Shown here in pieces: positions 1 through 64,000 of a stretch of 64,000 bases of DNA (position 1 is its first letter; each line of letters begins with the position of its first letter). The DNA is from Prevotella sp. (lineage in GTDB: Bacteria > Bacteroidota > Bacteroidia > Bacteroidales > Bacteroidaceae), in NCBI GenBank assembly GCA_017941345.1, contig JAGAWQ010000008.1:101418-165417 (forward strand). The letters run 5' to 3'. A program made the position numbers and the translations under genes. The notes beneath the pieces are model-generated. The model was not told the origin of the DNA, ran no database searches, and worked only from the letters and a program-made list of their open reading frames with translations.

Positions 1-1
1 C

Positions 2-1816
2 AGCGTTGGCATGCTCATCAGCAGGTCAGACACGTCCAACCCTATGGAGGACCTGTACAACGCACGAGAGAACGACAGTGAGTCATGGCGCATCTTTGGC
101 AACGGATACATCGAGGTAAAGCCTGTCAAGGGTCTTTCGCTAAAGACCAACTTCGGTTATGATCACTCACAGTTTGAAAACGACAACCTCACCCGTACTA
201 CTTATGCCAATACCACAGCGTCTGTTTATCGTGCATTCGGCAAGGGCGACACGTGGACATGGACCAATACCGCCAACTATTTAGGCACATTCGGCCAGCA
301 CACCATAAACGGTCTGATGGGTGTAGAGGCTATAGGCTATGACTACAGCGACTTCAACGCTACGCGCAAGAACTACCTCAACGAAGACTACAACTATATG
401 GTAATCGGTGCCGGAACAGGCGAGCAGTCAAATGGTGGAGGCAAGGCTTCTTGGGGACTCTTCTCACTCTTCTGGAAGGCTGACTACAACTTTGCTGACC
501 GTTATCTCTTCTCTGTAACGCTGCGTTACGATAAGACCTCACGTCTTGGAAAGAACAACAATTCCGGTACCTTCCCTGCATTCTCTGGTGCATGGCGCAT
601 TACGGAGGAGAAGTTCTGGAAGAAGAACTCGGTACTCACAGACATGAAGCTTCGTCTTGCATGGGGACAGAATGGTAACTCCGCTATTGGCGACTATGCT
701 ACCTATACCACCTACTCCACCTCTAACATCGCTGGCTACGACCTCGACGGCACGGGCACAAAGTACAATGAAGGTCTGGCAGTAAGCAATAAAGGTACAG
801 AGGGGCTGAAGTGGGAGACGACATCCCAGTTCAACGTAGGTCTTGACACACGTTGGATGAATGGTGCTCTTGGCTTCAGCACCGACTTCTATGTAAAGTC
901 AACCAAGGACATGCTGACTCAGCCCCCGGTGATTTCAGCGGCAGGTCCTAATGCTCTTCAGTGGCGTAATACTGGTAACATGCGCAACGTAGGTATTGAG
1001 GCAACTCTTGACTATCGTTCACCAGCGTATGGCGATTTCTCATGGGACGGCTCTTTCAATATTGCACACTATAAGAATAAGGTGACAAAGCTCAACGATG
1101 CCCAGACCTACATCGGTGGTGATATCCGCCTGATAGAAGACCAGCCAATGGGAGTTTACTACGGATATGTTTGCGATGGAATCTTCCAGAACAAGGAGCA
1201 GGTGGCCAACCATGCCACCCAGACAGGTGCTGAGCCTGGCCGTCTCATCTTCCGTGATATCAACGGTGATGGTAAGATCACCGATGACGACCGTTGCATT
1301 ATAGGCGATCCTAACCCAGACTTGTCCTTGAGCCTTAATCTCGATCTGAAGTGGAAGAACTTCACGCTCTCCATGTTCTTTACCGGCGAATTCGGTTTCG
1401 ACGTGGTAAACAGCATGAAGCACCTCACAGACTTCTTCTCTTATGGTAATGCTTTCAACAACCGTGGTTCCTCCACACTCGGTGCCTGGACACCTTCCAA
1501 TACCGGTGCTTCTGTGCCTGCGGTTTCTGTTGTTGACAATAACAATGAGTCACGCTTCTCTACTTACTACATTGAGGATGGTTCTTACTTCAAGATGAAG
1601 TACATCAAGATAGGCTATGAAGTGCCTGCGTCTTTCTGTCGCAAGCTCTCTATGAACAGCATCAATATCTTTGCGCAGCTTGAGAATGTCTTTACCGCTA
1701 CGAAGTATAAAGGACTGGATCCGGAACTCGGTACCAGCACGTACGGTGCACGTATCGACAACGGTCCGTACCCCCGTAGCCGCACGTTCTCTATGGGACT
1801 CAATGTTTCTCTCTAA
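2..1816 (+). CDS. SusC-like TonB-dependent outer-membrane receptor, C-terminal part
   Basis: The reading frame is open from the first bases of the window, so the N-terminus (signal peptide, carboxypeptidase-like domain, plug) lies outside; the first ATG at 11 is internal. About 604 residues are visible, rich in alternating aromatic/polar beta-strands typical of the 22-strand barrel of SusC/RagA receptors, with a Ca-binding-like loop DINGDGKITDDD near residue 420 and the sequence PYPRSRTFSMGLNVSL at the C-terminus. In this family the barrel pairs with a SusD lid and uses TonB energy to import oligosaccharides. The SusD gene follows after 24 nt. With the DUF4960 protein and GH32 enzymes downstream, the likely cargo is fructan oligosaccharide (inference from context). 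Family call is firm; substrate is inferred. Confidence 0.93.
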   Translation, partial: SVGMLISRSDTSNPMEDLYNARENDSESWRIFGNGYIEVKPVKGLSLKTNFGYDHSQFENDNLTRTTYANTTASVYRAFGKGDTWTWTNTANYLGTFGQHTINGLMGVEAIGYDYSDFNATRKNYLNEDYNYMVIGAGTGEQSNGGGKASWGLFSLFWKADYNFADRYLFSVTLRYDKTSRLGKNNNSGTFPAFSGAWRITEEKFWKKNSVLTDMKLRLAWGQNGNSAIGDYATYTTYSTSNIAGYDLDGTGTKYNEGLAVSNKGTEGLKWETTSQFNVGLDTRWMNGALGFSTDFYVKSTKDMLTQPPVISAAGPNALQWRNTGNMRNVGIEATLDYRSPAYGDFSWDGSFNIAHYKNKVTKLNDAQTYIGGDIRLIEDQPMGVYYGYVCDGIFQNKEQVANHATQTGAEPGRLIFRDINGDGKITDDDRCIIGDPNPDLSLSLNLDLKWKNFTLSMFFTGEFGFDVVNSMKHLTDFFSYGNAFNNRGSSTLGAWTPSNTGASVPAVSVVDNNNESRFSTYYIEDGSYFKMKYIKIGYEVPASFCRKLSMNSINIFAQLENVFTATKYKGLDPELGTSTYGARIDNGPYPRSRTFSMGLNVSL

Positions 1817-1840
1817 CTCATAAACAATAATTCTAAATTC

Positions 1841-3568
1841 ATGATTTCTATGCAAACCAAAATTAAATCAGTCATCAGAACGGCCCTCTGCACACTGCCT
1901 ATGCTCGGTATTGCGATGGGTATGACAACATCCTGTTCAGACCTGCTCGACAAGCAGCCTTATGGTGCTCTGGTAGCAGAACAAATGACAGAGGAGAATG
2001 CCACACAGCTGATGACATCAGCCTATGCTGGATTATACTCACACTATTTTGGCAACAATGAGGCCTTTGCAGGCCCCTCTACCAACTGGATCTTCGACGT
2101 GCGCTCAGATGATGCCCTGAAGGGTGGTGGTGCTACCTCTATGGAGGAAAATATTCACCAGTTGGAGATGTCTAACCTGAACAGCGACAATGTGTCTTGT
2201 TTCAATAAGTGGCAGAATAACCTCTATGCCCTGGCTTGTACCAACAGTGCATTGAAGGCTTTGGTAGATGCCAACAATGAAAGCTTTAAGGGTCTGATTG
2301 CCGAGATGCAGTTCCTTCGCAGCTTCTACTATTTTGACCTGTTGAAGATTTTCAAGTATCTGCCTTACCTCGATGAGAATACTAATGCCAACGAGGTGCG
2401 CAACGATGAGTTCTCACAGGTGGAGATATATGACAAACTCCTGCCACTGCTTGAGGCAGCCTACAATGACTTGCCTGAGACTCAGGCTTCAGCGGGACGT
2501 GCTAACAAGTATGCCGCAGCTGCTCTGTTGGCTAAGATGTATGCCCAACGCCCTGGTGCCACAAACTGGACGAAGGTAGAAGAGTGGGCAGGCAAGGTGG
2601 TCAAGTCTGGTCAGTATGAGGTGTATGAGTACAGCAACGACATCGCTAAGATAGAATACAACAATAAGAAGGAGTCTATCTTCGCCATGCAGTGCTCTAC
2701 GGCAAACAGCCATGCCTTCGTGAACTGGGCTAACATGCTTAACTGTACCGTGTCAGAGGGCAACCTCTATGGCAACGGCGACGACTTCTTCCTCGCCTCA
2801 CAAGATCTGGTTAACTGCTACCGTACCGATGAGGTGACCGGTCTGCCCCTGCTAGACGATGCAGAGCGCTATGCCAAGGGCGATGTAGGTGTGTCACTCG
2901 ACTACACCGTTGACCCACGTCTGGACTGCACAGTAGGGCGCATCGGCATGCCGTGGAAGTCACCTGACGGCAATACGCAGATATACAACCAGAACTGGGT
3001 CCGCGCTATGGATATCTATGGTGAGTACTCTGGTAAGAAGTTTGTGGAAGAGCCCTCAAAGAGCGGTAAGGAAGTGCCTTGGGGATATAGTGAGCTAAAC
3101 TTCATTTTTCTGCGCTATTCTGACATCCTGCTTCTGCATGCTGAAGCACTGATCGAACTGGGTAGTGATCTTGCTACTGCCAACGCTGAAATCAATCAGG
3201 TACGCCAAAAGGCAGAGCGCACATTGAATGCCGAGACAACTAATATGCCTATCGATATCGACTCATGGAAGCAGGCTTACAGAGTTGGTCAATATCCCAA
3301 TGATGCTAAGTGGACAAAGGACTATGCTCGCAAAGCTGTGCGCATGGAGCGTCGTCTAGAACTCGCTATGGAAGGCGGTCGCTGGTTTGACCTCGTGCGT
3401 TGGGGTATAGCTGAGCAGACCATGAACGCTTACTATAGCCGCGAGTTTAAGCATCACTCCTATTTGCAGGGCGCCAATGTCACAGCAGATGAGCTGTATC
3501 TTCCTGTGCCTCTTGCCGAGATCACCAATTCTAACGGTAAGTACGTTGCTAAAGGAAAAGACAATTAA
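1841..3568 (+). CDS. SusD/RagB-family nutrient-binding lipoprotein
   Basis: This 575-residue protein has a signal peptide ending in a lipobox (TTSC, Cys32) followed by SDLLDKQPYG, the typical start of mature SusD proteins. Residues about 35-300 match the TPR-like SusD N-terminal half (for example FLRSFYYFDLLKIF), and the C-terminal signature RMERRLELAMEGGRWFDLVRWG-like segment, near residue 510, is characteristic of the RagB/SusD domain. It should sit on the outer leaflet as the lid of the SusC barrel. A second in-frame ATG at 1850 would shorten the signal peptide by three residues. It lies 24 nt after susC and 36 nt before the DUF4960 gene, consistent with one operon. Fructan specificity is inferred from neighbours. 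Confidence 0.95.
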   Translation: MISMQTKIKSVIRTALCTLPMLGIAMGMTTSCSDLLDKQPYGALVAEQMTEENATQLMTSAYAGLYSHYFGNNEAFAGPSTNWIFDVRSDDALKGGGATSMEENIHQLEMSNLNSDNVSCFNKWQNNLYALACTNSALKALVDANNESFKGLIAEMQFLRSFYYFDLLKIFKYLPYLDENTNANEVRNDEFSQVEIYDKLLPLLEAAYNDLPETQASAGRANKYAAAALLAKMYAQRPGATNWTKVEEWAGKVVKSGQYEVYEYSNDIAKIEYNNKKESIFAMQCSTANSHAFVNWANMLNCTVSEGNLYGNGDDFFLASQDLVNCYRTDEVTGLPLLDDAERYAKGDVGVSLDYTVDPRLDCTVGRIGMPWKSPDGNTQIYNQNWVRAMDIYGEYSGKKFVEEPSKSGKEVPWGYSELNFIFLRYSDILLLHAEALIELGSDLATANAEINQVRQKAERTLNAETTNMPIDIDSWKQAYRVGQYPNDAKWTKDYARKAVRMERRLELAMEGGRWFDLVRWGIAEQTMNAYYSREFKHHSYLQGANVTADELYLPVPLAEITNSNGKYVAKGKDN

Positions 3569-3604
3569 ATCATATTCAATCATCAAATAAAAAACAATAA
3601 TCCT

Positions 3605-4798
3605 ATGAAACGATATTTTTTCTTGGCGATTGCAGCCGTAGTGGCTCTTGCCTTCACAGTTACATCATGTAGCGATGTAGAGTTGGAGAATACTCCATAC
3701 TCAGAGCCTGTGTCTAATCTTCAGTACACGCTGTCAAAGAAGAATGTGACCATCACGTGGAATGCACCTTCTGGTGCTGACGAGGTGGCTGTCTTCCTGG
3801 ACAATACGCAGAAGGCCACTCTGCCTATCAGCACTACATCATACACTTATGAGAACATTGCTGATGGCGAGGAGCACGTACTCACCGTGAAGGCCATCTA
3901 CAAGGATGCCGGACGACTCTCAGAGGGCGTAAGCCTCACCGTGAAGTTAGAGTCAAAGACAAAGGCTGCCTTCTTGCTGCCTACAGGAGTTAGCGCATAT
4001 ACTGCTCTGCCCGATGATGACGAGGTGGCTGCCGGTGAATATTTCCAGAACAACTTTGTGGCAAGCGACAAGGGCCAGTTTATCCATGTCAGCGACATTG
4101 CCGGTCTTGACATTGAGGTCATTCCTGTGATATGGGTGATCGTTGACCGCGTAGGTATCGGCGCGGGTGCTGACAAGCTGCCTTTCACCGCTGCTGAGCA
4201 GAACGCGCTGAAGGACTTCGTGCAGAAAGGTGGTAACCTCTACCTTACTAACCACGCAACACAGCTGGCTCATGGTATAGGTCGTATCGCATTCAATGTG
4301 ACATGCTTCGGCGACGGCAATGGTGGAGAACACGGCGACATCTGGAGCGTCAACCCCGTGCTGGGCAGTGGCATGGGCACACCGTACAACCGCTCTGAAC
4401 ACGCTATCTTCACAGGCATCGCTCAGGAGAACTATAACGGTTGGGCTCAGAAGACTGTTGCCCTGCTTGGTCCTGGCACACACGAGGATCACAACTGTTT
4501 CTGGATTCCTGCTGACTGTAGTCAGGGATATGGCGGCAATGGTGATGTGACGACCGTACCTAATTTCGAGCAGGTCAACACGGCTGAGATTCTTGGCGGT
4601 TGGGGCCAGGTGACCGACTACTGCGTAGGTGGTATCATTGAGTTCAAGCCTACCGATACTTATAAGGGCACGGTACTCGTCAATGGTTTTGCTGCTTACG
4701 AGTGGCATCAGAATACGCCTGCTAATGGTCAGCCCAAGAATGTTTATCAGAACAACATCGAGAAGCTGACGACAAATGCTCTCAATTATCTGAAGTAA
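3605..4798 (+). CDS. DUF4960 surface glycan-binding lipoprotein (BT1761-like)
   Basis: The 397-residue protein has a lipoprotein signal (MKRYFFLAIAAVVALAF, then VTSC with Cys22). Residues about 38-118 look like an Ig/Fn3-type beta-sandwich (TITWNAPSGADEVAVFLDN). Residues about 125-397 form one globular domain with a Rossmann-like stretch (GGNLYLTNHATQLAHGIGR) that I assign to DUF4960. In Bacteroides thetaiotaomicron the equivalent position of the fructan locus encodes BT1761, a levan-binding surface protein with a DUF4960 domain; that family knowledge and the SusCD-GH32 setting support the role. It is 36 nt after susD and 27 nt before the GH32 gene. Ligand binding has not been shown for this sequence. 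Confidence 0.82.
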   Translation: MKRYFFLAIAAVVALAFTVTSCSDVELENTPYSEPVSNLQYTLSKKNVTITWNAPSGADEVAVFLDNTQKATLPISTTSYTYENIADGEEHVLTVKAIYKDAGRLSEGVSLTVKLESKTKAAFLLPTGVSAYTALPDDDEVAAGEYFQNNFVASDKGQFIHVSDIAGLDIEVIPVIWVIVDRVGIGAGADKLPFTAAEQNALKDFVQKGGNLYLTNHATQLAHGIGRIAFNVTCFGDGNGGEHGDIWSVNPVLGSGMGTPYNRSEHAIFTGIAQENYNGWAQKTVALLGPGTHEDHNCFWIPADCSQGYGGNGDVTTVPNFEQVNTAEILGGWGQVTDYCVGGIIEFKPTDTYKGTVLVNGFAAYEWHQNTPANGQPKNVYQNNIEKLTTNALNYLK

Positions 4799-4825
4799 GC
4801 ACAAGTTAGAAACTAAAAAACTACT

Positions 4826-7153
4826 ATGAAACGGATCCTATTCATAGTATCTGCTCTGGTGTCTGCAGCGACGGCTGCAGACGCCCAGAGTATTTACTTC
4901 CCTCTTGACGGCCATGTCAACGAGGCAGTAACCTCAGTTGAAGGCACGATGAACGGTGTCCGAACCTTGCCTTATGCTGACGGAGTGAAAAACAAGGCAG
5001 CACGCTTTGACGGATATTCCAACTACGTCAGTGCTTCGCCCTCATATGCAGGTGTGACACCAGCCAGCATGACGTTCTCTTTGTGGATTGCCCCTGAGAC
5101 CTATCCCATGATGAATGCCAATGAAGCAGAACTGACGCCATCCTACGCCATGATAGCAGGCAACTATGACGCGACGACACATACCGGGATAGGCATAGAG
5201 CTGTCGTCACAGGGCGGCTATCGGGTAACCTTTGGCAACGGCTCGCGTTCAGGCAGCTTTGCTGTCAGCGGTGATGTGGTGGAACTGGGTAAGTGGAACA
5301 ACATCGTGGTGACGATGAGCTCTAACCCCCGTCAGATAGTCATCTACCGTAATGGCGTACAGAGGCATCAGGCATCCATTCCCGGTACCGCACAGATGGG
5401 CACGGCACCGTTTCTGATAGGCAAGGATCGCAAGAGCTCGATGAGCGGCGCGTTTCACCTGAATACTTTCAACGGACTTATTGACGAGGTGCGTATTGAC
5501 AACGGCGTCAAGACGGCAGAGACCATTGCCAGCGAGTATGCTGCTGCCTATGCTCCTGCCATCAGTGCCATAGACGTTAGTTCACTTCTGGGCGATAATA
5601 TGCAGCGTCCCAAGTTCCATGGTCAGCCTGCCAAGGGATGGACTAACGAAACACATGGCATGACCTATTATAATGGCAGGTACCACGTCTTTTTTCAGAA
5701 GAACGGCAATGGTCCCTATATGGCCCGTCTGCACTGGGGACATATTACTTCTACTGACCTGATAAGTTGGAAGGAAGAACCAGTAGCCATTGCTCCAGGT
5801 GCCAACGTCGGTGGTCTAGAGGCTCACGACGGTAAGGGATGCTGGAGTGGTGCTGTCTTCCAGGACGAGGCTTTCAATGCCGGCAAGCCCACTATTATAT
5901 ATACAGGTGTATCTAATGCCAAGGCTTATATCTGGATGGCAGCCCCCAAGGACGACAACCTCTTAGTGTGGGAGAAGCAGGGCGAAATCATTGAGAGCGC
6001 AGGCAATCCATGTACGCCTGACTGTTCTGACGACTTCCGCGACCCCTATTTCTTTACGGCCGGTGGCAATAAGTTTATCATCGTGGGCTCCAGTAATAAG
6101 TCAAAGGTTGGTACCTGCGTATTGTATAAGTATAACGGTACAAAATGGGAATATCAGGGACTCTTCTTCTCTGGCGCATCACAGGCAGCGCATGGCCGCT
6201 TCTGGGAAATGCCTAACGTTACGCCACTTGCGGATGGCAAGTATCTTTTCACCTGCACACCCCTGGACATGTCTGCAGGTGTGCGCACCCTCTGCTGGGT
6301 AGGCACGATAGGCAACGACGGCAAGTTCACACCTGATGGCGGCATCACTAGTGTGCAGTATCTGGAGCTGGGTGGCATCAGTCGCGCCGGCTATGGACTG
6401 CTTTCGCCCACCATCTATCAGAAGGATGGTAAGACACTGATGCTGGGCATCGTGCCTGATAAGCTGCCTACGCAGAATAATTACGAGATGGGTTGGGCTC
6501 ATAACTACTCACTGCCTCGTGAAATAGCATTGGATGCTAATGGCCGTCTGGTGCAGAAGCCCTATAGCGGACTGACTGCCATGCGCACCACCACGACAGT
6601 CAGCGTCGACGAGTCGTTGCTTGGATCCAAGGCACTGGTTAGTGGCCGGCAGATAGAGCTCCTAGGTGAGTTCACTCCTACTACAGGCACCTGTGGTTTC
6701 CGTTTCCTGAAGAACGCCTCGCTGACTTACGATGCGGATACCAAGAAACTGACACTTGACCTGACAGCACTCAGCCGTACCATCAACGACGAGGGCGTCT
6801 ACAACGGCATCTACGAAGCAACACTGACAGAACCCCTCACCAAGCTTCACGTATTTCTGGATGGAAGCATTCTCGACATCTTTGTCAACGATAAGTGGGC
6901 CTATAGCGTACGCCTCTTTCCTACTGATGCTACGCAAGTTGAAGCTGAAGTCTTTGCTACTGCTACTACAGCTGTTAAAGCCAGTGCATGGACACTCGAT
7001 GCAGACAGTGCCACTGGTATTCAGGAAATTGTCAATAGTCAACAGTCAGCAGTCAACTCTCAACTTATGTACGACCTTCAGGGACGTCGCATGAATGACA
7101 CACCTCAGCGTGGTTTGTATATCAAGAATGGGAAAAAATATATTGCTCGCTGA
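4826..7153 (+). CDS. LamG-GH32 fructan hydrolase with altered nucleophile motif
   Basis: The 775-residue protein has a Sec signal (residues 1-21), a LamG/concanavalin-like domain (about 23-245), a GH32 five-bladed propeller (about 262-580) and a C-terminal beta-sandwich containing DGSILDIFVNDKWAYSVRLF. The propeller keeps the RDP motif (R405-D406-P407) and a FWEMPN segment where GH32 enzymes have the acid/base E-C motif (E461). The nucleophile motif, normally WMNDPNG, reads WTNETHG at 272-278, so Asp is replaced by Glu275. The last residues (MYDLQGRRM...GLYIKNGKKYIAR) resemble a type IX sorting tail, joined to the body by a linker encoded by 7-nt DNA repeats. It is the fourth gene of the apparent susCD operon. 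It may be an endo-acting fructanase, an unusual GH32 variant or a binding protein; activity cannot be read from the sequence. Confidence 0.88.
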   Translation: MKRILFIVSALVSAATAADAQSIYFPLDGHVNEAVTSVEGTMNGVRTLPYADGVKNKAARFDGYSNYVSASPSYAGVTPASMTFSLWIAPETYPMMNANEAELTPSYAMIAGNYDATTHTGIGIELSSQGGYRVTFGNGSRSGSFAVSGDVVELGKWNNIVVTMSSNPRQIVIYRNGVQRHQASIPGTAQMGTAPFLIGKDRKSSMSGAFHLNTFNGLIDEVRIDNGVKTAETIASEYAAAYAPAISAIDVSSLLGDNMQRPKFHGQPAKGWTNETHGMTYYNGRYHVFFQKNGNGPYMARLHWGHITSTDLISWKEEPVAIAPGANVGGLEAHDGKGCWSGAVFQDEAFNAGKPTIIYTGVSNAKAYIWMAAPKDDNLLVWEKQGEIIESAGNPCTPDCSDDFRDPYFFTAGGNKFIIVGSSNKSKVGTCVLYKYNGTKWEYQGLFFSGASQAAHGRFWEMPNVTPLADGKYLFTCTPLDMSAGVRTLCWVGTIGNDGKFTPDGGITSVQYLELGGISRAGYGLLSPTIYQKDGKTLMLGIVPDKLPTQNNYEMGWAHNYSLPREIALDANGRLVQKPYSGLTAMRTTTTVSVDESLLGSKALVSGRQIELLGEFTPTTGTCGFRFLKNASLTYDADTKKLTLDLTALSRTINDEGVYNGIYEATLTEPLTKLHVFLDGSILDIFVNDKWAYSVRLFPTDATQVEAEVFATATTAVKASAWTLDADSATGIQEIVNSQQSAVNSQLMYDLQGRRMNDTPQRGLYIKNGKKYIAR
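7031..7066 (+). repeat. 7-nt tandem repeat inside the GH32 linker
   Basis: Five imperfect heptamers run in series (gtcaata, gtcaaca, gtcagca, gtcaact, ctcaact) and end one base before an in-frame ATG at 7067. Seven is not a multiple of three, so this is a DNA-level repeat that happens to be translated as the linker IVNSQQSAVNSQL. Similar 7-nt arrays occur outside genes at 11911, 16173, 16640 and 27818. Confidence 0.8.
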
Positions 7154-7751
7154 TACGTTGATAGTGATAGGATTGGCTACGGTTAATCTTGGAACCATTC
7201 AGGAGGCTGATGGTGTCAAGCAGCGTACCTTCTGGCTACGGAATGCTGGCAAGTCGACCGTCACGATTCAGCAGGGCTATACCTCCTGTGGATGTACTAC
7301 CATTCACTTTACCAAGAACAAAGCCATCGCCTCTGCTGATACAGCAGCTGTGACGCTCCGTTTCAATCCGAGAGGGAAGGGTGGTGAGTTCGAGGAGATG
7401 GGTACCGTTGTCTATGGCCGTGACAAGAAACGTCTCAACCTGTCGATGGTTGGCACCTGTGTCACCTCTGAGGAAACCCTCATGCGTCAGTTCCCCATTC
7501 GCGTCAGCGATGACCTTCGTCTCTCTGCCGACCGCTTCGACTTAGGTTATATGCGGGTGGGTGAATCCAAAGAGCGTCATGTGGTCGTGCTCCATCGTGA
7601 TGAGAAGAATCGTAAGGAGTCGATACCTGTAAAGTTTACTGTCGATGCCAAGACACCTAAAGGCTTACAGCATATCCCTTGCAAAATAGAGACGAAAGTG
7701 AGGGGTCGCCGCCAGACATTGACAGTCATATTAGATGTAATAGTCAAATAG
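7128..7751 (+). CDS. DUF1573-type protein with unusual N-terminus
   Basis: The 207-residue product contains the DUF1573 pattern: VNLGTIQEADGVKQRTFWLRN, then YTSCGCTT and an Ig-like sandwich (VTLRFNPRGKGG). A second sandwich follows (RFDLGYMRVGESKERHVVVL). DUF1573 proteins are secreted or periplasmic beta-sandwich proteins of unknown function, common near Bacteroidales surface loci. I chose the ATG at 7128, which overlaps the end of the GH32 gene by 26 nt; an ATG at 7095 in the same frame would add 11 residues. The N-terminus is odd: the first strand of the domain starts only about 16 residues after the Met, so no normal signal peptide is visible. It may have lost its own start through rearrangement and now depend on translational coupling to the GH32 gene. 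Confidence 0.68.
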   Translation: MGKNILLADTLIVIGLATVNLGTIQEADGVKQRTFWLRNAGKSTVTIQQGYTSCGCTTIHFTKNKAIASADTAAVTLRFNPRGKGGEFEEMGTVVYGRDKKRLNLSMVGTCVTSEETLMRQFPIRVSDDLRLSADRFDLGYMRVGESKERHVVVLHRDEKNRKESIPVKFTVDAKTPKGLQHIPCKIETKVRGRRQTLTVILDVIVK

Positions 7752-7803
7752 TTAGTATTATTAGTTAGCAGTTTTCGCTTAAAAAGATTGTTTTCATGGA
7801 GAT

Positions 7804-7835
7804 GCCCGAGACTTGTGGAAAGCCTCGGGCGTTTT
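7804..7835 (+). terminator. Rho-independent-type terminator
   Basis: The stem gcccgag (7804-7810) pairs with ctcgggc (7824-7830) around a 13-nt loop and is followed by gtttt. It lies 53 nt after the DUF1573 stop and would end the susC-to-DUF1573 transcript. It also separates this unit from the convergent minus-strand genes. Confidence 0.75.
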
Positions 7836-7862
7836 GAATTGGAGAGTGGAGCACGCCGCTTG

Positions 7863-8300
7863 TCAGTCGAAGTCCCAGACCGTTTCGTAGTGGTCGAAAG
7901 CGAGGTCGTCGGTAGGGCCGTACTGGGCCAGGATGTCCATGATGTCCTTCTGTTGGCGGGGCGAGAGCTTGTTTTCACCGCGATTGTAGCGGTAGTAAGG
8001 GCCGCAGCCGCGGCTGAAGTAGTTCTGTACCCGTTGGCGGGCCTCAGCCCGATGGCAATGTGGCACATTATTGTAGATATGCGTGAAGCCCCATGCCTTT
8101 TTCGCCAGCCGGACTTCATTGTAGCGCTGGCACTGGCCGCTCTTCCAGGCATCTGGATAGATGGCCGGACCGCCAAGCCGGTCAGCAGACTTTAGCTGGT
8201 AGGCCTGATAATGCAGGCATGTGTCGCGAAGCTGGCATTCTTCGTTGAAACATAGTGCGTATCCGTAAGGAATATCTTTGGATTCTAATTGTTTTTCCAT
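7863..8300 (-). CDS. DUF6078-like cysteine-rich protein
   Basis: The 145-residue product has a Cys-rich N-terminal half (CFNEECQLRDTCLHYQAYQ, then GQCQRYN, HCHRAEARQRV) that could bind a metal. The C-terminal half (YYRYNRGENKLSPRQQKDIMDILAQYG) reads like a helix-turn-helix-like or helical segment. I recognise it as similar to the DUF6078 family found in Bacteroidetes; its function is unknown. The ATG at 8300 is preferred; the ATG at 8312 also fits but lies inside a repeat unit (gttaggt). It follows vapE on the same strand with a 121-nt gap filled by 11-nt repeats. No signal peptide is seen, so it is probably cytoplasmic. Confidence 0.6.
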   Translation of the reverse strand: MEKQLESKDIPYGYALCFNEECQLRDTCLHYQAYQLKSADRLGGPAIYPDAWKSGQCQRYNEVRLAKKAWGFTHIYNNVPHCHRAEARQRVQNYFSRGCGPYYRYNRGENKLSPRQQKDIMDILAQYGPTDDLAFDHYETVWDFD

Positions 8301-8343
8301 AACACCTAACATTTGTAAATTGTAATTATCTAGTTTTTAAGGA

Positions 8344-8413
8344 GTTAGGTGTACAAAGCGTGCTCGGCACACCTAACAAACACCTAACAAACACCTAACA
8401 TAGAGGTAACATC
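8344..8413. repeat. 11-nt tandem array, left side of vapE
   Basis: Units cacctaacaaa (8370), cacctaacaaa (8381), cacctaacata (8392) and gaggtaacatc (8403) follow each other with an exact 11-nt period. A 9-bp inverted repeat (gttaggtgt at 8344-8352, acacctaac at 8369-8377) overlaps the start. Positions 8385-8412 match 9833-9860 in inverted orientation with one mismatch in 28, so the vapE gene lies between inverted copies. A further single unit, aacacctaac, lies at the 5' end of the DUF6078-like gene near 8301-8310. Confidence 0.85.
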
Positions 8414-8421
8414 AGAGTCAT

Positions 8422-9651
8422 CTACGCCGCATTTAAAGGTATGACTTTGTAGAAGGGCACATTGCTGTGGTCAGCCGACTCATAGCCAAGGGTGGTCATC
8501 GCTTTTCCCACACGAACCTTGTTGCTGTGACTGGTGTCGACCGAAGGATAGTAATGCTGGATGTGGCTCAGCAGCATCTTCGTGTTCATCAGTTTGGCAG
8601 CTTCACCCTTCTTGGGTTTACGGAAGCAGGCTTCCACCATTTCTGCAATGTCCTTCTCTACTAGATAGTTCTGGTTCAACTGCTGGATACGGGTCACCTC
8701 GTCGTTCGAGAACCAATAGGGTGTCTTGGCCACCTCAAGTTCGTACTTCACCTGCGCATAGAGCTGTCCATACTCGATGTCACCCGAATTGTCGATATAC
8801 TGCCCGTCAGGAATCTGCAGACAGATATAACGACGCGAACCAGTGGGATCGGTCAGCGGGTGCGGATTGTTCGTCGTGGCCACAAACGAGGCAAAACGCA
8901 GGCGGTCTTCTTGTGCGCAGCCGTAGATGGGTCGCCCGTTTACCTTACTCTTCGAGAGTGTCTGCTTCAAAGCCGAATGTTGGCTGGGACGGATGGCATC
9001 CAGCTCGTCGAGGTTCACCAGCAGATTGTTCGTCAGGGCCATCTCCTTGTCGAACTTGTTCGACAGGTTCAGGTGGTCGAGATAATACTGGCGCAACTCC
9101 GTTGGCAGCAGGCGGTGGAAGAAGGTGGTCTTGCCACAGCCCTGAGCACCAATCAGCGTCGGCACACATTCGTTGCCGTGAAGGGTGTCCATCTGGAGCC
9201 AGTGGGCCACGGCCGACAATAGCCACGTAGCCAGATAACCCTGTTGTTCAGAGGTGATGCCAGGCAGACGGCTGAACATCTGGCCGATGTGGTTCTTACC
9301 GTCCCACTCAGGCAACTGGTTCAGATACTCGCCGATAGGATTATGTACGGGTACATCCTCAGAATGTACGAACTCCATAATCTCCGTCTTGGGACTGCCT
9401 TTTTTACAAACCTGCTCCTTTTTGGCCCTGCGGATGATGCTGTTGAGGACCTCCTGAGTAAGCGGTCGCCAGTCCTCATCAGGCTTTGTTGCATGCTCGG
9501 CTTGGCCGCTTAGCTTGTCGAAGAACTCTACCTTCCCGTTCAGCACATTGCGACGGAAACAGTAATTTTCATTGAGAAACAGCTCGACTGCGAGCGTTGT
9601 CTCGAGGGCTGCATTCATAGCACACCCTGTAATGGATGATTTTTGTTCCAT
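8422..9651 (-). CDS. VapE-family P-loop ATPase with DUF3874 C-terminus
   Basis: The 409-residue protein carries a Walker A motif GAQGCGKTT (168-176), a Walker B-like NLLVNLDEL (about 208-216), a sensor-1-like FVATTNN (about 256-262) and GSRRY, the pattern of the virulence-associated protein E family of SF3-helicase-like phage ATPases. The C-terminus (about 335-409, from DIAEMVEACFRKPKKGEAAK) resembles DUF3874. It lacks the N-terminal primase and the partner genes (integrase, phage structural genes) that accompany VapE in integrated elements. A good Bacteroidetes promoter lies upstream on the minus strand. It sits between inverted copies of an 11-nt repeat array inside a fructan locus, which suggests acquisition as a cassette. 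In other genomes the family is associated with phage and satellite replication; the role here is unknown. Confidence 0.85.
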   Translation of the reverse strand: MEQKSSITGCAMNAALETTLAVELFLNENYCFRRNVLNGKVEFFDKLSGQAEHATKPDEDWRPLTQEVLNSIIRRAKKEQVCKKGSPKTEIMEFVHSEDVPVHNPIGEYLNQLPEWDGKNHIGQMFSRLPGITSEQQGYLATWLLSAVAHWLQMDTLHGNECVPTLIGAQGCGKTTFFHRLLPTELRQYYLDHLNLSNKFDKEMALTNNLLVNLDELDAIRPSQHSALKQTLSKSKVNGRPIYGCAQEDRLRFASFVATTNNPHPLTDPTGSRRYICLQIPDGQYIDNSGDIEYGQLYAQVKYELEVAKTPYWFSNDEVTRIQQLNQNYLVEKDIAEMVEACFRKPKKGEAAKLMNTKMLLSHIQHYYPSVDTSHSNKVRVGKAMTTLGYESADHSNVPFYKVIPLNAA

Positions 9652-9739
9652 GTAATAAATAGATTAAAAAGTTTAACTTTGTCCTTGATGCCTATTCCTT
9701 GCTGTTTTGTGTTTTTCACAGCATTCTTCTTAGACGCTA

Positions 9740-9771
9740 CAAAATTACAAAAAAATATCGTTACCTCCAAA
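9740..9771 (-). promoter_or_regulatory. Bacteroidetes-type promoter for vapE
   Basis: On the minus strand TTTG (9771-9768) is followed after 20 nt by TAATTTTG (9747-9740), matching the TTTG/TAnnTTTG consensus of the Bacteroidetes primary sigma factor. Transcription would start near 9733, about 80 nt before the vapE start codon. Confidence 0.7.
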
Positions 9772-9834
9772 TTTTTCCTGTAGAAATCCGCGAAAATCTG
9801 CAATTGTTAAAACGAAATTGATGTGAGGTGTCAT

Positions 9835-9879
9835 GTTACCTCTATGTTAGGTCTTTGTTACCTCTGATGTTACCTCTTA
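9835..9879. repeat. 11-nt tandem array, right side of vapE
   Basis: Units gttacctctat (9835), gttaggtcttt (9846), gttacctctgat (9857, 12 nt) and gttacctctta (9869) form a near-perfect 11-nt-period array. Positions 9833-9860 are the inverted partner of 8385-8412. One more gttaggt stands alone at 9935-9941. The array lies upstream of the vapE promoter, in a 575-nt gap between vapE and the second GH32 gene that holds no gene I can support. Confidence 0.85.
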
Positions 9880-10018
9880 ATGGCATCCCAACTGCCTGAA
9901 AAAGCCTTTATACAGGCACTTTTCCTGAAAACCGTGTTAGGTCTTGCAGCCAATGCCACCAATATTCCAATAACATGCCCTTGATGAAAGGCATGCGTAC
10001 CCGCCCGCCCGCTAAATA

Positions 10019-10077
10019 TTCCCACCCTGGGAACAAAATATTCCCACCCTGGGAATAAAACGTTCCCACGGTGGGAA
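10019..10077. repeat. Three tandem 15-nt palindromic repeats, 22-nt period
   Basis: ttcccaccctgggaa occurs at 10019-10033 and 10041-10055, and ttcccacggtgggaa at 10063-10077, each an interrupted palindrome with exact 22-nt spacing. The set resembles the triple palindromes at 22677-22740. Possible roles are a regulator-binding array for the GH32-MFS transcript, transcript hairpins or a repeat-element relic; the sequence does not decide. Confidence 0.85.
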
Positions 10078-10105
10078 AAAACAATGGTTCACTGCATAAA
10101 GAAAT

Positions 10106-10146
10106 CGTTCATTGCTTGTAAATTTGCGTGCAATGAACGTTTTTTG
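10106..10146 (+). terminator. Terminator-like hairpin upstream of second GH32 gene
   Basis: cgttcattgc (10106-10115) pairs perfectly with gcaatgaacg (10130-10139) and is followed by a run of six T. No plus-strand gene ends here. It could be an attenuator in the leader, block read-through from upstream, or be an operator palindrome. It precedes the putative promoter element at 10192, so it would act on transcripts starting further upstream. Confidence 0.5.
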
Positions 10147-10191
10147 TTAGTGTTTGCATCATAATTTATAGCATGATACGGGGAATTGCAT

Positions 10192-10199
10192 TACTTTTG
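10192..10199 (+). promoter_or_regulatory. Putative -7 element for the GH32-MFS unit
   Basis: TACTTTTG fits TAnnTTTG and lies 27 nt before the ATG at 10227. No good TTTG is found about 20 nt upstream, so the promoter may be weak or activator-dependent, as is usual for fructan loci controlled by hybrid two-component regulators. Confidence 0.45.
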
Positions 10200-10226
10200 C
10201 AGCAGAAATCAGTATAACTAAAGACT

Positions 10227-11921
10227 ATGGAAATGAAAAGACTGTTTATGACAATGGTGGTCATGACGCTGGTGCTCACAGGGGCAATGGCAGCGGACAG
10301 GCCACAGGTGTTAGGCAAGAGCCATGCCATGCTGCGTGTGGATGTGAAGAACCGCTATCTGCTGCTGCCCATACAGGAACGGGAGGAGATAGCTAATATC
10401 AAGGTGCTGGCAGACAACCAGCAGGTGCAGTCGCTCAACGTAAGACTGGCTGTCGACAAGGTGGACTACTATGTGCCGCTGGACCTCTCTCGGCTTTCTG
10501 CTCAGGGCTCGAAGCTCTTGCTGGACATCACCTTCTATGGCGACCGGCGCTTTACGGGTGCCATGAAGGATTTCCTGTGCTGGAAGGAGATGAAGCAGGC
10601 CGACGAGTTTGACACGACAAATCGTGAGAAGTTCCGTCCTACCTATCATCATACGCCCGCATACGGATGGATGAACGACCCTAATGGTATGTTTTATAAG
10701 GACGGTGTGTATCACCTGTATTACCAATGGAACCCCTACGGCTCGATGTGGGAGAATATGACATGGGGACACTCTACGTCGAAAGACCTGATTCACTGGG
10801 AGTCACAGCCTACGGCTATTGCTCCTGACGCGCTGGGTACTATCTTCAGCGGGTCGTGTGTGGTTGATAAACGGAACGACCAGGTGGTGGCTTTCTACAC
10901 CTCTGCAGGTACGAGTCAGGTGCAGTCGATGGCCGTCTCGAAGGACAACGGTATGACGTTCAAGAAATATGAAGGCAATCCCGTGCTCGTCAGCACTGAG
11001 GAGGATTTCCGTGACCCCAAGGCTTTCTGGAACCCTGAAATACAGAAGTGGAACCTGGTGCTGGCTGTAGGGCAGGAGATGCACATCTACTCGTCGAAGA
11101 ACCTGAAGGACTGGACCTTTGAGAGCAGCTTCGGCAAAGGCTATGGCTGTCATGACGGTGTGTGGGAGTGTCCTGACCTGATGAAGCTACAGGTGCGCGG
11201 CACCGACAAGCAGAAGTGGATGCTCATCTGTAACATCAACCCCGGAGGCCCCTACGGAGGCAGTGCTACACAGTATTTCATTGGTGACTTCGACGGTCAT
11301 CAGTTTACTTGCGAGCACAAGGACACGCGCTGGATGGACTATGGCAAGGACCACTATGCCACCGTGACCTTCGACAATGCTCCCGACGGACGCCATATCG
11401 CATTGGCGTGGATGTCGAACTGGCAGTATGCCAACCAGGTACCTACCCGTCAGTTCCGCTCAGCCAACAGCGTGCCGCGCGACCTCGACCTCTTCGAGTA
11501 TGAAGGGCAGACCTACTGTGGCGTGACACCCTCTAAAGAGCTGTTGGCACTACGTGGCAAGACAACGAGCAAACTGCCAAAGGCCGCAGAAATCGTAGTT
11601 GACGTAAAGGGCACTACGGAGGTGATGCTGTCGAACGCGCTGGGCGAACAGGTGGTGATGAAATATGACGCGGAGAAGCGTACTTTCTCGATGGACCGCA
11701 CCCGCAGCTATGCCAGCTTCAGCGAGGCCTTCCCTTGTGTGACGACGTGTCCCGTCTATGGTGACATCAAACAGTTGCGCATCTTTATTGACCACAGCTC
11801 GATAGAGGCTTTCGATGCAGAGGGTCGTATGTCGATGACCAATCTGGTGTTCCCCAACGAGCCATACAATACCATAAAGGTAAAAGGCGGCAAGGCGACA
11901 ATCTTTCAAATTGATAATTGA
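10227..11921 (+). CDS. GH32 exo-type fructanase with N-terminal DUF4980 domain
   Basis: The 564-residue protein has a signal peptide (cleavage near residue 22, AMAAD), an N-terminal beta domain (about 25-125) of the DUF4980 type, the GH32 propeller (about 140-445) and the C-terminal sandwich (FIDHSSIEAFDAEGRMSMTN). All catalytic motifs are intact: GWMNDPNG with nucleophile Asp151, FRDP with Asp263, and WECPD with acid/base Glu314. Related Bacteroides enzymes are exo-acting beta-fructosidases that release fructose from inulin, levan or sucrose-type sugars. ATG at 10233 is an alternative start two residues in. It is separated from the importer gene by 19 nt of 7-nt repeats, and its TGA stop lies in that repeat, so the two are probably co-transcribed. 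Confidence 0.93.
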   Translation: MEMKRLFMTMVVMTLVLTGAMAADRPQVLGKSHAMLRVDVKNRYLLLPIQEREEIANIKVLADNQQVQSLNVRLAVDKVDYYVPLDLSRLSAQGSKLLLDITFYGDRRFTGAMKDFLCWKEMKQADEFDTTNREKFRPTYHHTPAYGWMNDPNGMFYKDGVYHLYYQWNPYGSMWENMTWGHSTSKDLIHWESQPTAIAPDALGTIFSGSCVVDKRNDQVVAFYTSAGTSQVQSMAVSKDNGMTFKKYEGNPVLVSTEEDFRDPKAFWNPEIQKWNLVLAVGQEMHIYSSKNLKDWTFESSFGKGYGCHDGVWECPDLMKLQVRGTDKQKWMLICNINPGGPYGGSATQYFIGDFDGHQFTCEHKDTRWMDYGKDHYATVTFDNAPDGRHIALAWMSNWQYANQVPTRQFRSANSVPRDLDLFEYEGQTYCGVTPSKELLALRGKTTSKLPKAAEIVVDVKGTTEVMLSNALGEQVVMKYDAEKRTFSMDRTRSYASFSEAFPCVTTCPVYGDIKQLRIFIDHSSIEAFDAEGRMSMTNLVFPNEPYNTIKVKGGKATIFQIDN

Positions 11922-11940
11922 TAATTGACAATTGATAATT
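11911..11940 (+). repeat. 7-nt tandem repeat between GH32 and importer genes
   Basis: Heptamers ttgataa, ttgataa, ttgacaa, ttgataa run without gap from 11911 to 11938 and end two bases before the importer ATG at 11941. The GH32 stop codon (11919-11921) is part of the array. Positions 11916-11940 are identical over 25 nt to 27816-27840. Confidence 0.88.
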
Positions 11941-13101
11941 ATGGGTAATCAAAACAAATCGATTTACTTAATCCCCGTGATGCTCTGCTTCTTCTGCATG
12001 GGCTTCGTGGATTTGGTGGGCATTGCCTCCAACTATGTGAAGGCCGACCTGGGACTGTCCGACTCAGTGGCCAACGTGTTCCCCTCATTGGTGTTCTTCT
12101 GGTTCCTCATCTTCAGCATTCCCACGGGTATGCTGATGAACAAGATAGGACGTAAGAAGACCGTGTTGCTCTCGCTGATTGTGACGGTTGTGTCGCTGTT
12201 CATCCCCCTGTTGGGCTATTCGTTTGGCGTGATGCTGGCAGCTTTCTCGCTGTTGGGCATCGGCAACGCCCTGATGCAGACCAGCATCAATCCGTTGGCC
12301 ATGTTGATTATCGGTGACAAGAACCTGGCATCGACACTCACCTTCGGACAGTTTGTCAAGGCTATCGCCTCGTTCCTGGCTCCTTATCTGGCCATGTGGG
12401 GCGCCACGCAGGCCATGCCGTCGTTTGGCTACGACTGGCGCGTGCTGTTCCTCGTCTACTTAGTGGTGGGCATATTGGCTTCGCTCCTGCTCTGGGTGAC
12501 GCCTATCCAGGAAGATATTCTGGAGGGTAAGTCATCGTCGTTTATGGACTGCATCCGTCTGTTGGGCAAGCCCATCGTGCTGCTGTCGTTCTTGGGCATC
12601 ATGTGTCATGTGGGCATCGATGTAGGTACCAACACCACCGCTCCGAAGCTACTCATGGAGCGTGTGGGCATGTCGCTCAACGAAGCTGCCTTCGCCACCT
12701 CGCTCTACTTCATCTTCCGTACCGTCGGTGCCCTGACGGGCTCGTTCTTCCTGCGTGTGATGAAGACACGCTGGTTCTTCATCATCAGCGTCTGTCTGAT
12801 GGCAGCCTCGATGGTGCTGATGTTCAGCGGCGAGTCGAAGATGGTGCTCTACGTGGCTATCGCACTCGTAGGCTACGGCAATTCCAACATCTTCTCGATG
12901 GCCTTCAGCGAGGCCCTGCTTAGCGTGCCCGACAAGCAGAACGAGGTCTCAGGTCTGATGATTATGGGACTCTTCGGTGGTACCATCTTCCCCCTGCTGA
13001 TGGGCTTTGCCAGCGATGCTGTCGGACAGGCTGGTGCTGTCGTTGTGATGGCTATCGGTGTCATCTATCTCTTTACCTATATTCCTAAAGTGAAGCATTA
13101 G
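11941..13101 (+). CDS. MFS sugar importer, FucP/fructose type
   Basis: The 386-residue protein has about twelve hydrophobic helices and the FHS-type MFS layout: FCMGFVDLVGIASNYVKADLGLSDSVANVFPS at the start, GMLMNKIGRKKTVLL as the loop 2-3 motif, and the mid-protein QTSINPLAMLI segment. In Bacteroides fructan loci the inner-membrane fructose transporter (BT1758) belongs to the same superfamily, so this gene probably brings fructose released by the GH32 enzymes into the cytoplasm. The ATG at 11941 is chosen over an in-frame TTG at 11932 because the latter lies within the 7-nt repeat. No fructokinase gene is in the window. Confidence 0.86.
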   Translation: MGNQNKSIYLIPVMLCFFCMGFVDLVGIASNYVKADLGLSDSVANVFPSLVFFWFLIFSIPTGMLMNKIGRKKTVLLSLIVTVVSLFIPLLGYSFGVMLAAFSLLGIGNALMQTSINPLAMLIIGDKNLASTLTFGQFVKAIASFLAPYLAMWGATQAMPSFGYDWRVLFLVYLVVGILASLLLWVTPIQEDILEGKSSSFMDCIRLLGKPIVLLSFLGIMCHVGIDVGTNTTAPKLLMERVGMSLNEAAFATSLYFIFRTVGALTGSFFLRVMKTRWFFIISVCLMAASMVLMFSGESKMVLYVAIALVGYGNSNIFSMAFSEALLSVPDKQNEVSGLMIMGLFGGTIFPLLMGFASDAVGQAGAVVVMAIGVIYLFTYIPKVKH

Positions 13102-13168
13102 AGATAAAACCAGGTCCTCACATTCTGGCATCCCAATAGTGACAAGTGGGCGGAAAATCGCAAATAAA

Positions 13169-13200
13169 TTTGCATTTTCGCTCACTTATTCGTACCTTTG
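13169..13200 (+). promoter_or_regulatory. Bacteroidetes-type promoter for the acyl-CoA ligase gene
   Basis: TTTG (13169-13172), a 20-nt spacer and TACCTTTG (13193-13200) match the consensus exactly. The start codon at 13230 is preceded by aaggagag, a plausible ribosome binding site. Confidence 0.8.
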
Positions 13201-13229
13201 CACCTAATTTAATAAATTAAGGAGAGAAT

Positions 13230-15038
13230 ATGCAGACAAATTGCCACATGTCAGTGCTGGTGCACGAACAAGCCAAGAAGTATGGGGACCGTGAAATGCT
13301 GATTTATCAGGATTTCGGAGGGAAAGAGTGGAAATCGCTGTCGTGGAATCAGGTTTCTGCCACCGTCAAGCAGGTCAGCAATGCCCTGTTGAATCTGGGT
13401 GTGAAGCCTCAGGAGAACATCGGAATCTTCTCGCAGAACTCGGTGCAGTATATTGAGTGCGACTTCGGTGCATGGGGTATCCGTGCCGTCACCATCCCCT
13501 TCTATGCTACTAGCTCAGAGCAGCAGATACAGTTCATCGTCAACGATGCCAAGGTGCGTTTCCTCTTCGTGGGCGAACAGGAACAGTACGACAAGGCTCG
13601 TCGTGTCTTCTCACTCTGTCCCACGCTGGAGCGCATCATCGTCTACGACCCCTTGGTGCATATCTCCTCACACGACCCTAACGCCATCTACTTCTCCGAC
13701 TTCCTGAAGCTGGGTGAGAACCTGCCCCGCCAGACCGAGGTGGAGAAATTGCAGGCTGAGGCCTCGTTCGACGACATCGCCAACATCCTCTATACCAGCG
13801 GTACTACGGGCGACTCGAAGGGTGTTATCCTGACCCACGGACAGTTCCATGCTGCCTTAGAGGCCAACAACAAGTGTGTGCCGGTGGGTGAGCAGGACCG
13901 TGTCATGAACTTCCTGCCCTATACCCACATCTTCGAGCGCGGATGGGCCATCCTCTCGCTGACTGAGGGGGCAACCATGATTGTCAACACGCATCCGCAG
14001 GAGGTACAGCAGTCGATGCGTGACACGCACCCCACCTGTATGTCTGCCGTTCCCCGTTTCTGGGAGAAGGTGTATATGGGTGTCATGGATAAGATTGACC
14101 ATTCCAGTGCCGTTCAGCGTAAGCTGTTCCGCCATGCGCTGGCCGTTGGTCGTAAGCATAACATCGAATATATCAGCCGAGGCAAGAAGCCGCCAGTAGC
14201 CCTGCATCTGGAGTATGAGATGCTCAACCGCACCATATTCTCGCTGGTGCGCAAGGAGCTGGGCTTGGAGAATGCCCACTTCTTCCCCACAGCAGGTGCT
14301 GCCGTATCGGCTCATGTCGAGGAATTCGTCCATTCCATCGGCATCAATATGGTGGTAGGCTACGGACTCACCGAGTCGCTGGCCACCGTCAGTTGTAACC
14401 ACTTGGGCAAGCCCTGGACGGTAGGCTCCGTGGGTATTCCCATCGAGGGCATCAGCATCCGCATCGGTGAGAACGATGAGGTGCTGCTGAAGGGTCCCAC
14501 CATCACACGAGGCTATTACAACCGCGAAGACCTGACGAAGGCTGCCTTCACTGAGGATGGCTATTTCCGTACGGGCGATGCCGGCTATCTGAAGGATGGC
14601 GAGCTGTTCCTGAAGGAGCGTATCAAGGACCTCTTCAAGACCTCCAACGGTAAGTATATCGCACCACAGATGATTGAGTCGAAGCTGCTCGTCGACAAGT
14701 ATATCGACCAGATAGCCGTCATTGCCGACCAGCGTAAGTTCGTCTCAGCCCTCATCATCCCCGTCTATACACAGCTTGAGGAGTACGCCCGCGAACACGA
14801 CATCCAGTTCCAGACCCGCGAGGAGCTCTGCTGCCATCCCCAGATTATGCAGATGATGAAAGAGCGCATCGACACGCTTCAACAGCAGCTGGCCCACTAC
14901 GAACAGGTGAAGCGTTTCACCCTGCTGCCCCATCACCTCAGTATGGAGAAGGGCGAACTGACTAATACGCTGAAAATCCGCCGCCGCGTGCTGAATGAAA
15001 ACTATAAGGAACAAATCGAGAAAATGTATGCAGAATAG
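13230..15038 (+). CDS. Long-chain fatty acid--CoA ligase (AMP-forming)
   Basis: The 602-residue protein belongs to the ANL adenylating superfamily. Motifs in order: the P-loop YTSGTTGDSKGVILTHGQ (about 188-205), FLPYTHIFERGW, GYGLTES, RTGDAGYLKDGELFLKERIKD (hinge) and a C-terminal KGELTNTLKIRR segment with the likely catalytic Lys. Length and motif spacing match bacterial FadD/FAA1-type enzymes, which activate fatty acids to acyl-CoA at the inner membrane. It has its own promoter and precedes prfB by 30 nt that contain an 18-bp palindrome. Chain-length preference cannot be judged. Confidence 0.92.
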   Translation: MQTNCHMSVLVHEQAKKYGDREMLIYQDFGGKEWKSLSWNQVSATVKQVSNALLNLGVKPQENIGIFSQNSVQYIECDFGAWGIRAVTIPFYATSSEQQIQFIVNDAKVRFLFVGEQEQYDKARRVFSLCPTLERIIVYDPLVHISSHDPNAIYFSDFLKLGENLPRQTEVEKLQAEASFDDIANILYTSGTTGDSKGVILTHGQFHAALEANNKCVPVGEQDRVMNFLPYTHIFERGWAILSLTEGATMIVNTHPQEVQQSMRDTHPTCMSAVPRFWEKVYMGVMDKIDHSSAVQRKLFRHALAVGRKHNIEYISRGKKPPVALHLEYEMLNRTIFSLVRKELGLENAHFFPTAGAAVSAHVEEFVHSIGINMVVGYGLTESLATVSCNHLGKPWTVGSVGIPIEGISIRIGENDEVLLKGPTITRGYYNREDLTKAAFTEDGYFRTGDAGYLKDGELFLKERIKDLFKTSNGKYIAPQMIESKLLVDKYIDQIAVIADQRKFVSALIIPVYTQLEEYAREHDIQFQTREELCCHPQIMQMMKERIDTLQQQLAHYEQVKRFTLLPHHLSMEKGELTNTLKIRRRVLNENYKEQIEKMYAE

Positions 15039-15041
15039 TTT

Positions 15042-15059
15042 AATGAGTAATTACTCATT
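15042..15059. repeat. Perfect 18-bp palindrome between ligase gene and prfB
   Basis: aatgagtaa is followed directly by its reverse complement ttactcatt. It lies between the ligase stop and the prfB start, and could be an operator, an mRNA hairpin that separates the two cistrons, or a repeat-element relic. Confidence 0.75.
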
Positions 15060-15068
15060 TAAAAGAAT

Positions 15069-16193
15069 ATGATCACATCCGACCAGTTAAAAGACGTCCT
15101 TGACCGCGCTGATGCGCTGTACAAGTATCTGAAGATAGACGAAAAGAAGATTGAATTCGAGGAGGAGGACCTGCGTACACAGGCCCCCGACTTCTGGGAA
15201 GACCAGAAGCGTGCTGAGGAGCAGATGAAGAAGGTGAAGGGTATCAAGAAGTGGCTCGATGGCTACCAGGAGGTGCGCACCGCTGCCGATGAGCTACAGC
15301 TCGCCTTCGATTTCTATAAGGAAGAGATGGTCACCGAACAGGAGGTGGAAGCCGACTATCGCCATGCTGTCGAAGCCATCGAGGCACTAGAACTGAAGAA
15401 TATGCTCCGCCAGAAGGAGGACCCCATGGAGTGCGTGCTGAAGATCAACTCCGGTGCTGGTGGCACGGAGGCACAGGACTGGGCGCAGATGCTCATGCGT
15501 ATGTACCAGCGCTGGGCTGAGGCACATGACTATAAGGTCAGCATTGCCAACATACAGGACGGCGATGAGGCTGGCATCAAGAGCGTCACCATGCAGATAG
15601 AGGGTGGCGAGTATGCCTACGGCTATCTGAAGAGCGAGAATGGCGTCCATCGTCTGGTGCGTGTGTCACCCTATAATGCTCAGGGTAAGCGCATGACCTC
15701 GTTTGCCTCCGTTTTCGTCTCTCCGCTGGTCGACGACACCATCGAGGTGTATGTCGACCCCGCTAAGCTGTCGTGGGACACGTTTCGCAGCTCTGGTGCC
15801 GGTGGTCAGAACGTCAACAAGGTCGAGTCGGGTGTCCGTCTGCGCTACTGGTATACCGACCCTGATACGGGCGAAGAGGAGGAAATCCTCATTGAGAATA
15901 CGGAGACGCGTGACCAGCCTAAGAACAAGGAACGTGCCATGGCGCTGCTCCGTTCACAACTCTACGACCGTGCCATGCAGAAGCGTCTGGAGGCCCAGGC
16001 GAAGATTGAGGCAGGCAAGAAGAAGATAGAGTGGGGTAGCCAGATTCGCTCCTACGTCTTCGACGACCGTCGTGTCAAGGACCACCGTACCAACTACCAG
16101 ACCTCCGATGTCGATGGCGTCATGGACGGCAAAATCGACGATTTCATCAAAGCATACCTGATGGAGTTTGGAATGGAGAATGTGGAATGTTGA
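15069..16193 (+). CDS. prfB: Peptide chain release factor 2
   Basis: The 374-residue protein matches class I release factors: an N-terminal helical domain, the GGQ loop SSGAGGQNVNK (G245-G246-Q247) that triggers peptidyl-tRNA hydrolysis, and the stop-codon-reading tripeptide region RVSPYNAQGKR. The tripeptide is Ser200-Pro201-Tyr202 rather than the SPF of E. coli RF2. The SPF-type start, rather than PxT, identifies RF2 over RF1. The gene is a single uninterrupted frame: at the site of the usual RF2 +1 frameshift (a slippery ctt-tga-c near codon 25) it reads continuously through LYKYLKIDEKK. The last residues (MENVEC) and the stop codon are encoded by a 7-nt repeat that borders the next gene, so the native C-terminus may have been changed. 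Confidence 0.95.
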   Translation: MITSDQLKDVLDRADALYKYLKIDEKKIEFEEEDLRTQAPDFWEDQKRAEEQMKKVKGIKKWLDGYQEVRTAADELQLAFDFYKEEMVTEQEVEADYRHAVEAIEALELKNMLRQKEDPMECVLKINSGAGGTEAQDWAQMLMRMYQRWAEAHDYKVSIANIQDGDEAGIKSVTMQIEGGEYAYGYLKSENGVHRLVRVSPYNAQGKRMTSFASVFVSPLVDDTIEVYVDPAKLSWDTFRSSGAGGQNVNKVESGVRLRYWYTDPDTGEEEEILIENTETRDQPKNKERAMALLRSQLYDRAMQKRLEAQAKIEAGKKKIEWGSQIRSYVFDDRRVKDHRTNYQTSDVDGVMDGKIDDFIKAYLMEFGMENVEC

Positions 16194-16237
16194 ATGTTTG
16201 CGCAAGCGCAATGTTTTAATGAAGAGTGATGAGTGAT
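16173..16237 (+). repeat. Left border of four-helix-bundle cassette
   Basis: Heptamers atggaga, atgtgga, atgttga and atgtttg (16173-16200) are followed by a hairpin ttgcg-caag-cgcaa (16198-16211) and by gagtgat repeated twice (16224-16237). The first set lies in the 3' end of prfB and supplies its stop codon. The set mirrors the right border at 16625-16670. Confidence 0.75.
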
Positions 16238-16606
16238 TTTGGCAAGATAATGGAAGATAAGTGTATGAATTTCGCTATACGTATAACGAATTTATGCCGT
16301 TTCCTGATTGACGAAAAGCATGAGCACAAGATATCTGATCAATTATTTCGCAGTGGTACGAGTATTGGTGCAAATATGGCTGAGGCACAATGTGCCATTA
16401 GTAAGAAAGACTTTGCTGCAAAAGTGTATATATCTTTAAAAGAATGCAACGAAACTCTCTTTTGGCTGAATTTACTAAATAAAACGGGTTTCTTAGATTA
16501 CAAACAATATAAGTCAATATATGATGACTGTGAAGAATTAAAACGTCTTTTGGTTTCAATAACAAAAACATCAAAGATAAATTTGGACAGCAATAACAAT
16601 AATTAA
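16229..16606 (+). CDS. Four-helix-bundle protein, S23/IVP-like (TIGR02436 type)
   Basis: The 125-residue product reads as four helices with the family's hallmark segments FRSGTSIGANMAEAQCAISKK and SLKECNETLFWLNLL. The family includes proteins encoded by intervening sequences of 23S rRNA genes in other bacteria, and is structurally related to the Avd accessory protein of diversity-generating retroelements. Orphan copies like this one are frequent in Bacteroidetes and their role is unknown. The gene is visibly more AT-rich than prfB and the CYTH gene. The ATG at 16229 is preferred to a GTG at 16226; ATG 16250 is another option. Mirrored hairpins and 7-nt repeats enclose it, so it looks like an inserted unit. 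No reverse transcriptase or template repeat is present. Confidence 0.85.
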   Translation: MSDFGKIMEDKCMNFAIRITNLCRFLIDEKHEHKISDQLFRSGTSIGANMAEAQCAISKKDFAAKVYISLKECNETLFWLNLLNKTGFLDYKQYKSIYDDCEELKRLLVSITKTSKINLDSNNNN

Positions 16607-16624
16607 TAATTTTACATTGAGTAA

Positions 16625-16670
16625 TCGGCTTTGCCGACCATTCAACAATCAACATTCAAAATTCAACATT
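16625..16670 (+). repeat. Right border of four-helix-bundle cassette
   Basis: A hairpin tcggc-ttt-gccga (16625-16637) is followed by heptamers attcaac, aatcaac, attcaaa and attcaac (16640-16667), ending three bases before the ATG at 16671. Read on the other strand it resembles the left border (13 of 15 aligned bases in the best match), so the borders form an imperfect inverted pair with hairpins inside and heptads outside. Confidence 0.75.
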
Positions 16671-16808
16671 ATGAAAAAGAGTAATGCAAAGCGTGAAGCC
16701 TACGCTAAGAAACAAGAAGAAAAAGGCAGAAATCTCATTATGTGGATTATTGGCGTGCTGATAGCACTGGGTGTCATCTACGCCATCTGGGCCAGCTTCA
16801 TGATGTAA
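16671..16808 (+). CDS. Small single-pass membrane protein
   Basis: A 45-residue protein with a basic N-terminal half (MKKSNAKREAYAKKQEEKGR) and one hydrophobic helix (about 23-43, LIMWIIGVLIALGVIYAIWAS). I do not recognise the family, but short proteins of this shape are often found in Bacteroidetes next to housekeeping genes. The ATG at 16671 follows directly after the 7-nt repeat. The CYTH gene begins five bases after its stop, so the two are probably translated from one mRNA. Confidence 0.7.
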   Translation: MKKSNAKREAYAKKQEEKGRNLIMWIIGVLIALGVIYAIWASFMM

Positions 16809-16813
16809 TCCGT

Positions 16814-17290
16814 ATGGCTCAGGAGATTGAACGCAAATACCTCGTGCTTGACGACTCGTTCAAGCGCGAGGCTTTTTCTAAAAGCCACATCCAACAGGGC
16901 TATATCTGTAGCGAGCGAGGCCGTACTGTTCGCATCCGTATTCGTGATACGCGCGCGTACATTACTATTAAAGGCCCCTCTTTAAACGGCGGACTCTCCC
17001 GCTATGAGTTCGAGCAGGAGATTCCCCTTGACGATGCCCAGCAACTGATGCAGCTCTGCGAACCCGGCATCATCGACAAGACGCGCTGGCTCGTCAAGAG
17101 CGACCGCCATACCTTCGAGGTTGACGAGTTTCATGGCGACAACGACGGCTTGGTGATGGCTGAAGTGGAACTCGAAAACGAGCAGGACAGACCAAAAATC
17201 CCCCATTTCATCGGGAAAGAGGTGACTGGAGACCGCCGTTACTACAATAGCCAGTTGCGCCAGCGCCCATTCAAAACGTGGGCTGATTGA
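16814..17290 (+). CDS. CYTH-domain protein (triphosphate-tunnel metalloenzyme)
   Basis: The 158-residue protein starts with MAQEIERKYLV, containing the ExExK signature (Glu4, Glu6, Lys8) that lines the tunnel of CYTH enzymes. Basic and acidic strands follow in the expected order: TVRIRIRD, AYITIKGP, RYEFEQEI, KTRWLV, FEVDEFHGDNDGLVMAEVELENE. Bacterial single-domain CYTH proteins usually hydrolyse inorganic triphosphate or related compounds with a divalent metal; adenylate cyclase activity is known only in some members. The start at 16814 gives the canonical N-terminus; an upstream in-frame extension would overlap the small membrane protein and is rejected. Confidence 0.9.
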   Translation: MAQEIERKYLVLDDSFKREAFSKSHIQQGYICSERGRTVRIRIRDTRAYITIKGPSLNGGLSRYEFEQEIPLDDAQQLMQLCEPGIIDKTRWLVKSDRHTFEVDEFHGDNDGLVMAEVELENEQDRPKIPHFIGKEVTGDRRYYNSQLRQRPFKTWAD

Positions 17291-17331
17291 CGTCGTAGGG
17301 TAAAATAAAGTTAAATAATCAACGCTGTCGA

Positions 17332-17361
17332 TTGAAATAATCGGTATTTTTGTTATCTTTG
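17332..17361 (+). promoter_or_regulatory. Bacteroidetes-type promoter for the regulator gene
   Basis: TTG (17332-17334) and TATCTTTG (17354-17361) are 19 nt apart. The ATG at 17382 lies 20 nt downstream. Confidence 0.65.
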
Positions 17362-17381
17362 TCCTACTTTTTGGTATAGGT

Positions 17382-18947
17382 ATGGCAAGGAAAGGACTTC
17401 TATTGGCGTTGTTGATGTGTTTGTCAACATTAACGGGAATAGCAGACGACGGACTCCATCAACTTATCAGTAAGGGAGACCAGTACGGCAAGGCCCGAAT
17501 GTTCCAGCATGCCCTTACCTGTTATAAAAAGGCATATAACGACCCTTCTATCAAAGATAGTGTGCATATTAAGTTGATGTTGCTCAAGAACATGATGTAT
17601 ATTTACGATGTGACGGGCAGAGAGTTCGACTTGATAGAAACTACCTATCAATTGCATTCGCTGGCGGAGGAGAACGATGCGCCGGCCTATGTGGCTATGT
17701 CCGATTTTATGAGGGGTAAGCATATTCACTATCAGGGGCGTTATGAGGAAAGCTACGCGCTTTGTCTGCCAGCTTTGAAACTGATGGAGCAGTCTTCGTA
17801 TGCTCAGAGGATTGTAGAACTGTGTGGATTTTATGCCGCGTTAACTCGAATGTACATGCACGACAAGCAATTTGCTGAATCCATGGAGATGTCAAAAAAA
17901 CACGAGCAGGTAGCCCGGCTTGACACTTGTGGTAACATGGTATGTTCGCTTTACCGTGTCTACACCATCCGCACGCGTCTGCTGTGTGAGTCGGGAAGGG
18001 AGGCCGAGGCGGATAGTTGTTACATCCTCTCTCAGCAGTTGGAAGTCAACGATCCGATAGCCAATCATGACCTGATTCCATATTTCCGTCATCATCAACG
18101 TTATGATGAGATGCTGGATATCCTACAGAGCGACAAGGAGCGGCTGACGGCTGACGGCGATACGTTGGGCATCTTGATGTTGCATGTGCTCAAAGAAGAA
18201 GTAAAGGCTCTTTACGGACTGGGCAGGAATCAAGAGGCTGCCCGGTCATACGAGCAGATGGAGAAAGTGCAGGAGACAATGCAACGTGTCAATCTGCAAT
18301 TATCTGCAGTCTCGGTGCGCAATACGATTGCCAAGGAGCGACAACTCTCGCGTCGAAATCTGTTGCTTGCCTGCTCTATTGCAGGTGGTATCATCTTGCT
18401 GATAGTCATTTTGGTTTTGTTTTATCATGACAGGCTGCAAACACACCGTAACCGGACCATGATGTTTACGATGAGGCGTTTGATGTATTATCGTGACCTG
18501 GTGATGAAACAGCAGCAGAGAGATTCCGATGAAATCGTAGAAAATGAGGAAGAAACCGCAAGTGATGCAGACCGACGTCGCTTCATAGAGATGGACAGAC
18601 AAGTGATGCAGGGCGAACTGTTCCGTCATGCTGATTTCGGTCGTGATGAACTGATGCGTCTCATGGGTGTCGATAAGAATACGCTGGCTACCATCATCAA
18701 CCGCTATACTGGCACGAATGTGACAGGCTATGTGAACAGCAAACGCATGGATTATGCGGTGTCGTTGATGAAGGAACACCCTGAATATTCGTTACTTGCC
18801 ATTGCTGAGGCTTGTGGCATCAACAATGCTACGACGTTCATTCGTAACTTTAAAAATGCTTACGATATGACGCCGTCGGAGTTCCGGAAATCCTTGGAAG
18901 AATTACCCCCCCTAACGGTCAAAAAGACAAATAAGTTAACAATTTAA
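17382..18947 (+). CDS. TPR-transmembrane-AraC-type regulator
   Basis: The 521-residue protein has a signal peptide (1-21), a periplasmic helical repeat region (about 25-310) with TPR-like pairs, one transmembrane helix (about 326-348, LLLACSIAGGIILLIVILVL), a short cytoplasmic coil, and a C-terminal AraC-type double helix-turn-helix (about 412-508: DELMRLMGVDKNTLATIINR and SLLAIAEACGINNATTFIRNF). This architecture is a one-component membrane-spanning transcription factor common in Bacteroidales. It lies directly upstream of the fimbrial operon on the same strand, with a separate promoter between, so control of the fimbriae is a reasonable inference. The ligand is unknown. Confidence 0.85.
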   Translation: MARKGLLLALLMCLSTLTGIADDGLHQLISKGDQYGKARMFQHALTCYKKAYNDPSIKDSVHIKLMLLKNMMYIYDVTGREFDLIETTYQLHSLAEENDAPAYVAMSDFMRGKHIHYQGRYEESYALCLPALKLMEQSSYAQRIVELCGFYAALTRMYMHDKQFAESMEMSKKHEQVARLDTCGNMVCSLYRVYTIRTRLLCESGREAEADSCYILSQQLEVNDPIANHDLIPYFRHHQRYDEMLDILQSDKERLTADGDTLGILMLHVLKEEVKALYGLGRNQEAARSYEQMEKVQETMQRVNLQLSAVSVRNTIAKERQLSRRNLLLACSIAGGIILLIVILVLFYHDRLQTHRNRTMMFTMRRLMYYRDLVMKQQQRDSDEIVENEEETASDADRRRFIEMDRQVMQGELFRHADFGRDELMRLMGVDKNTLATIINRYTGTNVTGYVNSKRMDYAVSLMKEHPEYSLLAIAEACGINNATTFIRNFKNAYDMTPSEFRKSLEELPPLTVKKTNKLTI

Positions 18948-19033
18948 CGGAATTTTGGACAAATTGAAAAGTCTTAAGGACAAAATATTAACAACACGTA
19001 CCTTACTTTATATGGTGTGTGTTGTAAATTTTG

Positions 19034-19041
19034 TACCTTTG
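19034..19041 (+). promoter_or_regulatory. Putative -7 element of the fimbrial operon
   Basis: TACCTTTG fits TAnnTTTG and lies 45 nt before the ATG at 19087. The -33 position shows only a weak TTTA (19007-19010), so activation by a regulator is plausible. Confidence 0.6.
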
Positions 19042-19086
19042 TAACCTAATTTAAGTAAAATTAAAGAATAGATTGTCAGAAAGGGT

Positions 19087-20655
19087 ATGGGCATGAAACT
19101 AAATTATCGCAATTGGACTTTTGTGTTGTTACTGGTTGTCTCCTCTGTCTCTTGGGCTCAGGAGGTGACTTTGAGTAACAATCTGCTCTATGATACCTGG
19201 CTGACTCCCAACCTGCGCGTCGGACTCCGCCTGTCGCCCCACTGGTCGTTAGGTTTGACGGCAGGCTATCGTCCTTGGCCTACCGACGATCAGGCAACAC
19301 GTAAATACAAGCACTTGTTGATTTCACCCGACCTTCGCTATTGGACCGATTCGGTGAATGTGCATCATTTCTTTGGTTTCAATCTTCTCTACGCTCATTA
19401 CAACGTAGGTTCCATCACCTTCCCACTTGGTTTCTGGAAGTCTGTTCGTGACGAGCGCCAACAAGGTGACTTCGGTGGAATCGGTGCTTATTACGGTTAT
19501 TCCTGGCCGTTAGGTCGTCATTGGAATTTCGAAGCTTTCATCGGTGCTGCCGTTGGTTATAATAAGTATGACCGCTATCAGTGTGCACACTGTGGTGCGA
19601 AGATAGGTAACGAGAAGAAAGTCGCTGTGATACCTCAGGCCGGACTGAACATAGTCTTTAACATTCCAGGTCGTCCCCGTCAGGTGGAAGAGCCTGTTCT
19701 GCAGTTGCAACCCGTCGTCGAGGCCCCTGTTACCGCTGCCGTTGTTGTCAAGCCGTTTGCTCCCGCCCTGACTGCCGTTCCCGATTTCAAGGGACGTGCC
19801 GGACAGTTGCAGCAGGAGAATCCTGTGGTGCAGCATATCTCCAACTACCGTCCTTACGACCGTACCCGCATCCTTCGTAAGGAGAAAGATGCCCTCTTTG
19901 TCCATTTCGACCAGGGCAAATCGCTGCTCAATGCCAATTATCGTGACAACCAGCGTGTGATGGACCGCATCGTCGACATCACCCGTCAAATCATGTCCGA
20001 CAGCGCCAGCAGCGTCAAGAAGATACAACTCATCGGACTTGCCTCCATCGAAGGTGCTCCTGCTGTCAATGAGCGGCTGGCCCAAAACCGTGCCTTGGCT
20101 TTGCAGAAATATATCCAACAGGAAGTCACCGTTCCCGACTCACTCTTTGAGACTGTTGGCGGTGGCGAAGCATGGGCCGACTTCCGCGACCATCTCAACG
20201 ACCTCGCCTCAGGTCCAGTGCTCGACGGTTCTGCCGTCGAGTCATCCCTCCGTCAGGCCATCGCCATCATCGACAATGAGCCCGACGACATCGCCAAAGA
20301 GCGCAAGTTGCGCAGCCTCAATGGTGGCAAGACGTGGAAATACATCCAGGAACACATCCTGAAAGATCAGCGCAACTCCGGTTATATCCGTATCTACTTC
20401 GACTATGTGCCCGATAAGGCGGCAGCCACTATCAACGAGGCCAGCGAACTGCTGACTACCGACTGTGGCGACTGCCATCGTGAGGCCCTCCGCTTGTTAC
20501 AGACCGTTCGCAATGACGAGCGAGCCCAGAACGCCTTGGGTGTCGCCCTCTGGCTCAACGGCCAGAAAGACGAAGCTCTCAGCTGCTTCCGCCGTGCTGC
20601 AGCCAACGGCAACAAAGATGCTTATAACAACCTCAGACAGTTAGAAAATCAATAA
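19087..20655 (+). CDS. DUF3575/OmpA-like outer-membrane-associated protein
   Basis: The 522-residue protein has a signal peptide (1-24, ending SWAQ) and an N-terminal beta-barrel-like region (about 27-195, NNLLYDTWLTPNLRVGLRLSPHW, GLTAGYRPWP) typical of DUF3575. A Pro/Val-rich linker (about 198-235) follows. An OmpA/MotB-like peptidoglycan-binding domain (about 265-400) contains IGLASIEGAPAVNERLAQNR, and a C-terminal TPR-like helical pair (about 450-522) contains ALGVALWLNGQKDEALSCFRRA. Such proteins often head Bacteroidales type V fimbrial loci; a role in anchoring or assembly at the outer membrane is inferred. The first fimbrillin follows after 30 nt. I see no catalytic motif. Confidence 0.8.
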   Translation: MGMKLNYRNWTFVLLLVVSSVSWAQEVTLSNNLLYDTWLTPNLRVGLRLSPHWSLGLTAGYRPWPTDDQATRKYKHLLISPDLRYWTDSVNVHHFFGFNLLYAHYNVGSITFPLGFWKSVRDERQQGDFGGIGAYYGYSWPLGRHWNFEAFIGAAVGYNKYDRYQCAHCGAKIGNEKKVAVIPQAGLNIVFNIPGRPRQVEEPVLQLQPVVEAPVTAAVVVKPFAPALTAVPDFKGRAGQLQQENPVVQHISNYRPYDRTRILRKEKDALFVHFDQGKSLLNANYRDNQRVMDRIVDITRQIMSDSASSVKKIQLIGLASIEGAPAVNERLAQNRALALQKYIQQEVTVPDSLFETVGGGEAWADFRDHLNDLASGPVLDGSAVESSLRQAIAIIDNEPDDIAKERKLRSLNGGKTWKYIQEHILKDQRNSGYIRIYFDYVPDKAAATINEASELLTTDCGDCHREALRLLQTVRNDERAQNALGVALWLNGQKDEALSCFRRAAANGNKDAYNNLRQLENQ

Positions 20656-20685
20656 TCGAGAAATAATCCAAAATACAGTTTTAAT

Positions 20686-22671
20686 ATGAAAAAGATGCTG
20701 AAGTATGCCTCACTGAGTGCGATAGCATTTGTAGGTGCAGTTTCATTCTCCGCTTGCTCGTCAAGTGATGACATGACTGAAAGTCCGAACAATCCGAATT
20801 ACAATCCGGAAACTAACAAGGTGAAAACCGAGTTTGTAATTAATGTGACACAGCCCGGCGAACGTACTCGTATGGCTGCTGATAATGCTGGTGCCGGAAC
20901 TTTCCAAGGGCTTGACAACATGCAGTTGATTTGTTTCACTAATACTCCAGGCACAGACAACGACTTTGGAGCAGATGATAAACTGACTCTGACTCCATAT
21001 ACTGGTCCGAGTGTTAGTGGAGATAACACTACCAACTCAAGCAAGGTATATACGATGTATATTCCTGTTAATACAACCAACTTCCTGTTTTATGCAACAA
21101 CATATGGTACTGTAGGTAATAACGATAAGTTTACTTATGGTTCATTGCAGAATAACCTAAGTTCTGTAACTACCACTACAGTTGTTACTTCACCTTCAGC
21201 ATCCACAGACATTACGTTCAATCTTGAGCCTATTGCTTCTACTCCTGAGACTGTTACCGCCCCTCAGACTACTTTGTTAGGTGTACTTAATGGAATAGCT
21301 GGCGCATCTTATGATAAGGGCACAGAGAGTACTGAAGACGATATCACTTGGGCGTCAACAGGATCTATGCCAACTCCTGCAACTCAATGGGTGGCTCTTA
21401 AAAATGCTTTTAACCAATTTACAAATCAAGCATCAGGTAGTGATGTCCGTCAGGGGTCAAGTGCAGCAATCCTTAGTATGGTTGTTGATTTGTTTGGCGC
21501 AGTTAATGATGTTTATACTAATGAGTCAAACGCGGATGCAAAAGGAGTGGCTAAGGCTATTTTGGATAAAATTATGACTTACTTCAATGTAACTTTATCT
21601 GGCACCACTTATACATGGGAGTCACCGGCATATAAATCTGATTACAACGTGGATTTCCCAGAGAGTGTGAATCTGCCAGCTTGTGCTGCAGTTTTAGTTT
21701 ATAATGGGACAAACGGATTCACCTATGTCAATGGAGGTACAATGGGTGCTGCAACTGTTTCTACAGCATACAATAAGTTCACCTATCCTTCTGAGTTAAC
21801 ATACTATTGTAATTCTGGTCTTTGGCAATCTACAACAAATAAAGATATTTCAGACTATCCTATAACTTCATCAACATGGCTTTCTTACGGTTGGAATTCT
21901 AATGGATGGAATAATAATGCAGTTAGTGCAGCAACTCGTGCCGTAGCTATGAAGGATAATATCACCTATGGTGCTGCTCAGCTTGTTTCTAACGTTCAAT
22001 TAGGTGCAAATGTTGGTGATGATGAAACTCATGCTTTAGAGGATAATGCATATGCTGTTACTAACCATGTGGAACCCGCAAACAAGAAATTCTATGGTTC
22101 TGGAGATAATGCCATTACCTTAAAGGTTCATGGATTATTGATTGGTGGCCAGCCTGATGCTGCTCGTTATGACTACCTGCCTCAAGGAGGAAACATTTCT
22201 AATGTTGTTTATGATAAATTCTCTCCTAACGGAACTGAAGTAACATCAACTGCGTGGGCTACTCCAAACTATACGCTCGTACTGGATAATTATGCAACTG
22301 GCGAAACACAGGCGACTGTAAATGTTGCTTTGGAGATGACTGCCACTAAGGACTTCTATGGTGCATCTGGTAAGATTAAAGCCGGTCAAAAGTTCTATCT
22401 TATTGGCTCTTTGGATCCAACATCTTTTGCTGCGAATGCTATTGATTGGTCAAAACATGTTAGTTTTAAGTCAACAGATACCGGTTACAATGTTAATCGA
22501 GTCTTCATCCGTGATGCAAAGACAACAGCTACATTTACGTTGGCTGCAAACTGTCTGCAGAAAGCATACTCTACCATTCCTGACCTGCGTTCAACGCAGA
22601 TGTTGTTTGGTGTCTCTGTTGATTTGGCTTGGAAGGCTGGTTTGACCTTCGACGTCAATATTGGAGAGTAA
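20686..22671 (+). CDS. Mfa1-like major fimbrial subunit lipoprotein
   Basis: The 661-residue precursor has a lipobox (FSAC, Cys24) followed by a Ser/Asp/Asn-rich stretch and then FVINVTQPGERTRMAAD. The basic GERTR lies where type V pilins are trimmed by a protease before polymerisation. Two beta-sandwich regions follow, with an Mfa1-type segment SVNLPACAAVLVYNGTNGF near residue 330 and a C-terminal AANCLQKAYSTIPDLRSTQM block. Type V pilins polymerise by donor-strand exchange after the lipoprotein is trimmed (known for Porphyromonas gingivalis FimA/Mfa1). It is longer than Mfa1 (about 560 residues). Its base composition is more AT-rich than the neighbours, which fits rapid divergence or exchange of a surface antigen. 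Confidence 0.82.
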   Translation: MKKMLKYASLSAIAFVGAVSFSACSSSDDMTESPNNPNYNPETNKVKTEFVINVTQPGERTRMAADNAGAGTFQGLDNMQLICFTNTPGTDNDFGADDKLTLTPYTGPSVSGDNTTNSSKVYTMYIPVNTTNFLFYATTYGTVGNNDKFTYGSLQNNLSSVTTTTVVTSPSASTDITFNLEPIASTPETVTAPQTTLLGVLNGIAGASYDKGTESTEDDITWASTGSMPTPATQWVALKNAFNQFTNQASGSDVRQGSSAAILSMVVDLFGAVNDVYTNESNADAKGVAKAILDKIMTYFNVTLSGTTYTWESPAYKSDYNVDFPESVNLPACAAVLVYNGTNGFTYVNGGTMGAATVSTAYNKFTYPSELTYYCNSGLWQSTTNKDISDYPITSSTWLSYGWNSNGWNNNAVSAATRAVAMKDNITYGAAQLVSNVQLGANVGDDETHALEDNAYAVTNHVEPANKKFYGSGDNAITLKVHGLLIGGQPDAARYDYLPQGGNISNVVYDKFSPNGTEVTSTAWATPNYTLVLDNYATGETQATVNVALEMTATKDFYGASGKIKAGQKFYLIGSLDPTSFAANAIDWSKHVSFKSTDTGYNVNRVFIRDAKTTATFTLAANCLQKAYSTIPDLRSTQMLFGVSVDLAWKAGLTFDVNIGE

Positions 22672-22676
22672 TTCTC

Positions 22677-22740
22677 TTCCCCCTCGCAGGGAAAAACTTT
22701 TTTCCTGCCTAGGAAAATATTTTTCCCTGCCTTGGGAAAA
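22677..22740. repeat. Three tandem palindromic repeats, about 22-nt period
   Basis: Imperfect palindromes centred near 22685, 22708 and 22730 (ttccccctcgcagggaa, tttcctgcctaggaaa, ttttccctgccttgggaaaa) follow the fimbrillin stop. They share layout and spacing, but not exact sequence, with 10019-10077. Any of them could form an mRNA hairpin, so the set might lower read-through and set the ratio of the major subunit to downstream genes. Confidence 0.8.
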
Positions 22741-22779
22741 AATAATGGGAGCAAGATAAAACATTAATAGTTTGAGAAG

Positions 22780-23850
22780 TTGAGACGTAAACTGAACATA
22801 GTAAGCATGATGGCGGGGGCTGCTTTAATGGCGGTCCTCGCAGGATGCTCTGCGATAGACGAGAACATGGACGACTGTGGCGAGCAGGCGCAGATGGATT
22901 ATGAGCTGGAGCTGGTGACCAACGTATCAACGGAGGTTCAGACGCAGTTAAACACTGAAACCGATGTCGAACTGGCTGCCACGCTGAAAAACTATCTCAG
23001 TAGCATCTTTACAGACTATGCTCACGACGTTAACCTCTCTTTCTATGCTACGGGGGGCGATTCTATGCGACTCCACCATGATGAGCATATCATGAACAGC
23101 TCGGAGCATAGTTACACGCTCTTCATCCCACGTCAGAAGTATATGCACCTGGCCGTTGCCAACGTCGAAGGCGACCCCGTGGTGTATCTGGACGGTATGG
23201 AGAATTGTCATACGGCTGCTCTTCGACAGGTGGCGGGCGACACCATCGAATCGCACAACACAGGTATCTTTACTGCTCGTCAGCTGATGGAGATGATAGA
23301 GGGCATCGACCAGACGTTCAATGTGAAGCTCTTTATGGCTAACTGTTCCGCTATGCTGAAGGTAGATCCGCAGGGGCATGATGTCAGCAAGATGCGCGTC
23401 TTTGCCACGGGCTTTGCCACTGCCTTCTTTATTGCAGACAGCGTCTATGAGTACAAGACACCAGCTCCGATGATTCGTGCCACCCGTCTGGATGCCGACG
23501 AAAGCGGACTGGTTGGTTTTGTTACCGTCAACTTCCCTTCGCGTGAACCATCTTCATCTTCGCACTCTTCGGTATCAGGCGCTACCCGTACTGTCATTGA
23601 GACCACCGATCCCTTCATTGCCCAGCCTGGCGATGAGGTACTGTGGGAGTTCCACATCTTTCTTCCACAGGCAGATGGTACGACAACCAAGACTGTCTTA
23701 GGCATCAAGGAACCTTTGCGGGCTGGCCAGTTTAAGATTATCAAAGTGAAGATTGGCGATAAAGGTCAGGTTGTACCTGAATCTCCTACCGTGGGTGTCA
23801 GTGTGACGCTCGACTGGAAGCCTGGCGGCACGTATAATCCAGAGCTATAA
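22780..23850 (+). CDS. FimB/Mfa2-family fimbrial anchor lipoprotein, TTG start
   Basis: The 356-residue protein begins MRRKLNIVSMMAGAALMAVLAGC, a classic lipoprotein signal with Cys23, followed by SAIDENMDDCGEQ. The body has the FimB/Mfa2 pattern: strands around LELVTNVSTEV, LSFYATGGDSM, YTLFIPRQKYMHLAVANVEG, and a late MLKVDPQGHDVSKMRVFATGFA. In P. gingivalis, FimB and Mfa2 cap the fimbrial base and hold it in the outer membrane. No ATG gives a signal peptide with positive charges; the first ATG is at codon 10, so TTG at 22780 is the likely start. It sits second in the fimbrillin cluster, as mfa2 does after mfa1. Confidence 0.82.
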   Translation: MRRKLNIVSMMAGAALMAVLAGCSAIDENMDDCGEQAQMDYELELVTNVSTEVQTQLNTETDVELAATLKNYLSSIFTDYAHDVNLSFYATGGDSMRLHHDEHIMNSSEHSYTLFIPRQKYMHLAVANVEGDPVVYLDGMENCHTAALRQVAGDTIESHNTGIFTARQLMEMIEGIDQTFNVKLFMANCSAMLKVDPQGHDVSKMRVFATGFATAFFIADSVYEYKTPAPMIRATRLDADESGLVGFVTVNFPSREPSSSSHSSVSGATRTVIETTDPFIAQPGDEVLWEFHIFLPQADGTTTKTVLGIKEPLRAGQFKIIKVKIGDKGQVVPESPTVGVSVTLDWKPGGTYNPEL

Positions 23851-23873
23851 ATACATAATAAGGTACAAGAAGT

Positions 23874-25595
23874 TTGAGAAAAGGACAGAAGACATATCAG
23901 GCAGTGTGGCTGTTATCAGCGTTTATGCTGATGATGCTGACAGGCTGTAGCAACCATGACGAGTTGACATCCTCCCAGGCTGAGTCCGTCACGGTAGAGA
24001 TGGCCTACGCCCTGAATCCGACTGTCCAAACCGTCACGACCAGACAGGCTGGTACCGTCATAGGAAACAATACGCCATATCGTGGCCCTGAAAATTTCAG
24101 GCTTATACCTATGATAGGCGATGTGACTACGCTAGCAGAGGTAACGTGGCAAGGTCCTGTTGATAAGACCTCCCCACAATCGAAGTTCTACTATTCCAGT
24201 TACTGTAACCTTCCGATAGGTGTTAATCGCTGTTTAGTATATGGCAAGCCTGCCGATATAACTCAAACTGGGGGAGTGGACACCCAGGTGTATAACGGAG
24301 CCATCAATGAGCCCTTCCCCATCTTCATGGCTAATGCTGGTGATCTCGAAGATATCGAATTCAGTCCCGTTCCTATATATAACAACATTAACAATGATAA
24401 TAAGTTGGTCATTCCTACGGATGCTTCCACATTGGCGGGCTATTTGACCGAGGTGGCGAATACCGAAGGATGGAGCAATTCGGGAATTACTGCTATACTG
24501 GAGCTGCGACAGAAATTCATCAATAGAGGCAATGATCTGCCAGGGTCGGCTGCCAGCGTGAAGGCTTTGTTAAAGGCCTTGGCTACAGAGGCTGATTATT
24601 TGAAATCATTTTATTCGATTAGCTTGTTGGATAGCATCAATAATGCCGCCACGACTAAGGCAGATGCGATAACTTCTACCGTCACCTATCCCCGCAGCAT
24701 CAATCTGCCCGACGGGGCTGCCGCTTTGCGATGGGTAGAGAGCGAAAATGCTTTCAAACCTCAGATGTACACCACGACGCTCGACGACATTAATACAGTG
24801 TCGCGCTTTGCCTATCCTGCCTCGCTGTATTATTTCGTTAATAGTGGTATCAACACTTCAACGGAAGTGGTTGACTATGAAGCGATATATGCCAATGCTA
24901 CCACAGACCCTGATAAGACGGCATGGTCGTATGTTCTCGACAATTTTACCGCTGGTCCTACAGTGGAGGGCACTACTCGCTCCGTAGCCTTGACCAATCC
25001 TGTGCAGTATGCCGTAGGCCAGTTGCAGGTGAATGTCGTGGCCAGCAGTGCGACGCTGAAAGATAACGATGATCATGATGTTGACTTAGGCACAGACAAT
25101 TTCCCCCTGAAAGGCATCATTGTTGGTGGACAGCGTCCGGTGGACTATGAGTTTAAGCAGACAGAAAACACCGATACCAAAGTGAAATTCCTGTACGATA
25201 GTCAGGTGGAGACGTGCACCCTTTCCACCTCGTCGCAACTTGGGTGCCAAACGCTGGTGCTGCAGAGCTATGATGGCGAGGATGTGGACATCGTATTGGA
25301 GTTTGAGAACAATAACGACAATCTGACCTTCACGGGTGTCAACGGTTGCCGTGTCTATCCGCACACCCGTTTCTATCTGGTGGGCAAGATCCTAGCAAAG
25401 CTAGAGGGGAACATAGTTGATGATAAAGACAAGCGTGTGTTCACCAAAGACTATATTACTACTGTAAATCTGACGGTGGCCTCGCTGAAAAAGGCCTATA
25501 ACCTGTTGCCCAGTTTGCTGACCGGACACTTGGAGTTGGGCATTGAGGTATCAGACTGGATGGCAGCCACGCCGGATGTTGTTATATTAAAATAA
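23874..25595 (+). CDS. Second Mfa1-like fimbrillin lipoprotein, TTG start
   Basis: The 573-residue protein has a signal peptide with lipobox (LTGC, Cys25) and closely parallels the 661-residue fimbrillin: SINLPDGAAALRWVESENAF matches SVNLPACAAVLVYNGTNGF, FAYPASLYYFVNSGI matches FTYPSELTYYCNSGL, and the C-terminal block VASLKKAYNLLPSLLTGHLELGIEV matches its counterpart. It is probably a paralogue that polymerises in the same or an alternative fimbria, or a minor subunit near the tip. The start is TTG at 23874, in the same agtttgaga context as the preceding gene. It begins 23 nt after the anchor gene, and the next gene starts 5 nt after its stop. Confidence 0.8.
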   Translation: MRKGQKTYQAVWLLSAFMLMMLTGCSNHDELTSSQAESVTVEMAYALNPTVQTVTTRQAGTVIGNNTPYRGPENFRLIPMIGDVTTLAEVTWQGPVDKTSPQSKFYYSSYCNLPIGVNRCLVYGKPADITQTGGVDTQVYNGAINEPFPIFMANAGDLEDIEFSPVPIYNNINNDNKLVIPTDASTLAGYLTEVANTEGWSNSGITAILELRQKFINRGNDLPGSAASVKALLKALATEADYLKSFYSISLLDSINNAATTKADAITSTVTYPRSINLPDGAAALRWVESENAFKPQMYTTTLDDINTVSRFAYPASLYYFVNSGINTSTEVVDYEAIYANATTDPDKTAWSYVLDNFTAGPTVEGTTRSVALTNPVQYAVGQLQVNVVASSATLKDNDDHDVDLGTDNFPLKGIIVGGQRPVDYEFKQTENTDTKVKFLYDSQVETCTLSTSSQLGCQTLVLQSYDGEDVDIVLEFENNNDNLTFTGVNGCRVYPHTRFYLVGKILAKLEGNIVDDKDKRVFTKDYITTVNLTVASLKKAYNLLPSLLTGHLELGIEVSDWMAATPDVVILK

Positions 25596-25600
25596 GAGAG

Positions 25601-26755
25601 ATGAATAGTAGCGTAAGATATATATGGATGGTCGTGATGCTGGTGCTCTGTGCATGCAGCGGTGGCAGTTCTGAGCCCGAAGTAGAGGTGAAGAAGCAGC
25701 CGACCATGCTCGATATCTACGTTTATGCTCCTGATAATCCAGCCATCACTCGTTCCGACAATGGTAGTGTGGCTGCCAGTGACAATGAGAAGAAGATAAG
25801 CAGTCTGCATATATGGGTATTCCGCCATAGTGACGGTACGCTGATGGGCTATCTCAATCCTGATGTCAGCGGTCTGAGCACCACTGGCAATGCGAAGTAC
25901 CAGATGTTGGTGCCCGACGAATTTGTTACTACAAAGCCTAACGTTGATGTCTATGTAATGGCTAATGTCACGGCTGATAATTGTGGACTCACAGTGCTTG
26001 ACCAAAGTGTCAGTCGTAGCCAGTTGGAGGGAATACTGATTGGTCATAATGGTGCGAGTGACTATTACGGTCTGACCACGCTTGTAACAGAAGCACCCAC
26101 AGTGGGTCTGCCCATGTCGGGAGTGCTGAAAAACCAGCCTGTGTATGGTGAAGCCCCCGTGCTCCGTATCGGAACTTCTGAGAATATAGCTACGTTGCAG
26201 TTAGTGCGCGCTGTGTCGAAGATGCGTTTTATCTTCAGCAAGTTCACTAATGACACCCGGGAATATACGTTGACCAGTATTAGTCTCAACGGCGGCACGA
26301 TGCCTAAGCAGGAGTACCTTTTTCTGGACGGTGCCTATCCCACGTATCGGTATAAGGTCGGTTCCGAAGTTGAGTCGGGAGACCTACCGCTGATATCCAA
26401 TGTGCTAACAGATATTAAAAGCTGTGAAGATCCCTCTGTCTATTCTTATGTGAGCGGTGACGGACAGGTATATGAAAATACAATCAATACAGCGGTTACT
26501 GAAAATAAAGTGTCAGACCTTGGTCGCTTCTATCTCCGCGAGTCGGATAAGAAACTGACGGGAACGATTAACTATACAGTAGGCGGCGAAGCAAAAACAG
26601 CAACTTTCAGCATGAAGACTGATGGCGACTTCAGCCGCAACCACACGTGGATTGTCTATGCCTACTTTATGAATGGAAACCTGCTGGACGTAAATATGGT
26701 GGATGTCAAGAGCTGGGCATCCTATCCTGGTAGTCATACTGTGTATAATTGGTAA
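25601..26755 (+). CDS. Accessory fimbrial lipoprotein (fimbrillin-like)
   Basis: The 384-residue protein has a lipoprotein signal (MNSSVRYIWMVVMLVLCACS, Cys17 or Cys19). Its mature N-terminus carries LDIYVYAPDNPAITRSD and KISSLHIWVFRHSDGTLMGYL, a layout typical of FimB/Mfa-like accessory subunits in which a first strand is followed by I-x-x-L-x-I-W-V-F. The C-terminus (NHTWIVYAYFMNGNLLDVNM) resembles the final strand of fimbrial accessory proteins. It is tightly packed between two other fimbrial genes (5 nt and 13 nt gaps). It may be a minor shaft, adaptor or tip protein comparable with Mfa3/Mfa4 or FimC-E. That assignment rests on position and fold impression only. Confidence 0.72.
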   Translation: MNSSVRYIWMVVMLVLCACSGGSSEPEVEVKKQPTMLDIYVYAPDNPAITRSDNGSVAASDNEKKISSLHIWVFRHSDGTLMGYLNPDVSGLSTTGNAKYQMLVPDEFVTTKPNVDVYVMANVTADNCGLTVLDQSVSRSQLEGILIGHNGASDYYGLTTLVTEAPTVGLPMSGVLKNQPVYGEAPVLRIGTSENIATLQLVRAVSKMRFIFSKFTNDTREYTLTSISLNGGTMPKQEYLFLDGAYPTYRYKVGSEVESGDLPLISNVLTDIKSCEDPSVYSYVSGDGQVYENTINTAVTENKVSDLGRFYLRESDKKLTGTINYTVGGEAKTATFSMKTDGDFSRNHTWIVYAYFMNGNLLDVNMVDVKSWASYPGSHTVYNW

Positions 26756-26768
26756 TGTGAACGAGACG

Positions 26769-27821
26769 ATGAACAGGAAGAGATATCTGACATATGGGAT
26801 GTGGGTTGGTCTGATGACCGTCATTCCTTTCTTGCTGCAAGGCTGTAGTCAGGATGCTACGCTGCCTGACCAACAGCAGCCGGGAACGTCCATGCAGCTA
26901 AGCGGCGTTACCAGATTCGGAAGCACAGAAACCGTGACGGACGCTCACATCCGTGTGTTCTTGGCAAGCGGTGATGCAGTGACTGAAGGTTTGTTCACTT
27001 ATAACAACCAAGAAGAGTGGAATTCAACGGTAAAGGTCACACAGGACAACACCTATCATGTCTATGGCTATATGCCCTCTGATATTGCTGATAGTCATAA
27101 TGTTACCGCTGGCGGAACGATGACGTTGAACGGTCTGAAGGCAGTCTCCGACCAGGATGTCTGTGTGCTGGTGGGCATTCAACGTGTAACAAGCTCTAAT
27201 GCGGAAAAGAGTGTTGTTGAGGGCAACTATACTTATGAGGCCGGTGCTGAGGGTACGAATTATGCATACGTGCTGATGGACCACCTCTATGCATCTCTCA
27301 AGGCCAGCTTCAGCGTGAATGCGGACTATGCTGACTTGCGGCAGATTTATCTGAAGAAGGTGACACTTATATCTAACTATTCCAAGGTCAATGCAGTGAT
27401 TACATTTACGGACGGAAGCGGACTGACGAATACTAATGTGATAATGACCAATGTCACCCCGGCAACCGAAGGCTCCGCCACCACGACGCTGCCTAATAGC
27501 GATAGTGGCAAGTACGGAACCAAGTTGCTGAAAACAGGTTCTGGCACGTGCGATGTGCTGCTCTACTTCGCCCCAACTCTCTTTGGCAATGCTGATGACG
27601 CGGTAACCGTCAAGAGTACCTACGATGTCTATGACAGGAAAGGTAATCTGGTGCGCAGCGACTGTACGGCAGAGAACAAACTGGCGTTCAGTAAGATATT
27701 CGGAACAAACGTTAACATTGCCAGAGGTGTTCAGTATCAGTTGAAAATGACGGTGAATCCCACCTATTTATATATGCTGTCTGAGCCCGACTTGGACAAC
27801 CCCACTGTCGAGGTTAATTGA
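26769..27821 (+). CDS. Fimbrillin-family lipoprotein, probable tip or adaptor subunit
   Basis: The 350-residue protein (start ATG 26769; an upstream GTG-type start would overlap the previous gene) has a lipobox LLQGC (Cys26). The mature part contains SGVTRFGSTETVTDAHIRVFLASGD and TVKVTQDNTYHVYGYMPSDI, the early strands of fimbrillin-like domains, then YVLMDHLYASLKASFSVNADYADLRQIYLKKVTL and a closing VARGVQYQLKMTVNP-like strand. It lies directly before the first giant gene, so it could link the fimbria to that protein (inference). Its stop codon lies in the 25-nt repeat shared with 11916-11940. Confidence 0.72.
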   Translation: MNRKRYLTYGMWVGLMTVIPFLLQGCSQDATLPDQQQPGTSMQLSGVTRFGSTETVTDAHIRVFLASGDAVTEGLFTYNNQEEWNSTVKVTQDNTYHVYGYMPSDIADSHNVTAGGTMTLNGLKAVSDQDVCVLVGIQRVTSSNAEKSVVEGNYTYEAGAEGTNYAYVLMDHLYASLKASFSVNADYADLRQIYLKKVTLISNYSKVNAVITFTDGSGLTNTNVIMTNVTPATEGSATTTLPNSDSGKYGTKLLKTGSGTCDVLLYFAPTLFGNADDAVTVKSTYDVYDRKGNLVRSDCTAENKLAFSKIFGTNVNIARGVQYQLKMTVNPTYLYMLSEPDLDNPTVEVN

Positions 27822-27845
27822 TAATTGACAATTGATAATTGATAA
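27818..27845 (+). repeat. 7-nt tandem repeat before the first giant gene
   Basis: Heptamers ttgataa, ttgacaa, ttgataa, ttgataa run from 27818 to 27845. The fimbrial stop codon (27819-27821) lies inside. Positions 27816-27840 are identical to 11916-11940. Confidence 0.88.
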
Positions 27846-27862
27846 TTAAGAGTTTAGAGAAA

Positions 27863-30800
27863 ATGAGACGCGTTATTACCATATTAATGATTGTACTCCT
27901 GAGCACGATTGTAGCACAGGGACAGATTAAGATTGGTGGTAACGTGTATGGTGGCGGTAACAAGGGTAATGTGGAAGGCAGTACGAAGGTGACGGTGAGA
28001 GCCGGTGACATCGGTGCTGTTGCGGCGGATGCCGAGCGTCCTGTCGATAATCCGAGGGGGCATGTATTTGGTGGTGCCCGTATGGCCAACGTGGGCGGAA
28101 GCTCATTCGTTCATATCGATGGCGAGCACGCCAGCGGTTATATCCTGATAAATCAAGTCTTTGGCGGCAACGATATTGCCGGAACTATCGGTACAGCAGC
28201 TGCTGTGGGAGCGGAAATCCCGTCAGAGTTGACAGCAGTGAAAAAGACGGAGGCAGATGCTACAGATTACAAGAAGAATGCTGTCGATAGCACGTTCAAC
28301 AGCTATGTGCGCATCAGCACGAAAGCAACTAATGAACATTATACTGAGGAAGAAATCACTGCCGCTTCTACGGATCCAGAAAATCCTGCTTATGGTAAGA
28401 GCACTACTGACGTGAAGCCCGATCCTAATGCCCAGAAAGTATATATCGGCCAGCTCTTTGGTGGTGGTAATGGTGACTTCACTTACACCGATGAAAATGG
28501 AGATCCATTAATGGAAGGTGGTGAATATATCGTTAAGCAAGGTGACATTATCATTGCCCGGAGTGCAACACCATTCGTACTTCCCGAGCTGGACAAGACC
28601 TATCTTGAAATCAAGGGTGGTTCTATTGTCTATGGCTATGGTGGTGGAAACAACGCTACCGTAAAGGAGCAGAACATCATCCACATCGACAACCCCAGTG
28701 CGGTGGTGAACCATATCAAGGTGGATGCCAACGGCAATGAAGACGACAATGGTACCGACCTGCTGACAGAAGCCCGTTTCAAGGAGATGGGTATCAACAC
28801 CACTTTCTCATTCCCCAGTAGTGGTGCTTATCAGATAGGCCGTTTCTTTGGCGGTAACAACAAGGCCGAGATGTCTATCCGTCCTACGTGGAACCTGCTC
28901 GCTGGTAAGGTTCGTAACCTCTACAGTGGTGGTAACAAGGGCTCTATGACCTCTCCTGAGGGCTTGCTTCTTGAAATCAAAGACTCCTCCACCCTTATCG
29001 TCGATAACCTCTATGGCGGCTGTCGTATGGCAGACGTGAAGCCAACAGTAAATGGTGAATATAACCCATGTGGCAACCTGCCGGGCTATCACTTCCCGGC
29101 AGAGTTGTCAGCCCGTGTGCTGGTAAATGGAGGACATATTAATAATGTATATGGTGGTAACGACGTAACCGGTATTGTCTATGGTGGTAATGCCGTCGGT
29201 ATCCATACTACTGTCTATGGTGATGTCTATGGCGGTGGTAATGGCGCTTACCCATATACCGATTCGGAATCCATGAAAGGTGATGACACCTATGGCGATT
29301 TCTTCTTCAGTAGTGAAGGTTACAATTCCTCTACCGAAGCCCTCAACGCCTTCCGTCCGAATGCCGAGCAGGTATCTCTCCACCTGAAAGGTACTGATGC
29401 CAACCACCCAACCGTCATCAAGGGTTCTGTCTTCGTAGGAGGTAACTGTGCATCGTTGGCCACCAAGAAGCCTCAGCCACTGGTAGAGTTGAAGATAGGC
29501 TCTCACGTCATTGCCGACAAGGTGTTCCTTGGCAACAACGGTGAGAAGATGGTTGACCCAACACTCTTGGGTTTGTATAAGACAAACAGCACTATCGGTT
29601 TGACCGACGAATCTGTGTTTGCCAGCTATATGGAGGGTGTGGCGATGCCATTGAAGCCTGACGTTGTATTCGATAATGATAAAAACGGTGACCTTGCTAC
29701 CTATGAAGACAATACAAGTTGGATAGGCTCGTTCTATGGCGGAGGTAACAGAGGTAGCATGGCGGTATCTGGCAAGACGTCCCTGAAATTCGACAGGAAG
29801 CTGATTATCTTCGACAAAATCGTTGCCGGCTGTAACAATGCCAATGTGGAAGCGGTAGAAGGTCTTAATGCAGCTTACGAAGGTGGTTTGTTAGGCTCTG
29901 CGGATGAAAGGGCCAGCTACACCGATGGTGGCAAGATCAAAGACCGCATAGAACTGAATCTCGACAATGTCGTCATCAGGCCAAAACGCTGGAATGATAC
30001 GTTTACAAAGATTACAACAGGCACCTTAACAGCCGGTAAGGAATATTACGAGACCGACCTGCACGGAACTAAGTTTATTGCTGACGGTTCTGAGAATCCC
30101 ACCACCGAGGATCCTTACTATGAGTTAGCGACTATCGGTACGAAACTGGAGTGGAATACGGTAAAATGGGATATTGGTGAAGACGACTTCATCAGTACTG
30201 GAACTGATGATACCGCTGACGACCAAGTCCGTCGACTGATAGAAGGCAGTGTCTATGGCGGCTGCTACAATAGTGGTCACGTGAACGGTAATGTCGTCAT
30301 CAATATCAATCAGGATTTGGTGGAGCGCGATGTCATCTTTGCCCAGGCTGCTGCTGATGATCCATACACGATCAGCGGTGATCGTCGCTCCGGTGTGCTC
30401 AAGGAAGCCCAGGGTGACGACGTCCAGTCATCAGCCTTGGCTGTTTATGGTGGCGGTTACGGTGAGGATACCGAGATATGGGGTAGCACCACCATCAACC
30501 ACAACAATGGCTATGCCTTCCAGATGTATGGAGGTGGCGAGCAAGGTGTTGTCGGTAAGAAAAATGCAGAGGGCGACTACGTATATAACGCAGCCTACAG
30601 CACCACGGTTAATCTGAAGGGTATTAATGCCGGCTATTCAGAGAAAGAGAGCGGCCTACCCATTCCTGAGGCAGAATACATCTATGGTGGCGGTAATGAA
30701 GGTGATGTCCTTGGCGATTCTTACGTCTATCTGGGTAACGGACGCATCTACGATGCCTTCGGAGGAGCTTCCAATGCCGATATCTATGGTGGTACTGAGG

Positions 30801-33800
30801 TACATATCGGATGCAACGGCGGTTTCCCGTGGATTCGAGACAATGTCTATGGCGGTAACGACTTCGGTGGAATCATTAGGGGTGATAGAAACCATTACAT
30901 GGTTACCTCACGAACCGTCTTCGAAGAACAATTAAAGCGATCCAGCACCTATGTGAAGTATATCCAGGGTCGTGTTGATTCCATCTTCGGTGGTAACTAC
31001 GGTAGTTATGACTATGTAGACCGTGTCTTCAAAGACTATACAAATGATAATGGTTCTCCTAAGGAGGGTTTCTCCTTCCCGCATCTGAGCGACAACTCCT
31101 TCGTTCACTTCGTGCCAGAAGACCACTCCAGCAATCATGTGGGTTACATTTTTGGTGGTAGTGCTGGTTTCCCAGGCCATGAAAGGTTGTGTAATTCCAT
31201 GCAGAAAGACACTTATGTACTCCTCGATGATACCAAAACCAAGGATGCCAACCGCTTTGCCAACGTCGACGTTTACGGTGGTGGTGCCTTCGCTGGTGTA
31301 GGCACTGATTTTGAAACCTTAGGTGCCGGACGTACCGCTGTTGACCTGTTTGCCGGTAGCTACCATAACATCTATGGAGGCTGTAATCAGGAGGGTCTGG
31401 TAGGTTACACCCGTGTCAACGTACCTGCAGAATCCACAGCCAAGGTGAATGCTCTCTTTGGTGGTGGTAAGGGATATGATCCTGAAAAGTTCAAGGTGGA
31501 TGCGACGAAAGCTTTGGTTGCGCGCTTCTGCGACCATTATGTCACCTGTGTTGACTTTAAGAGTAAGAAAGCTATTGTAGAAGATGGCATCTATGGCGGT
31601 AATGAGAATTGCCGTATCGCGTGCGATACCTATATTAATATAGAAGCACCTGTCATGCAGAGCAGCGGCTATCAGGCTAACATCTATGGCGCCGGTTACG
31701 GACGAAAGACCGTCTCAGGTCGTACCAATGTATTTATGAACAACGGTTCGAATGCCTATAAGGTGTTTGGTGGCGGACGTGATGGTAATGCCTTTAACTT
31801 CGCTTCTTTGAGAAGTTGGCTTACTGACCAATACCGTACTGCAGCAGGAAATCCAGCAGCAGATGTGAAAGATAAGGTGGACGCTTATGGCAACACCCTG
31901 AACCGTTTCGCTACCTATCTCGCTTCCAATCCTATCACTCTGCCTTCTACTATTGGCACATACGTCAACGCAGAAGGCATATACGACGGTACCTATACCA
32001 ACGATATCCTACCCACACAGGAGAAACCGATGCCCGACTACCACCAGACCAATGTCCACATCATGAATGGTGGTAATGTGAGTGGTTATGCCTACGGTGG
32101 CGGTTATGGTAAAGATGCCGTGGTATCAGGTTCTACCTTTATTGAGCTAAAGGGTGGTAACGTGAATAAGGATGTTTATGGCGGTGGTGAAGGAGGTCCG
32201 GTATTCGACGAGTTCGGACTGGGTGTAGATGAAGATTCCAATAATAACTTCGTTGCAACTACCAACGTCAATATTGAAGGTGGTATGGCTCGTAACGTCT
32301 ATGGTGGTGGTTATCTGGGATCAGTGGGTAAGCACCATAACACCGTTGGAGGAGAGCTCGTGGAAGCAGCCATCACCGATACAACGCCGGTTGACATCCC
32401 AGGCGTAGCCAACGTGACTATCGGTAAGTTGGATGGCACCAATTTCTATAACGGTGTTCCTGCCATCCAGCGTAATGCCTACGGTGGTGGCGAGGGTGGT
32501 TCCGTATATGGCACAAGCAACCTCACCATCAACAATGGTTACATCGGTTATCGGTATAAGAACACCTCAGAAACGGCAGTTCCTAACTACGAATATGTAC
32601 CAGAACTGGACGACAATACGCCTAATGCTATCGAGTTGGCAGGTAATGCCTTTGGTGGTGGTTATGTCATCAACAGCTTCGTAGACAGCACCAATGTCAC
32701 CATGTATGGCGGTACGTTACGTGGCAGCCTTTATGGCGGTGGTGAGCTCGGTCCTATCGGACGCGGCACGATGAAGTCTGGTGCCACTGGTGGCTTTACC
32801 AATGGTAATGCCCATATCTACCAAGGAGGAACGACTTATGTCAAGTTATATGATGGGCATGTACTTCGTAACGTCTTCGGAGGCGGTCGCGGTAAGGACA
32901 GCTGGGGCGGTGACGGTACGAAATACATGGATGCAGATTTGGTTGCAACGCTTGACCTCAAATCAAAGGGATTTGTCTTCGGAAAGACCGAGGTAGATGT
33001 CTATGGCGGTGAGGTTGGTACTTCCGAGGGTGTTGCCCAGGGATACGGTAACGTCTTTGGTGCCGGTGATGTCGGGTGCGTCTATAGTGCAACAGGTACC
33101 AAGTCCGGAGAAAGATATGATAATAGCAAAGAAGGCTATTACTATGCTAATAATGAACTCACTGAGGACTGTAAGGTGCTTGTAGAGCCTTGGTGTAAGG
33201 CAAAATCTAACGTTTCGATCAACGGTGTATCCTATGCCGCAGGTAAATATGTCCCGACTTCCGCATTGAACTATTTGGGTAATAAGACTGCTAGTGAAGC
33301 AGAATGGACAGCTCTTGGTAAGACAGACGTCAATAAAGAAGGTATCATTATCCACAATGCCGTCTTTGCCGGTGGTAACACCTCTCCTGGTTCTACCGAA
33401 GTGTTTGCCAACACTCCAACGGTATTCGGTAATGCCACGGCATCAATCCACGATGTATTCCATCGTGACCTCATCTCTATAGGTAGAGGTCGTGTGGGTG
33501 GACTGTATGGTGATGGTAACCTGACGCTGGTCGACGGTTATCGTGAGTTGAACATCACCAATTACGGTACAGATTATTATAACACGACCCCAGAGATTAC
33601 GTTGGAACAGTACAAGGCTCTTCCTGTCCGCGAGGCAGCATATTATGAGATTCGCTATAAGTGTCTGGCGTCATGTACTGATAAGAATGGCAAGACCTAC
33701 GCTGTCGGTGCTACTATTACTGCTGATGAGATGCTGACAGTCTTTGAAGGTGTAAAAGTGGGTGATGATCCGATGATAGATGCTGATGGTAAGCCATTGG

Positions 33801-36800
33801 CAACCTATTGGGAGGAGAACGGTGTCTGCTCACGCTATGCGGGTCGTCCGATGAACACCATCCAGCGTGCCGACTTCTGCGGTGTCTTCGGAAGCCGCAT
33901 GGTGATGCAGGGTGCCCAAGACCGTGTGCCAGAGGTCGTGGACTATACTAACTACACCATCAACCGTGTTCGTGAGGTGTCACTGAATAAGAAGACATCA
34001 GTACGTTCTGGTGATGCTAGTGATGCCAAGAACAAGGAACATGGCAACTACTTCGGTATCTATAGTGTTGTGAACTACCTTGGTGCCCTGACAAGTGATG
34101 TAGACTTCTACAATGCGACTCGTGTTACGGACAATGCTGACTACCAGACAGCATCTAAGGCATACACAGACCCATCTGGTTCCATTGGTGCTAAGGACTA
34201 CGGAACGGCGACCTACTACGATTGGAAGGCAGGATTTCATGAAGAGCGTAAGCGCAATAATGGTAACTCCCACAACAAGGTGGCACTTGCTTCTGGCGTC
34301 TATTTGGAACTGACCTCAGAAAAGAGTACCGGCAAAGGACTCAATGAGAAAGACTGGGGCTATATCACTGGTGTTGTAGAACTCGACCTGATTAATGTAC
34401 AACCAGGTATGGGTGGTGGTTACGTCTATGCCAAGAATGAGCATGGCAAACGTGAAGATTCAGGTAACGATCACACCATTCTGACTGACTTGAATAAGAA
34501 CAATGGCACACCTGCTGTTACAAACAAGAAATTCAAATACATCCCTGGTACTAACGAAAGCAACAAGGTGGCATGGGAAACCTCTGGTAACTTCATTCAT
34601 AGCACGCAGACCATTATTGACGACTGCTATAATATCGGTGACAAGTATAAGGGAACCGATGCCATGCCAGCCCACTACTGGTATATCAAGGGAGCAGTCT
34701 ATGTCTACGACCAGTATATCTCCGCTTATACTGGTTCACCGAATGCCTTTAGCGAGACGGTTAGCATTCCGTTGACCATCACCTCAGCTTCACATGGTAA
34801 GATGACGTTGCTGAATGTGATGCCAAACCGCTATGCCTACTATGCAAATGGTAATAGAAACGCTAAACTTGGTGCAGACCAGAAGATAACCATCCGTGAC
34901 AAGGAATATGGTCTCAACGATGTTATCACCTACTGGGATTATAGTCAGCTCACCGCTGCAGAGAAGAATATGTTTGTGGATGACACCTATGTTACCATAG
35001 CAGAGTGTAAGATAGGCAATACGACCTATCCTGCAGGTCAGGTATTCCTGCCTTCTGAGTATACTACACTGAAGAATGCTAATCCTGAGGTTTACCATGT
35101 CGCGAAGGAGAAGGATGTCCCCTTCGAAGAAGTATTCCGTTCTTCTAACAATGTCAGCCACAACACGGGTTATATCCTGACCTACAATATCGACAACCCA
35201 GACCAATGGAATACCTGGTACACGAAAGCTGATGGTACAGCACCAAAGAACCAGACAGGTGGTGAAGGCTTCGAAGACGGTCCTACTTATACACCAACGA
35301 CAACTGGTATGTTTGGTCAGAATGACTACAAGGTCGGTAGTGTCATACCTGCGGATGAATATACAACGTACAGCACTGCTTATGCGAAACTTACTCAAGA
35401 TCAGAAAACATCACTTGGCACACAGGCAACCTTCAAGCCAGCCTATATCGTGACTGCAGATCTTCTGGAGGCAAATAAGGGCACTACCAGCCAGCGTTTC
35501 CATAAAGGAGCTGTTTTGGCTAATGATGGTTATACTGAGACCGAATGGTCAAGCATGAGTGGCAGCGTTGATGAGGCATACGTAGTGACCAGCACGATTC
35601 AGCTCAGTAAGACTGAGGTTATCTATCGCAATACTTATATGTCGGAGTTAGAGAGGACAACGCTCTATAATAGATACAAAGATGGTACAGATGCAGATAA
35701 GAAGATAGCAGCAGAAATCAATAAGTCTATCGTGCCTGCATACTACTGTTCTACAGCTGGTAAGTATGGTGGCAACTACTATGAGAGTGGTAAGAACTAC
35801 CGTGCTCTGACTGCCTTTAGTGCCATGACACCAGAGGATCGTATGAAGTTCGATTATAACTACGATGCCCTCGACCTGCTCATCGACTCGGACTACGGCA
35901 AAGCAGAGGGCTTTAAGTATCAGTATGACTCTGCAGATGAAACACTGGATGGTGCTAATGCCAATCCTGCACACTACTCACTTCCTACGTCAATAGATTA
36001 TACTGCAACGTATAAGGGAACAGAAAGCTTGACATACATTGCAGATGATCAAACACAGAAGACGGCAACTGAAGGTACAGAACTGTCTCGCACTGAGTTT
36101 GAGCGTCTACCTAACGAGCAGTACTACTGGGCTCCAATTACGGTGAGCACAGCAGGAAATTACTACGTGGTGAAGGAAACGATTATCCTTGGTGATACAC
36201 CATATGCTGCCGGACAGGTTATTACGAGTGACACTTATAGTGGACTGAGTGATACGGATAAAGCAAAGGTAGCAACGTTGAACTTCGATGCTGCAGGCAT
36301 CTATTATTACTGTCGTGAGGGCTACACCATTAACAGCAGCCACTACACAGGGACAGAAATGACTGGTGCTGTAACTGATATCCATAATACGACACATACA
36401 ACTGCTGTGCCTGCAGGTACTGTCATTAAGGCAGAGACTGATGATACTGTCTATGGTTATGATAATGTCATCAACAAGCAGGCGAACTTCTCATTCCACG
36501 GAAAGTCACCGACGGAGACCAGTACGCTGTACGTTACTCGCGGTTCTGATATCTTCGACCTCTCGAAGGAGAAGATTATCACCGTGGTCTACCAGTACGA
36601 CTATGTAGAGAGTGATATGGCTGGTCTGCACATCACACCGGTAAGCGAGCGCCATATCCTGAATATCCACTTGAACTTCAAGAGTGGTGTTCCGACCGTG
36701 GAGGATATCCGTCAGCCGGACATCATCCTACCTGGTACGGCTCTGTCAATGCCTGAGCCATACGTCACACCGGGTGCTTACGAAATCACCGGTGGTGGTT

Positions 36801-39748
36801 GGAAACTGTTTGAGACGGAGACGGATGCTGAAAGCCATATCAATGGTGTTGAGTATACCAACTCTGAGGAGCCACTCTATCTCTATCAGAACAAGTACTG
36901 GCTGGCTTACTACACCAAGACCTATCTGGGTGAGACTTATTCGAACCATGTGCCTGTCAGTGTGGCTAACTACCACGACCTGAAAAAGATAATGGGTGAT
37001 AAGGATCACCACTATTACATCGATCATGAAGATATCTTCGACCGTCTGAAGGTAGAACCAAAGATTTACATCAATGACTACAGCGAAGATGCGGAGGGCA
37101 GTAAGAACGGTCTCGACCTGTTCAAGAACCTGTATGACCTGACCTTGCTGACAACACCAGCTGAATCAGGTGACCTTAAAGGACATGCTCTGTTGAATGA
37201 ACGTATCAAGGGTGGAAAGAACCTCGAGTTCTTCCTGCGGACAGATTTGAGCCGCAATGATGATCCTGCCGTTGCTAATGAATGGACATCGATAGCATCT
37301 GGTTCTGATCCATGCTTCCAGGGAACCCTCCACGGTGATGGTCATACCATCAGTGGTCTGGACAACTCACTGTTTGGCCACCTCTGCGGTAATGTCTATA
37401 ACCTCGGTGTAACCGGTTCGTTTAACACTGCTGGTGTAGCTGATGACGGTGATGGTTATGTAGAGAGCTGTTGGGTAAAGACCACGAACGCTACTCCATT
37501 GAGCAAGAAACCTTATGCCGTCTTCGGTAATCCTACAGATGCTCAAGTGGGTTATCAGGTTGTCAACTCATACTACTATGATGGCAATAATGGCTTGTAT
37601 AGCACCAGCACAACAGACAACATTACCACTTCCGGTGGTGCTCGTGGTACAGCCCGTGCCATGTCTGCCAAGGAGTTCTACAACGGTACGGTAGCCTACA
37701 ACCTGAACAACTTCTACCTGTTCAAGCGTTACAACGATAAACAGGTGACATCAGGTTCTGAGGAAGAGAAATATAGCTACTTTACGATTGATACCGATGG
37801 TAAGTTGGTACTCCAGAACAACCACTACTATGGTCCTCATGAGGAACTCTGTTCTACTGGTCACCTAGATAAGACAGGTAATGCCATCATGTATGTGGAG
37901 GACCGCTTTGCCGACGGTGACTTCCGTTATGCAGGAGGTACCATTCCTGATACAGAGGATGAACGTTACTACACCTGGACGGTTACCGATTCCGAAACCG
38001 GCAAGGAGACAGTAGAAAGCGCCTTCTTCCCCATCTGGCCTGACGACTACCTTTTCTTCGGACAGAAACTGACCTACGACTGGGCTGTTGAGGCTCATCA
38101 GGATGTGCCGACAGCTGTAGTACGCGAAGGCGGTCGCCTGTCAACGGGTACTATTGCCAACCGCGTCTATCGTGCTCCGGCTTACTTCCGCAACTCGACG
38201 ATGGGTGTGGCTCACTTCAACCCGCAGGCTTATCTGGCACAGACCAAGAAGAACGTTCCGACTACAGAGGCTTATCCTGGTATGACGGCTATTGACTTCA
38301 AGGGGCACAATGATGTTTATGGGGCTAATGGGGCCAAGAAGGCTTATGAGTTGGGCTGGAATAATGGTAAGTTCTACGCTCCGCTGCTCGACGATGATGG
38401 CTTGACTGGTATCGTCAACTGCGATGAGACGCAGAACCTGTTGGCTTATGCGCCCGCTGCAGATGTCAATGCGAAGACCAACAGTGTGCTGAATGGTTAC
38501 TTCACAGAGCCTGTTTATAATGAATACTATGATAATACTGGAGACTATGCAGGCTATCGTCTCGTGCGTGAGGCTCCTATAGCAACGGTTCATGGCCATC
38601 TGGTACAGAGCAACCTGAAGGCTACCAACGACCATCTGCTGGTTGACCATCAGGACTTCAATGCTCCGGTTGCCTACGACTTCGACGCAGACCACCTGAT
38701 GTGGTATCAGCGTATTCCTGCTGACGAGGAGTATGTCGACCTGACGAAGGGCTGGCAAGGTATCAGCATACCGTTCACTGCCGAGTTGGTAACCACCAAC
38801 CAGAAGGGTGAGATTACCCACTTCTACAGTGGCAGTGACGAGAGCCATAATGATACACACACCAAGAAGGGCCATGAGTACTGGTTGCGTGAGTTCAAGG
38901 AGGGAGGTACTCTTGAAGATAATGTTTACAAGGCAAACTTCCACTATCCCAATTTGGGACGTGAAGCGAAGTCTGTGGGCAATACCTTTCTGTGGGATTA
39001 CTACTACAAGAATGAGGACGTCCACAACCAGCTGGATAAGAACAGCGACACCTATTTGGAGTATCGTCAGTACTATAAGACCGCTCGCTCTTATGCCAAC
39101 TATCCATGGCTAGCCGCTGCTACACCGTATATTCTCGGATTGCCAGGCCAGACCTACTACGAGTTCGACCTCAGCGGTAAGTTCGAGGCTTTGAATACGG
39201 CAGTAGCCATCACTAAGCTGGGTAAGCAGATCCTCACCTTCGTCTCCAACAAGCGTGAGCACATCGGTGTCAGCGATGATGAGATGACCGGAACGGTAGT
39301 GAAGAATGGTGGTAACAACTATACCTTCAAGCCTAGCTATCTGAACGAGTCGCTGGAGACTAGTGGCAACTGCTATGCACTCAATGCCGCTGGCAGCAGC
39401 TTTAACAAGGTTACAACAACGACGAACGTCAGCGCCTTCCGTCCTTACTTCACGGTAGCCGCTTCGCCAAATAATGCTCCGCAGATGCCTAAGCAGATTG
39501 TCTTCGGTACTTCGAGCAGCCTGAACGATGGTCCAGAGACCGTTCTTAACGGCGAACTCGAGATCTATGCGAAGGATCATAAGATTATCACCACGTCGCA
39601 CCTCAAGGAGCCTACGACCATCAGCATCTTCAATGTTGCCGGCATCTCGCTTGCCAACTTCGTGCTGAAGTCTGGTGAGACTATTGAGACTCCTGTCCAT
39701 AGCGCTGGCGTCTACATTGTGAACAAGAAGAAACTGTTTGTTAAATAA
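27863..39748 (+). CDS. Giant YGGG-repeat surface protein with sorting-like C-terminus
   Basis: The protein has about 3,961 residues. The ATG at 27863 gives a clean signal peptide (MRRVITILMIVLLSTIVAQGQ); an in-frame TTG at 27839 lies in the 7-nt repeat and is rejected. From residue about 27 to 1,880 it consists of repeats built on NVYGGGN-x(3-6)-V-x-G-x-x-x-V-x-I-x-x-G, about 30-60 residues apart, suggesting a beta-solenoid. Residues about 1,900-3,000 hold another repeat type with strands such as TYPAGQVFLPSEY and TPYAAGQVITSDTY. Near 3,150 there is a GLUG-like strip (GTLHGDGHTISGLDNSLFGHL). The C-terminus (TISIFNVAGISLANFVLKSG...VYIVNKKKLFVK) resembles a type IX sorting tail. Its position directly after the fimbrial genes suggests a tip-borne or separately anchored giant adhesin. 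No enzymatic motif is seen. Confidence 0.85.
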   Translation: MRRVITILMIVLLSTIVAQGQIKIGGNVYGGGNKGNVEGSTKVTVRAGDIGAVAADAERPVDNPRGHVFGGARMANVGGSSFVHIDGEHASGYILINQVFGGNDIAGTIGTAAAVGAEIPSELTAVKKTEADATDYKKNAVDSTFNSYVRISTKATNEHYTEEEITAASTDPENPAYGKSTTDVKPDPNAQKVYIGQLFGGGNGDFTYTDENGDPLMEGGEYIVKQGDIIIARSATPFVLPELDKTYLEIKGGSIVYGYGGGNNATVKEQNIIHIDNPSAVVNHIKVDANGNEDDNGTDLLTEARFKEMGINTTFSFPSSGAYQIGRFFGGNNKAEMSIRPTWNLLAGKVRNLYSGGNKGSMTSPEGLLLEIKDSSTLIVDNLYGGCRMADVKPTVNGEYNPCGNLPGYHFPAELSARVLVNGGHINNVYGGNDVTGIVYGGNAVGIHTTVYGDVYGGGNGAYPYTDSESMKGDDTYGDFFFSSEGYNSSTEALNAFRPNAEQVSLHLKGTDANHPTVIKGSVFVGGNCASLATKKPQPLVELKIGSHVIADKVFLGNNGEKMVDPTLLGLYKTNSTIGLTDESVFASYMEGVAMPLKPDVVFDNDKNGDLATYEDNTSWIGSFYGGGNRGSMAVSGKTSLKFDRKLIIFDKIVAGCNNANVEAVEGLNAAYEGGLLGSADERASYTDGGKIKDRIELNLDNVVIRPKRWNDTFTKITTGTLTAGKEYYETDLHGTKFIADGSENPTTEDPYYELATIGTKLEWNTVKWDIGEDDFISTGTDDTADDQVRRLIEGSVYGGCYNSGHVNGNVVININQDLVERDVIFAQAAADDPYTISGDRRSGVLKEAQGDDVQSSALAVYGGGYGEDTEIWGSTTINHNNGYAFQMYGGGEQGVVGKKNAEGDYVYNAAYSTTVNLKGINAGYSEKESGLPIPEAEYIYGGGNEGDVLGDSYVYLGNGRIYDAFGGASNADIYGGTEVHIGCNGGFPWIRDNVYGGNDFGGIIRGDRNHYMVTSRTVFEEQLKRSSTYVKYIQGRVDSIFGGNYGSYDYVDRVFKDYTNDNGSPKEGFSFPHLSDNSFVHFVPEDHSSNHVGYIFGGSAGFPGHERLCNSMQKDTYVLLDDTKTKDANRFANVDVYGGGAFAGVGTDFETLGAGRTAVDLFAGSYHNIYGGCNQEGLVGYTRVNVPAESTAKVNALFGGGKGYDPEKFKVDATKALVARFCDHYVTCVDFKSKKAIVEDGIYGGNENCRIACDTYINIEAPVMQSSGYQANIYGAGYGRKTVSGRTNVFMNNGSNAYKVFGGGRDGNAFNFASLRSWLTDQYRTAAGNPAADVKDKVDAYGNTLNRFATYLASNPITLPSTIGTYVNAEGIYDGTYTNDILPTQEKPMPDYHQTNVHIMNGGNVSGYAYGGGYGKDAVVSGSTFIELKGGNVNKDVYGGGEGGPVFDEFGLGVDEDSNNNFVATTNVNIEGGMARNVYGGGYLGSVGKHHNTVGGELVEAAITDTTPVDIPGVANVTIGKLDGTNFYNGVPAIQRNAYGGGEGGSVYGTSNLTINNGYIGYRYKNTSETAVPNYEYVPELDDNTPNAIELAGNAFGGGYVINSFVDSTNVTMYGGTLRGSLYGGGELGPIGRGTMKSGATGGFTNGNAHIYQGGTTYVKLYDGHVLRNVFGGGRGKDSWGGDGTKYMDADLVATLDLKSKGFVFGKTEVDVYGGEVGTSEGVAQGYGNVFGAGDVGCVYSATGTKSGERYDNSKEGYYYANNELTEDCKVLVEPWCKAKSNVSINGVSYAAGKYVPTSALNYLGNKTASEAEWTALGKTDVNKEGIIIHNAVFAGGNTSPGSTEVFANTPTVFGNATASIHDVFHRDLISIGRGRVGGLYGDGNLTLVDGYRELNITNYGTDYYNTTPEITLEQYKALPVREAAYYEIRYKCLASCTDKNGKTYAVGATITADEMLTVFEGVKVGDDPMIDADGKPLATYWEENGVCSRYAGRPMNTIQRADFCGVFGSRMVMQGAQDRVPEVVDYTNYTINRVREVSLNKKTSVRSGDASDAKNKEHGNYFGIYSVVNYLGALTSDVDFYNATRVTDNADYQTASKAYTDPSGSIGAKDYGTATYYDWKAGFHEERKRNNGNSHNKVALASGVYLELTSEKSTGKGLNEKDWGYITGVVELDLINVQPGMGGGYVYAKNEHGKREDSGNDHTILTDLNKNNGTPAVTNKKFKYIPGTNESNKVAWETSGNFIHSTQTIIDDCYNIGDKYKGTDAMPAHYWYIKGAVYVYDQYISAYTGSPNAFSETVSIPLTITSASHGKMTLLNVMPNRYAYYANGNRNAKLGADQKITIRDKEYGLNDVITYWDYSQLTAAEKNMFVDDTYVTIAECKIGNTTYPAGQVFLPSEYTTLKNANPEVYHVAKEKDVPFEEVFRSSNNVSHNTGYILTYNIDNPDQWNTWYTKADGTAPKNQTGGEGFEDGPTYTPTTTGMFGQNDYKVGSVIPADEYTTYSTAYAKLTQDQKTSLGTQATFKPAYIVTADLLEANKGTTSQRFHKGAVLANDGYTETEWSSMSGSVDEAYVVTSTIQLSKTEVIYRNTYMSELERTTLYNRYKDGTDADKKIAAEINKSIVPAYYCSTAGKYGGNYYESGKNYRALTAFSAMTPEDRMKFDYNYDALDLLIDSDYGKAEGFKYQYDSADETLDGANANPAHYSLPTSIDYTATYKGTESLTYIADDQTQKTATEGTELSRTEFERLPNEQYYWAPITVSTAGNYYVVKETIILGDTPYAAGQVITSDTYSGLSDTDKAKVATLNFDAAGIYYYCREGYTINSSHYTGTEMTGAVTDIHNTTHTTAVPAGTVIKAETDDTVYGYDNVINKQANFSFHGKSPTETSTLYVTRGSDIFDLSKEKIITVVYQYDYVESDMAGLHITPVSERHILNIHLNFKSGVPTVEDIRQPDIILPGTALSMPEPYVTPGAYEITGGGWKLFETETDAESHINGVEYTNSEEPLYLYQNKYWLAYYTKTYLGETYSNHVPVSVANYHDLKKIMGDKDHHYYIDHEDIFDRLKVEPKIYINDYSEDAEGSKNGLDLFKNLYDLTLLTTPAESGDLKGHALLNERIKGGKNLEFFLRTDLSRNDDPAVANEWTSIASGSDPCFQGTLHGDGHTISGLDNSLFGHLCGNVYNLGVTGSFNTAGVADDGDGYVESCWVKTTNATPLSKKPYAVFGNPTDAQVGYQVVNSYYYDGNNGLYSTSTTDNITTSGGARGTARAMSAKEFYNGTVAYNLNNFYLFKRYNDKQVTSGSEEEKYSYFTIDTDGKLVLQNNHYYGPHEELCSTGHLDKTGNAIMYVEDRFADGDFRYAGGTIPDTEDERYYTWTVTDSETGKETVESAFFPIWPDDYLFFGQKLTYDWAVEAHQDVPTAVVREGGRLSTGTIANRVYRAPAYFRNSTMGVAHFNPQAYLAQTKKNVPTTEAYPGMTAIDFKGHNDVYGANGAKKAYELGWNNGKFYAPLLDDDGLTGIVNCDETQNLLAYAPAADVNAKTNSVLNGYFTEPVYNEYYDNTGDYAGYRLVREAPIATVHGHLVQSNLKATNDHLLVDHQDFNAPVAYDFDADHLMWYQRIPADEEYVDLTKGWQGISIPFTAELVTTNQKGEITHFYSGSDESHNDTHTKKGHEYWLREFKEGGTLEDNVYKANFHYPNLGREAKSVGNTFLWDYYYKNEDVHNQLDKNSDTYLEYRQYYKTARSYANYPWLAAATPYILGLPGQTYYEFDLSGKFEALNTAVAITKLGKQILTFVSNKREHIGVSDDEMTGTVVKNGGNNYTFKPSYLNESLETSGNCYALNAAGSSFNKVTTTTNVSAFRPYFTVAASPNNAPQMPKQIVFGTSSSLNDGPETVLNGELEIYAKDHKIITTSHLKEPTTISIFNVAGISLANFVLKSGETIETPVHSAGVYIVNKKKLFVK

Positions 39749-39777
39749 ACCACAGATTATACGGAATATATATAGAT

Positions 39778-42700
39778 ATGACACACTATATGACCGAAAT
39801 GATTATAACTGAAAGAAACACATATCGTAAAACCGAATCAGCGCATTGCCATACCGTTGACAAGGAGATGGCAACGTGTACCCAAGGTGTACCCAAGGTG
39901 TACCCAAGGTGTACCCAAGCTCTAGGCAGGCTCATGAGTATGCTTAGAGTATGGCTAGAAGCAGCCTGGAAGCAGCCTAGGAGGAGCCTAGAGTATGCCT
40001 ACAACGAGATAACGGCTCACTCGCTAACGAGATTATGTCTCGTCATAATCATGCTTTTGGCACTGATGACACTCGGAGCCACCAATGCTTTTGGTGTTAC
40101 CATTACCTACCATATCATCAATTTAGGTAGATTAGACGACAATGGCAACATTACCGCTACTCGTACGGAGGCGTTGCAATTCACCAGTACAGAGACTACT
40201 TTGGGGGTTCCAGATAAATATAAGAGTCCGTTGGCCAAGAATTGGAAGTACTATAAGTTCGACGAGATAACTTATAACCAAACAACAAAGGCATATACTT
40301 TTCCTGAAAGCACAACGCTTGTAGAGGGCACCAGTGAGATGGCTTCCGATGCTCATATCTATGTGACCTACGAACTTGATGAGACGGCCCTGACAAGTTT
40401 CGGTGTCATCGATGGCGGTGTATGCTATATCAAATTCAGTAACAACAAATATCTTCGTCAAAGTGTGTTTAGTAATCAACCGAATACTGACAGTGATGCC
40501 ACCTTGGCAGGAGATGGAAAAAATCTCTGGAAAATAAACATCAAGGATCCATACCAGATTACGATTCAGAGTAAGAGTACAGCATATACCGATTACTATT
40601 TATCGACTGATAATGGTAAATTCCCGGACATTCGTCTGAAAAGCCCGTTAAGTACAGCAAAAAATCAAAAGGTCTGGGCTTTTGGTTTGCTCCCTGGCGG
40701 TGTTGACAACACCTATAGACTGATTGTTACAGATGCTTATACACAAAATAATAATACACTGGACTCATTCAAACATGGTTATCTAAATAACAATGATGGT
40801 AATGGCAATTTCAAGACTCGTTTCAGTACTTATGGTGGAGAAAACCACTACAATTGCGATCTCACTTTTGAACCGCAGACCAATACTTATACCTATCATA
40901 TTATTGATACCAAGGGTAATGAGGCCATTAGTTATACGATGCCTGCGGCAACACCTATGGGGCAGGCATTAGAAAGTTATACCGACATTCCTGCTGCCAT
41001 TCGAAGCCCTTATTTGAAGGATGAGACGGTAACATTCTTGAGTAATTTCACAGACTTTGATCATCTTGACGATAACAGGATTACAGAAACGCCAGTGACA
41101 GGCACAGACATCTATGTAGTATATACTACGGATTACCTGATGGAAAAGTTCCTACATCTGAGAGGCGCCCGTGCTTTGAATCTAAAGGTGAATGGAGAAT
41201 ATATTTACGACAGCGGAACGGCTGGCGCAGGTACGTTTGCACATAAGGCAGAACCTACGGATAGCGAAAAAGGATCAAATCAATACTTCTGGTTCTTCTC
41301 AGGAAATGACCCATATGCCGTAGAGATTAAGAATGCGGCAACGAATAACATTATTGGATATGCAACTCCATCCTCATCGCCAACATCACTCACATTAAAC
41401 ACATCACCAGCTAATAGCAAGTTTATTATTATGGCTACCAGTGGTGGTGGAGAGTTTCAGCAGATGGAATTGATGGCAGCTACGGGTGATAACACCTACT
41501 ACCGCGTAGGATATACTGATGGCGCTTATAATATCAGTACTACTGCTACAGGTGATGCTTCTCTGCAGATACAGGCTTATCCTAACAGCGCCACGATTAC
41601 TTATAAGCTGATAGATCAGGCGGGTAAGATATTATTGAACATTGAAACCAAGTCTGATGCAGTAGAACTGCCAAGTGATTGGCAAAGTGCGTTGGTAGAT
41701 AAATATAACTATTGGAAAGTAGGTGCTTTCGATATTACTGGTGATGTATATAAACTCCAGGCTGCCCCAGAGTCATTCCGCATCAACAATATTACTGATG
41801 CAGAAGACAATGTAATCTATGTCACCTACGAAGTAAACGATAAAGTCACTTTCGACATCTCTGATGATGATAAAACGCATAGTGGAGAATATCCTACCTA
41901 TATGCTTAAGTTCCATAATGGTCAGGAGTTTAACCAGGAGAATGGTACTGATGGTATTGAGAACTCTCCTCAAAAAGCAGAATATCCATACTCCAATGGT
42001 GATGCCATGCTGTATGTATATAGTGACACAAGGCGAGAAACTCAGTTCACTTCTGGTGCCAGCACCCGTCCCCGTTGGTTGTGGTATGCTGTCAGCCCTA
42101 AAGCAGCAAAAGTCAACACCGGCTCAGGAGAGGTGGATGTTACCCCAGGCTATAAGGGTGACCCCTACCATGTGAAGATTATGAGCCACTCAGCTCAGGC
42201 CTCCAGTCATAACTACTTCCGCACCTATGTGGTGAACTATGGCGGAAGCAACCATGTGGTAACTGGTGTGACCACAAAGAACGAGAATGTAGATGCGTCT
42301 CACGATAACCAGCTCCCGACGGAGTATATGATTCTGAGTGCTCCTAACGGCAGATATAAGTTGGTTACACTTAATGAAATTGAAGGTGCTCCTGAAAACG
42401 GGTCCTACGGAACCCGACAAACGGTGAATACCTTCGAGCAATATTGGAAGAACAATCCTACCGTTCAGAACAAGTTGGGTAATGCTAAAGTCACTGACTC
42501 AGAAAGTACTACCGATGACGGCATCGAACTCACATCAGCACAAGCATCGCTGTTGACTGGCTGGCATACCTACAAGGCTTGGGCGAACGCCGCACCATGG
42601 GTGTCATGGAGTGAAGACGGAAAAACCGGAAAGCAATATCATAACAAGCACCACTGGTTCCAGACCATCGACATGGGTGCTACCGGTGAGTTCACCTTCG

Positions 42701-45700
42701 AGGCAGCCACCCTTGACCCCGAGGTTATCTTGCTTGACCAGCACGGATGGGAAATCATGCGTGCACCACTGGCTGATGCTGCCGCTTTGCGCAAATACGA
42801 CAGTCCTATGGTGCAGGAGTATCAGTGGTATCCTACTGCTGCAAAGGTGACAGGTTATCACAAATACAAGGTCAGCGACCCTACAATTATAGTCTATGAG
42901 CCTGTGGTGGTTTCAGGTAAGACAAAATGGCAAAATAGCGGTGAAACTTACACGCATACCTCCAAATCACTGGCAGACAGCCCTTATGACCATATTTTTC
43001 CAGCTCAGGACAAGAGTGTGAAGACTGACTTCTATGTCACCTATACGGTAAAGCCTGAGTATGCACGACTTTATGCCGGTGCTGCTACTGAGGACGCTGT
43101 TAACCCCTCAGCCTTCATGGTTAAACAGGGTAATGAATATGCCAAGATTAGTGATGGTAACACCTTTGCACCGACTACGGATAACCCATACGCATTAGCG
43201 TCAATTGGTGATGAATGGCACTGGTATGTGAAGCCAAACTTCAATATCGATGTAGAGATGGGCTATAAGTATGATGTGGAAGAAGATGATGGAACTGGTG
43301 GCACTTATACACCGAATCAAGCCCAAAAGGATGCCAAGAACTACGAAGAGGGTAGGAACGGCTTCGACCCCTATAACATACAGATACAGAGTGTAAAAAG
43401 TTCCACTTATTATTTTAAGACCACTACTACAGGTTCTCACCTCAACAAAGGTGCATGGGAGGGCACTTCAACGGATTTGAGTCTAAAGAACATGTCTGCC
43501 GGCAGACAGGAGAATGTAGATGGCAACGACCAGACCAAGCTAAGTATCACCAATGCTACTTTCATGGTGATAAAGGATGCCAGCGACCACTGGCTGCTGA
43601 TGCCTCGCTTCGACCATACAAAGGTGGTGAACTCCTTTAGTGGGACACAATTGTCTGCTCCTAATGCTGCTACACAGACTTTGGAACTCATCATGGCTCC
43701 TAAGATTATTCACAGCTCAAACGAGTTTGCATCCTTAAACGGTCAATATACCCTCGCAGAGGACTTTAAATTTGAATCTGACTTCACATCATTGGGTTCA
43801 TCGGATGCTCCGTTTACAGGTTCTATCGATGGTATGCTCCATGCTTTGGGAGGACTTGATAATCTTACGACACCATTGATAGCATACGCTGATGGTGCTA
43901 TTATCAAGAATATCATATTGGATAATGTTACTGTTGGTAATGCAAAAGGTGAGAATGAAGAGGACATTCCTAATGTGGGTGCTATTGTTGCCAATGCCAC
44001 TGGCGAAACCCGTATATACAACTGCGGTATCAATGGCGGTAGTGTAGGTGGTACAGGAAATGTTGGTGGTATCGTAGGAAATCTGCATGGTGAGGAAATA
44101 ACAGTAGATGGAAAAAAGAAATATATTGGAGCTCGTGTGATAAATTGCTATAGTTATGCCACTATCACAGGTGGAACAAATGTCGGTGGTATTGTTGGTT
44201 ATAATGATTACAAGACTACTGCATCCAAAATTGCGACCATGGTGATGAACTGCGCATTCTACGGTGACATCACAGGTGGCGGCACAATATCTCCAATCTA
44301 TGGCGGTGAAAATATTAACAACCTAAACAGTGGAGGTCTTAATACCTTCAACTATTATGCATACGACAATCTAAAGAGTACAGCTGTTTCTACTTATAAT
44401 TGTGCACAGGGCGTTCAGGATGTCTTTTGGAATCGTTTTGAACAATATCGCCAGTTGCTCAACAGCAACAGGAAGTTGGCAGCACACTATGCCTCATCAA
44501 CAGAAGCAACGGTAAAGCCCTCGGATATGATGAAATGGGTATTGGAGACAGCTGATAGATCAATTGTTGCGCCTAATGAACCAAAGGCATATCCTATACT
44601 GAAAGTACAAGATAAGTATCCATCTATCATCAATTTTGATGCGGAGCATGCTCCTGATAGTGCATCAGTAGGACGCAATAAGGGTGGCAAACTGGGCAAG
44701 ACATTGACAGTGCATTTGAGTGGTACCGGCATTACCACTTCGGAGCTTACCCTGCAACGTACTGATAAGGACTTCGACCGCTTCAACTTTAACTACGACA
44801 AGGTTCAGTTACCCTATTTCAACGATGTCGGTGAGGGTAACTATACCAACAACCAAGTTGTAACTGGTTGGAAGATTACTGGCATGACAGGTGGTACGAC
44901 TGGTACTTATACTGCTGCCGACAACTTTGGTGGTTATAACTTTGCTGACCGCAAATGTACAGCGAAAGATATCTTTGGTACGAGTGGGCGTGTATTCTCT
45001 CAGGGTGCATACTTCGATGTACCTTACGGAGTGACAGATATCTATATAGAACCATATTGGGGAGAAGCGGTCTATGTAGCCGATCATTACTTGGATGTTG
45101 TCTATAATACCAGTTATAACAGGCAGGATGTTTCCCAATTGCCAGAAACGTATGGTGATGATGGCGTGGAGGTTTCTATCAATGGAAGTACCCAAAAGGT
45201 ATGGCATACTATCGGTACTGCTGTCGGTAAATTAAGTTCAGGTGGTACGGTTTATGATCATGCTGTGGTGCTTGTTGGTAATGTCCACTTAGAGGGAAAT
45301 CCTCCAACGGATGGCAAGTCTTTCACTGTGATGTCTGCTGACCTTGACTTCGACAACGAACCTGACTATAGTTTTATCTTTGGTCATAATAATCGACAGC
45401 CAGTTTCACCTATACGTTTTGACTTTATCAACATGCCAGGTATTGCTATGGCACAAAAACCGAACGGTGCAACGTCGTTCCGTAATGTGAGTATCTTTAA
45501 TCCTAAGGGATGGTTTGAGACGACAAATACTTGTATAACTCGTTTGGTGCAGTTTGAGTATGATAATGGTGGTAAGAGTGCAGCTCCTGTAATTCTGCAA
45601 GGTGGTATGATTGACCAATTTGTATCTACCAAGGTAAGTGAACCTAAGGTCACGACTTATTTGCATTTAGGCGGTAATACATGGTTCAAGGATTTCGGTA

Positions 45701-48700
45701 ATGGTACACACAGTGATGGTGACAAATTTACGCCTCACATTCCTATTTCTGTCACGGGCGGTGACTTTGATGGTTTCTATCTTTCGGGAACCTATAAGCC
45801 TGATGCAGCAGTAAAAGCTGACAATGCTGAATGTTATATCAGTGGCGGAAGATTTAAAGAGGCGGCAGGTGCTGCCCAGCAACAGATAGATGGTGACGTA
45901 CAGTGGCAGATATATAACGCTGACATAGAAAACTTCTATGGTGGTGGTGTGAATGCTGGTAAACCTGTAACGGGTGATATCACGGTTGATATCATCAATA
46001 GCCATGTGGGTACCTATTGCGGTGGACCTAAGTTTGGTAATATGCAGTCGACTAAGACTGTTACCACCAATGCCACAGGAAGTACCTTCGACTACTTCTT
46101 TGGTGCCGGCTATGGCGGTATCTCATACAACCGAGTAAGAACACAAGATAAGAGTGCTAAGGATGTTGACTTCTCTTCATGGCAGGGTGATTATACAGGT
46201 AAACGAGGGAAGTACTATTCTGCCAATAGTGGTATAGCCAGTGACTTTGACTATGAGTTCTTCGTTTGGTCAACCGGTGCAGCCGGTGGTCGCTTCTATG
46301 TAAAATACTCATCACTCTCAACGGCCCAGACCAACAACGTGACATCCACGCTGACGAACTGTATTGTCAATAGAGATTTCTATGGTGGCGGTAGTTTGGG
46401 AAATGTTGTCGGAACGGCAACCTCTACACTTGACGGCTGTACGGTTGAAGGTAATGTGTTTGGTGGTGGTTATTCTGCCAGCCAACCAAAGGTTCCTGTC
46501 AGAATAGGAGGTTTTAAAACGAACAAGATACCTAAGATTGACACGAATGCAGGTGTGTTTGATATGGGTGAGATGACCGATACCGAAAACTTCACATTGG
46601 TACAAGGCACACTTACAAATAACGCAAGCGCAATTGACAATAATGCGAAGACTATTATTACTGATGTCGATTTAACCACTTTAGGACAGGTAACAAATAC
46701 CGACCTGACGATAAAAGGTAATACCATCGTTAAGGGACAGATATTTGATGCTGAAGGAAATGTTACAGAGACAACCGGTGGTGTGTATGGTGGTGGTGAT
46801 ATGTCTGCTGTCAATGGCAACACCAAGATAGATATCCAGAATACGGATGCCACAGGTGGTGTGCTGAACGTCTTTGGCGGTGGTAATACGGCTGATGTAA
46901 TAGGTAACTCACAAGTTGACATGACAGGCGGTAAGGTTATCCAGTCTGTTTATGGCGGTGGTAAAGGTCAGACGACAATCGTAGGCGGCAATGTTATAGT
47001 GAACATGGGTACCAAGACGGGTGAGGCTCCAAGTATCACCTACTCTGGTACTGGCGTTGTGCAAGGCGACGTCTATGGCGGCTCTGCCCTCGGTAAGGTA
47101 AATACGAATACGACAGCGGACAAGACCACAACAGTTAACGTCTATGGCGGTACTGTGAATGGTAGCGTCTTTGGTGGCGGTCTGGGACAGGTGGCTGTAG
47201 CAGCTGATCCTGGAAATAGTATAGCAGCTAAACCAGCTATCGTTGCTGAAAACCAGGGAAACACCACTATCAATGTTGAAGGCGGTTTGGTAAAGACTGC
47301 GGTTTATGGTGGTAGCAACGTCAATGGTGTGTTGCAGAAGGATGCCACGGTGACACTGATTGGTGGTACAGTCGGTGTTGCTGAAAACCAAAACGGAAAT
47401 GTTGTCTTCGGTGGTGGTAAGGGTGCTCCTACACTGGTGAATGGCAATGTTACTGTGAACGTTGGAACGAAATCCGACGCTGAGCCTCCTGTTTATGCAG
47501 GTGCTGCGACTATCCATGGTCATGTCTATGGCGGTGGTGAATTGGGTAATACGAATGCCAGCAAACCCGAAAGTGAACTTGTGTTCGACGCTACCAAGAC
47601 GACAAGCGTTAACCTCTATGGCGGTACTATCAACGGCTATGCTTATGGCGGTGGCTTAGGTAGTGCTGAGACTCCTGCATACGTTGGTGGTGACGTAACG
47701 GTCACCCTTGACGGTGCGAAAGTACAGCAAGTCTTTGGTGCTAACAATATCAATGGTACGCCAAAGGGACATGTGAAGATATGGGTGAAGAAGACAAACA
47801 ATTTCACCGACAACGAATATAAGAATACCACTACAACGCCTCGTGCCTCACGAACAACCTACGACGTACAAGCTGTCTATGGTGGTGGTAACCAGGCAGA
47901 CTATATTCCGGCAGATGCGCTGTTGGATCCTGCGGTAGAAGGTAATTCTGCTAAGATTGCTGCTGCTACGGCAGAAGTGATAATTGAAGGTTGCGACAAG
48001 ACAAGCATCAATGCTGTCTATGGCGGTGGTAATGCTGCTGCCGTGCCTGCAACAGATGTCACCGTAAAGGGCTCTTACATTATTAATACCCTGTATGGTG
48101 GTGGTAATGGTGAGAGTACCCCCACCTTTACGAACCCGGGTGCTAATGTGGGTATCTACAAGGTTGGTGATACACCTACCAACTATGGTACCGGTAAGGC
48201 TGTGACCAAACTCCTTGGCGGTTTTATCAATGACGTCTATGGTGGTAGTAATACCAAAGGTGATGTTCGTGATGGCACGGATGTCCGTACAAAGGGAAAG
48301 ACAGAAGTCATTACAGGCGACTGCTGTACTGATTTGAATGTCGGTCAAGTCTATGGTGCAGGTAGCCAGGCGGACGTAAAGGGTGATGTTAATATCATCC
48401 TGGAGTGTATGCCCGATGATTTCGTAGATGCTGTTTATGGCGGTGCCAAGAATGCTACCATTAACGGTAATGTCTCTTTGACGGTGACCAGTGGTAAGTT
48501 CGGTCGCGTCTTCGGTGGTAACAACGAAGGTGGTAGTATCAACGGCTCCATCACGGTGAATGTCTATGAGGATGGCTGTAAGCCCCTGATTATCGGTGAA
48601 GTCTATGGCGGAGGTAATGCTGCCCCATACTCTATCTATGGATGTACACAAAGTGGAGATACATGGACAGCCAATGAGAGTGGCGACTTGCACTTTGATC

Positions 48701-51700
48701 AGGAGGCCGAAGGAAGAGCAGCCATTCAGGTAAATGTCGTGGCATGTACCTCTGTTGGTAAGGTGTTTGGCGGAGGTATGGGTACTTCTGCTAAGGTAAT
48801 AGGTAATACGAATGTCGATGTAAACCTTATTAAAGGTATCGTCAATGGCAGCAAACAATCTACGATAGGTAAGGTAGGACAGGTCTTTGGCGGTGGCGGT
48901 TTTGCTGAAGTCAAGGGTAACACCCTTGTAGAGGTTGGTACAAAACTGGCTAACGAAGGTGAAGATGAAGGTGTCAATATCATTAGCGGAACAGATTATC
49001 TCGACCCATCAGACGGATCTCTGGATGAGACTATTACTGCTGGTATTTATGGTGGTGGCTATTCGGCAGACATCGATGGTAACACCACGTTGAATATCGG
49101 TACCAAGGACCAGCGGATAGGCGAGGATCCCTCTGTGACCATCTCCGGTGACATCTTTGGTGGCGGCTTTGGTGCCACTACCCATGTAACAGGTGATGTT
49201 GTCGTGAATATCGGTAAGAGAACAAATACAGCTCTTGAAGGCGATCCTGTTTATGCTTATGAAGGCTATGCCAACATCACCGGTGATGTCTATGGTGGTA
49301 GTGCCCAGGGTAAGGTCAACTCTTATCTTAACAACAGCGTAGAGACAGCATCAGAAGGTAAGACAACCCATGTGAACTTCTATGGTGGTACCATTAATGG
49401 TAATATTCATGGTGGTGGTCTGGGTGACTTGGCAAGCTTAGGCGCTGGCCATGCAGACCATGCTGCTGATGTCTATGGTCCTGTCATTGTGACGATGGAA
49501 AAGGGTAGCACGACCAACACTACTGTCAACAACGTATTTGGCTGTAACAATGTACTGGGTACTCCAAAGAATACAGTAACGGTCAATATCAATGGCGGTA
49601 CTGTTAACCATAGCGTATATGGCGGTGGTAACCAAGCTGCTTATACACCAACAGAAAGCACGTCCAATTATCCTGCTGTGAACATCATCAATGGTACCAT
49701 CACAGAGAATGTCTTTGGTGGTGGTCTTGGTACGACGGCAACTGCTACGAGTAATCCGCACGTCACGATTGGTGACAATGTCGAAGGTCATGTGGCTACT
49801 ATTCTGAAGTCTGTCTATGGCGGTGGTTCGGAGGCCAGTGTAGATGGTAACACAAATATCGTAGTTAATAGCGGTACCATTGGAACAGAAGGTCAGGGCG
49901 GTCCTGTCTATGGCAATATCTATGGCGGTGGCTATGGTAGCAGCGCTAACGTCAGAATTGGTCTTGTCACGGGTAACACGAATGTTACCGTCAATGGCGG
50001 TAACGTTCTCCATAACATCTATGGTGGTGGTGCATACGGCTCTGTAGGTACTTACACGTATGCCAGCGAGGATGTCAATGCTGCCATCAGTGCTCTTGCT
50101 ACGCCAAATACGGGTAAGGCTACTATCCTTATTAAGGGCGGTACTATTGGTACCGACGGACATGAGAATGGTATGATCTTCGGTGCCTCGCGAGGTGATA
50201 TTGACAGGCCAGGTGTTATCCAGGACAACATGGCATGGGTCTATGATACGGAGGTCATTATTGGAACTGAAGGTCAGGGAGAGGTTGTCTCTACTCCTTC
50301 AATTAAGGGTTCTGTCTATGGTAGTGGTGAGAACGGTCACACCTATCACGATGCCTCTGTCACCATTCATAGTGGTATGGTGGGTATTATGGATGCCATG
50401 CCGAGTGACCCTGTAGGACAAGAGGGTTCTAAGTATCCTTATCGTGGTAACATCTATGGCGGTGGTTGCGGTACGGATAAGTACTATGAGAATTCTGAAA
50501 ACGAAACGCATGATGGTCATGGTACACTCTACAACCCAGCAGCAGGTATCGTTCGCGGAAATGCTACGGTAGCTATCGATGGCGGCCATGTGGTTCGCAA
50601 TGTCTATGGTGCCGGCGCTATGGGTTCGGTAATAGGTCAGACGACTGTCAACATTAGTGGCAAATCTGTTATCGGTGCTAATGGCAGTGGTGGCGGTTAT
50701 GTCTATGCTGCTGCCCGAGGAGCAGATGATATGAGTGCTAATTGCGCTACTGTAGGCAGCACAGCACTGAATATCAGTGGTGGTACCGTCTGGGGTAGTG
50801 CCTTTGGTGGTGGCCAGTTAGGTACCGTGAAGGGTAGCGTTGCTGTCAACGTCAGCGGCGGTGTCGTCAAGAATGACGTCTATGGCGGCGGTGCCTTGGC
50901 AAATACCAATACGGATAACTGGACGTTGGGCGCACTGACTCCTACATATATCAATATAACTGATGTTCTCACTATTGGCACATCACCAGTAGTAGGCCTT
51001 TATACGAAATCAGGCGATGTCTATACTGAAATTACTGACCCTGATGCGAAGGCTGCAACTTCAACAATTTATTATGAGAAGAGAATGCTGCCTGGTACAT
51101 GGGCTGATGGCAAGTCTTCTACCAGCAACACTACTTCAGTAATCCTGACAGGTGGTGTCATGGGTAATGTCTATGGTGGCGGTTTGGGCGACGATACAAC
51201 ACCTGTCTATGCATTTGGCGATGTAAAAGTTATCATTAACAAGCCAGATGACATTGCGACTTTAGGTGGTCACGGTGCTGCATTCACTCAAAATGCCGAA
51301 GATGTCACAGTTGGTGGTACAGTCTATACTGGTGTTCCTCTGACGGGTCGTATCTTTGGTTGTAACAACATCAAAGGAACACCATTGGGAGACGTCTTAG
51401 TGGAAGTGTATTCCACACGGCAAATCAACTCGAATGGTGAGATTGTTGCCGGACATAAGAACTATGAGATTCAGGCCGTCTATGGCGGCGGTAATCAGGC
51501 AGACTATGCTCCTGCTGTAGGTAAAGAAACAAAGGTAAATATTTACGGTTGTGAAGAGTCCAGTATTGCTCGTGTCTATGGTGGTGGTAATTCTGCATGG
51601 GTTCCTTCTACCAATGTTACCATCTGGGGTTCATACGATATAGAATATGCCTTTGCTGGAGGTAATGGCGGCCAACCTATCAAGACCAGTAGTGGATGGG

Positions 51701-54700
51701 TAGCCAATGAAGGTGCTGGCGTGAATGGACATGCACGCATCACCTGTCATGGCGGTAAAATCGGTGAGATATTTGGTGGTAGTGACTTTAGAGGTATTGT
51801 TCGTAAAGCAACAACTACCCAGGCTCAGCAGGGTTCTTGTCCGCTACGCATCACAAAGTTGTATGGTGCAGGTAAGGAAGCTGATGTTGACGGTGATGTG
51901 AATGTCGTTATCTCTGGTTGTACTACAGAGAACTCTCAAATAGAATATGTCTGTGGCGGTTCTTATAAGGCCAATATCTCTGGTAGTATACATTTGACCA
52001 TTACTGCAGGCTATTTCCAGAATGTCTATGGAGGTAATGACCAGCGTGGTAGTATTGGTGGCGATATAATAGTAGATATTGAGGAAACCGATCCTTGTAA
52101 GCCTATTATTATCAATAATCTCGTTGGTGGTGGAAACCAAGCTAACTTCCCCGGTAAGAAAAATGACGTAGAATTACCAGATAGAACCCCCAAACGTACC
52201 ATCACGGTGAATGTGAAGTCTGCCACCTATATCGGCAATGTCTATGGAGGTAGCTTTATGGCAGAGACAAAGGCTAATACTTTTGTTAATATCAACATGA
52301 TTCAAGGCAATCATGCGGGCCAATCTCGAGTCCTTCCTGCAGACTTCGGAAAGGAAGGTACAACTATTCCTGAAAACATAAAGAATGTAACAACATCGTA
52401 TGTAGCAGTTTCGCCTACTCCTTCTGAGGGGACTTCCGTTGTAGGCTATTATACCAAGTCAGGAGATGATTACATCCCTGCTTCAGGTACTGCTGATGGT
52501 TCAACTACCTATTATGACAAGCAAGTTACCGGAACGATTGACAATGCCATTGGCATCATTGGTAATGTCTATGGTGGTGGTAAGCAAGGACTGGTGATAG
52601 GTGATGCACAGGTAAATATCGGATCATCAACAGAGGTTCCTATCATGAAGCGTATTAATGGTACTATTGTTGATACGTCAGATGCCTCTATTTATGATGG
52701 AGATGGCAAACAGATACCAAACAAAACCATTGCCTATGTTAATCAGACTGTTCAAGGCGCTCACATTACCGGCAACGTATTTGGTGGTGGTGAACAAGCC
52801 GTGGTAACAGGTAACGCAGAGGTGTTTATCTGTTCGAATAAGACTGGTGCCACAACTTACAACACTATAGCTGAGGGTTCTGAGAAGGTTACCATCGGTG
52901 GTAGCGTCTATGGCGGTGGTAGTGAAGCTGATGTGCTGGCAAATGCACGTGTCACCATGGCTGGCGGTTATGTCTATGATGGTGTCTATGGCGGTGGTCT
53001 GAAGGGTTCCGTTGGTACGTTTACTAGAGATAAGACTGTCACTACAGAATCTAACAACTTCGACCACTCTACGCATAGCGCTAATTGTGAAGGCAAACCC
53101 ACTGCTTGTTCGGATGGAACTGGTACCTGTACCGTTGTCATTAGCGGTGGCCAGGTAGGTCCTGTTGAGGTCGCTACTAAGGGTATGAAGAACGAAGGTG
53201 GCAACGGTCCTGTTGACGTGGGCTTCGTATTCGGTGCTGGTCGTGGTGACGTGGAGAATCCTAACGATATTAAGGATGCTGACTTCCATACATTCGTCAA
53301 TAAGACGGATGTAACAATCAGCGGTGGTCTTATCATGGCATCAGTCTATGGTGGCGGTGAGAATGGCCGTGTGCTTAACGATACGCATGTCACGATTAGC
53401 GGCGGCCAGATTGGTTGCGGTAAAGACCAGGTAGATGAAAATGGAAAGCCTAAGCCATATACTAATGATCAATTCTTCAATCCAACAACAACTGCCGTTA
53501 GTGAATCAAATGCACTCCCTGAATGTCGTAGCTGGGATTACGGTAAAGACACGAATGGTGATGGCATAAAAGATGAATTCTTGCCTTACGATCCATTCGC
53601 TGCGGCTACTGATACGGAAGATGCTAAAATCGGTACTGACGGTCATACCTACTATGGTAGTGTATTCGGTGGCGGTTCGGGTTACTATCCTTATGAGATT
53701 AAGAATATTCAGGGTACTGTCACTGGACACGAATGGCTTCGTTCTGCTGGTGCCGTGTATGGTAATACGGTGATAGATATTACTGGTGGTCATATCTTGA
53801 CTTGTGTATATGGCGGTAACGAGACAACCGATGTGGGTACATATGAAGATAATGAACAAGGTTATCCCATCAAATGGGTGTCTGGTGGTACGTGTACTAT
53901 CACTATGTCAGGTGGTACGATTGGTGTGCCTCGTACAGAACAGCAGATGAAGGATCATCCTGTAACCTGTTACCTCTTCGGTGCTGGTAAGGGTGACCAG
54001 CGTACACACTTCAACACCTGGACCAACGTTCAATCAACAACTGTTAATGTTACAGGTGGTATCATCTATGGTTCCGTCTTTGGTGGCGGTGAGGATGGCC
54101 ACGTACTGGGCAATACTGCGGTAAATATAAACAACGGTGCTGTGATTGGTACTACGGGAACCTCATACGTGGATGGTAACGTCTTCGGTGGTGGTCGTGG
54201 TTTCAGTGGTGAGGCACTAACGGCTGGTAGCACTGGCGGTAATGCGACAGTGACGATTACGGGTGGTACCATGTTAGGTTCTATCTATGGTGGTGGTCGT
54301 CTGGCATCAGTGGGTATCGGATTTACTCCTCCTGAAGATGTTTATTATGGTCAGCTGATTGATGATTCTGGCGATAAACATTATGGACATATTTCCATTA
54401 ACATCAGTGGCGGTACTATTGGTAATGGAACAACAGAGACAGGAGCGGATCACCCTATAAGTGGTAATGTCTTTGGTGGTTCCATGGGACGTATCACGTT
54501 GCTTGATAACAAAACACGTATTCCATTATGGCCCAAGCAGGCGGTGGTTAAACTGACAAATGTTATTATCAGCGGAGGTACCATCTACAACAGTGTCTAT
54601 GGTGGTAGCGAGTTAGGTATTGTACGTAACCGTGCTACCGTGACGGTTTCTGATAATGCCGATATTCGTGGTAACGTCTTTGGTGGTGGATATGGTAGTG

Positions 54701-57700
54701 ACGAACAAGACAAGAAGACCATTTCTGCTGGTGGATATAATGATATCCCAACAGTTTATTACACCTTCACCCCGATGATATGGACGGGTTGCGTATCAGG
54801 TGATACGTACGTCAATATCGCTGGTGGTAAGATTGGAAAAAATGTCTATGGTGGTGGTAACTACGCTTCCGTAGGTCTGATGAACTACAACAGTAGTGAG
54901 GACGGAACAACGTATAACTACATCACCAAGCATGATACGGAAAATGGCTTTGGTCTGAGCTGGCCATACGAATTCCAGTATATCAAGGCTGCGCCAACAG
55001 ATGGTGCGCCTGGTGGTAATGCCATTGGCGGTAAGACTACCGTCAACATTACTGGTGGCCGCATCGGAACTACGGCTAGTGCTGGTTACGGTAATGTCTA
55101 TGGTGGTAGTAAGGGAATGGTAACCCTTAAGAAAGAAAACAATGTTGATTTCATCACCGATGTCAACGAGCAGCGTTATGCGGAAGCTTTCTGCGCTAAC
55201 GTTCGTGAGACAGCGGTGACAGTCAACTATGGCTCTACTCCGTCGAGTGACGATGGCTCTACAACGGCATGTATCGTTGGTGCTGTCTATGGTGGTGGTC
55301 AGGATGGTCACGTCTATGAGAATGCCAATGTAACCATTACCAATGGTTTAATAGGTCTGAGCGTCTATGGCGGCGGTCAGGGTGAAAGCACCTTCGCTGG
55401 TAAACTGAGAGACCAGAGCACTGGAGAATGGAAGGCAACAACTGAGCCTGTTCATAGTATAACAGCCGGTAAGGTCTATGGAAACACTTCGGTAAGCATG
55501 ACTGGCGGTCTTGTCGTTGGTCACGTCTATGGCGGTGGTAACCTGGCTTCTGTCGGTAAGGGTAACTATGCTGGCGGTGCTGACGATTACTATCCTGCCG
55601 GTTATGGTGAGAAGCTCACAGGTAACTTGTGGGACAATGTCAGCAATAATAGTAAGGCGTTCCTTGGTAGCGGTAACGTCACTGTCTCTATCACTGGTGG
55701 TAAGGTTGGAACACCAGGTGGTACATCCGGTAGCGTTTATGGCACTACTGATGCCACTCCAACAGGTATGGTCTTTGGCGGTAGCCGTGGTCGTGCATCA
55801 GAAGATATCATGTTGGATCCTCGCCATGAGTATGCACCTGACTTTTACTTAGGATATGTGAACAATACTTCAGTTACTATTGGCTCTCCAGATGGTGCTC
55901 CTAATATCTATAGTCAGGTATTCGGTGGTGGTCGTGACGGACACGTACGTGACAGTGCTCATGTTGTTGTTAACAATGGATTCATCGGTCAGCCATATAA
56001 TGATTTTGGAAGTACTGAAACTGACGATTACCAGCGTTATCATCGTGGTAATGTCTATGGTTCAGGCTCTGGTCTGGGCCAGTGGACTACAGGAAAACAT
56101 GGTATGTCTTCTGGTTCTGTGACTCGTAACACGACGGTAGATATTTATGGAGGTACTATATACAATAATGTGTATGGCGGTGGAGCTATGGCTACGGTCG
56201 GTCCTCCACTGATTGGAACATCTGAATTTGCCTCTTCAGATTGGTCGAAGTGTACGGTGAACATCTATGGTGGTACCATCGGAGAAGAAGAAGTTTATAA
56301 TGCTCATAAGTTTGGTGGCACCATCTATGGCGGTAGCCGTGGTGACCGTGGCGGTGACTTAGGAACAGGTGAATCCATCAATAACTACGCTAGTGTTCTG
56401 TGGACGGAGGTGAACATCAAGCCTCATCCTACAGACCGCAGCAAGGATGCCGTCATTGCTGGTAACGTCTATGGCGGTGCACGTGGTGGTCAAATCAAGA
56501 AGGATACGAAGGTGAACCTCCTTGGCGGTGTTATCAAGCACAATGCCTATGGTGGCGGTCGAGGAACAGCCGTTGCTGCTGACGTCTTAGGCAATACCAC
56601 GGTAGAGCTGAACAAGGATGTGGCATCCACAGCCAAGGGTTGTATCGTAGATAAGATCTTCGGTTGTAATGACCTGAAAGGTACACCTAAGGGCCACGTC
56701 TTGGTACATGTCTACGGTACGCAGAATAGTGGCACGACAGATATGCAAATGAAAGTCGGTCCTGGCTCACGAACCTCTCTTGGCCAAGGCAATAGCGAAG
56801 GCTATATAGTATATATGGAACGTCTGATAGCACTGGCCAAAGATGGTGGTGTCTTAAAGCCAGGAATAACAGAATCTGTTATTACTACTGCCCAAGCGAC
56901 TATTGATGACAAGTCTGAGAATTCTCTAACCGATAACGAAAAGACTGCTATCAGCAATGAAGCTAAGAATGTCATTGCAGAGTTGCAAAAGCTTCAAGGC
57001 TATGATGTAACAGCAGTATATGGCGGTGGTGACTTGGCACCATACGTTCCAACTGTTGCTGAGGAACAAACCGAGGTTATCATTGAAGGTTGTGACGTGA
57101 CCAGCATCAAGCAGGTTTATGGTGGTGGTAATGCTGCCTATGTTCCAGCTACTAACGTACTGGTGAAATCTGCCTACGTTATTGATGAACTCTTCGGTGG
57201 CGGTAATGGTCTGGATAACTACGTGAAGGATGACAAGTGGTATGAGAACCCTGGAGCCAATGTCGGTTATAAGGAGTTAGCACATTATGATACGGGCGGC
57301 TCACATGGCGACGGTGAAGCGGAAGGAACAAAGTATGAGGCTATTACCAATACTGATCCGGATGCAACGACCCCAGAAGGACGAAAAGCAAACTACGCCA
57401 TCGGAACGGGTATAGCTTCGACAACGGTCAATGGTGGATACATCCATAATGTATATGGCGGTAGTAATATGAAGGGTAATATCCGCGCTGAGGCTCTGCT
57501 ACAGGTAGAACAGGCAGGTACATGTGCACTGGTTACCGATGAGGTCTATGCAGGAAGTAAGTCGGCTACTATCGATGCCGAAACCAATACAGTATTAGAC
57601 TGTGTAGAGAATGGCGGTACGATATATGGTGGTTCTTACAATGCAGACGTCCTCAACGATGTGCATATCCGTATTACTAATGGCCATTACTCGAAAGTAT

Positions 57701-60700
57701 TTGGCGGAAACAACAAAGCAGGAACAATCACCGGCTCCATCACCATTGATGTAGAAGAGCATGGTTGTACACCTATCGAGATTGACGAGCTGTATGCCGG
57801 TGGCTATCTGGCTCCGTATTCTGTCTATGGTTACTCTACTGATACGAGAGAAGTAAAGGATGAAAATGGGAATGTGATTACAGGAGTAACACAGCGTATT
57901 CCTTACAAGAAAGGTGATACGGGTGCATTAGCAACACCATCCCGTGATCCGCAGATTAATATCATCTCTGCAACAAAGATAGGTAAAATCTATGGTGGCG
58001 GTTATCAGGCAGACTTGATTGGTTCACCTCATATTAACGTCAATATGACGAGAGGTGTAATTACACAGAAGTATGCTTCGAGCTATACTGAACTTAATGA
58101 AACTGATGGCGAAGGAAATAGATACCTTCCTATCGGAACCATTGGTACTATCTTTGGCGGCGGTAACCGTGGCGATGTCTATGGTGATACATACGTAGAG
58201 ATTGGTACTGGAGAATGGTTGAACTTAACCGGTCAGAGAGAAACCGCAGATGCTGATGGTAAGGTTTACGTCTATAATTCGACCACCAAGAAATGGGATT
58301 GGACTAAAAAGGTTGGTGATACCACAGAATCAGGTACCGTAGACAATAAGCCCGCTCCGGCCCGTAATGCTGCATATATTTTGAGAGAAGAGAGTACTGG
58401 TGGACAGGTCTATGGAGGTGGTGACCAGGGTGATGTCTTTGGTAACACCAATGTCAACATCGGTAATGGTTATATCTATGACCGTGTCTATGGCGGTGGT
58501 AAAGAAGGTACGGTAGGAGAAGATTCTACTCGTGCTGCACTCCCAACAGGGCATGATACTCACGATGGCTGTCTCAAAGGTAAGCCAACGGCCTTTACTG
58601 CGAATACTGGTAAATCTACAGTTACAGTCAGTGGTGGCTATGTGGGTCCATTTACTTACACGAAGTCTAGAAGTACCGGTACCACTACGATTATACCAAT
58701 GACGATGCCTCAGGACTTCGGTTACGTATTCGGTGCTGGTCGTGGTGAATTGACGAATCCGGCTACTGATCCGGATATCGACTTCAGAACCTATGTTGAT
58801 AGCACAGTGGTAACAATTAGTGACAGCGCCTTGATTGCCGGTGGCGTATATGGTGGTTCTGAGAACGGTCGTGTGCTCCGTAATACGCATGTCAACATAC
58901 AAGGTGGCCAGATTGGTCTTGGTGCTAACAAGACAGCAGCTTACGCTGAGACTGCCTTCATTGACCCGACGACGGCTACGGCAGAGGAGATTGCTACGAA
59001 AGCAGCAGCCATGCCTGAGTGTGGTCACTGGAATTACGGCAGTCCATGGCTGCCATACGACGAACATGCTGGTGATGACAATTATCCGGCATTAACTTAT
59101 GGTAATGCCAGCACTACTGGTTCTGACGGTCATACGTTCTATGGTAACGTCTTTGGTGGTGGCTCTGGTTATTGGAGTTACGTGAAGTCAGATGGAACGC
59201 ACGAGTGGCTCCCGTCTGCCGGACTGGTAGAGGGTAACACGTATGTGAACATCAGCGGTGGTCATATCCTGACGAACGTCTATGGCGGTAACGAGATGAC
59301 AAATGTCACCGGTACTGCTCACGTCACGATGACGGGCGGTACGCTGGGTGTGCCTCGTACGCTGGCTCAGATTGCTGCTCACCCCGTGACCTGCTACCTC
59401 TTCGGTGGCGGTAAGGGTGACCAGCGTGTACACTTCAGCAAGAGCACCAACGTAGGCCATGCTGTCGTGAACGTCTCTGGCGGTATCATCTACGGCTCCG
59501 TCTTCGGTGGCGGTGAGGATGGTCACGTATTGGGTAATGTGACGATGACCATCAGCGATGGTGCCAAGATTGGTACATGGGGTACCAGTTACGTGGATGG
59601 TAATGTCTTCGGTGGCGGTCGTGGTTTCGCTGGTGACTCATACACTGCTGGTAACGTGGCCGGTAGCGTGACCCTGAATATCACGGGTGGTACCATGCTG
59701 GGCTCTGTCTATGGTGGCGGTCGTCTGGGCTCTGTGGGCTACGGACTGTTCAGCAAGGATAAAACTGGTTATGGCGAGATGATGGCTGACAATGCTACGG
59801 AAACCGGTTACGTTCCTGTTGGCGGACTCACGAAGGGACGTGGTCATGTTGAGGTTAACATTAGCGGTGACAATACCGTCATCGGTAACAAGTATGAATA
59901 TCAATACATTTCGCCAGAAACAACAGGCGATGCATTGGCCACGGCAAAGACCTATCTGCCAAGTACCCAGTTTGAGAGCAACAACCGACTGAAGCATACC
60001 CGTGGTGGTAACGTCTTTGCAGGCGGCATGGGACGTTATACTCAGTTGGATGGCACAACGCCTATCTCTACTTACAATGAGTCTGGTATTTTGACCTCTG
60101 ATATCGAATGGAAGAAGCTGGGTAACGTCAAGAGTACGAAACTGACCATCAGCGGTAATCCTTGGATTATGGGTAATGTCTATGGCGGTGGCGAGTATGG
60201 TGCCGTACAGGGATATCACACCACAGCAGGAAAGAACTACAGTACGGAGATTCTCTTCTCGGGTGGTACTATCGGTACGGAGATTACAACGACTGATCCT
60301 ACAAAGAAGACCATTGAGAATACTGATGCAAGGAGTATTGTTCAGTACACCTTCGGTAGCATCTATGGCGGTGGTATGGGTCAGGAGAATCACGATGCGA
60401 CGGACAGCCACGGTGGTACTGTGAAAGACAGTACTTATGTCAGCATGAGCGGTGCGGGCGCAAAGGTTCGCGCCAGCGTCTTTGGTGGTGGCGAGATGGC
60501 TGTCGTTGAAGGTAACACTCGTGTCAATATCAGCAATGGTGAGATAGGTCGTAACGAGGTGAAGCCTGCTACTGATGCTGATGCCGGCTACGTGCTCTTC
60601 GGTGGCGCTACGATGGGTAATGTCTATGGTGCCGGTAAAGGTCTTCTTGGTCATACCAATGCCGGACAGGTGAAGGGCAATACCAATGTCAGCATTAGTG

Positions 60701-63123
60701 GCGGTAATGTCTATCACAACGTCTATGGTGGCGGTGCACTGGCTTCGGTGGGTACGTTCAGCCTGTCTAACGGAACAGATGCTCCTGCCTATATTCCTAT
60801 CGCTGGTGTGCCGTACAACTGGACGGAAGGCACCGGTACGGCTACAGTTACTATCACGGGTGGTACCATCGGTATCAGCGGACGTGACAACGGACTGGTA
60901 TTCGGTTCTTCGCGTGGTGGACTGCAGAAGCCTGTCGATGAAGATCCAGGTGAAGGTGAGAAGCTCGTTGATCCATACGACCGTGTGGCATGGGTGAACA
61001 AATCTGTTGTCACTATCGGTACGAGTGGTTCAGGGGCAACGCTGAACACACCGCTCGTCAAAGGCTCTGTCTATGGCGGTGGTGAGAACGGTCACAACAA
61101 CGAGAGTGCTACGGTGAACGTCTATAGCGGTACTATTGGTGTAACAGATACTGAAGATACGTGGTATAGCTTCACGGATAAGACACTCGAAAAGGATGTT
61201 CAATTGTACCGTGGTAACGTCTATGGTGCCGGTAGTGGTTCGGATACCTATACGGGTGATGATAGTAAACAACACTACAACCCGAAGTCGGGTATGGTAG
61301 GTGGCAACACCTTCGTTAACATTGCTGGCGGACACGTCGGACGCTCTGTCTATGGCGGTGGTGCTATGGCAACGGTAGGTACGATTAAGAGTGAGACCAA
61401 GCATGAATCTATAGAAAACGGCTTCGGTCTCAGCTGGCCGTATAAGTTCGAGTTTGCTGCGAACACGGGTAAGGCTACCGTCAACGTGACGGGCGGCCAT
61501 ATCGGCACCCGCCAGCTGGACGGTGGTGATGTCTATGGTAGCTCGCGTGGTGAGGCCGGCGACCGCTATGAGATGGCAAATCTGGCATTGACCAACGAGA
61601 CGGAGGTGAACATCAACTATCCTACGACCATTGATATGACGAGCGAAAGTGCCATCCAGGATGACTTTACGAAGCAGTGTATCACCGGTTCTGTTCACGG
61701 TAGCGGTGAGAACGGTTACGTCTATGGCGATACCAAGGTGACACTGAACGAGGGTCTGATAGGTCACTCACTCTATGGCGCCGGTAAGGGTAATGGTACC
61801 TATACCAAGGCATTGAATAAGATTGGTGGCGGTGGCACCTACGATGCCAAGATATACAGTCTCATTGCTGGTAAGGTGATGGGTAACACTGAAGTCACCA
61901 TGAACGGTGGCCGCGTAGGACGTAACGTCTATGGCGGTGGTAACATGGGCTCTGTCGGTAAGGGTAACTATGCCGGCGGTGCTGACGATTACTATCCTGC
62001 CGGATATGGCGAGACGATTACTGGTAATCTGTGGTCAACGACTACCACCGCTGAAAATCCTGATAATGCATGGGAGTTCCTGAATAGTGGTAAGGCAACC
62101 GTGAACGTTATCAGCGGTATCGTAGGCTACATCGATGCAACGAATCCTGAAAACAGCATGAAGAATGAACTGCCATATGGTAATGTCATTGGTGGTAGTG
62201 CCGGTGAGGCTGCACCCAACATTTCTGACGATCCTCGTTATGAGTATAGTCCGGCATTCTTCTCTGGCTACGTCAATGAAACGGATGTGACGATTGGTGG
62301 CTATCGGTGTACGACGGCTTATGACGATTATAAAGTTAATGATTGTATTACCGCTAAGCAGTATAATGCTCTTACTGGTAACCAAACCAACTGGGAACTC
62401 GTAGGTCCTACCATCTATGCTTCAGTCTATGGTGGTGGTCAGGATGGTCACGTACGCCGCGACACGAAGGTGACTGTACTCGGTGGTGAGATAGGTGTGC
62501 CTTATAAATCCACATCTGATTCTCGGACAGCACTCCTGACAAACTATGGCCTTGACGACCCACAGTGGATGCACCGTGGTAATATCTATGGTGGTGGTTC
62601 TGGTATCACGAAGTATAAGTACGACTTCAACTACGATGGTGATACGGAGGATGACAACGAGCAGAACTATAGCAACTCTTCTGGTTCTGTAACCCGTTTC
62701 ACGGAGGTTAACGTCCTGGGTGGTACTATTCACCGTAACGTCTATGGTGGTGGTTCAAATGGTTCTGTAGGTGCTCCGAAGATAGAGGAATCGCAAGGAG
62801 ATCTTTCTAAGAAGGATCTGACGAATACCGCAACCCTTGGTAAGCAGTCACAGAATACCGTCAACATCGGTGGTGGTACGAGTGTTGTCACGATCGGTAC
62901 ACCATTTGATACTACCAAGGGCTGGAGTTACGACAAGACCTATGGCGGTGAGGTTTATGGCGCTTGCCGTGGTATGTCAGACCTGGATCCTGATGCATTT
63001 GCAACATCGGTATGGACACAGATTAAAGTCAAGAATGGTGCAAACATTCTGGGTAATGTCTATGGCGGCGGTGATAATGGTAAGGTGAAGAAGGATACAG
63101 ATGTAGTAATTGGTGCTCAATGA
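39778..63123 (+). CDS. Giant YGGG-repeat surface protein (up to 7,781 residues)
   Basis: One uninterrupted frame of 23.3 kb. The ATG at 39778 is the longest option, but it puts about 84 residues before the hydrophobic signal (RLCLVIIMLLALMTLGATNAFG, about 85-106), and part of that leader is translated from 11-nt repeats; ATG 39934 or 39940 may be the true start. After the signal come about four modules of roughly 200-330 residues (Y-K-x-I-D..., IYVTYE, DPYxVxIxS). A GLUG-like strip follows near 1,320-1,480 (GNVGGIVGNLHG). From about residue 2,040 to the end there are YGGG repeats, organised in three large super-repeats. It ends with VYGGGDNGKVKKDTDVVIGAQ-like sequence and has no sorting tail. 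Probable role: extracellular repeat protein of the fimbrial locus; anchoring and ligand are unknown. Confidence 0.85.
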   Translation: MTHYMTEMIITERNTYRKTESAHCHTVDKEMATCTQGVPKVYPRCTQALGRLMSMLRVWLEAAWKQPRRSLEYAYNEITAHSLTRLCLVIIMLLALMTLGATNAFGVTITYHIINLGRLDDNGNITATRTEALQFTSTETTLGVPDKYKSPLAKNWKYYKFDEITYNQTTKAYTFPESTTLVEGTSEMASDAHIYVTYELDETALTSFGVIDGGVCYIKFSNNKYLRQSVFSNQPNTDSDATLAGDGKNLWKINIKDPYQITIQSKSTAYTDYYLSTDNGKFPDIRLKSPLSTAKNQKVWAFGLLPGGVDNTYRLIVTDAYTQNNNTLDSFKHGYLNNNDGNGNFKTRFSTYGGENHYNCDLTFEPQTNTYTYHIIDTKGNEAISYTMPAATPMGQALESYTDIPAAIRSPYLKDETVTFLSNFTDFDHLDDNRITETPVTGTDIYVVYTTDYLMEKFLHLRGARALNLKVNGEYIYDSGTAGAGTFAHKAEPTDSEKGSNQYFWFFSGNDPYAVEIKNAATNNIIGYATPSSSPTSLTLNTSPANSKFIIMATSGGGEFQQMELMAATGDNTYYRVGYTDGAYNISTTATGDASLQIQAYPNSATITYKLIDQAGKILLNIETKSDAVELPSDWQSALVDKYNYWKVGAFDITGDVYKLQAAPESFRINNITDAEDNVIYVTYEVNDKVTFDISDDDKTHSGEYPTYMLKFHNGQEFNQENGTDGIENSPQKAEYPYSNGDAMLYVYSDTRRETQFTSGASTRPRWLWYAVSPKAAKVNTGSGEVDVTPGYKGDPYHVKIMSHSAQASSHNYFRTYVVNYGGSNHVVTGVTTKNENVDASHDNQLPTEYMILSAPNGRYKLVTLNEIEGAPENGSYGTRQTVNTFEQYWKNNPTVQNKLGNAKVTDSESTTDDGIELTSAQASLLTGWHTYKAWANAAPWVSWSEDGKTGKQYHNKHHWFQTIDMGATGEFTFEAATLDPEVILLDQHGWEIMRAPLADAAALRKYDSPMVQEYQWYPTAAKVTGYHKYKVSDPTIIVYEPVVVSGKTKWQNSGETYTHTSKSLADSPYDHIFPAQDKSVKTDFYVTYTVKPEYARLYAGAATEDAVNPSAFMVKQGNEYAKISDGNTFAPTTDNPYALASIGDEWHWYVKPNFNIDVEMGYKYDVEEDDGTGGTYTPNQAQKDAKNYEEGRNGFDPYNIQIQSVKSSTYYFKTTTTGSHLNKGAWEGTSTDLSLKNMSAGRQENVDGNDQTKLSITNATFMVIKDASDHWLLMPRFDHTKVVNSFSGTQLSAPNAATQTLELIMAPKIIHSSNEFASLNGQYTLAEDFKFESDFTSLGSSDAPFTGSIDGMLHALGGLDNLTTPLIAYADGAIIKNIILDNVTVGNAKGENEEDIPNVGAIVANATGETRIYNCGINGGSVGGTGNVGGIVGNLHGEEITVDGKKKYIGARVINCYSYATITGGTNVGGIVGYNDYKTTASKIATMVMNCAFYGDITGGGTISPIYGGENINNLNSGGLNTFNYYAYDNLKSTAVSTYNCAQGVQDVFWNRFEQYRQLLNSNRKLAAHYASSTEATVKPSDMMKWVLETADRSIVAPNEPKAYPILKVQDKYPSIINFDAEHAPDSASVGRNKGGKLGKTLTVHLSGTGITTSELTLQRTDKDFDRFNFNYDKVQLPYFNDVGEGNYTNNQVVTGWKITGMTGGTTGTYTAADNFGGYNFADRKCTAKDIFGTSGRVFSQGAYFDVPYGVTDIYIEPYWGEAVYVADHYLDVVYNTSYNRQDVSQLPETYGDDGVEVSINGSTQKVWHTIGTAVGKLSSGGTVYDHAVVLVGNVHLEGNPPTDGKSFTVMSADLDFDNEPDYSFIFGHNNRQPVSPIRFDFINMPGIAMAQKPNGATSFRNVSIFNPKGWFETTNTCITRLVQFEYDNGGKSAAPVILQGGMIDQFVSTKVSEPKVTTYLHLGGNTWFKDFGNGTHSDGDKFTPHIPISVTGGDFDGFYLSGTYKPDAAVKADNAECYISGGRFKEAAGAAQQQIDGDVQWQIYNADIENFYGGGVNAGKPVTGDITVDIINSHVGTYCGGPKFGNMQSTKTVTTNATGSTFDYFFGAGYGGISYNRVRTQDKSAKDVDFSSWQGDYTGKRGKYYSANSGIASDFDYEFFVWSTGAAGGRFYVKYSSLSTAQTNNVTSTLTNCIVNRDFYGGGSLGNVVGTATSTLDGCTVEGNVFGGGYSASQPKVPVRIGGFKTNKIPKIDTNAGVFDMGEMTDTENFTLVQGTLTNNASAIDNNAKTIITDVDLTTLGQVTNTDLTIKGNTIVKGQIFDAEGNVTETTGGVYGGGDMSAVNGNTKIDIQNTDATGGVLNVFGGGNTADVIGNSQVDMTGGKVIQSVYGGGKGQTTIVGGNVIVNMGTKTGEAPSITYSGTGVVQGDVYGGSALGKVNTNTTADKTTTVNVYGGTVNGSVFGGGLGQVAVAADPGNSIAAKPAIVAENQGNTTINVEGGLVKTAVYGGSNVNGVLQKDATVTLIGGTVGVAENQNGNVVFGGGKGAPTLVNGNVTVNVGTKSDAEPPVYAGAATIHGHVYGGGELGNTNASKPESELVFDATKTTSVNLYGGTINGYAYGGGLGSAETPAYVGGDVTVTLDGAKVQQVFGANNINGTPKGHVKIWVKKTNNFTDNEYKNTTTTPRASRTTYDVQAVYGGGNQADYIPADALLDPAVEGNSAKIAAATAEVIIEGCDKTSINAVYGGGNAAAVPATDVTVKGSYIINTLYGGGNGESTPTFTNPGANVGIYKVGDTPTNYGTGKAVTKLLGGFINDVYGGSNTKGDVRDGTDVRTKGKTEVITGDCCTDLNVGQVYGAGSQADVKGDVNIILECMPDDFVDAVYGGAKNATINGNVSLTVTSGKFGRVFGGNNEGGSINGSITVNVYEDGCKPLIIGEVYGGGNAAPYSIYGCTQSGDTWTANESGDLHFDQEAEGRAAIQVNVVACTSVGKVFGGGMGTSAKVIGNTNVDVNLIKGIVNGSKQSTIGKVGQVFGGGGFAEVKGNTLVEVGTKLANEGEDEGVNIISGTDYLDPSDGSLDETITAGIYGGGYSADIDGNTTLNIGTKDQRIGEDPSVTISGDIFGGGFGATTHVTGDVVVNIGKRTNTALEGDPVYAYEGYANITGDVYGGSAQGKVNSYLNNSVETASEGKTTHVNFYGGTINGNIHGGGLGDLASLGAGHADHAADVYGPVIVTMEKGSTTNTTVNNVFGCNNVLGTPKNTVTVNINGGTVNHSVYGGGNQAAYTPTESTSNYPAVNIINGTITENVFGGGLGTTATATSNPHVTIGDNVEGHVATILKSVYGGGSEASVDGNTNIVVNSGTIGTEGQGGPVYGNIYGGGYGSSANVRIGLVTGNTNVTVNGGNVLHNIYGGGAYGSVGTYTYASEDVNAAISALATPNTGKATILIKGGTIGTDGHENGMIFGASRGDIDRPGVIQDNMAWVYDTEVIIGTEGQGEVVSTPSIKGSVYGSGENGHTYHDASVTIHSGMVGIMDAMPSDPVGQEGSKYPYRGNIYGGGCGTDKYYENSENETHDGHGTLYNPAAGIVRGNATVAIDGGHVVRNVYGAGAMGSVIGQTTVNISGKSVIGANGSGGGYVYAAARGADDMSANCATVGSTALNISGGTVWGSAFGGGQLGTVKGSVAVNVSGGVVKNDVYGGGALANTNTDNWTLGALTPTYINITDVLTIGTSPVVGLYTKSGDVYTEITDPDAKAATSTIYYEKRMLPGTWADGKSSTSNTTSVILTGGVMGNVYGGGLGDDTTPVYAFGDVKVIINKPDDIATLGGHGAAFTQNAEDVTVGGTVYTGVPLTGRIFGCNNIKGTPLGDVLVEVYSTRQINSNGEIVAGHKNYEIQAVYGGGNQADYAPAVGKETKVNIYGCEESSIARVYGGGNSAWVPSTNVTIWGSYDIEYAFAGGNGGQPIKTSSGWVANEGAGVNGHARITCHGGKIGEIFGGSDFRGIVRKATTTQAQQGSCPLRITKLYGAGKEADVDGDVNVVISGCTTENSQIEYVCGGSYKANISGSIHLTITAGYFQNVYGGNDQRGSIGGDIIVDIEETDPCKPIIINNLVGGGNQANFPGKKNDVELPDRTPKRTITVNVKSATYIGNVYGGSFMAETKANTFVNINMIQGNHAGQSRVLPADFGKEGTTIPENIKNVTTSYVAVSPTPSEGTSVVGYYTKSGDDYIPASGTADGSTTYYDKQVTGTIDNAIGIIGNVYGGGKQGLVIGDAQVNIGSSTEVPIMKRINGTIVDTSDASIYDGDGKQIPNKTIAYVNQTVQGAHITGNVFGGGEQAVVTGNAEVFICSNKTGATTYNTIAEGSEKVTIGGSVYGGGSEADVLANARVTMAGGYVYDGVYGGGLKGSVGTFTRDKTVTTESNNFDHSTHSANCEGKPTACSDGTGTCTVVISGGQVGPVEVATKGMKNEGGNGPVDVGFVFGAGRGDVENPNDIKDADFHTFVNKTDVTISGGLIMASVYGGGENGRVLNDTHVTISGGQIGCGKDQVDENGKPKPYTNDQFFNPTTTAVSESNALPECRSWDYGKDTNGDGIKDEFLPYDPFAAATDTEDAKIGTDGHTYYGSVFGGGSGYYPYEIKNIQGTVTGHEWLRSAGAVYGNTVIDITGGHILTCVYGGNETTDVGTYEDNEQGYPIKWVSGGTCTITMSGGTIGVPRTEQQMKDHPVTCYLFGAGKGDQRTHFNTWTNVQSTTVNVTGGIIYGSVFGGGEDGHVLGNTAVNINNGAVIGTTGTSYVDGNVFGGGRGFSGEALTAGSTGGNATVTITGGTMLGSIYGGGRLASVGIGFTPPEDVYYGQLIDDSGDKHYGHISINISGGTIGNGTTETGADHPISGNVFGGSMGRITLLDNKTRIPLWPKQAVVKLTNVIISGGTIYNSVYGGSELGIVRNRATVTVSDNADIRGNVFGGGYGSDEQDKKTISAGGYNDIPTVYYTFTPMIWTGCVSGDTYVNIAGGKIGKNVYGGGNYASVGLMNYNSSEDGTTYNYITKHDTENGFGLSWPYEFQYIKAAPTDGAPGGNAIGGKTTVNITGGRIGTTASAGYGNVYGGSKGMVTLKKENNVDFITDVNEQRYAEAFCANVRETAVTVNYGSTPSSDDGSTTACIVGAVYGGGQDGHVYENANVTITNGLIGLSVYGGGQGESTFAGKLRDQSTGEWKATTEPVHSITAGKVYGNTSVSMTGGLVVGHVYGGGNLASVGKGNYAGGADDYYPAGYGEKLTGNLWDNVSNNSKAFLGSGNVTVSITGGKVGTPGGTSGSVYGTTDATPTGMVFGGSRGRASEDIMLDPRHEYAPDFYLGYVNNTSVTIGSPDGAPNIYSQVFGGGRDGHVRDSAHVVVNNGFIGQPYNDFGSTETDDYQRYHRGNVYGSGSGLGQWTTGKHGMSSGSVTRNTTVDIYGGTIYNNVYGGGAMATVGPPLIGTSEFASSDWSKCTVNIYGGTIGEEEVYNAHKFGGTIYGGSRGDRGGDLGTGESINNYASVLWTEVNIKPHPTDRSKDAVIAGNVYGGARGGQIKKDTKVNLLGGVIKHNAYGGGRGTAVAADVLGNTTVELNKDVASTAKGCIVDKIFGCNDLKGTPKGHVLVHVYGTQNSGTTDMQMKVGPGSRTSLGQGNSEGYIVYMERLIALAKDGGVLKPGITESVITTAQATIDDKSENSLTDNEKTAISNEAKNVIAELQKLQGYDVTAVYGGGDLAPYVPTVAEEQTEVIIEGCDVTSIKQVYGGGNAAYVPATNVLVKSAYVIDELFGGGNGLDNYVKDDKWYENPGANVGYKELAHYDTGGSHGDGEAEGTKYEAITNTDPDATTPEGRKANYAIGTGIASTTVNGGYIHNVYGGSNMKGNIRAEALLQVEQAGTCALVTDEVYAGSKSATIDAETNTVLDCVENGGTIYGGSYNADVLNDVHIRITNGHYSKVFGGNNKAGTITGSITIDVEEHGCTPIEIDELYAGGYLAPYSVYGYSTDTREVKDENGNVITGVTQRIPYKKGDTGALATPSRDPQINIISATKIGKIYGGGYQADLIGSPHINVNMTRGVITQKYASSYTELNETDGEGNRYLPIGTIGTIFGGGNRGDVYGDTYVEIGTGEWLNLTGQRETADADGKVYVYNSTTKKWDWTKKVGDTTESGTVDNKPAPARNAAYILREESTGGQVYGGGDQGDVFGNTNVNIGNGYIYDRVYGGGKEGTVGEDSTRAALPTGHDTHDGCLKGKPTAFTANTGKSTVTVSGGYVGPFTYTKSRSTGTTTIIPMTMPQDFGYVFGAGRGELTNPATDPDIDFRTYVDSTVVTISDSALIAGGVYGGSENGRVLRNTHVNIQGGQIGLGANKTAAYAETAFIDPTTATAEEIATKAAAMPECGHWNYGSPWLPYDEHAGDDNYPALTYGNASTTGSDGHTFYGNVFGGGSGYWSYVKSDGTHEWLPSAGLVEGNTYVNISGGHILTNVYGGNEMTNVTGTAHVTMTGGTLGVPRTLAQIAAHPVTCYLFGGGKGDQRVHFSKSTNVGHAVVNVSGGIIYGSVFGGGEDGHVLGNVTMTISDGAKIGTWGTSYVDGNVFGGGRGFAGDSYTAGNVAGSVTLNITGGTMLGSVYGGGRLGSVGYGLFSKDKTGYGEMMADNATETGYVPVGGLTKGRGHVEVNISGDNTVIGNKYEYQYISPETTGDALATAKTYLPSTQFESNNRLKHTRGGNVFAGGMGRYTQLDGTTPISTYNESGILTSDIEWKKLGNVKSTKLTISGNPWIMGNVYGGGEYGAVQGYHTTAGKNYSTEILFSGGTIGTEITTTDPTKKTIENTDARSIVQYTFGSIYGGGMGQENHDATDSHGGTVKDSTYVSMSGAGAKVRASVFGGGEMAVVEGNTRVNISNGEIGRNEVKPATDADAGYVLFGGATMGNVYGAGKGLLGHTNAGQVKGNTNVSISGGNVYHNVYGGGALASVGTFSLSNGTDAPAYIPIAGVPYNWTEGTGTATVTITGGTIGISGRDNGLVFGSSRGGLQKPVDEDPGEGEKLVDPYDRVAWVNKSVVTIGTSGSGATLNTPLVKGSVYGGGENGHNNESATVNVYSGTIGVTDTEDTWYSFTDKTLEKDVQLYRGNVYGAGSGSDTYTGDDSKQHYNPKSGMVGGNTFVNIAGGHVGRSVYGGGAMATVGTIKSETKHESIENGFGLSWPYKFEFAANTGKATVNVTGGHIGTRQLDGGDVYGSSRGEAGDRYEMANLALTNETEVNINYPTTIDMTSESAIQDDFTKQCITGSVHGSGENGYVYGDTKVTLNEGLIGHSLYGAGKGNGTYTKALNKIGGGGTYDAKIYSLIAGKVMGNTEVTMNGGRVGRNVYGGGNMGSVGKGNYAGGADDYYPAGYGETITGNLWSTTTTAENPDNAWEFLNSGKATVNVISGIVGYIDATNPENSMKNELPYGNVIGGSAGEAAPNISDDPRYEYSPAFFSGYVNETDVTIGGYRCTTAYDDYKVNDCITAKQYNALTGNQTNWELVGPTIYASVYGGGQDGHVRRDTKVTVLGGEIGVPYKSTSDSRTALLTNYGLDDPQWMHRGNIYGGGSGITKYKYDFNYDGDTEDDNEQNYSNSSGSVTRFTEVNVLGGTIHRNVYGGGSNGSVGAPKIEESQGDLSKKDLTNTATLGKQSQNTVNIGGGTSVVTIGTPFDTTKGWSYDKTYGGEVYGACRGMSDLDPDAFATSVWTQIKVKNGANILGNVYGGGDNGKVKKDTDVVIGAQ
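39876..39995. repeat. 11-nt tandem arrays at the 5' end of the second giant gene
   Basis: gtgtacccaag is repeated four times exactly (39876-39919). A degenerate series with 11-12-nt period follows (ctagaagcagc, ctggaagcagc, ctaggaggagc, ctagagtatgc) to about 39990. The other 11-nt arrays of this window lie between genes, so this suggests that the DNA up to about 39995 is leader rather than coding sequence. Confidence 0.85.
47731..51351 (+). repeat. Super-repeat 1 of the second giant protein
   Basis: It begins with VFGANNINGTPKGHV, then YDVQAVYGGGNQADY, EVIIEGCDKTSINAVYGGG, VYGAGSQADVKGDVNI and GGNNEGGSINGSITVNVYED. The same ordered series recurs in super-repeats 2 and 3. A partial copy of the opening motif (VFGCNNVLGTPKNTV) lies at 49534. 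Confidence 0.75.
51352..56655 (+). repeat. Super-repeat 2 of the second giant protein
   Basis: It opens with IFGCNNIKGTPLGDV, then YEIQAVYGGGNQADY, KVNIYGCEESSIARVYGGG, LYGAGKEADVDGDVNV and GGNDQRGSIGGDIIVDIEE, in the same order as super-repeat 1. It continues with blocks that match super-repeat 3: HPVTCYLFGAGKGDQR near 53950 and NYAGGADDYYPAGYGE near 55565. Confidence 0.78.
56656..63120 (+). repeat. Super-repeat 3 of the second giant protein, incomplete
   Basis: It opens with IFGCNDLKGTPKGHV, then YDVTAVYGGGDLAPY, EVIIEGCDVTSIKQVYGGG and GGNNKAGTITGSITIDVEE, followed by HPVTCYLFGGGKGDQR near 59380 and NYAGGADDYYPAGYGE near 61965. It stops at NVYGGGDNGKVKKDT, which corresponds to NVYGGARGGQIKKDT near 56460 in super-repeat 2, about 190 nt before the next motif would be due. 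Confidence 0.78.
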
Positions 63124-63139
63124 TTTGAGCACCAATTAC
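63106..63139 (+). terminator. Perfect 15-bp hairpin spanning the stop codon of the giant gene
   Basis: gtaattggtgctcaa (63106-63120) and ttgagcaccaattac (63125-63139) are exact inverted repeats around a 4-nt loop tgat. The TGA stop (63121-63123) is the loop. No T-run follows, so it is not a standard intrinsic terminator, but it could stabilise the 3' end or mark a rearrangement point. It also lies beyond the 3' end of the convergent VanZ-like gene. Confidence 0.7.
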
Positions 63140-63171
63140 AATATGAGTTATGGCTTTCTCCCTAGCAACAC

Positions 63172-63573
63172 TTATCTCATTTTATACCAAATGAGTCCGA
63201 TGGCATTGCCTAACAACACGCCAACGGTGTCGGCATAGAAGTCGAGCCACTCGCCACTGCGGGTGGTGGTGCAGTAGGCTTGCAGCAACTCTACAATACC
63301 ACCGAGGATTATCATGCCTAACAGGGCCCATAGCACCAGTTTCCGTTTGTCCAACTGCTGATGGTGGCGCAGGTATTCCCACCAGATGACGCTGGTGGTG
63401 CCGCCGTACATGACGAGGTGGGTCCACTTGTCCATGAACTGGACCTCGTCGAAGGGTGTCTCCGGGAAGAAGGGGGTGAACGACAGGAGACCAATCAGTA
63501 CCAAGCAGCAGGTAGAAAGGGGGTACTTCCTAAATGAGAAATGAAGGAAATGAAAGAAATGGGTTTTGGACAT
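63172..63573 (-). CDS. VanZ-like integral membrane protein
   Basis: The 133-residue protein has about four hydrophobic helices. It carries the VanZ-like pattern: LIGLLSFTP near the start, MDKWTHLVMYGG, then GIVELLQAYCTTTRSGEWLDFYADTVGVLLGNAIGL, in which E-x-x-Q and D-x-x-x-N-x-x-G are the conserved polar positions. VanZ proteins contribute to low-level teicoplanin resistance in enterococci; in Bacteroidetes the many small homologues have no established function. It is convergent with the giant gene. Confidence 0.85.
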   Translation of the reverse strand: MSKTHFFHFLHFSFRKYPLSTCCLVLIGLLSFTPFFPETPFDEVQFMDKWTHLVMYGGTTSVIWWEYLRHHQQLDKRKLVLWALLGMIILGGIVELLQAYCTTTRSGEWLDFYADTVGVLLGNAIGLIWYKMR

Positions 63574-63592
63574 CGTTTTCTATTTTTTGGTG

Positions 63593-63600
63593 CAAAAGTA
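63593..63600 (-). promoter_or_regulatory. Putative -7 element for the VanZ-like gene
   Basis: On the minus strand TACTTTTG (63600-63593) fits TAnnTTTG and lies 19 nt before the ATG. No clear TTTG is seen at the -33 position. Confidence 0.5.
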
Positions 63601-63733
63601 TAAAATTTAAGTGAAAAGTGAGAAATGGAAAGTCATAAATCTGCTCAACTATAGTGCCTGGAAGCTACAATATCGCACCCTTATCCACAAGTATAAACAA
63701 GCCACCAGAGAGCAAGCAGAATCATTATTTCTC

Positions 63734-63821
63734 CGTTAGTTCTTCGTTAGTTGTTCGATAGTTCTCCGTTAGTTGTTCGATTTTCAATCGAAGAAATAAC
63801 GAAGAAGTAACGATGAAATAA
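63734..63821. repeat. Eight 11-nt units forming a large imperfect hairpin
   Basis: Units cgttagttctt, cgttagttgtt, cgatagttctc, cgttagttgtt, cgattttcaat, cgaagaaataa, cgaagaagtaa and cgatgaaataa start every 11 nt. The first four and last three units are roughly reverse complements, with the centre tcgattttcaatcga, so the array can fold on itself. It lies in the 384-nt gap between the VanZ-like gene and rsmI, where I see no gene. Confidence 0.88.
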
Positions 63822-63854
63822 CAAACATATATCGAGCCTGATACATGGCAAGGA

Positions 63855-63876
63855 CTGTCCTAAGGCTGTCCTAAGG
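63855..63876. repeat. Two exact 11-nt tandem units upstream of rsmI
   Basis: ctgtcctaagg occurs at 63855-63865 and again at 63866-63876, followed by the degenerate cgagtcaaggc. It shares the 11-nt period of the other intergenic arrays. Confidence 0.75.
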
Positions 63877-63917
63877 CGAGTCAAGGCAGGAATCTCAACG
63901 ATTTCCTGCATTATTAT

Positions 63918-63948
63918 TTTGCCGATTCGGAAATTATTCCTATCTTTG
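63918..63948 (+). promoter_or_regulatory. Bacteroidetes-type promoter for rsmI
   Basis: TTTG (63918-63921), a 19-nt spacer and TATCTTTG (63941-63948) match the consensus. The ATG lies only 9 nt after the -7 element, so the mRNA would have almost no leader. Confidence 0.75.
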
Positions 63949-63957
63949 TCCGCGAAT

Positions 63958-64000
63958 ATGGGCATATTGTATATCGTTCCTACTCCTGTAGGCAATATGG
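63958..64000 (+). CDS. rsmI: RsmI-type 16S rRNA ribose methyltransferase, N-terminal fragment
   Basis: Only the first 14 residues are in the window: MGILYIVPTPVGNM. This matches the start of RsmI proteins (L-Y-V-V-P/A-T-P-I/V-G-N-L), where the glycine-rich strand contributes to S-adenosylmethionine binding. RsmI methylates the 2'-O of C1402 in 16S rRNA. The rest of the gene runs past the window end. The call rests on a short but characteristic stretch and a well-placed promoter. Confidence 0.7.
   Translation, partial: MGILYIVPTPVGNM

Follow-up and report, generated by a model that had tools for sequence, protein, structure and literature searches.

What kind of system is formed when a fimbrial operon ends in genes for two giant repeat proteins? 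Most knowledge of type V fimbriae comes from P. gingivalis and from other oral or human gut species. The P. gingivalis operon is described as ending with the gene for Mfa5, an ancillary tip protein exported by the type IX secretion system (T9SS), and this gene is reported to vary independently of mfa1-4 and to exist sometimes in tandem (PMC7835359, PMC8313007). The mfa5 genes are given as 2.9-6.6 kb long, with a vWF domain in some genotypes (A-C have it; D and E are without it) (PMC8313007). In the window (the whole stretch of Prevotella DNA analysed, 64,000 nucleotides), six fimbrial genes, A to F, are followed by G1 and G2. In our reading, to which we assign a probability of about 0.6, this is a type V-like fimbrial operon ending in a giant solenoid adhesin, G1, borne on the fibre tip or the cell surface, with G2 as its partner. 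The first-pass annotation had already proposed a fimbria-associated giant solenoid. The proposal is supported by gene order and its conservation (including the linkage of F and G1), by the predicted pilin fold of F, by the predicted beta-solenoid at the start of G1, and by the T9SS-type, sorting-like tail of G1.

The eight genes, A, B, C, D, E, F, G1, and G2, all lie on the + strand in that order, as the list of open reading frames and their translations bear out (Table 1). The gaps between them are, in the same order, 30, 108, 23, 5, 10, 41, and 29 nt, the last being the distance from the end of G1 to G2. A gene for an AraC-type regulator stands before the operon, and relatives of it also exist 5' of some homologous operons. 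The two giant YGGG-repeat proteins are real by their frames and by their motif content. The motif [VIALF][YFH]G[GASC] is found 35 times in G1 and 124 times in G2, far over the means of 4.5 (maximum 11) and 9.7 (maximum 16) in 100 composition shuffles of each protein. The source assembly is 60% complete and consists of 191 contigs (2.05 Mb). An assembly artefact as the source of the giant frames is rejected because other genomes also contain open frames of comparable length.

Table 1. Coordinates of the operon, its neighbouring regulator, and associated signals in the window
Feature	Position	Strand	Remark
AraC-type transcription regulator	17382..18947	+	Before the operon; PF12833 1.9e-15
Candidate Bacteroidota -7 promoter box, TACCTTTG	19034..19041	+	Before A
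A, DUF3575 protein	19087..20655	+	PF12099 9.5e-49; OmpA and TPR matches weak
B, lipoprotein, candidate fimbrillin	20686..22671	+	Lipobox
Terminator-like stem followed by AAACTTTTTT	22677..22693	+	B-C gap; simple pattern scan
C, lipoprotein, candidate Mfa2/FimB-type anchor	22780..23850	+	
D, lipoprotein related to B, candidate fimbrillin	23874..25595	+	
E, FimA/Mfa3-type fimbrial subunit, candidate tip subunit	25601..26755	+	PF06321 9.4e-7
F, lipoprotein, predicted type V pilin fold	26766..27821	+	Usual partner of G1
7-nt tandem repeat, 4.7 copies of TAATTGA	27815..27847	+	Spans the F-G1 junction; overlaps the sigma-70-like site
G1, giant protein	27863..39748	+	3,961 aa; 3,969 aa from the TTG at 27839
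Mature G1, first 410 residues, predicted beta-solenoid	27926..29155	+	
G1 C-terminal domain, T9SS type A sorting-like	39521..39745	+	TIGR04183
G2, giant protein (leader, signal-peptide-like core, N-domain, YGGG repeats)	39778..63123	+	7,781 aa
G2 in-frame leader ahead of the signal-peptide core	39778..40032	+	
Leader array 1, 11-nt unit CAAGGTGTACC	39872..39919	+	4.4 copies
Leader array 2, 11-nt unit GAGTATGCCTA	39936..40001	+	6.0 copies; also readable as period 22
G2 YGGG-repeat region	45937..63120	+	About 5,700 residues
G2 C-terminal repeat unit	63043..63120	+	

The operon is of a known kind, that of type V-like fimbriae. Like Mfa1-Mfa5 and FimA-FimE of P. gingivalis, it is a same-strand series of genes for lipoprotein pilins and tip-type subunits, with C as a candidate anchor; unlike the P. 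gingivalis locus, it is headed by a DUF3575 gene. The naming of A as a DUF3575 protein holds, while the OmpA-type part of its description corresponds to a weak match. The lipobox Cys (lipoproteins were called by eye from the lipobox) is invariant in the B/D, E, and F alignments and conserved in at least 90% of the C alignment, as in the lipoprotein precursors of type V (Mfa/Fim) operons. In the 24-row B/D alignment, Cys24 is invariant and Arg62 nearly so, and D is 23% identical to B. B and D, called Mfa1-like in the first reading, are candidate fimbrillins: the window copies have no Pfam match, 24 aligned B/D members give weak Pfam matches in single members only, and the B/D profile matches nothing in the PDB. 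C had been called a FimB/Mfa2-like anchor; Pfam Mfa2 (PF08842) is matched by three of 25 aligned members (best 1.4e-5) but not by the window copy. E matches the FimA family of Pfam (PF06321, 9.4e-7) as well as NF038041 (4.3e-11) and NF052322 (2.6e-11) of NCBIfam, the latter two under the cut-off. A profile built from E together with its relatives matches the Mfa3 structure 5nf4 (1e-5). F is predicted to fold like Mfa/FimA proteins, the pilin fold expected of a subunit of such operons; an earlier in-frame start of F at 26703 would overlap E. PDB sequence searches with B, C, and E alone, with B/D, and with F gave no or chance-like matches. A conserved Arg in the B/D and E alignments is at most a hint of Arg processing and donor-strand polymerisation. 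A to F would supply the fibre's shaft, its anchor, tip-type subunits, and a partner in the outer membrane, and most of these products would be exported as lipoproteins. Near-repeat signal peptides such as MRLMGLMGPMRLMGLIGL are found at L023:14109-15341 and in the E-like lipoprotein of L029.

G1 consists of a signal peptide followed by a Gln (invariant in 20 rows), YGGG repeats up to about residue 1,700, other sequence, and a T9SS-like tail. The AF2 model of the first 410 mature residues (pLDDT 95.3, pTM 0.94) is a parallel beta-solenoid over that stretch. In a VIA second look at Foldseek's top chains, the best-ranked fold match of the G1 start is an adhesin, the serine-rich repeat protein (SRRP) of Lactobacillus reuteri (5nxk), from a different phylum and 12% identical; an antifreeze protein (8.4), a tailspike (8.3), and PfbA (8.1) lie within about 1 Z. 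By sequence, the G1 repeat has no or chance-like matches in the PDB, and G1 has no match in Pfam at E<=0.1. NCBIfam gives only TIGR04183 and a weak Lepto_8Cys, both under the cut-off. The sorting-like tail that the first reading placed on one of the giants is that of G1. TIGR04183 scores 22.9 bits on the tail (cut-off 23) and 18.7 bits in the whole protein, and it is found at E<=0.01 in 28 of 34 tails.

Like Mfa5, G1 is encoded by a large gene after the pilin genes and has a Sec signal and a T9SS-type C-terminal domain (CTD). Unlike Mfa5, it is followed by G2 and is not the very last gene product, and both giants carry YGGG repeats, G2 being without a CTD. G1 and G2 are 11.9 and 23.3 kb long, unlike the 2.9-6.6 kb given for mfa5 (PMC8313007). 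G1 is not filed as a member of the Mfa5 family because no vWF domain was found in it (Pfam, E<=0.1). It may still work like Mfa5, and by analogy we infer that it takes the role of Mfa5, in the form of a long solenoid adhesin located near F. G1 would be exported by Sec, cross the outer membrane by the T9SS via its C-terminal tail, and become part of the fibre tip or of the cell surface beside F, occupying the place of Mfa5 at the operon end. Its long beta-solenoid would bind glycans or other cells. The titles and abstracts listed by searches of the open literature describe no giant YGGG protein at the Mfa5 position together with a larger one lacking a CTD.

Many T9SS cargoes attach to the surface independently. 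G1 and G2 might likewise be self-anchored giant adhesins that ride beside the fimbrial genes through co-regulation or co-inheritance and never enter the fibre. The C-terminal part of G1 is matched in 58 of 200 genomes of the genus (E<=0.001). In the upstream flanks of 40 of the 44 listed G1 homologues, F lies directly 5' of G1 in 38; 25 flanks include a C homologue (window type), 13 contain F but not C, and two have neither. Profiles of the alternative type were seeded from 10 of these 13, and one such locus (L021) opens with a DUF3575 and a DUF5119 gene, as identified by Pfam. Among the best 80 of 306 stretches encoding relatives (a set that overlaps the 40 flanks and is not independent of them), F is 5' of G1 in 77. 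The three loci without F are L132 and L169, each with less than 350 nt upstream, and L175, apparently the same as G181. By profile, the 77 comprise 43 window-type, 30 alternative, and four unclear loci. The F-G1 gap, taken from 75 loci, has a median of 15 nt and is under 300 nt in 73; the others are 1,563 and 1,950 nt. The association with fimbrial genes was to be abandoned if homologues were routinely found away from them. It survives, since F precedes G1 in 38/40 flanks and in 77 of the best 80 loci, and routine separation is rejected.

At the genome level, strong F (>180 bits) is found in 51 genomes of the genus, strong G1 (E <1e-70) in 52, and both in 48; G109, G097, and G104 have strong F only and G181, G008, G134, and G175 strong G1 only, some matches being near contig ends. 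At E<=0.001, F is matched in 77 of 200 genomes, many of these matches being weak. G008 and G181 are real exceptions to the linkage: G1 has no fimbrial neighbours there, and their second giants have no F-like neighbours. A YGGG-rich ORF is found 3' of G1 in 27 of 33 downstream stretches; five of the other six hold at most 8.3 kb, and that of G116 holds 19.5 kb. NCBIfam searches with four proteins encoded between G1 and the YGGG ORFs of relatives led nowhere. Of the best 80 of 306 relatives, 61 carry a ruminant or RUG label (RUG presumably meaning rumen uncultured genome).

At the family level, the G1 start or the repeats are matched in 55 of 301 genomes and nine of 30 genera, the longest ORF having 11,866 aa; in the order, seven of 295 genomes match, including the window's own. 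In G302, from another genus, G1 comes after an ORF matching the DUF5119-type profile (89.6 bits), several lipoprotein-like ORFs, a weak E match (17.2 bits), and F (131.8 bits), with YGGG ORFs behind it. L190-L191 of this genome hold parts of the 11,866-aa open frame, which is of G2 type. In G071 and G158, F-like genes (70 and 72 bits) stand ahead of a giant of 6.3-6.4 kaa, a possible single-chain version of the system. In these loci (L181-L184) the giant has a CTD-like tail and comes after fimbrillin-like and F-like genes; the next giant has 2,873 aa in G158 and at least 3,409 aa in G071.

The cassette beside G1 appears to be exchangeable. In a tree built from 60 G1 starts (30 of window type, 24 alternative, and six unlabelled), four changes of operon type are needed, which is more than one. 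The shuffled mean is 18, and no shuffle among 500 reaches so few. The window, with its window-type cassette, groups with the alternative-type L101 and L103 (support 100/90). Over 3,700-3,900 residues, its G1 shares 73-76% identity with the G1 of L101, L103, and L115, whose F proteins are 29-31% identical to its own. Compared with L107, identity is 81% for A, 33% for B, 46% for C, 67% for D, 80% for E, 81% for F, and 55% for G1. The tree favours exchange of the fimbrial part beside a kept giant over the less probable opposite direction. Because the neighbouring cassette can be exchanged, a tight fit of the giant to one shaft is not needed; this counts for self-anchored adhesins, as do G008 and G181, which keep G1 without fimbrial neighbours. 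Against them, G1 is adjoined by the same pilin-fold F whichever of the two cassette types is present, F and G1 occur together (48 genomes with both; three and four with one), and plain co-regulation requires no one constant neighbour. We consider self-anchored adhesins unlikely, though they are the alternative that survives best.

If G1 is the tip or surface adhesin of a fimbrial operon, as we prefer, G2 would be its second, longer solenoid partner and would also lie on the surface. G2 has a leader of about 85 residues, a signal-peptide-like core, a non-repeat N-domain, a stretch matching M26_N (a peptidase region) below the Pfam cut-off, and the YGGG-rich part, in which residues 4374-5579 and 6208-7776 form a super-repeat of 38-50% identity. 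The region is split in some relatives, with two ORFs matching G2 residues 369-2382 and 2206-7779 in G032 and residues 1346-2382 and 2180-7781 in G022. The consensus of 15 aligned G2-type tails ends in GADIRGNVYGGGNNAEVTGNTNVxIGKK; the window tail departs from it (NILGNVYGGGDNGKVKKDTDVVIGAQ). Repeat proteins of this size are usually extracellular. G2 could instead stay unexposed, as a periplasmic scaffold or cut up in the periplasm. G2 has no recognised C-terminal sorting domain of a T9SS cargo (TIGR04183 is in none of the 15 tails, the window's included) and signal-peptide-like cores are present, both in keeping with a periplasmic fate. That fate is nevertheless rather improbable given the usual place of such large and repetitive proteins, the well-conserved terminal unit of the 15 tails, which would fit a terminal signal or contact, and the match of one tail to the surface-domain model NF045517 (4.3e-4). 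Long and short filament forms, which had also been suggested, are not supported.

The leader of G2 had been described as repeat-filled, and 11-nt arrays are indeed present. Relatives have 11- or 22-nt arrays at the same leader position, many with different unit sequences. Eleven leaders with arrays were compared (the window, G189, G195, G198, G090, G131, G037, G035, G119, G067, and G013); they include close kin and are not independent. G196, G116, and G157 (array, no adjacent start or giant) and loci with other periods were left out. Translation of the leader is suggested because the first ATG opens a frame of at least 208 aa through the arrays in 11/11, with the signal-peptide core in that frame in eight (the window, G189, G195, G198, G090, G131, G013, and G037). 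In G035, G119, and G067 the long frame alone is observed. A change of copy number in 11- or 22-nt arrays shifts the frame, and therefore on/off switching of G2 is possible; phase variation through these arrays is only a possibility. G037 was considered as an 'off' variant and rejected, the frame break coming after the signal peptide.

The eight genes may be read as one transcript. On the + strand, TACCTTTG at 19034 is the only TAnnTTTG in the gaps before A to G2, TAnnTTTG being what we take as the consensus of the Bacteroidota -7 element; the two-part pattern TTTG N17-23 TAnnTTTG did not pick up this box. The terminator-like stem between B and C counts against one continuous transcript. Positions 18700-28500 have 18 terminator-like sites, counting both strands; the mean of shuffled sequence is 7.9. 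Because of this stem and this excess, termination or attenuation within the fimbrial part is possible. No terminator-like sites were found in 39300-40400. A sigma-70-like site lies at 27818-27846 in the F-G1 gap; sigma-70 scans are of doubtful use in Bacteroidota.

A beta-solenoid rises by about 0.48 nm per coil. Assuming 20-25 residues per coil, we estimate that the repeats of G2 span about 110-140 nm. An improbable extension of our reading is a fimbria with an exchangeable shaft, on which G1 is seated through F, and G2, exported along a novel pathway, is joined to G1 end to end, forming a leader-switched spear of about 100 nm. The conserved terminal solenoid unit of G2 would resemble the units that begin G1, and the spear would equal the length of the Mfa1 fimbria itself, reported as about 100 nm (PMC7835359). 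The departure of the window G2 tail from the consensus counts against this extension. Less probable still is that the giants belong to a different secreted system, as a protease-resistant matrix or a glycan-lyase-like beta-helix enzyme, since no catalytic family was found above the cut-off (G1 in Pfam or NCBIfam, G2 in Pfam), the top-ranked fold match is an adhesin (though others lie within about 1 Z), and the linkage to fibre genes would be left unexplained.

Other giant surface proteins offer partial likenesses. SprB-like gliding adhesins of Flavobacteriia are very large, repetitive, T9SS-exported surface proteins; they are tied to gliding, not to type V fimbriae. Lactic acid bacteria are not known to have a T9SS. 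One of them, Apilactobacillus kunkeei, is reported to have consecutive genes, as G1 and G2 are, for the extracellular proteins Giant1-5 (3,000-8,000 aa), of which Giant1-4 have N-terminal domains predicted to be beta-solenoids, similar to those found in serine-rich repeat proteins (PMC12863079). The operons described here occur in many ruminant Prevotella relatives and end in very large repeat proteins without a Pfam description. If our reading is true, rumen Prevotella-like bacteria would have exceptionally long arms for grappling, built in on their fibres or alongside them, a candidate means of holding feed particles, hosts, or one another. The system raises the questions of how a protein of 7,800 aa that lacks a T9SS tail exits the cell and how a constant giant functions beside exchanged shafts.

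Short tandem arrays are frequent in these loci: the window and L101-L180 have 238, of which 72 have periods 7/14, 64 have 9/18, and 33 have 11/22. More 7-nt repeats near gene borders are found at 11909-11940 and 16639-16670 (units AATTGAT and CATTCAA), and such border repeats, including the F-G1 one, might tune translation start. Further 11- and 22-23-nt arrays are at 8369-8400, 9819-9877, 10014-10081, 22690-22743, and 63725-63822, one of them in the B-C gap of the fimbrial operon. A probable fructan-use locus lies at 11-13098 of the window, with part of a TonB receptor, SusD, DUF4960, two GH32 enzymes, and an MFS transporter, and a VapE-like gene on the minus strand sits within it.
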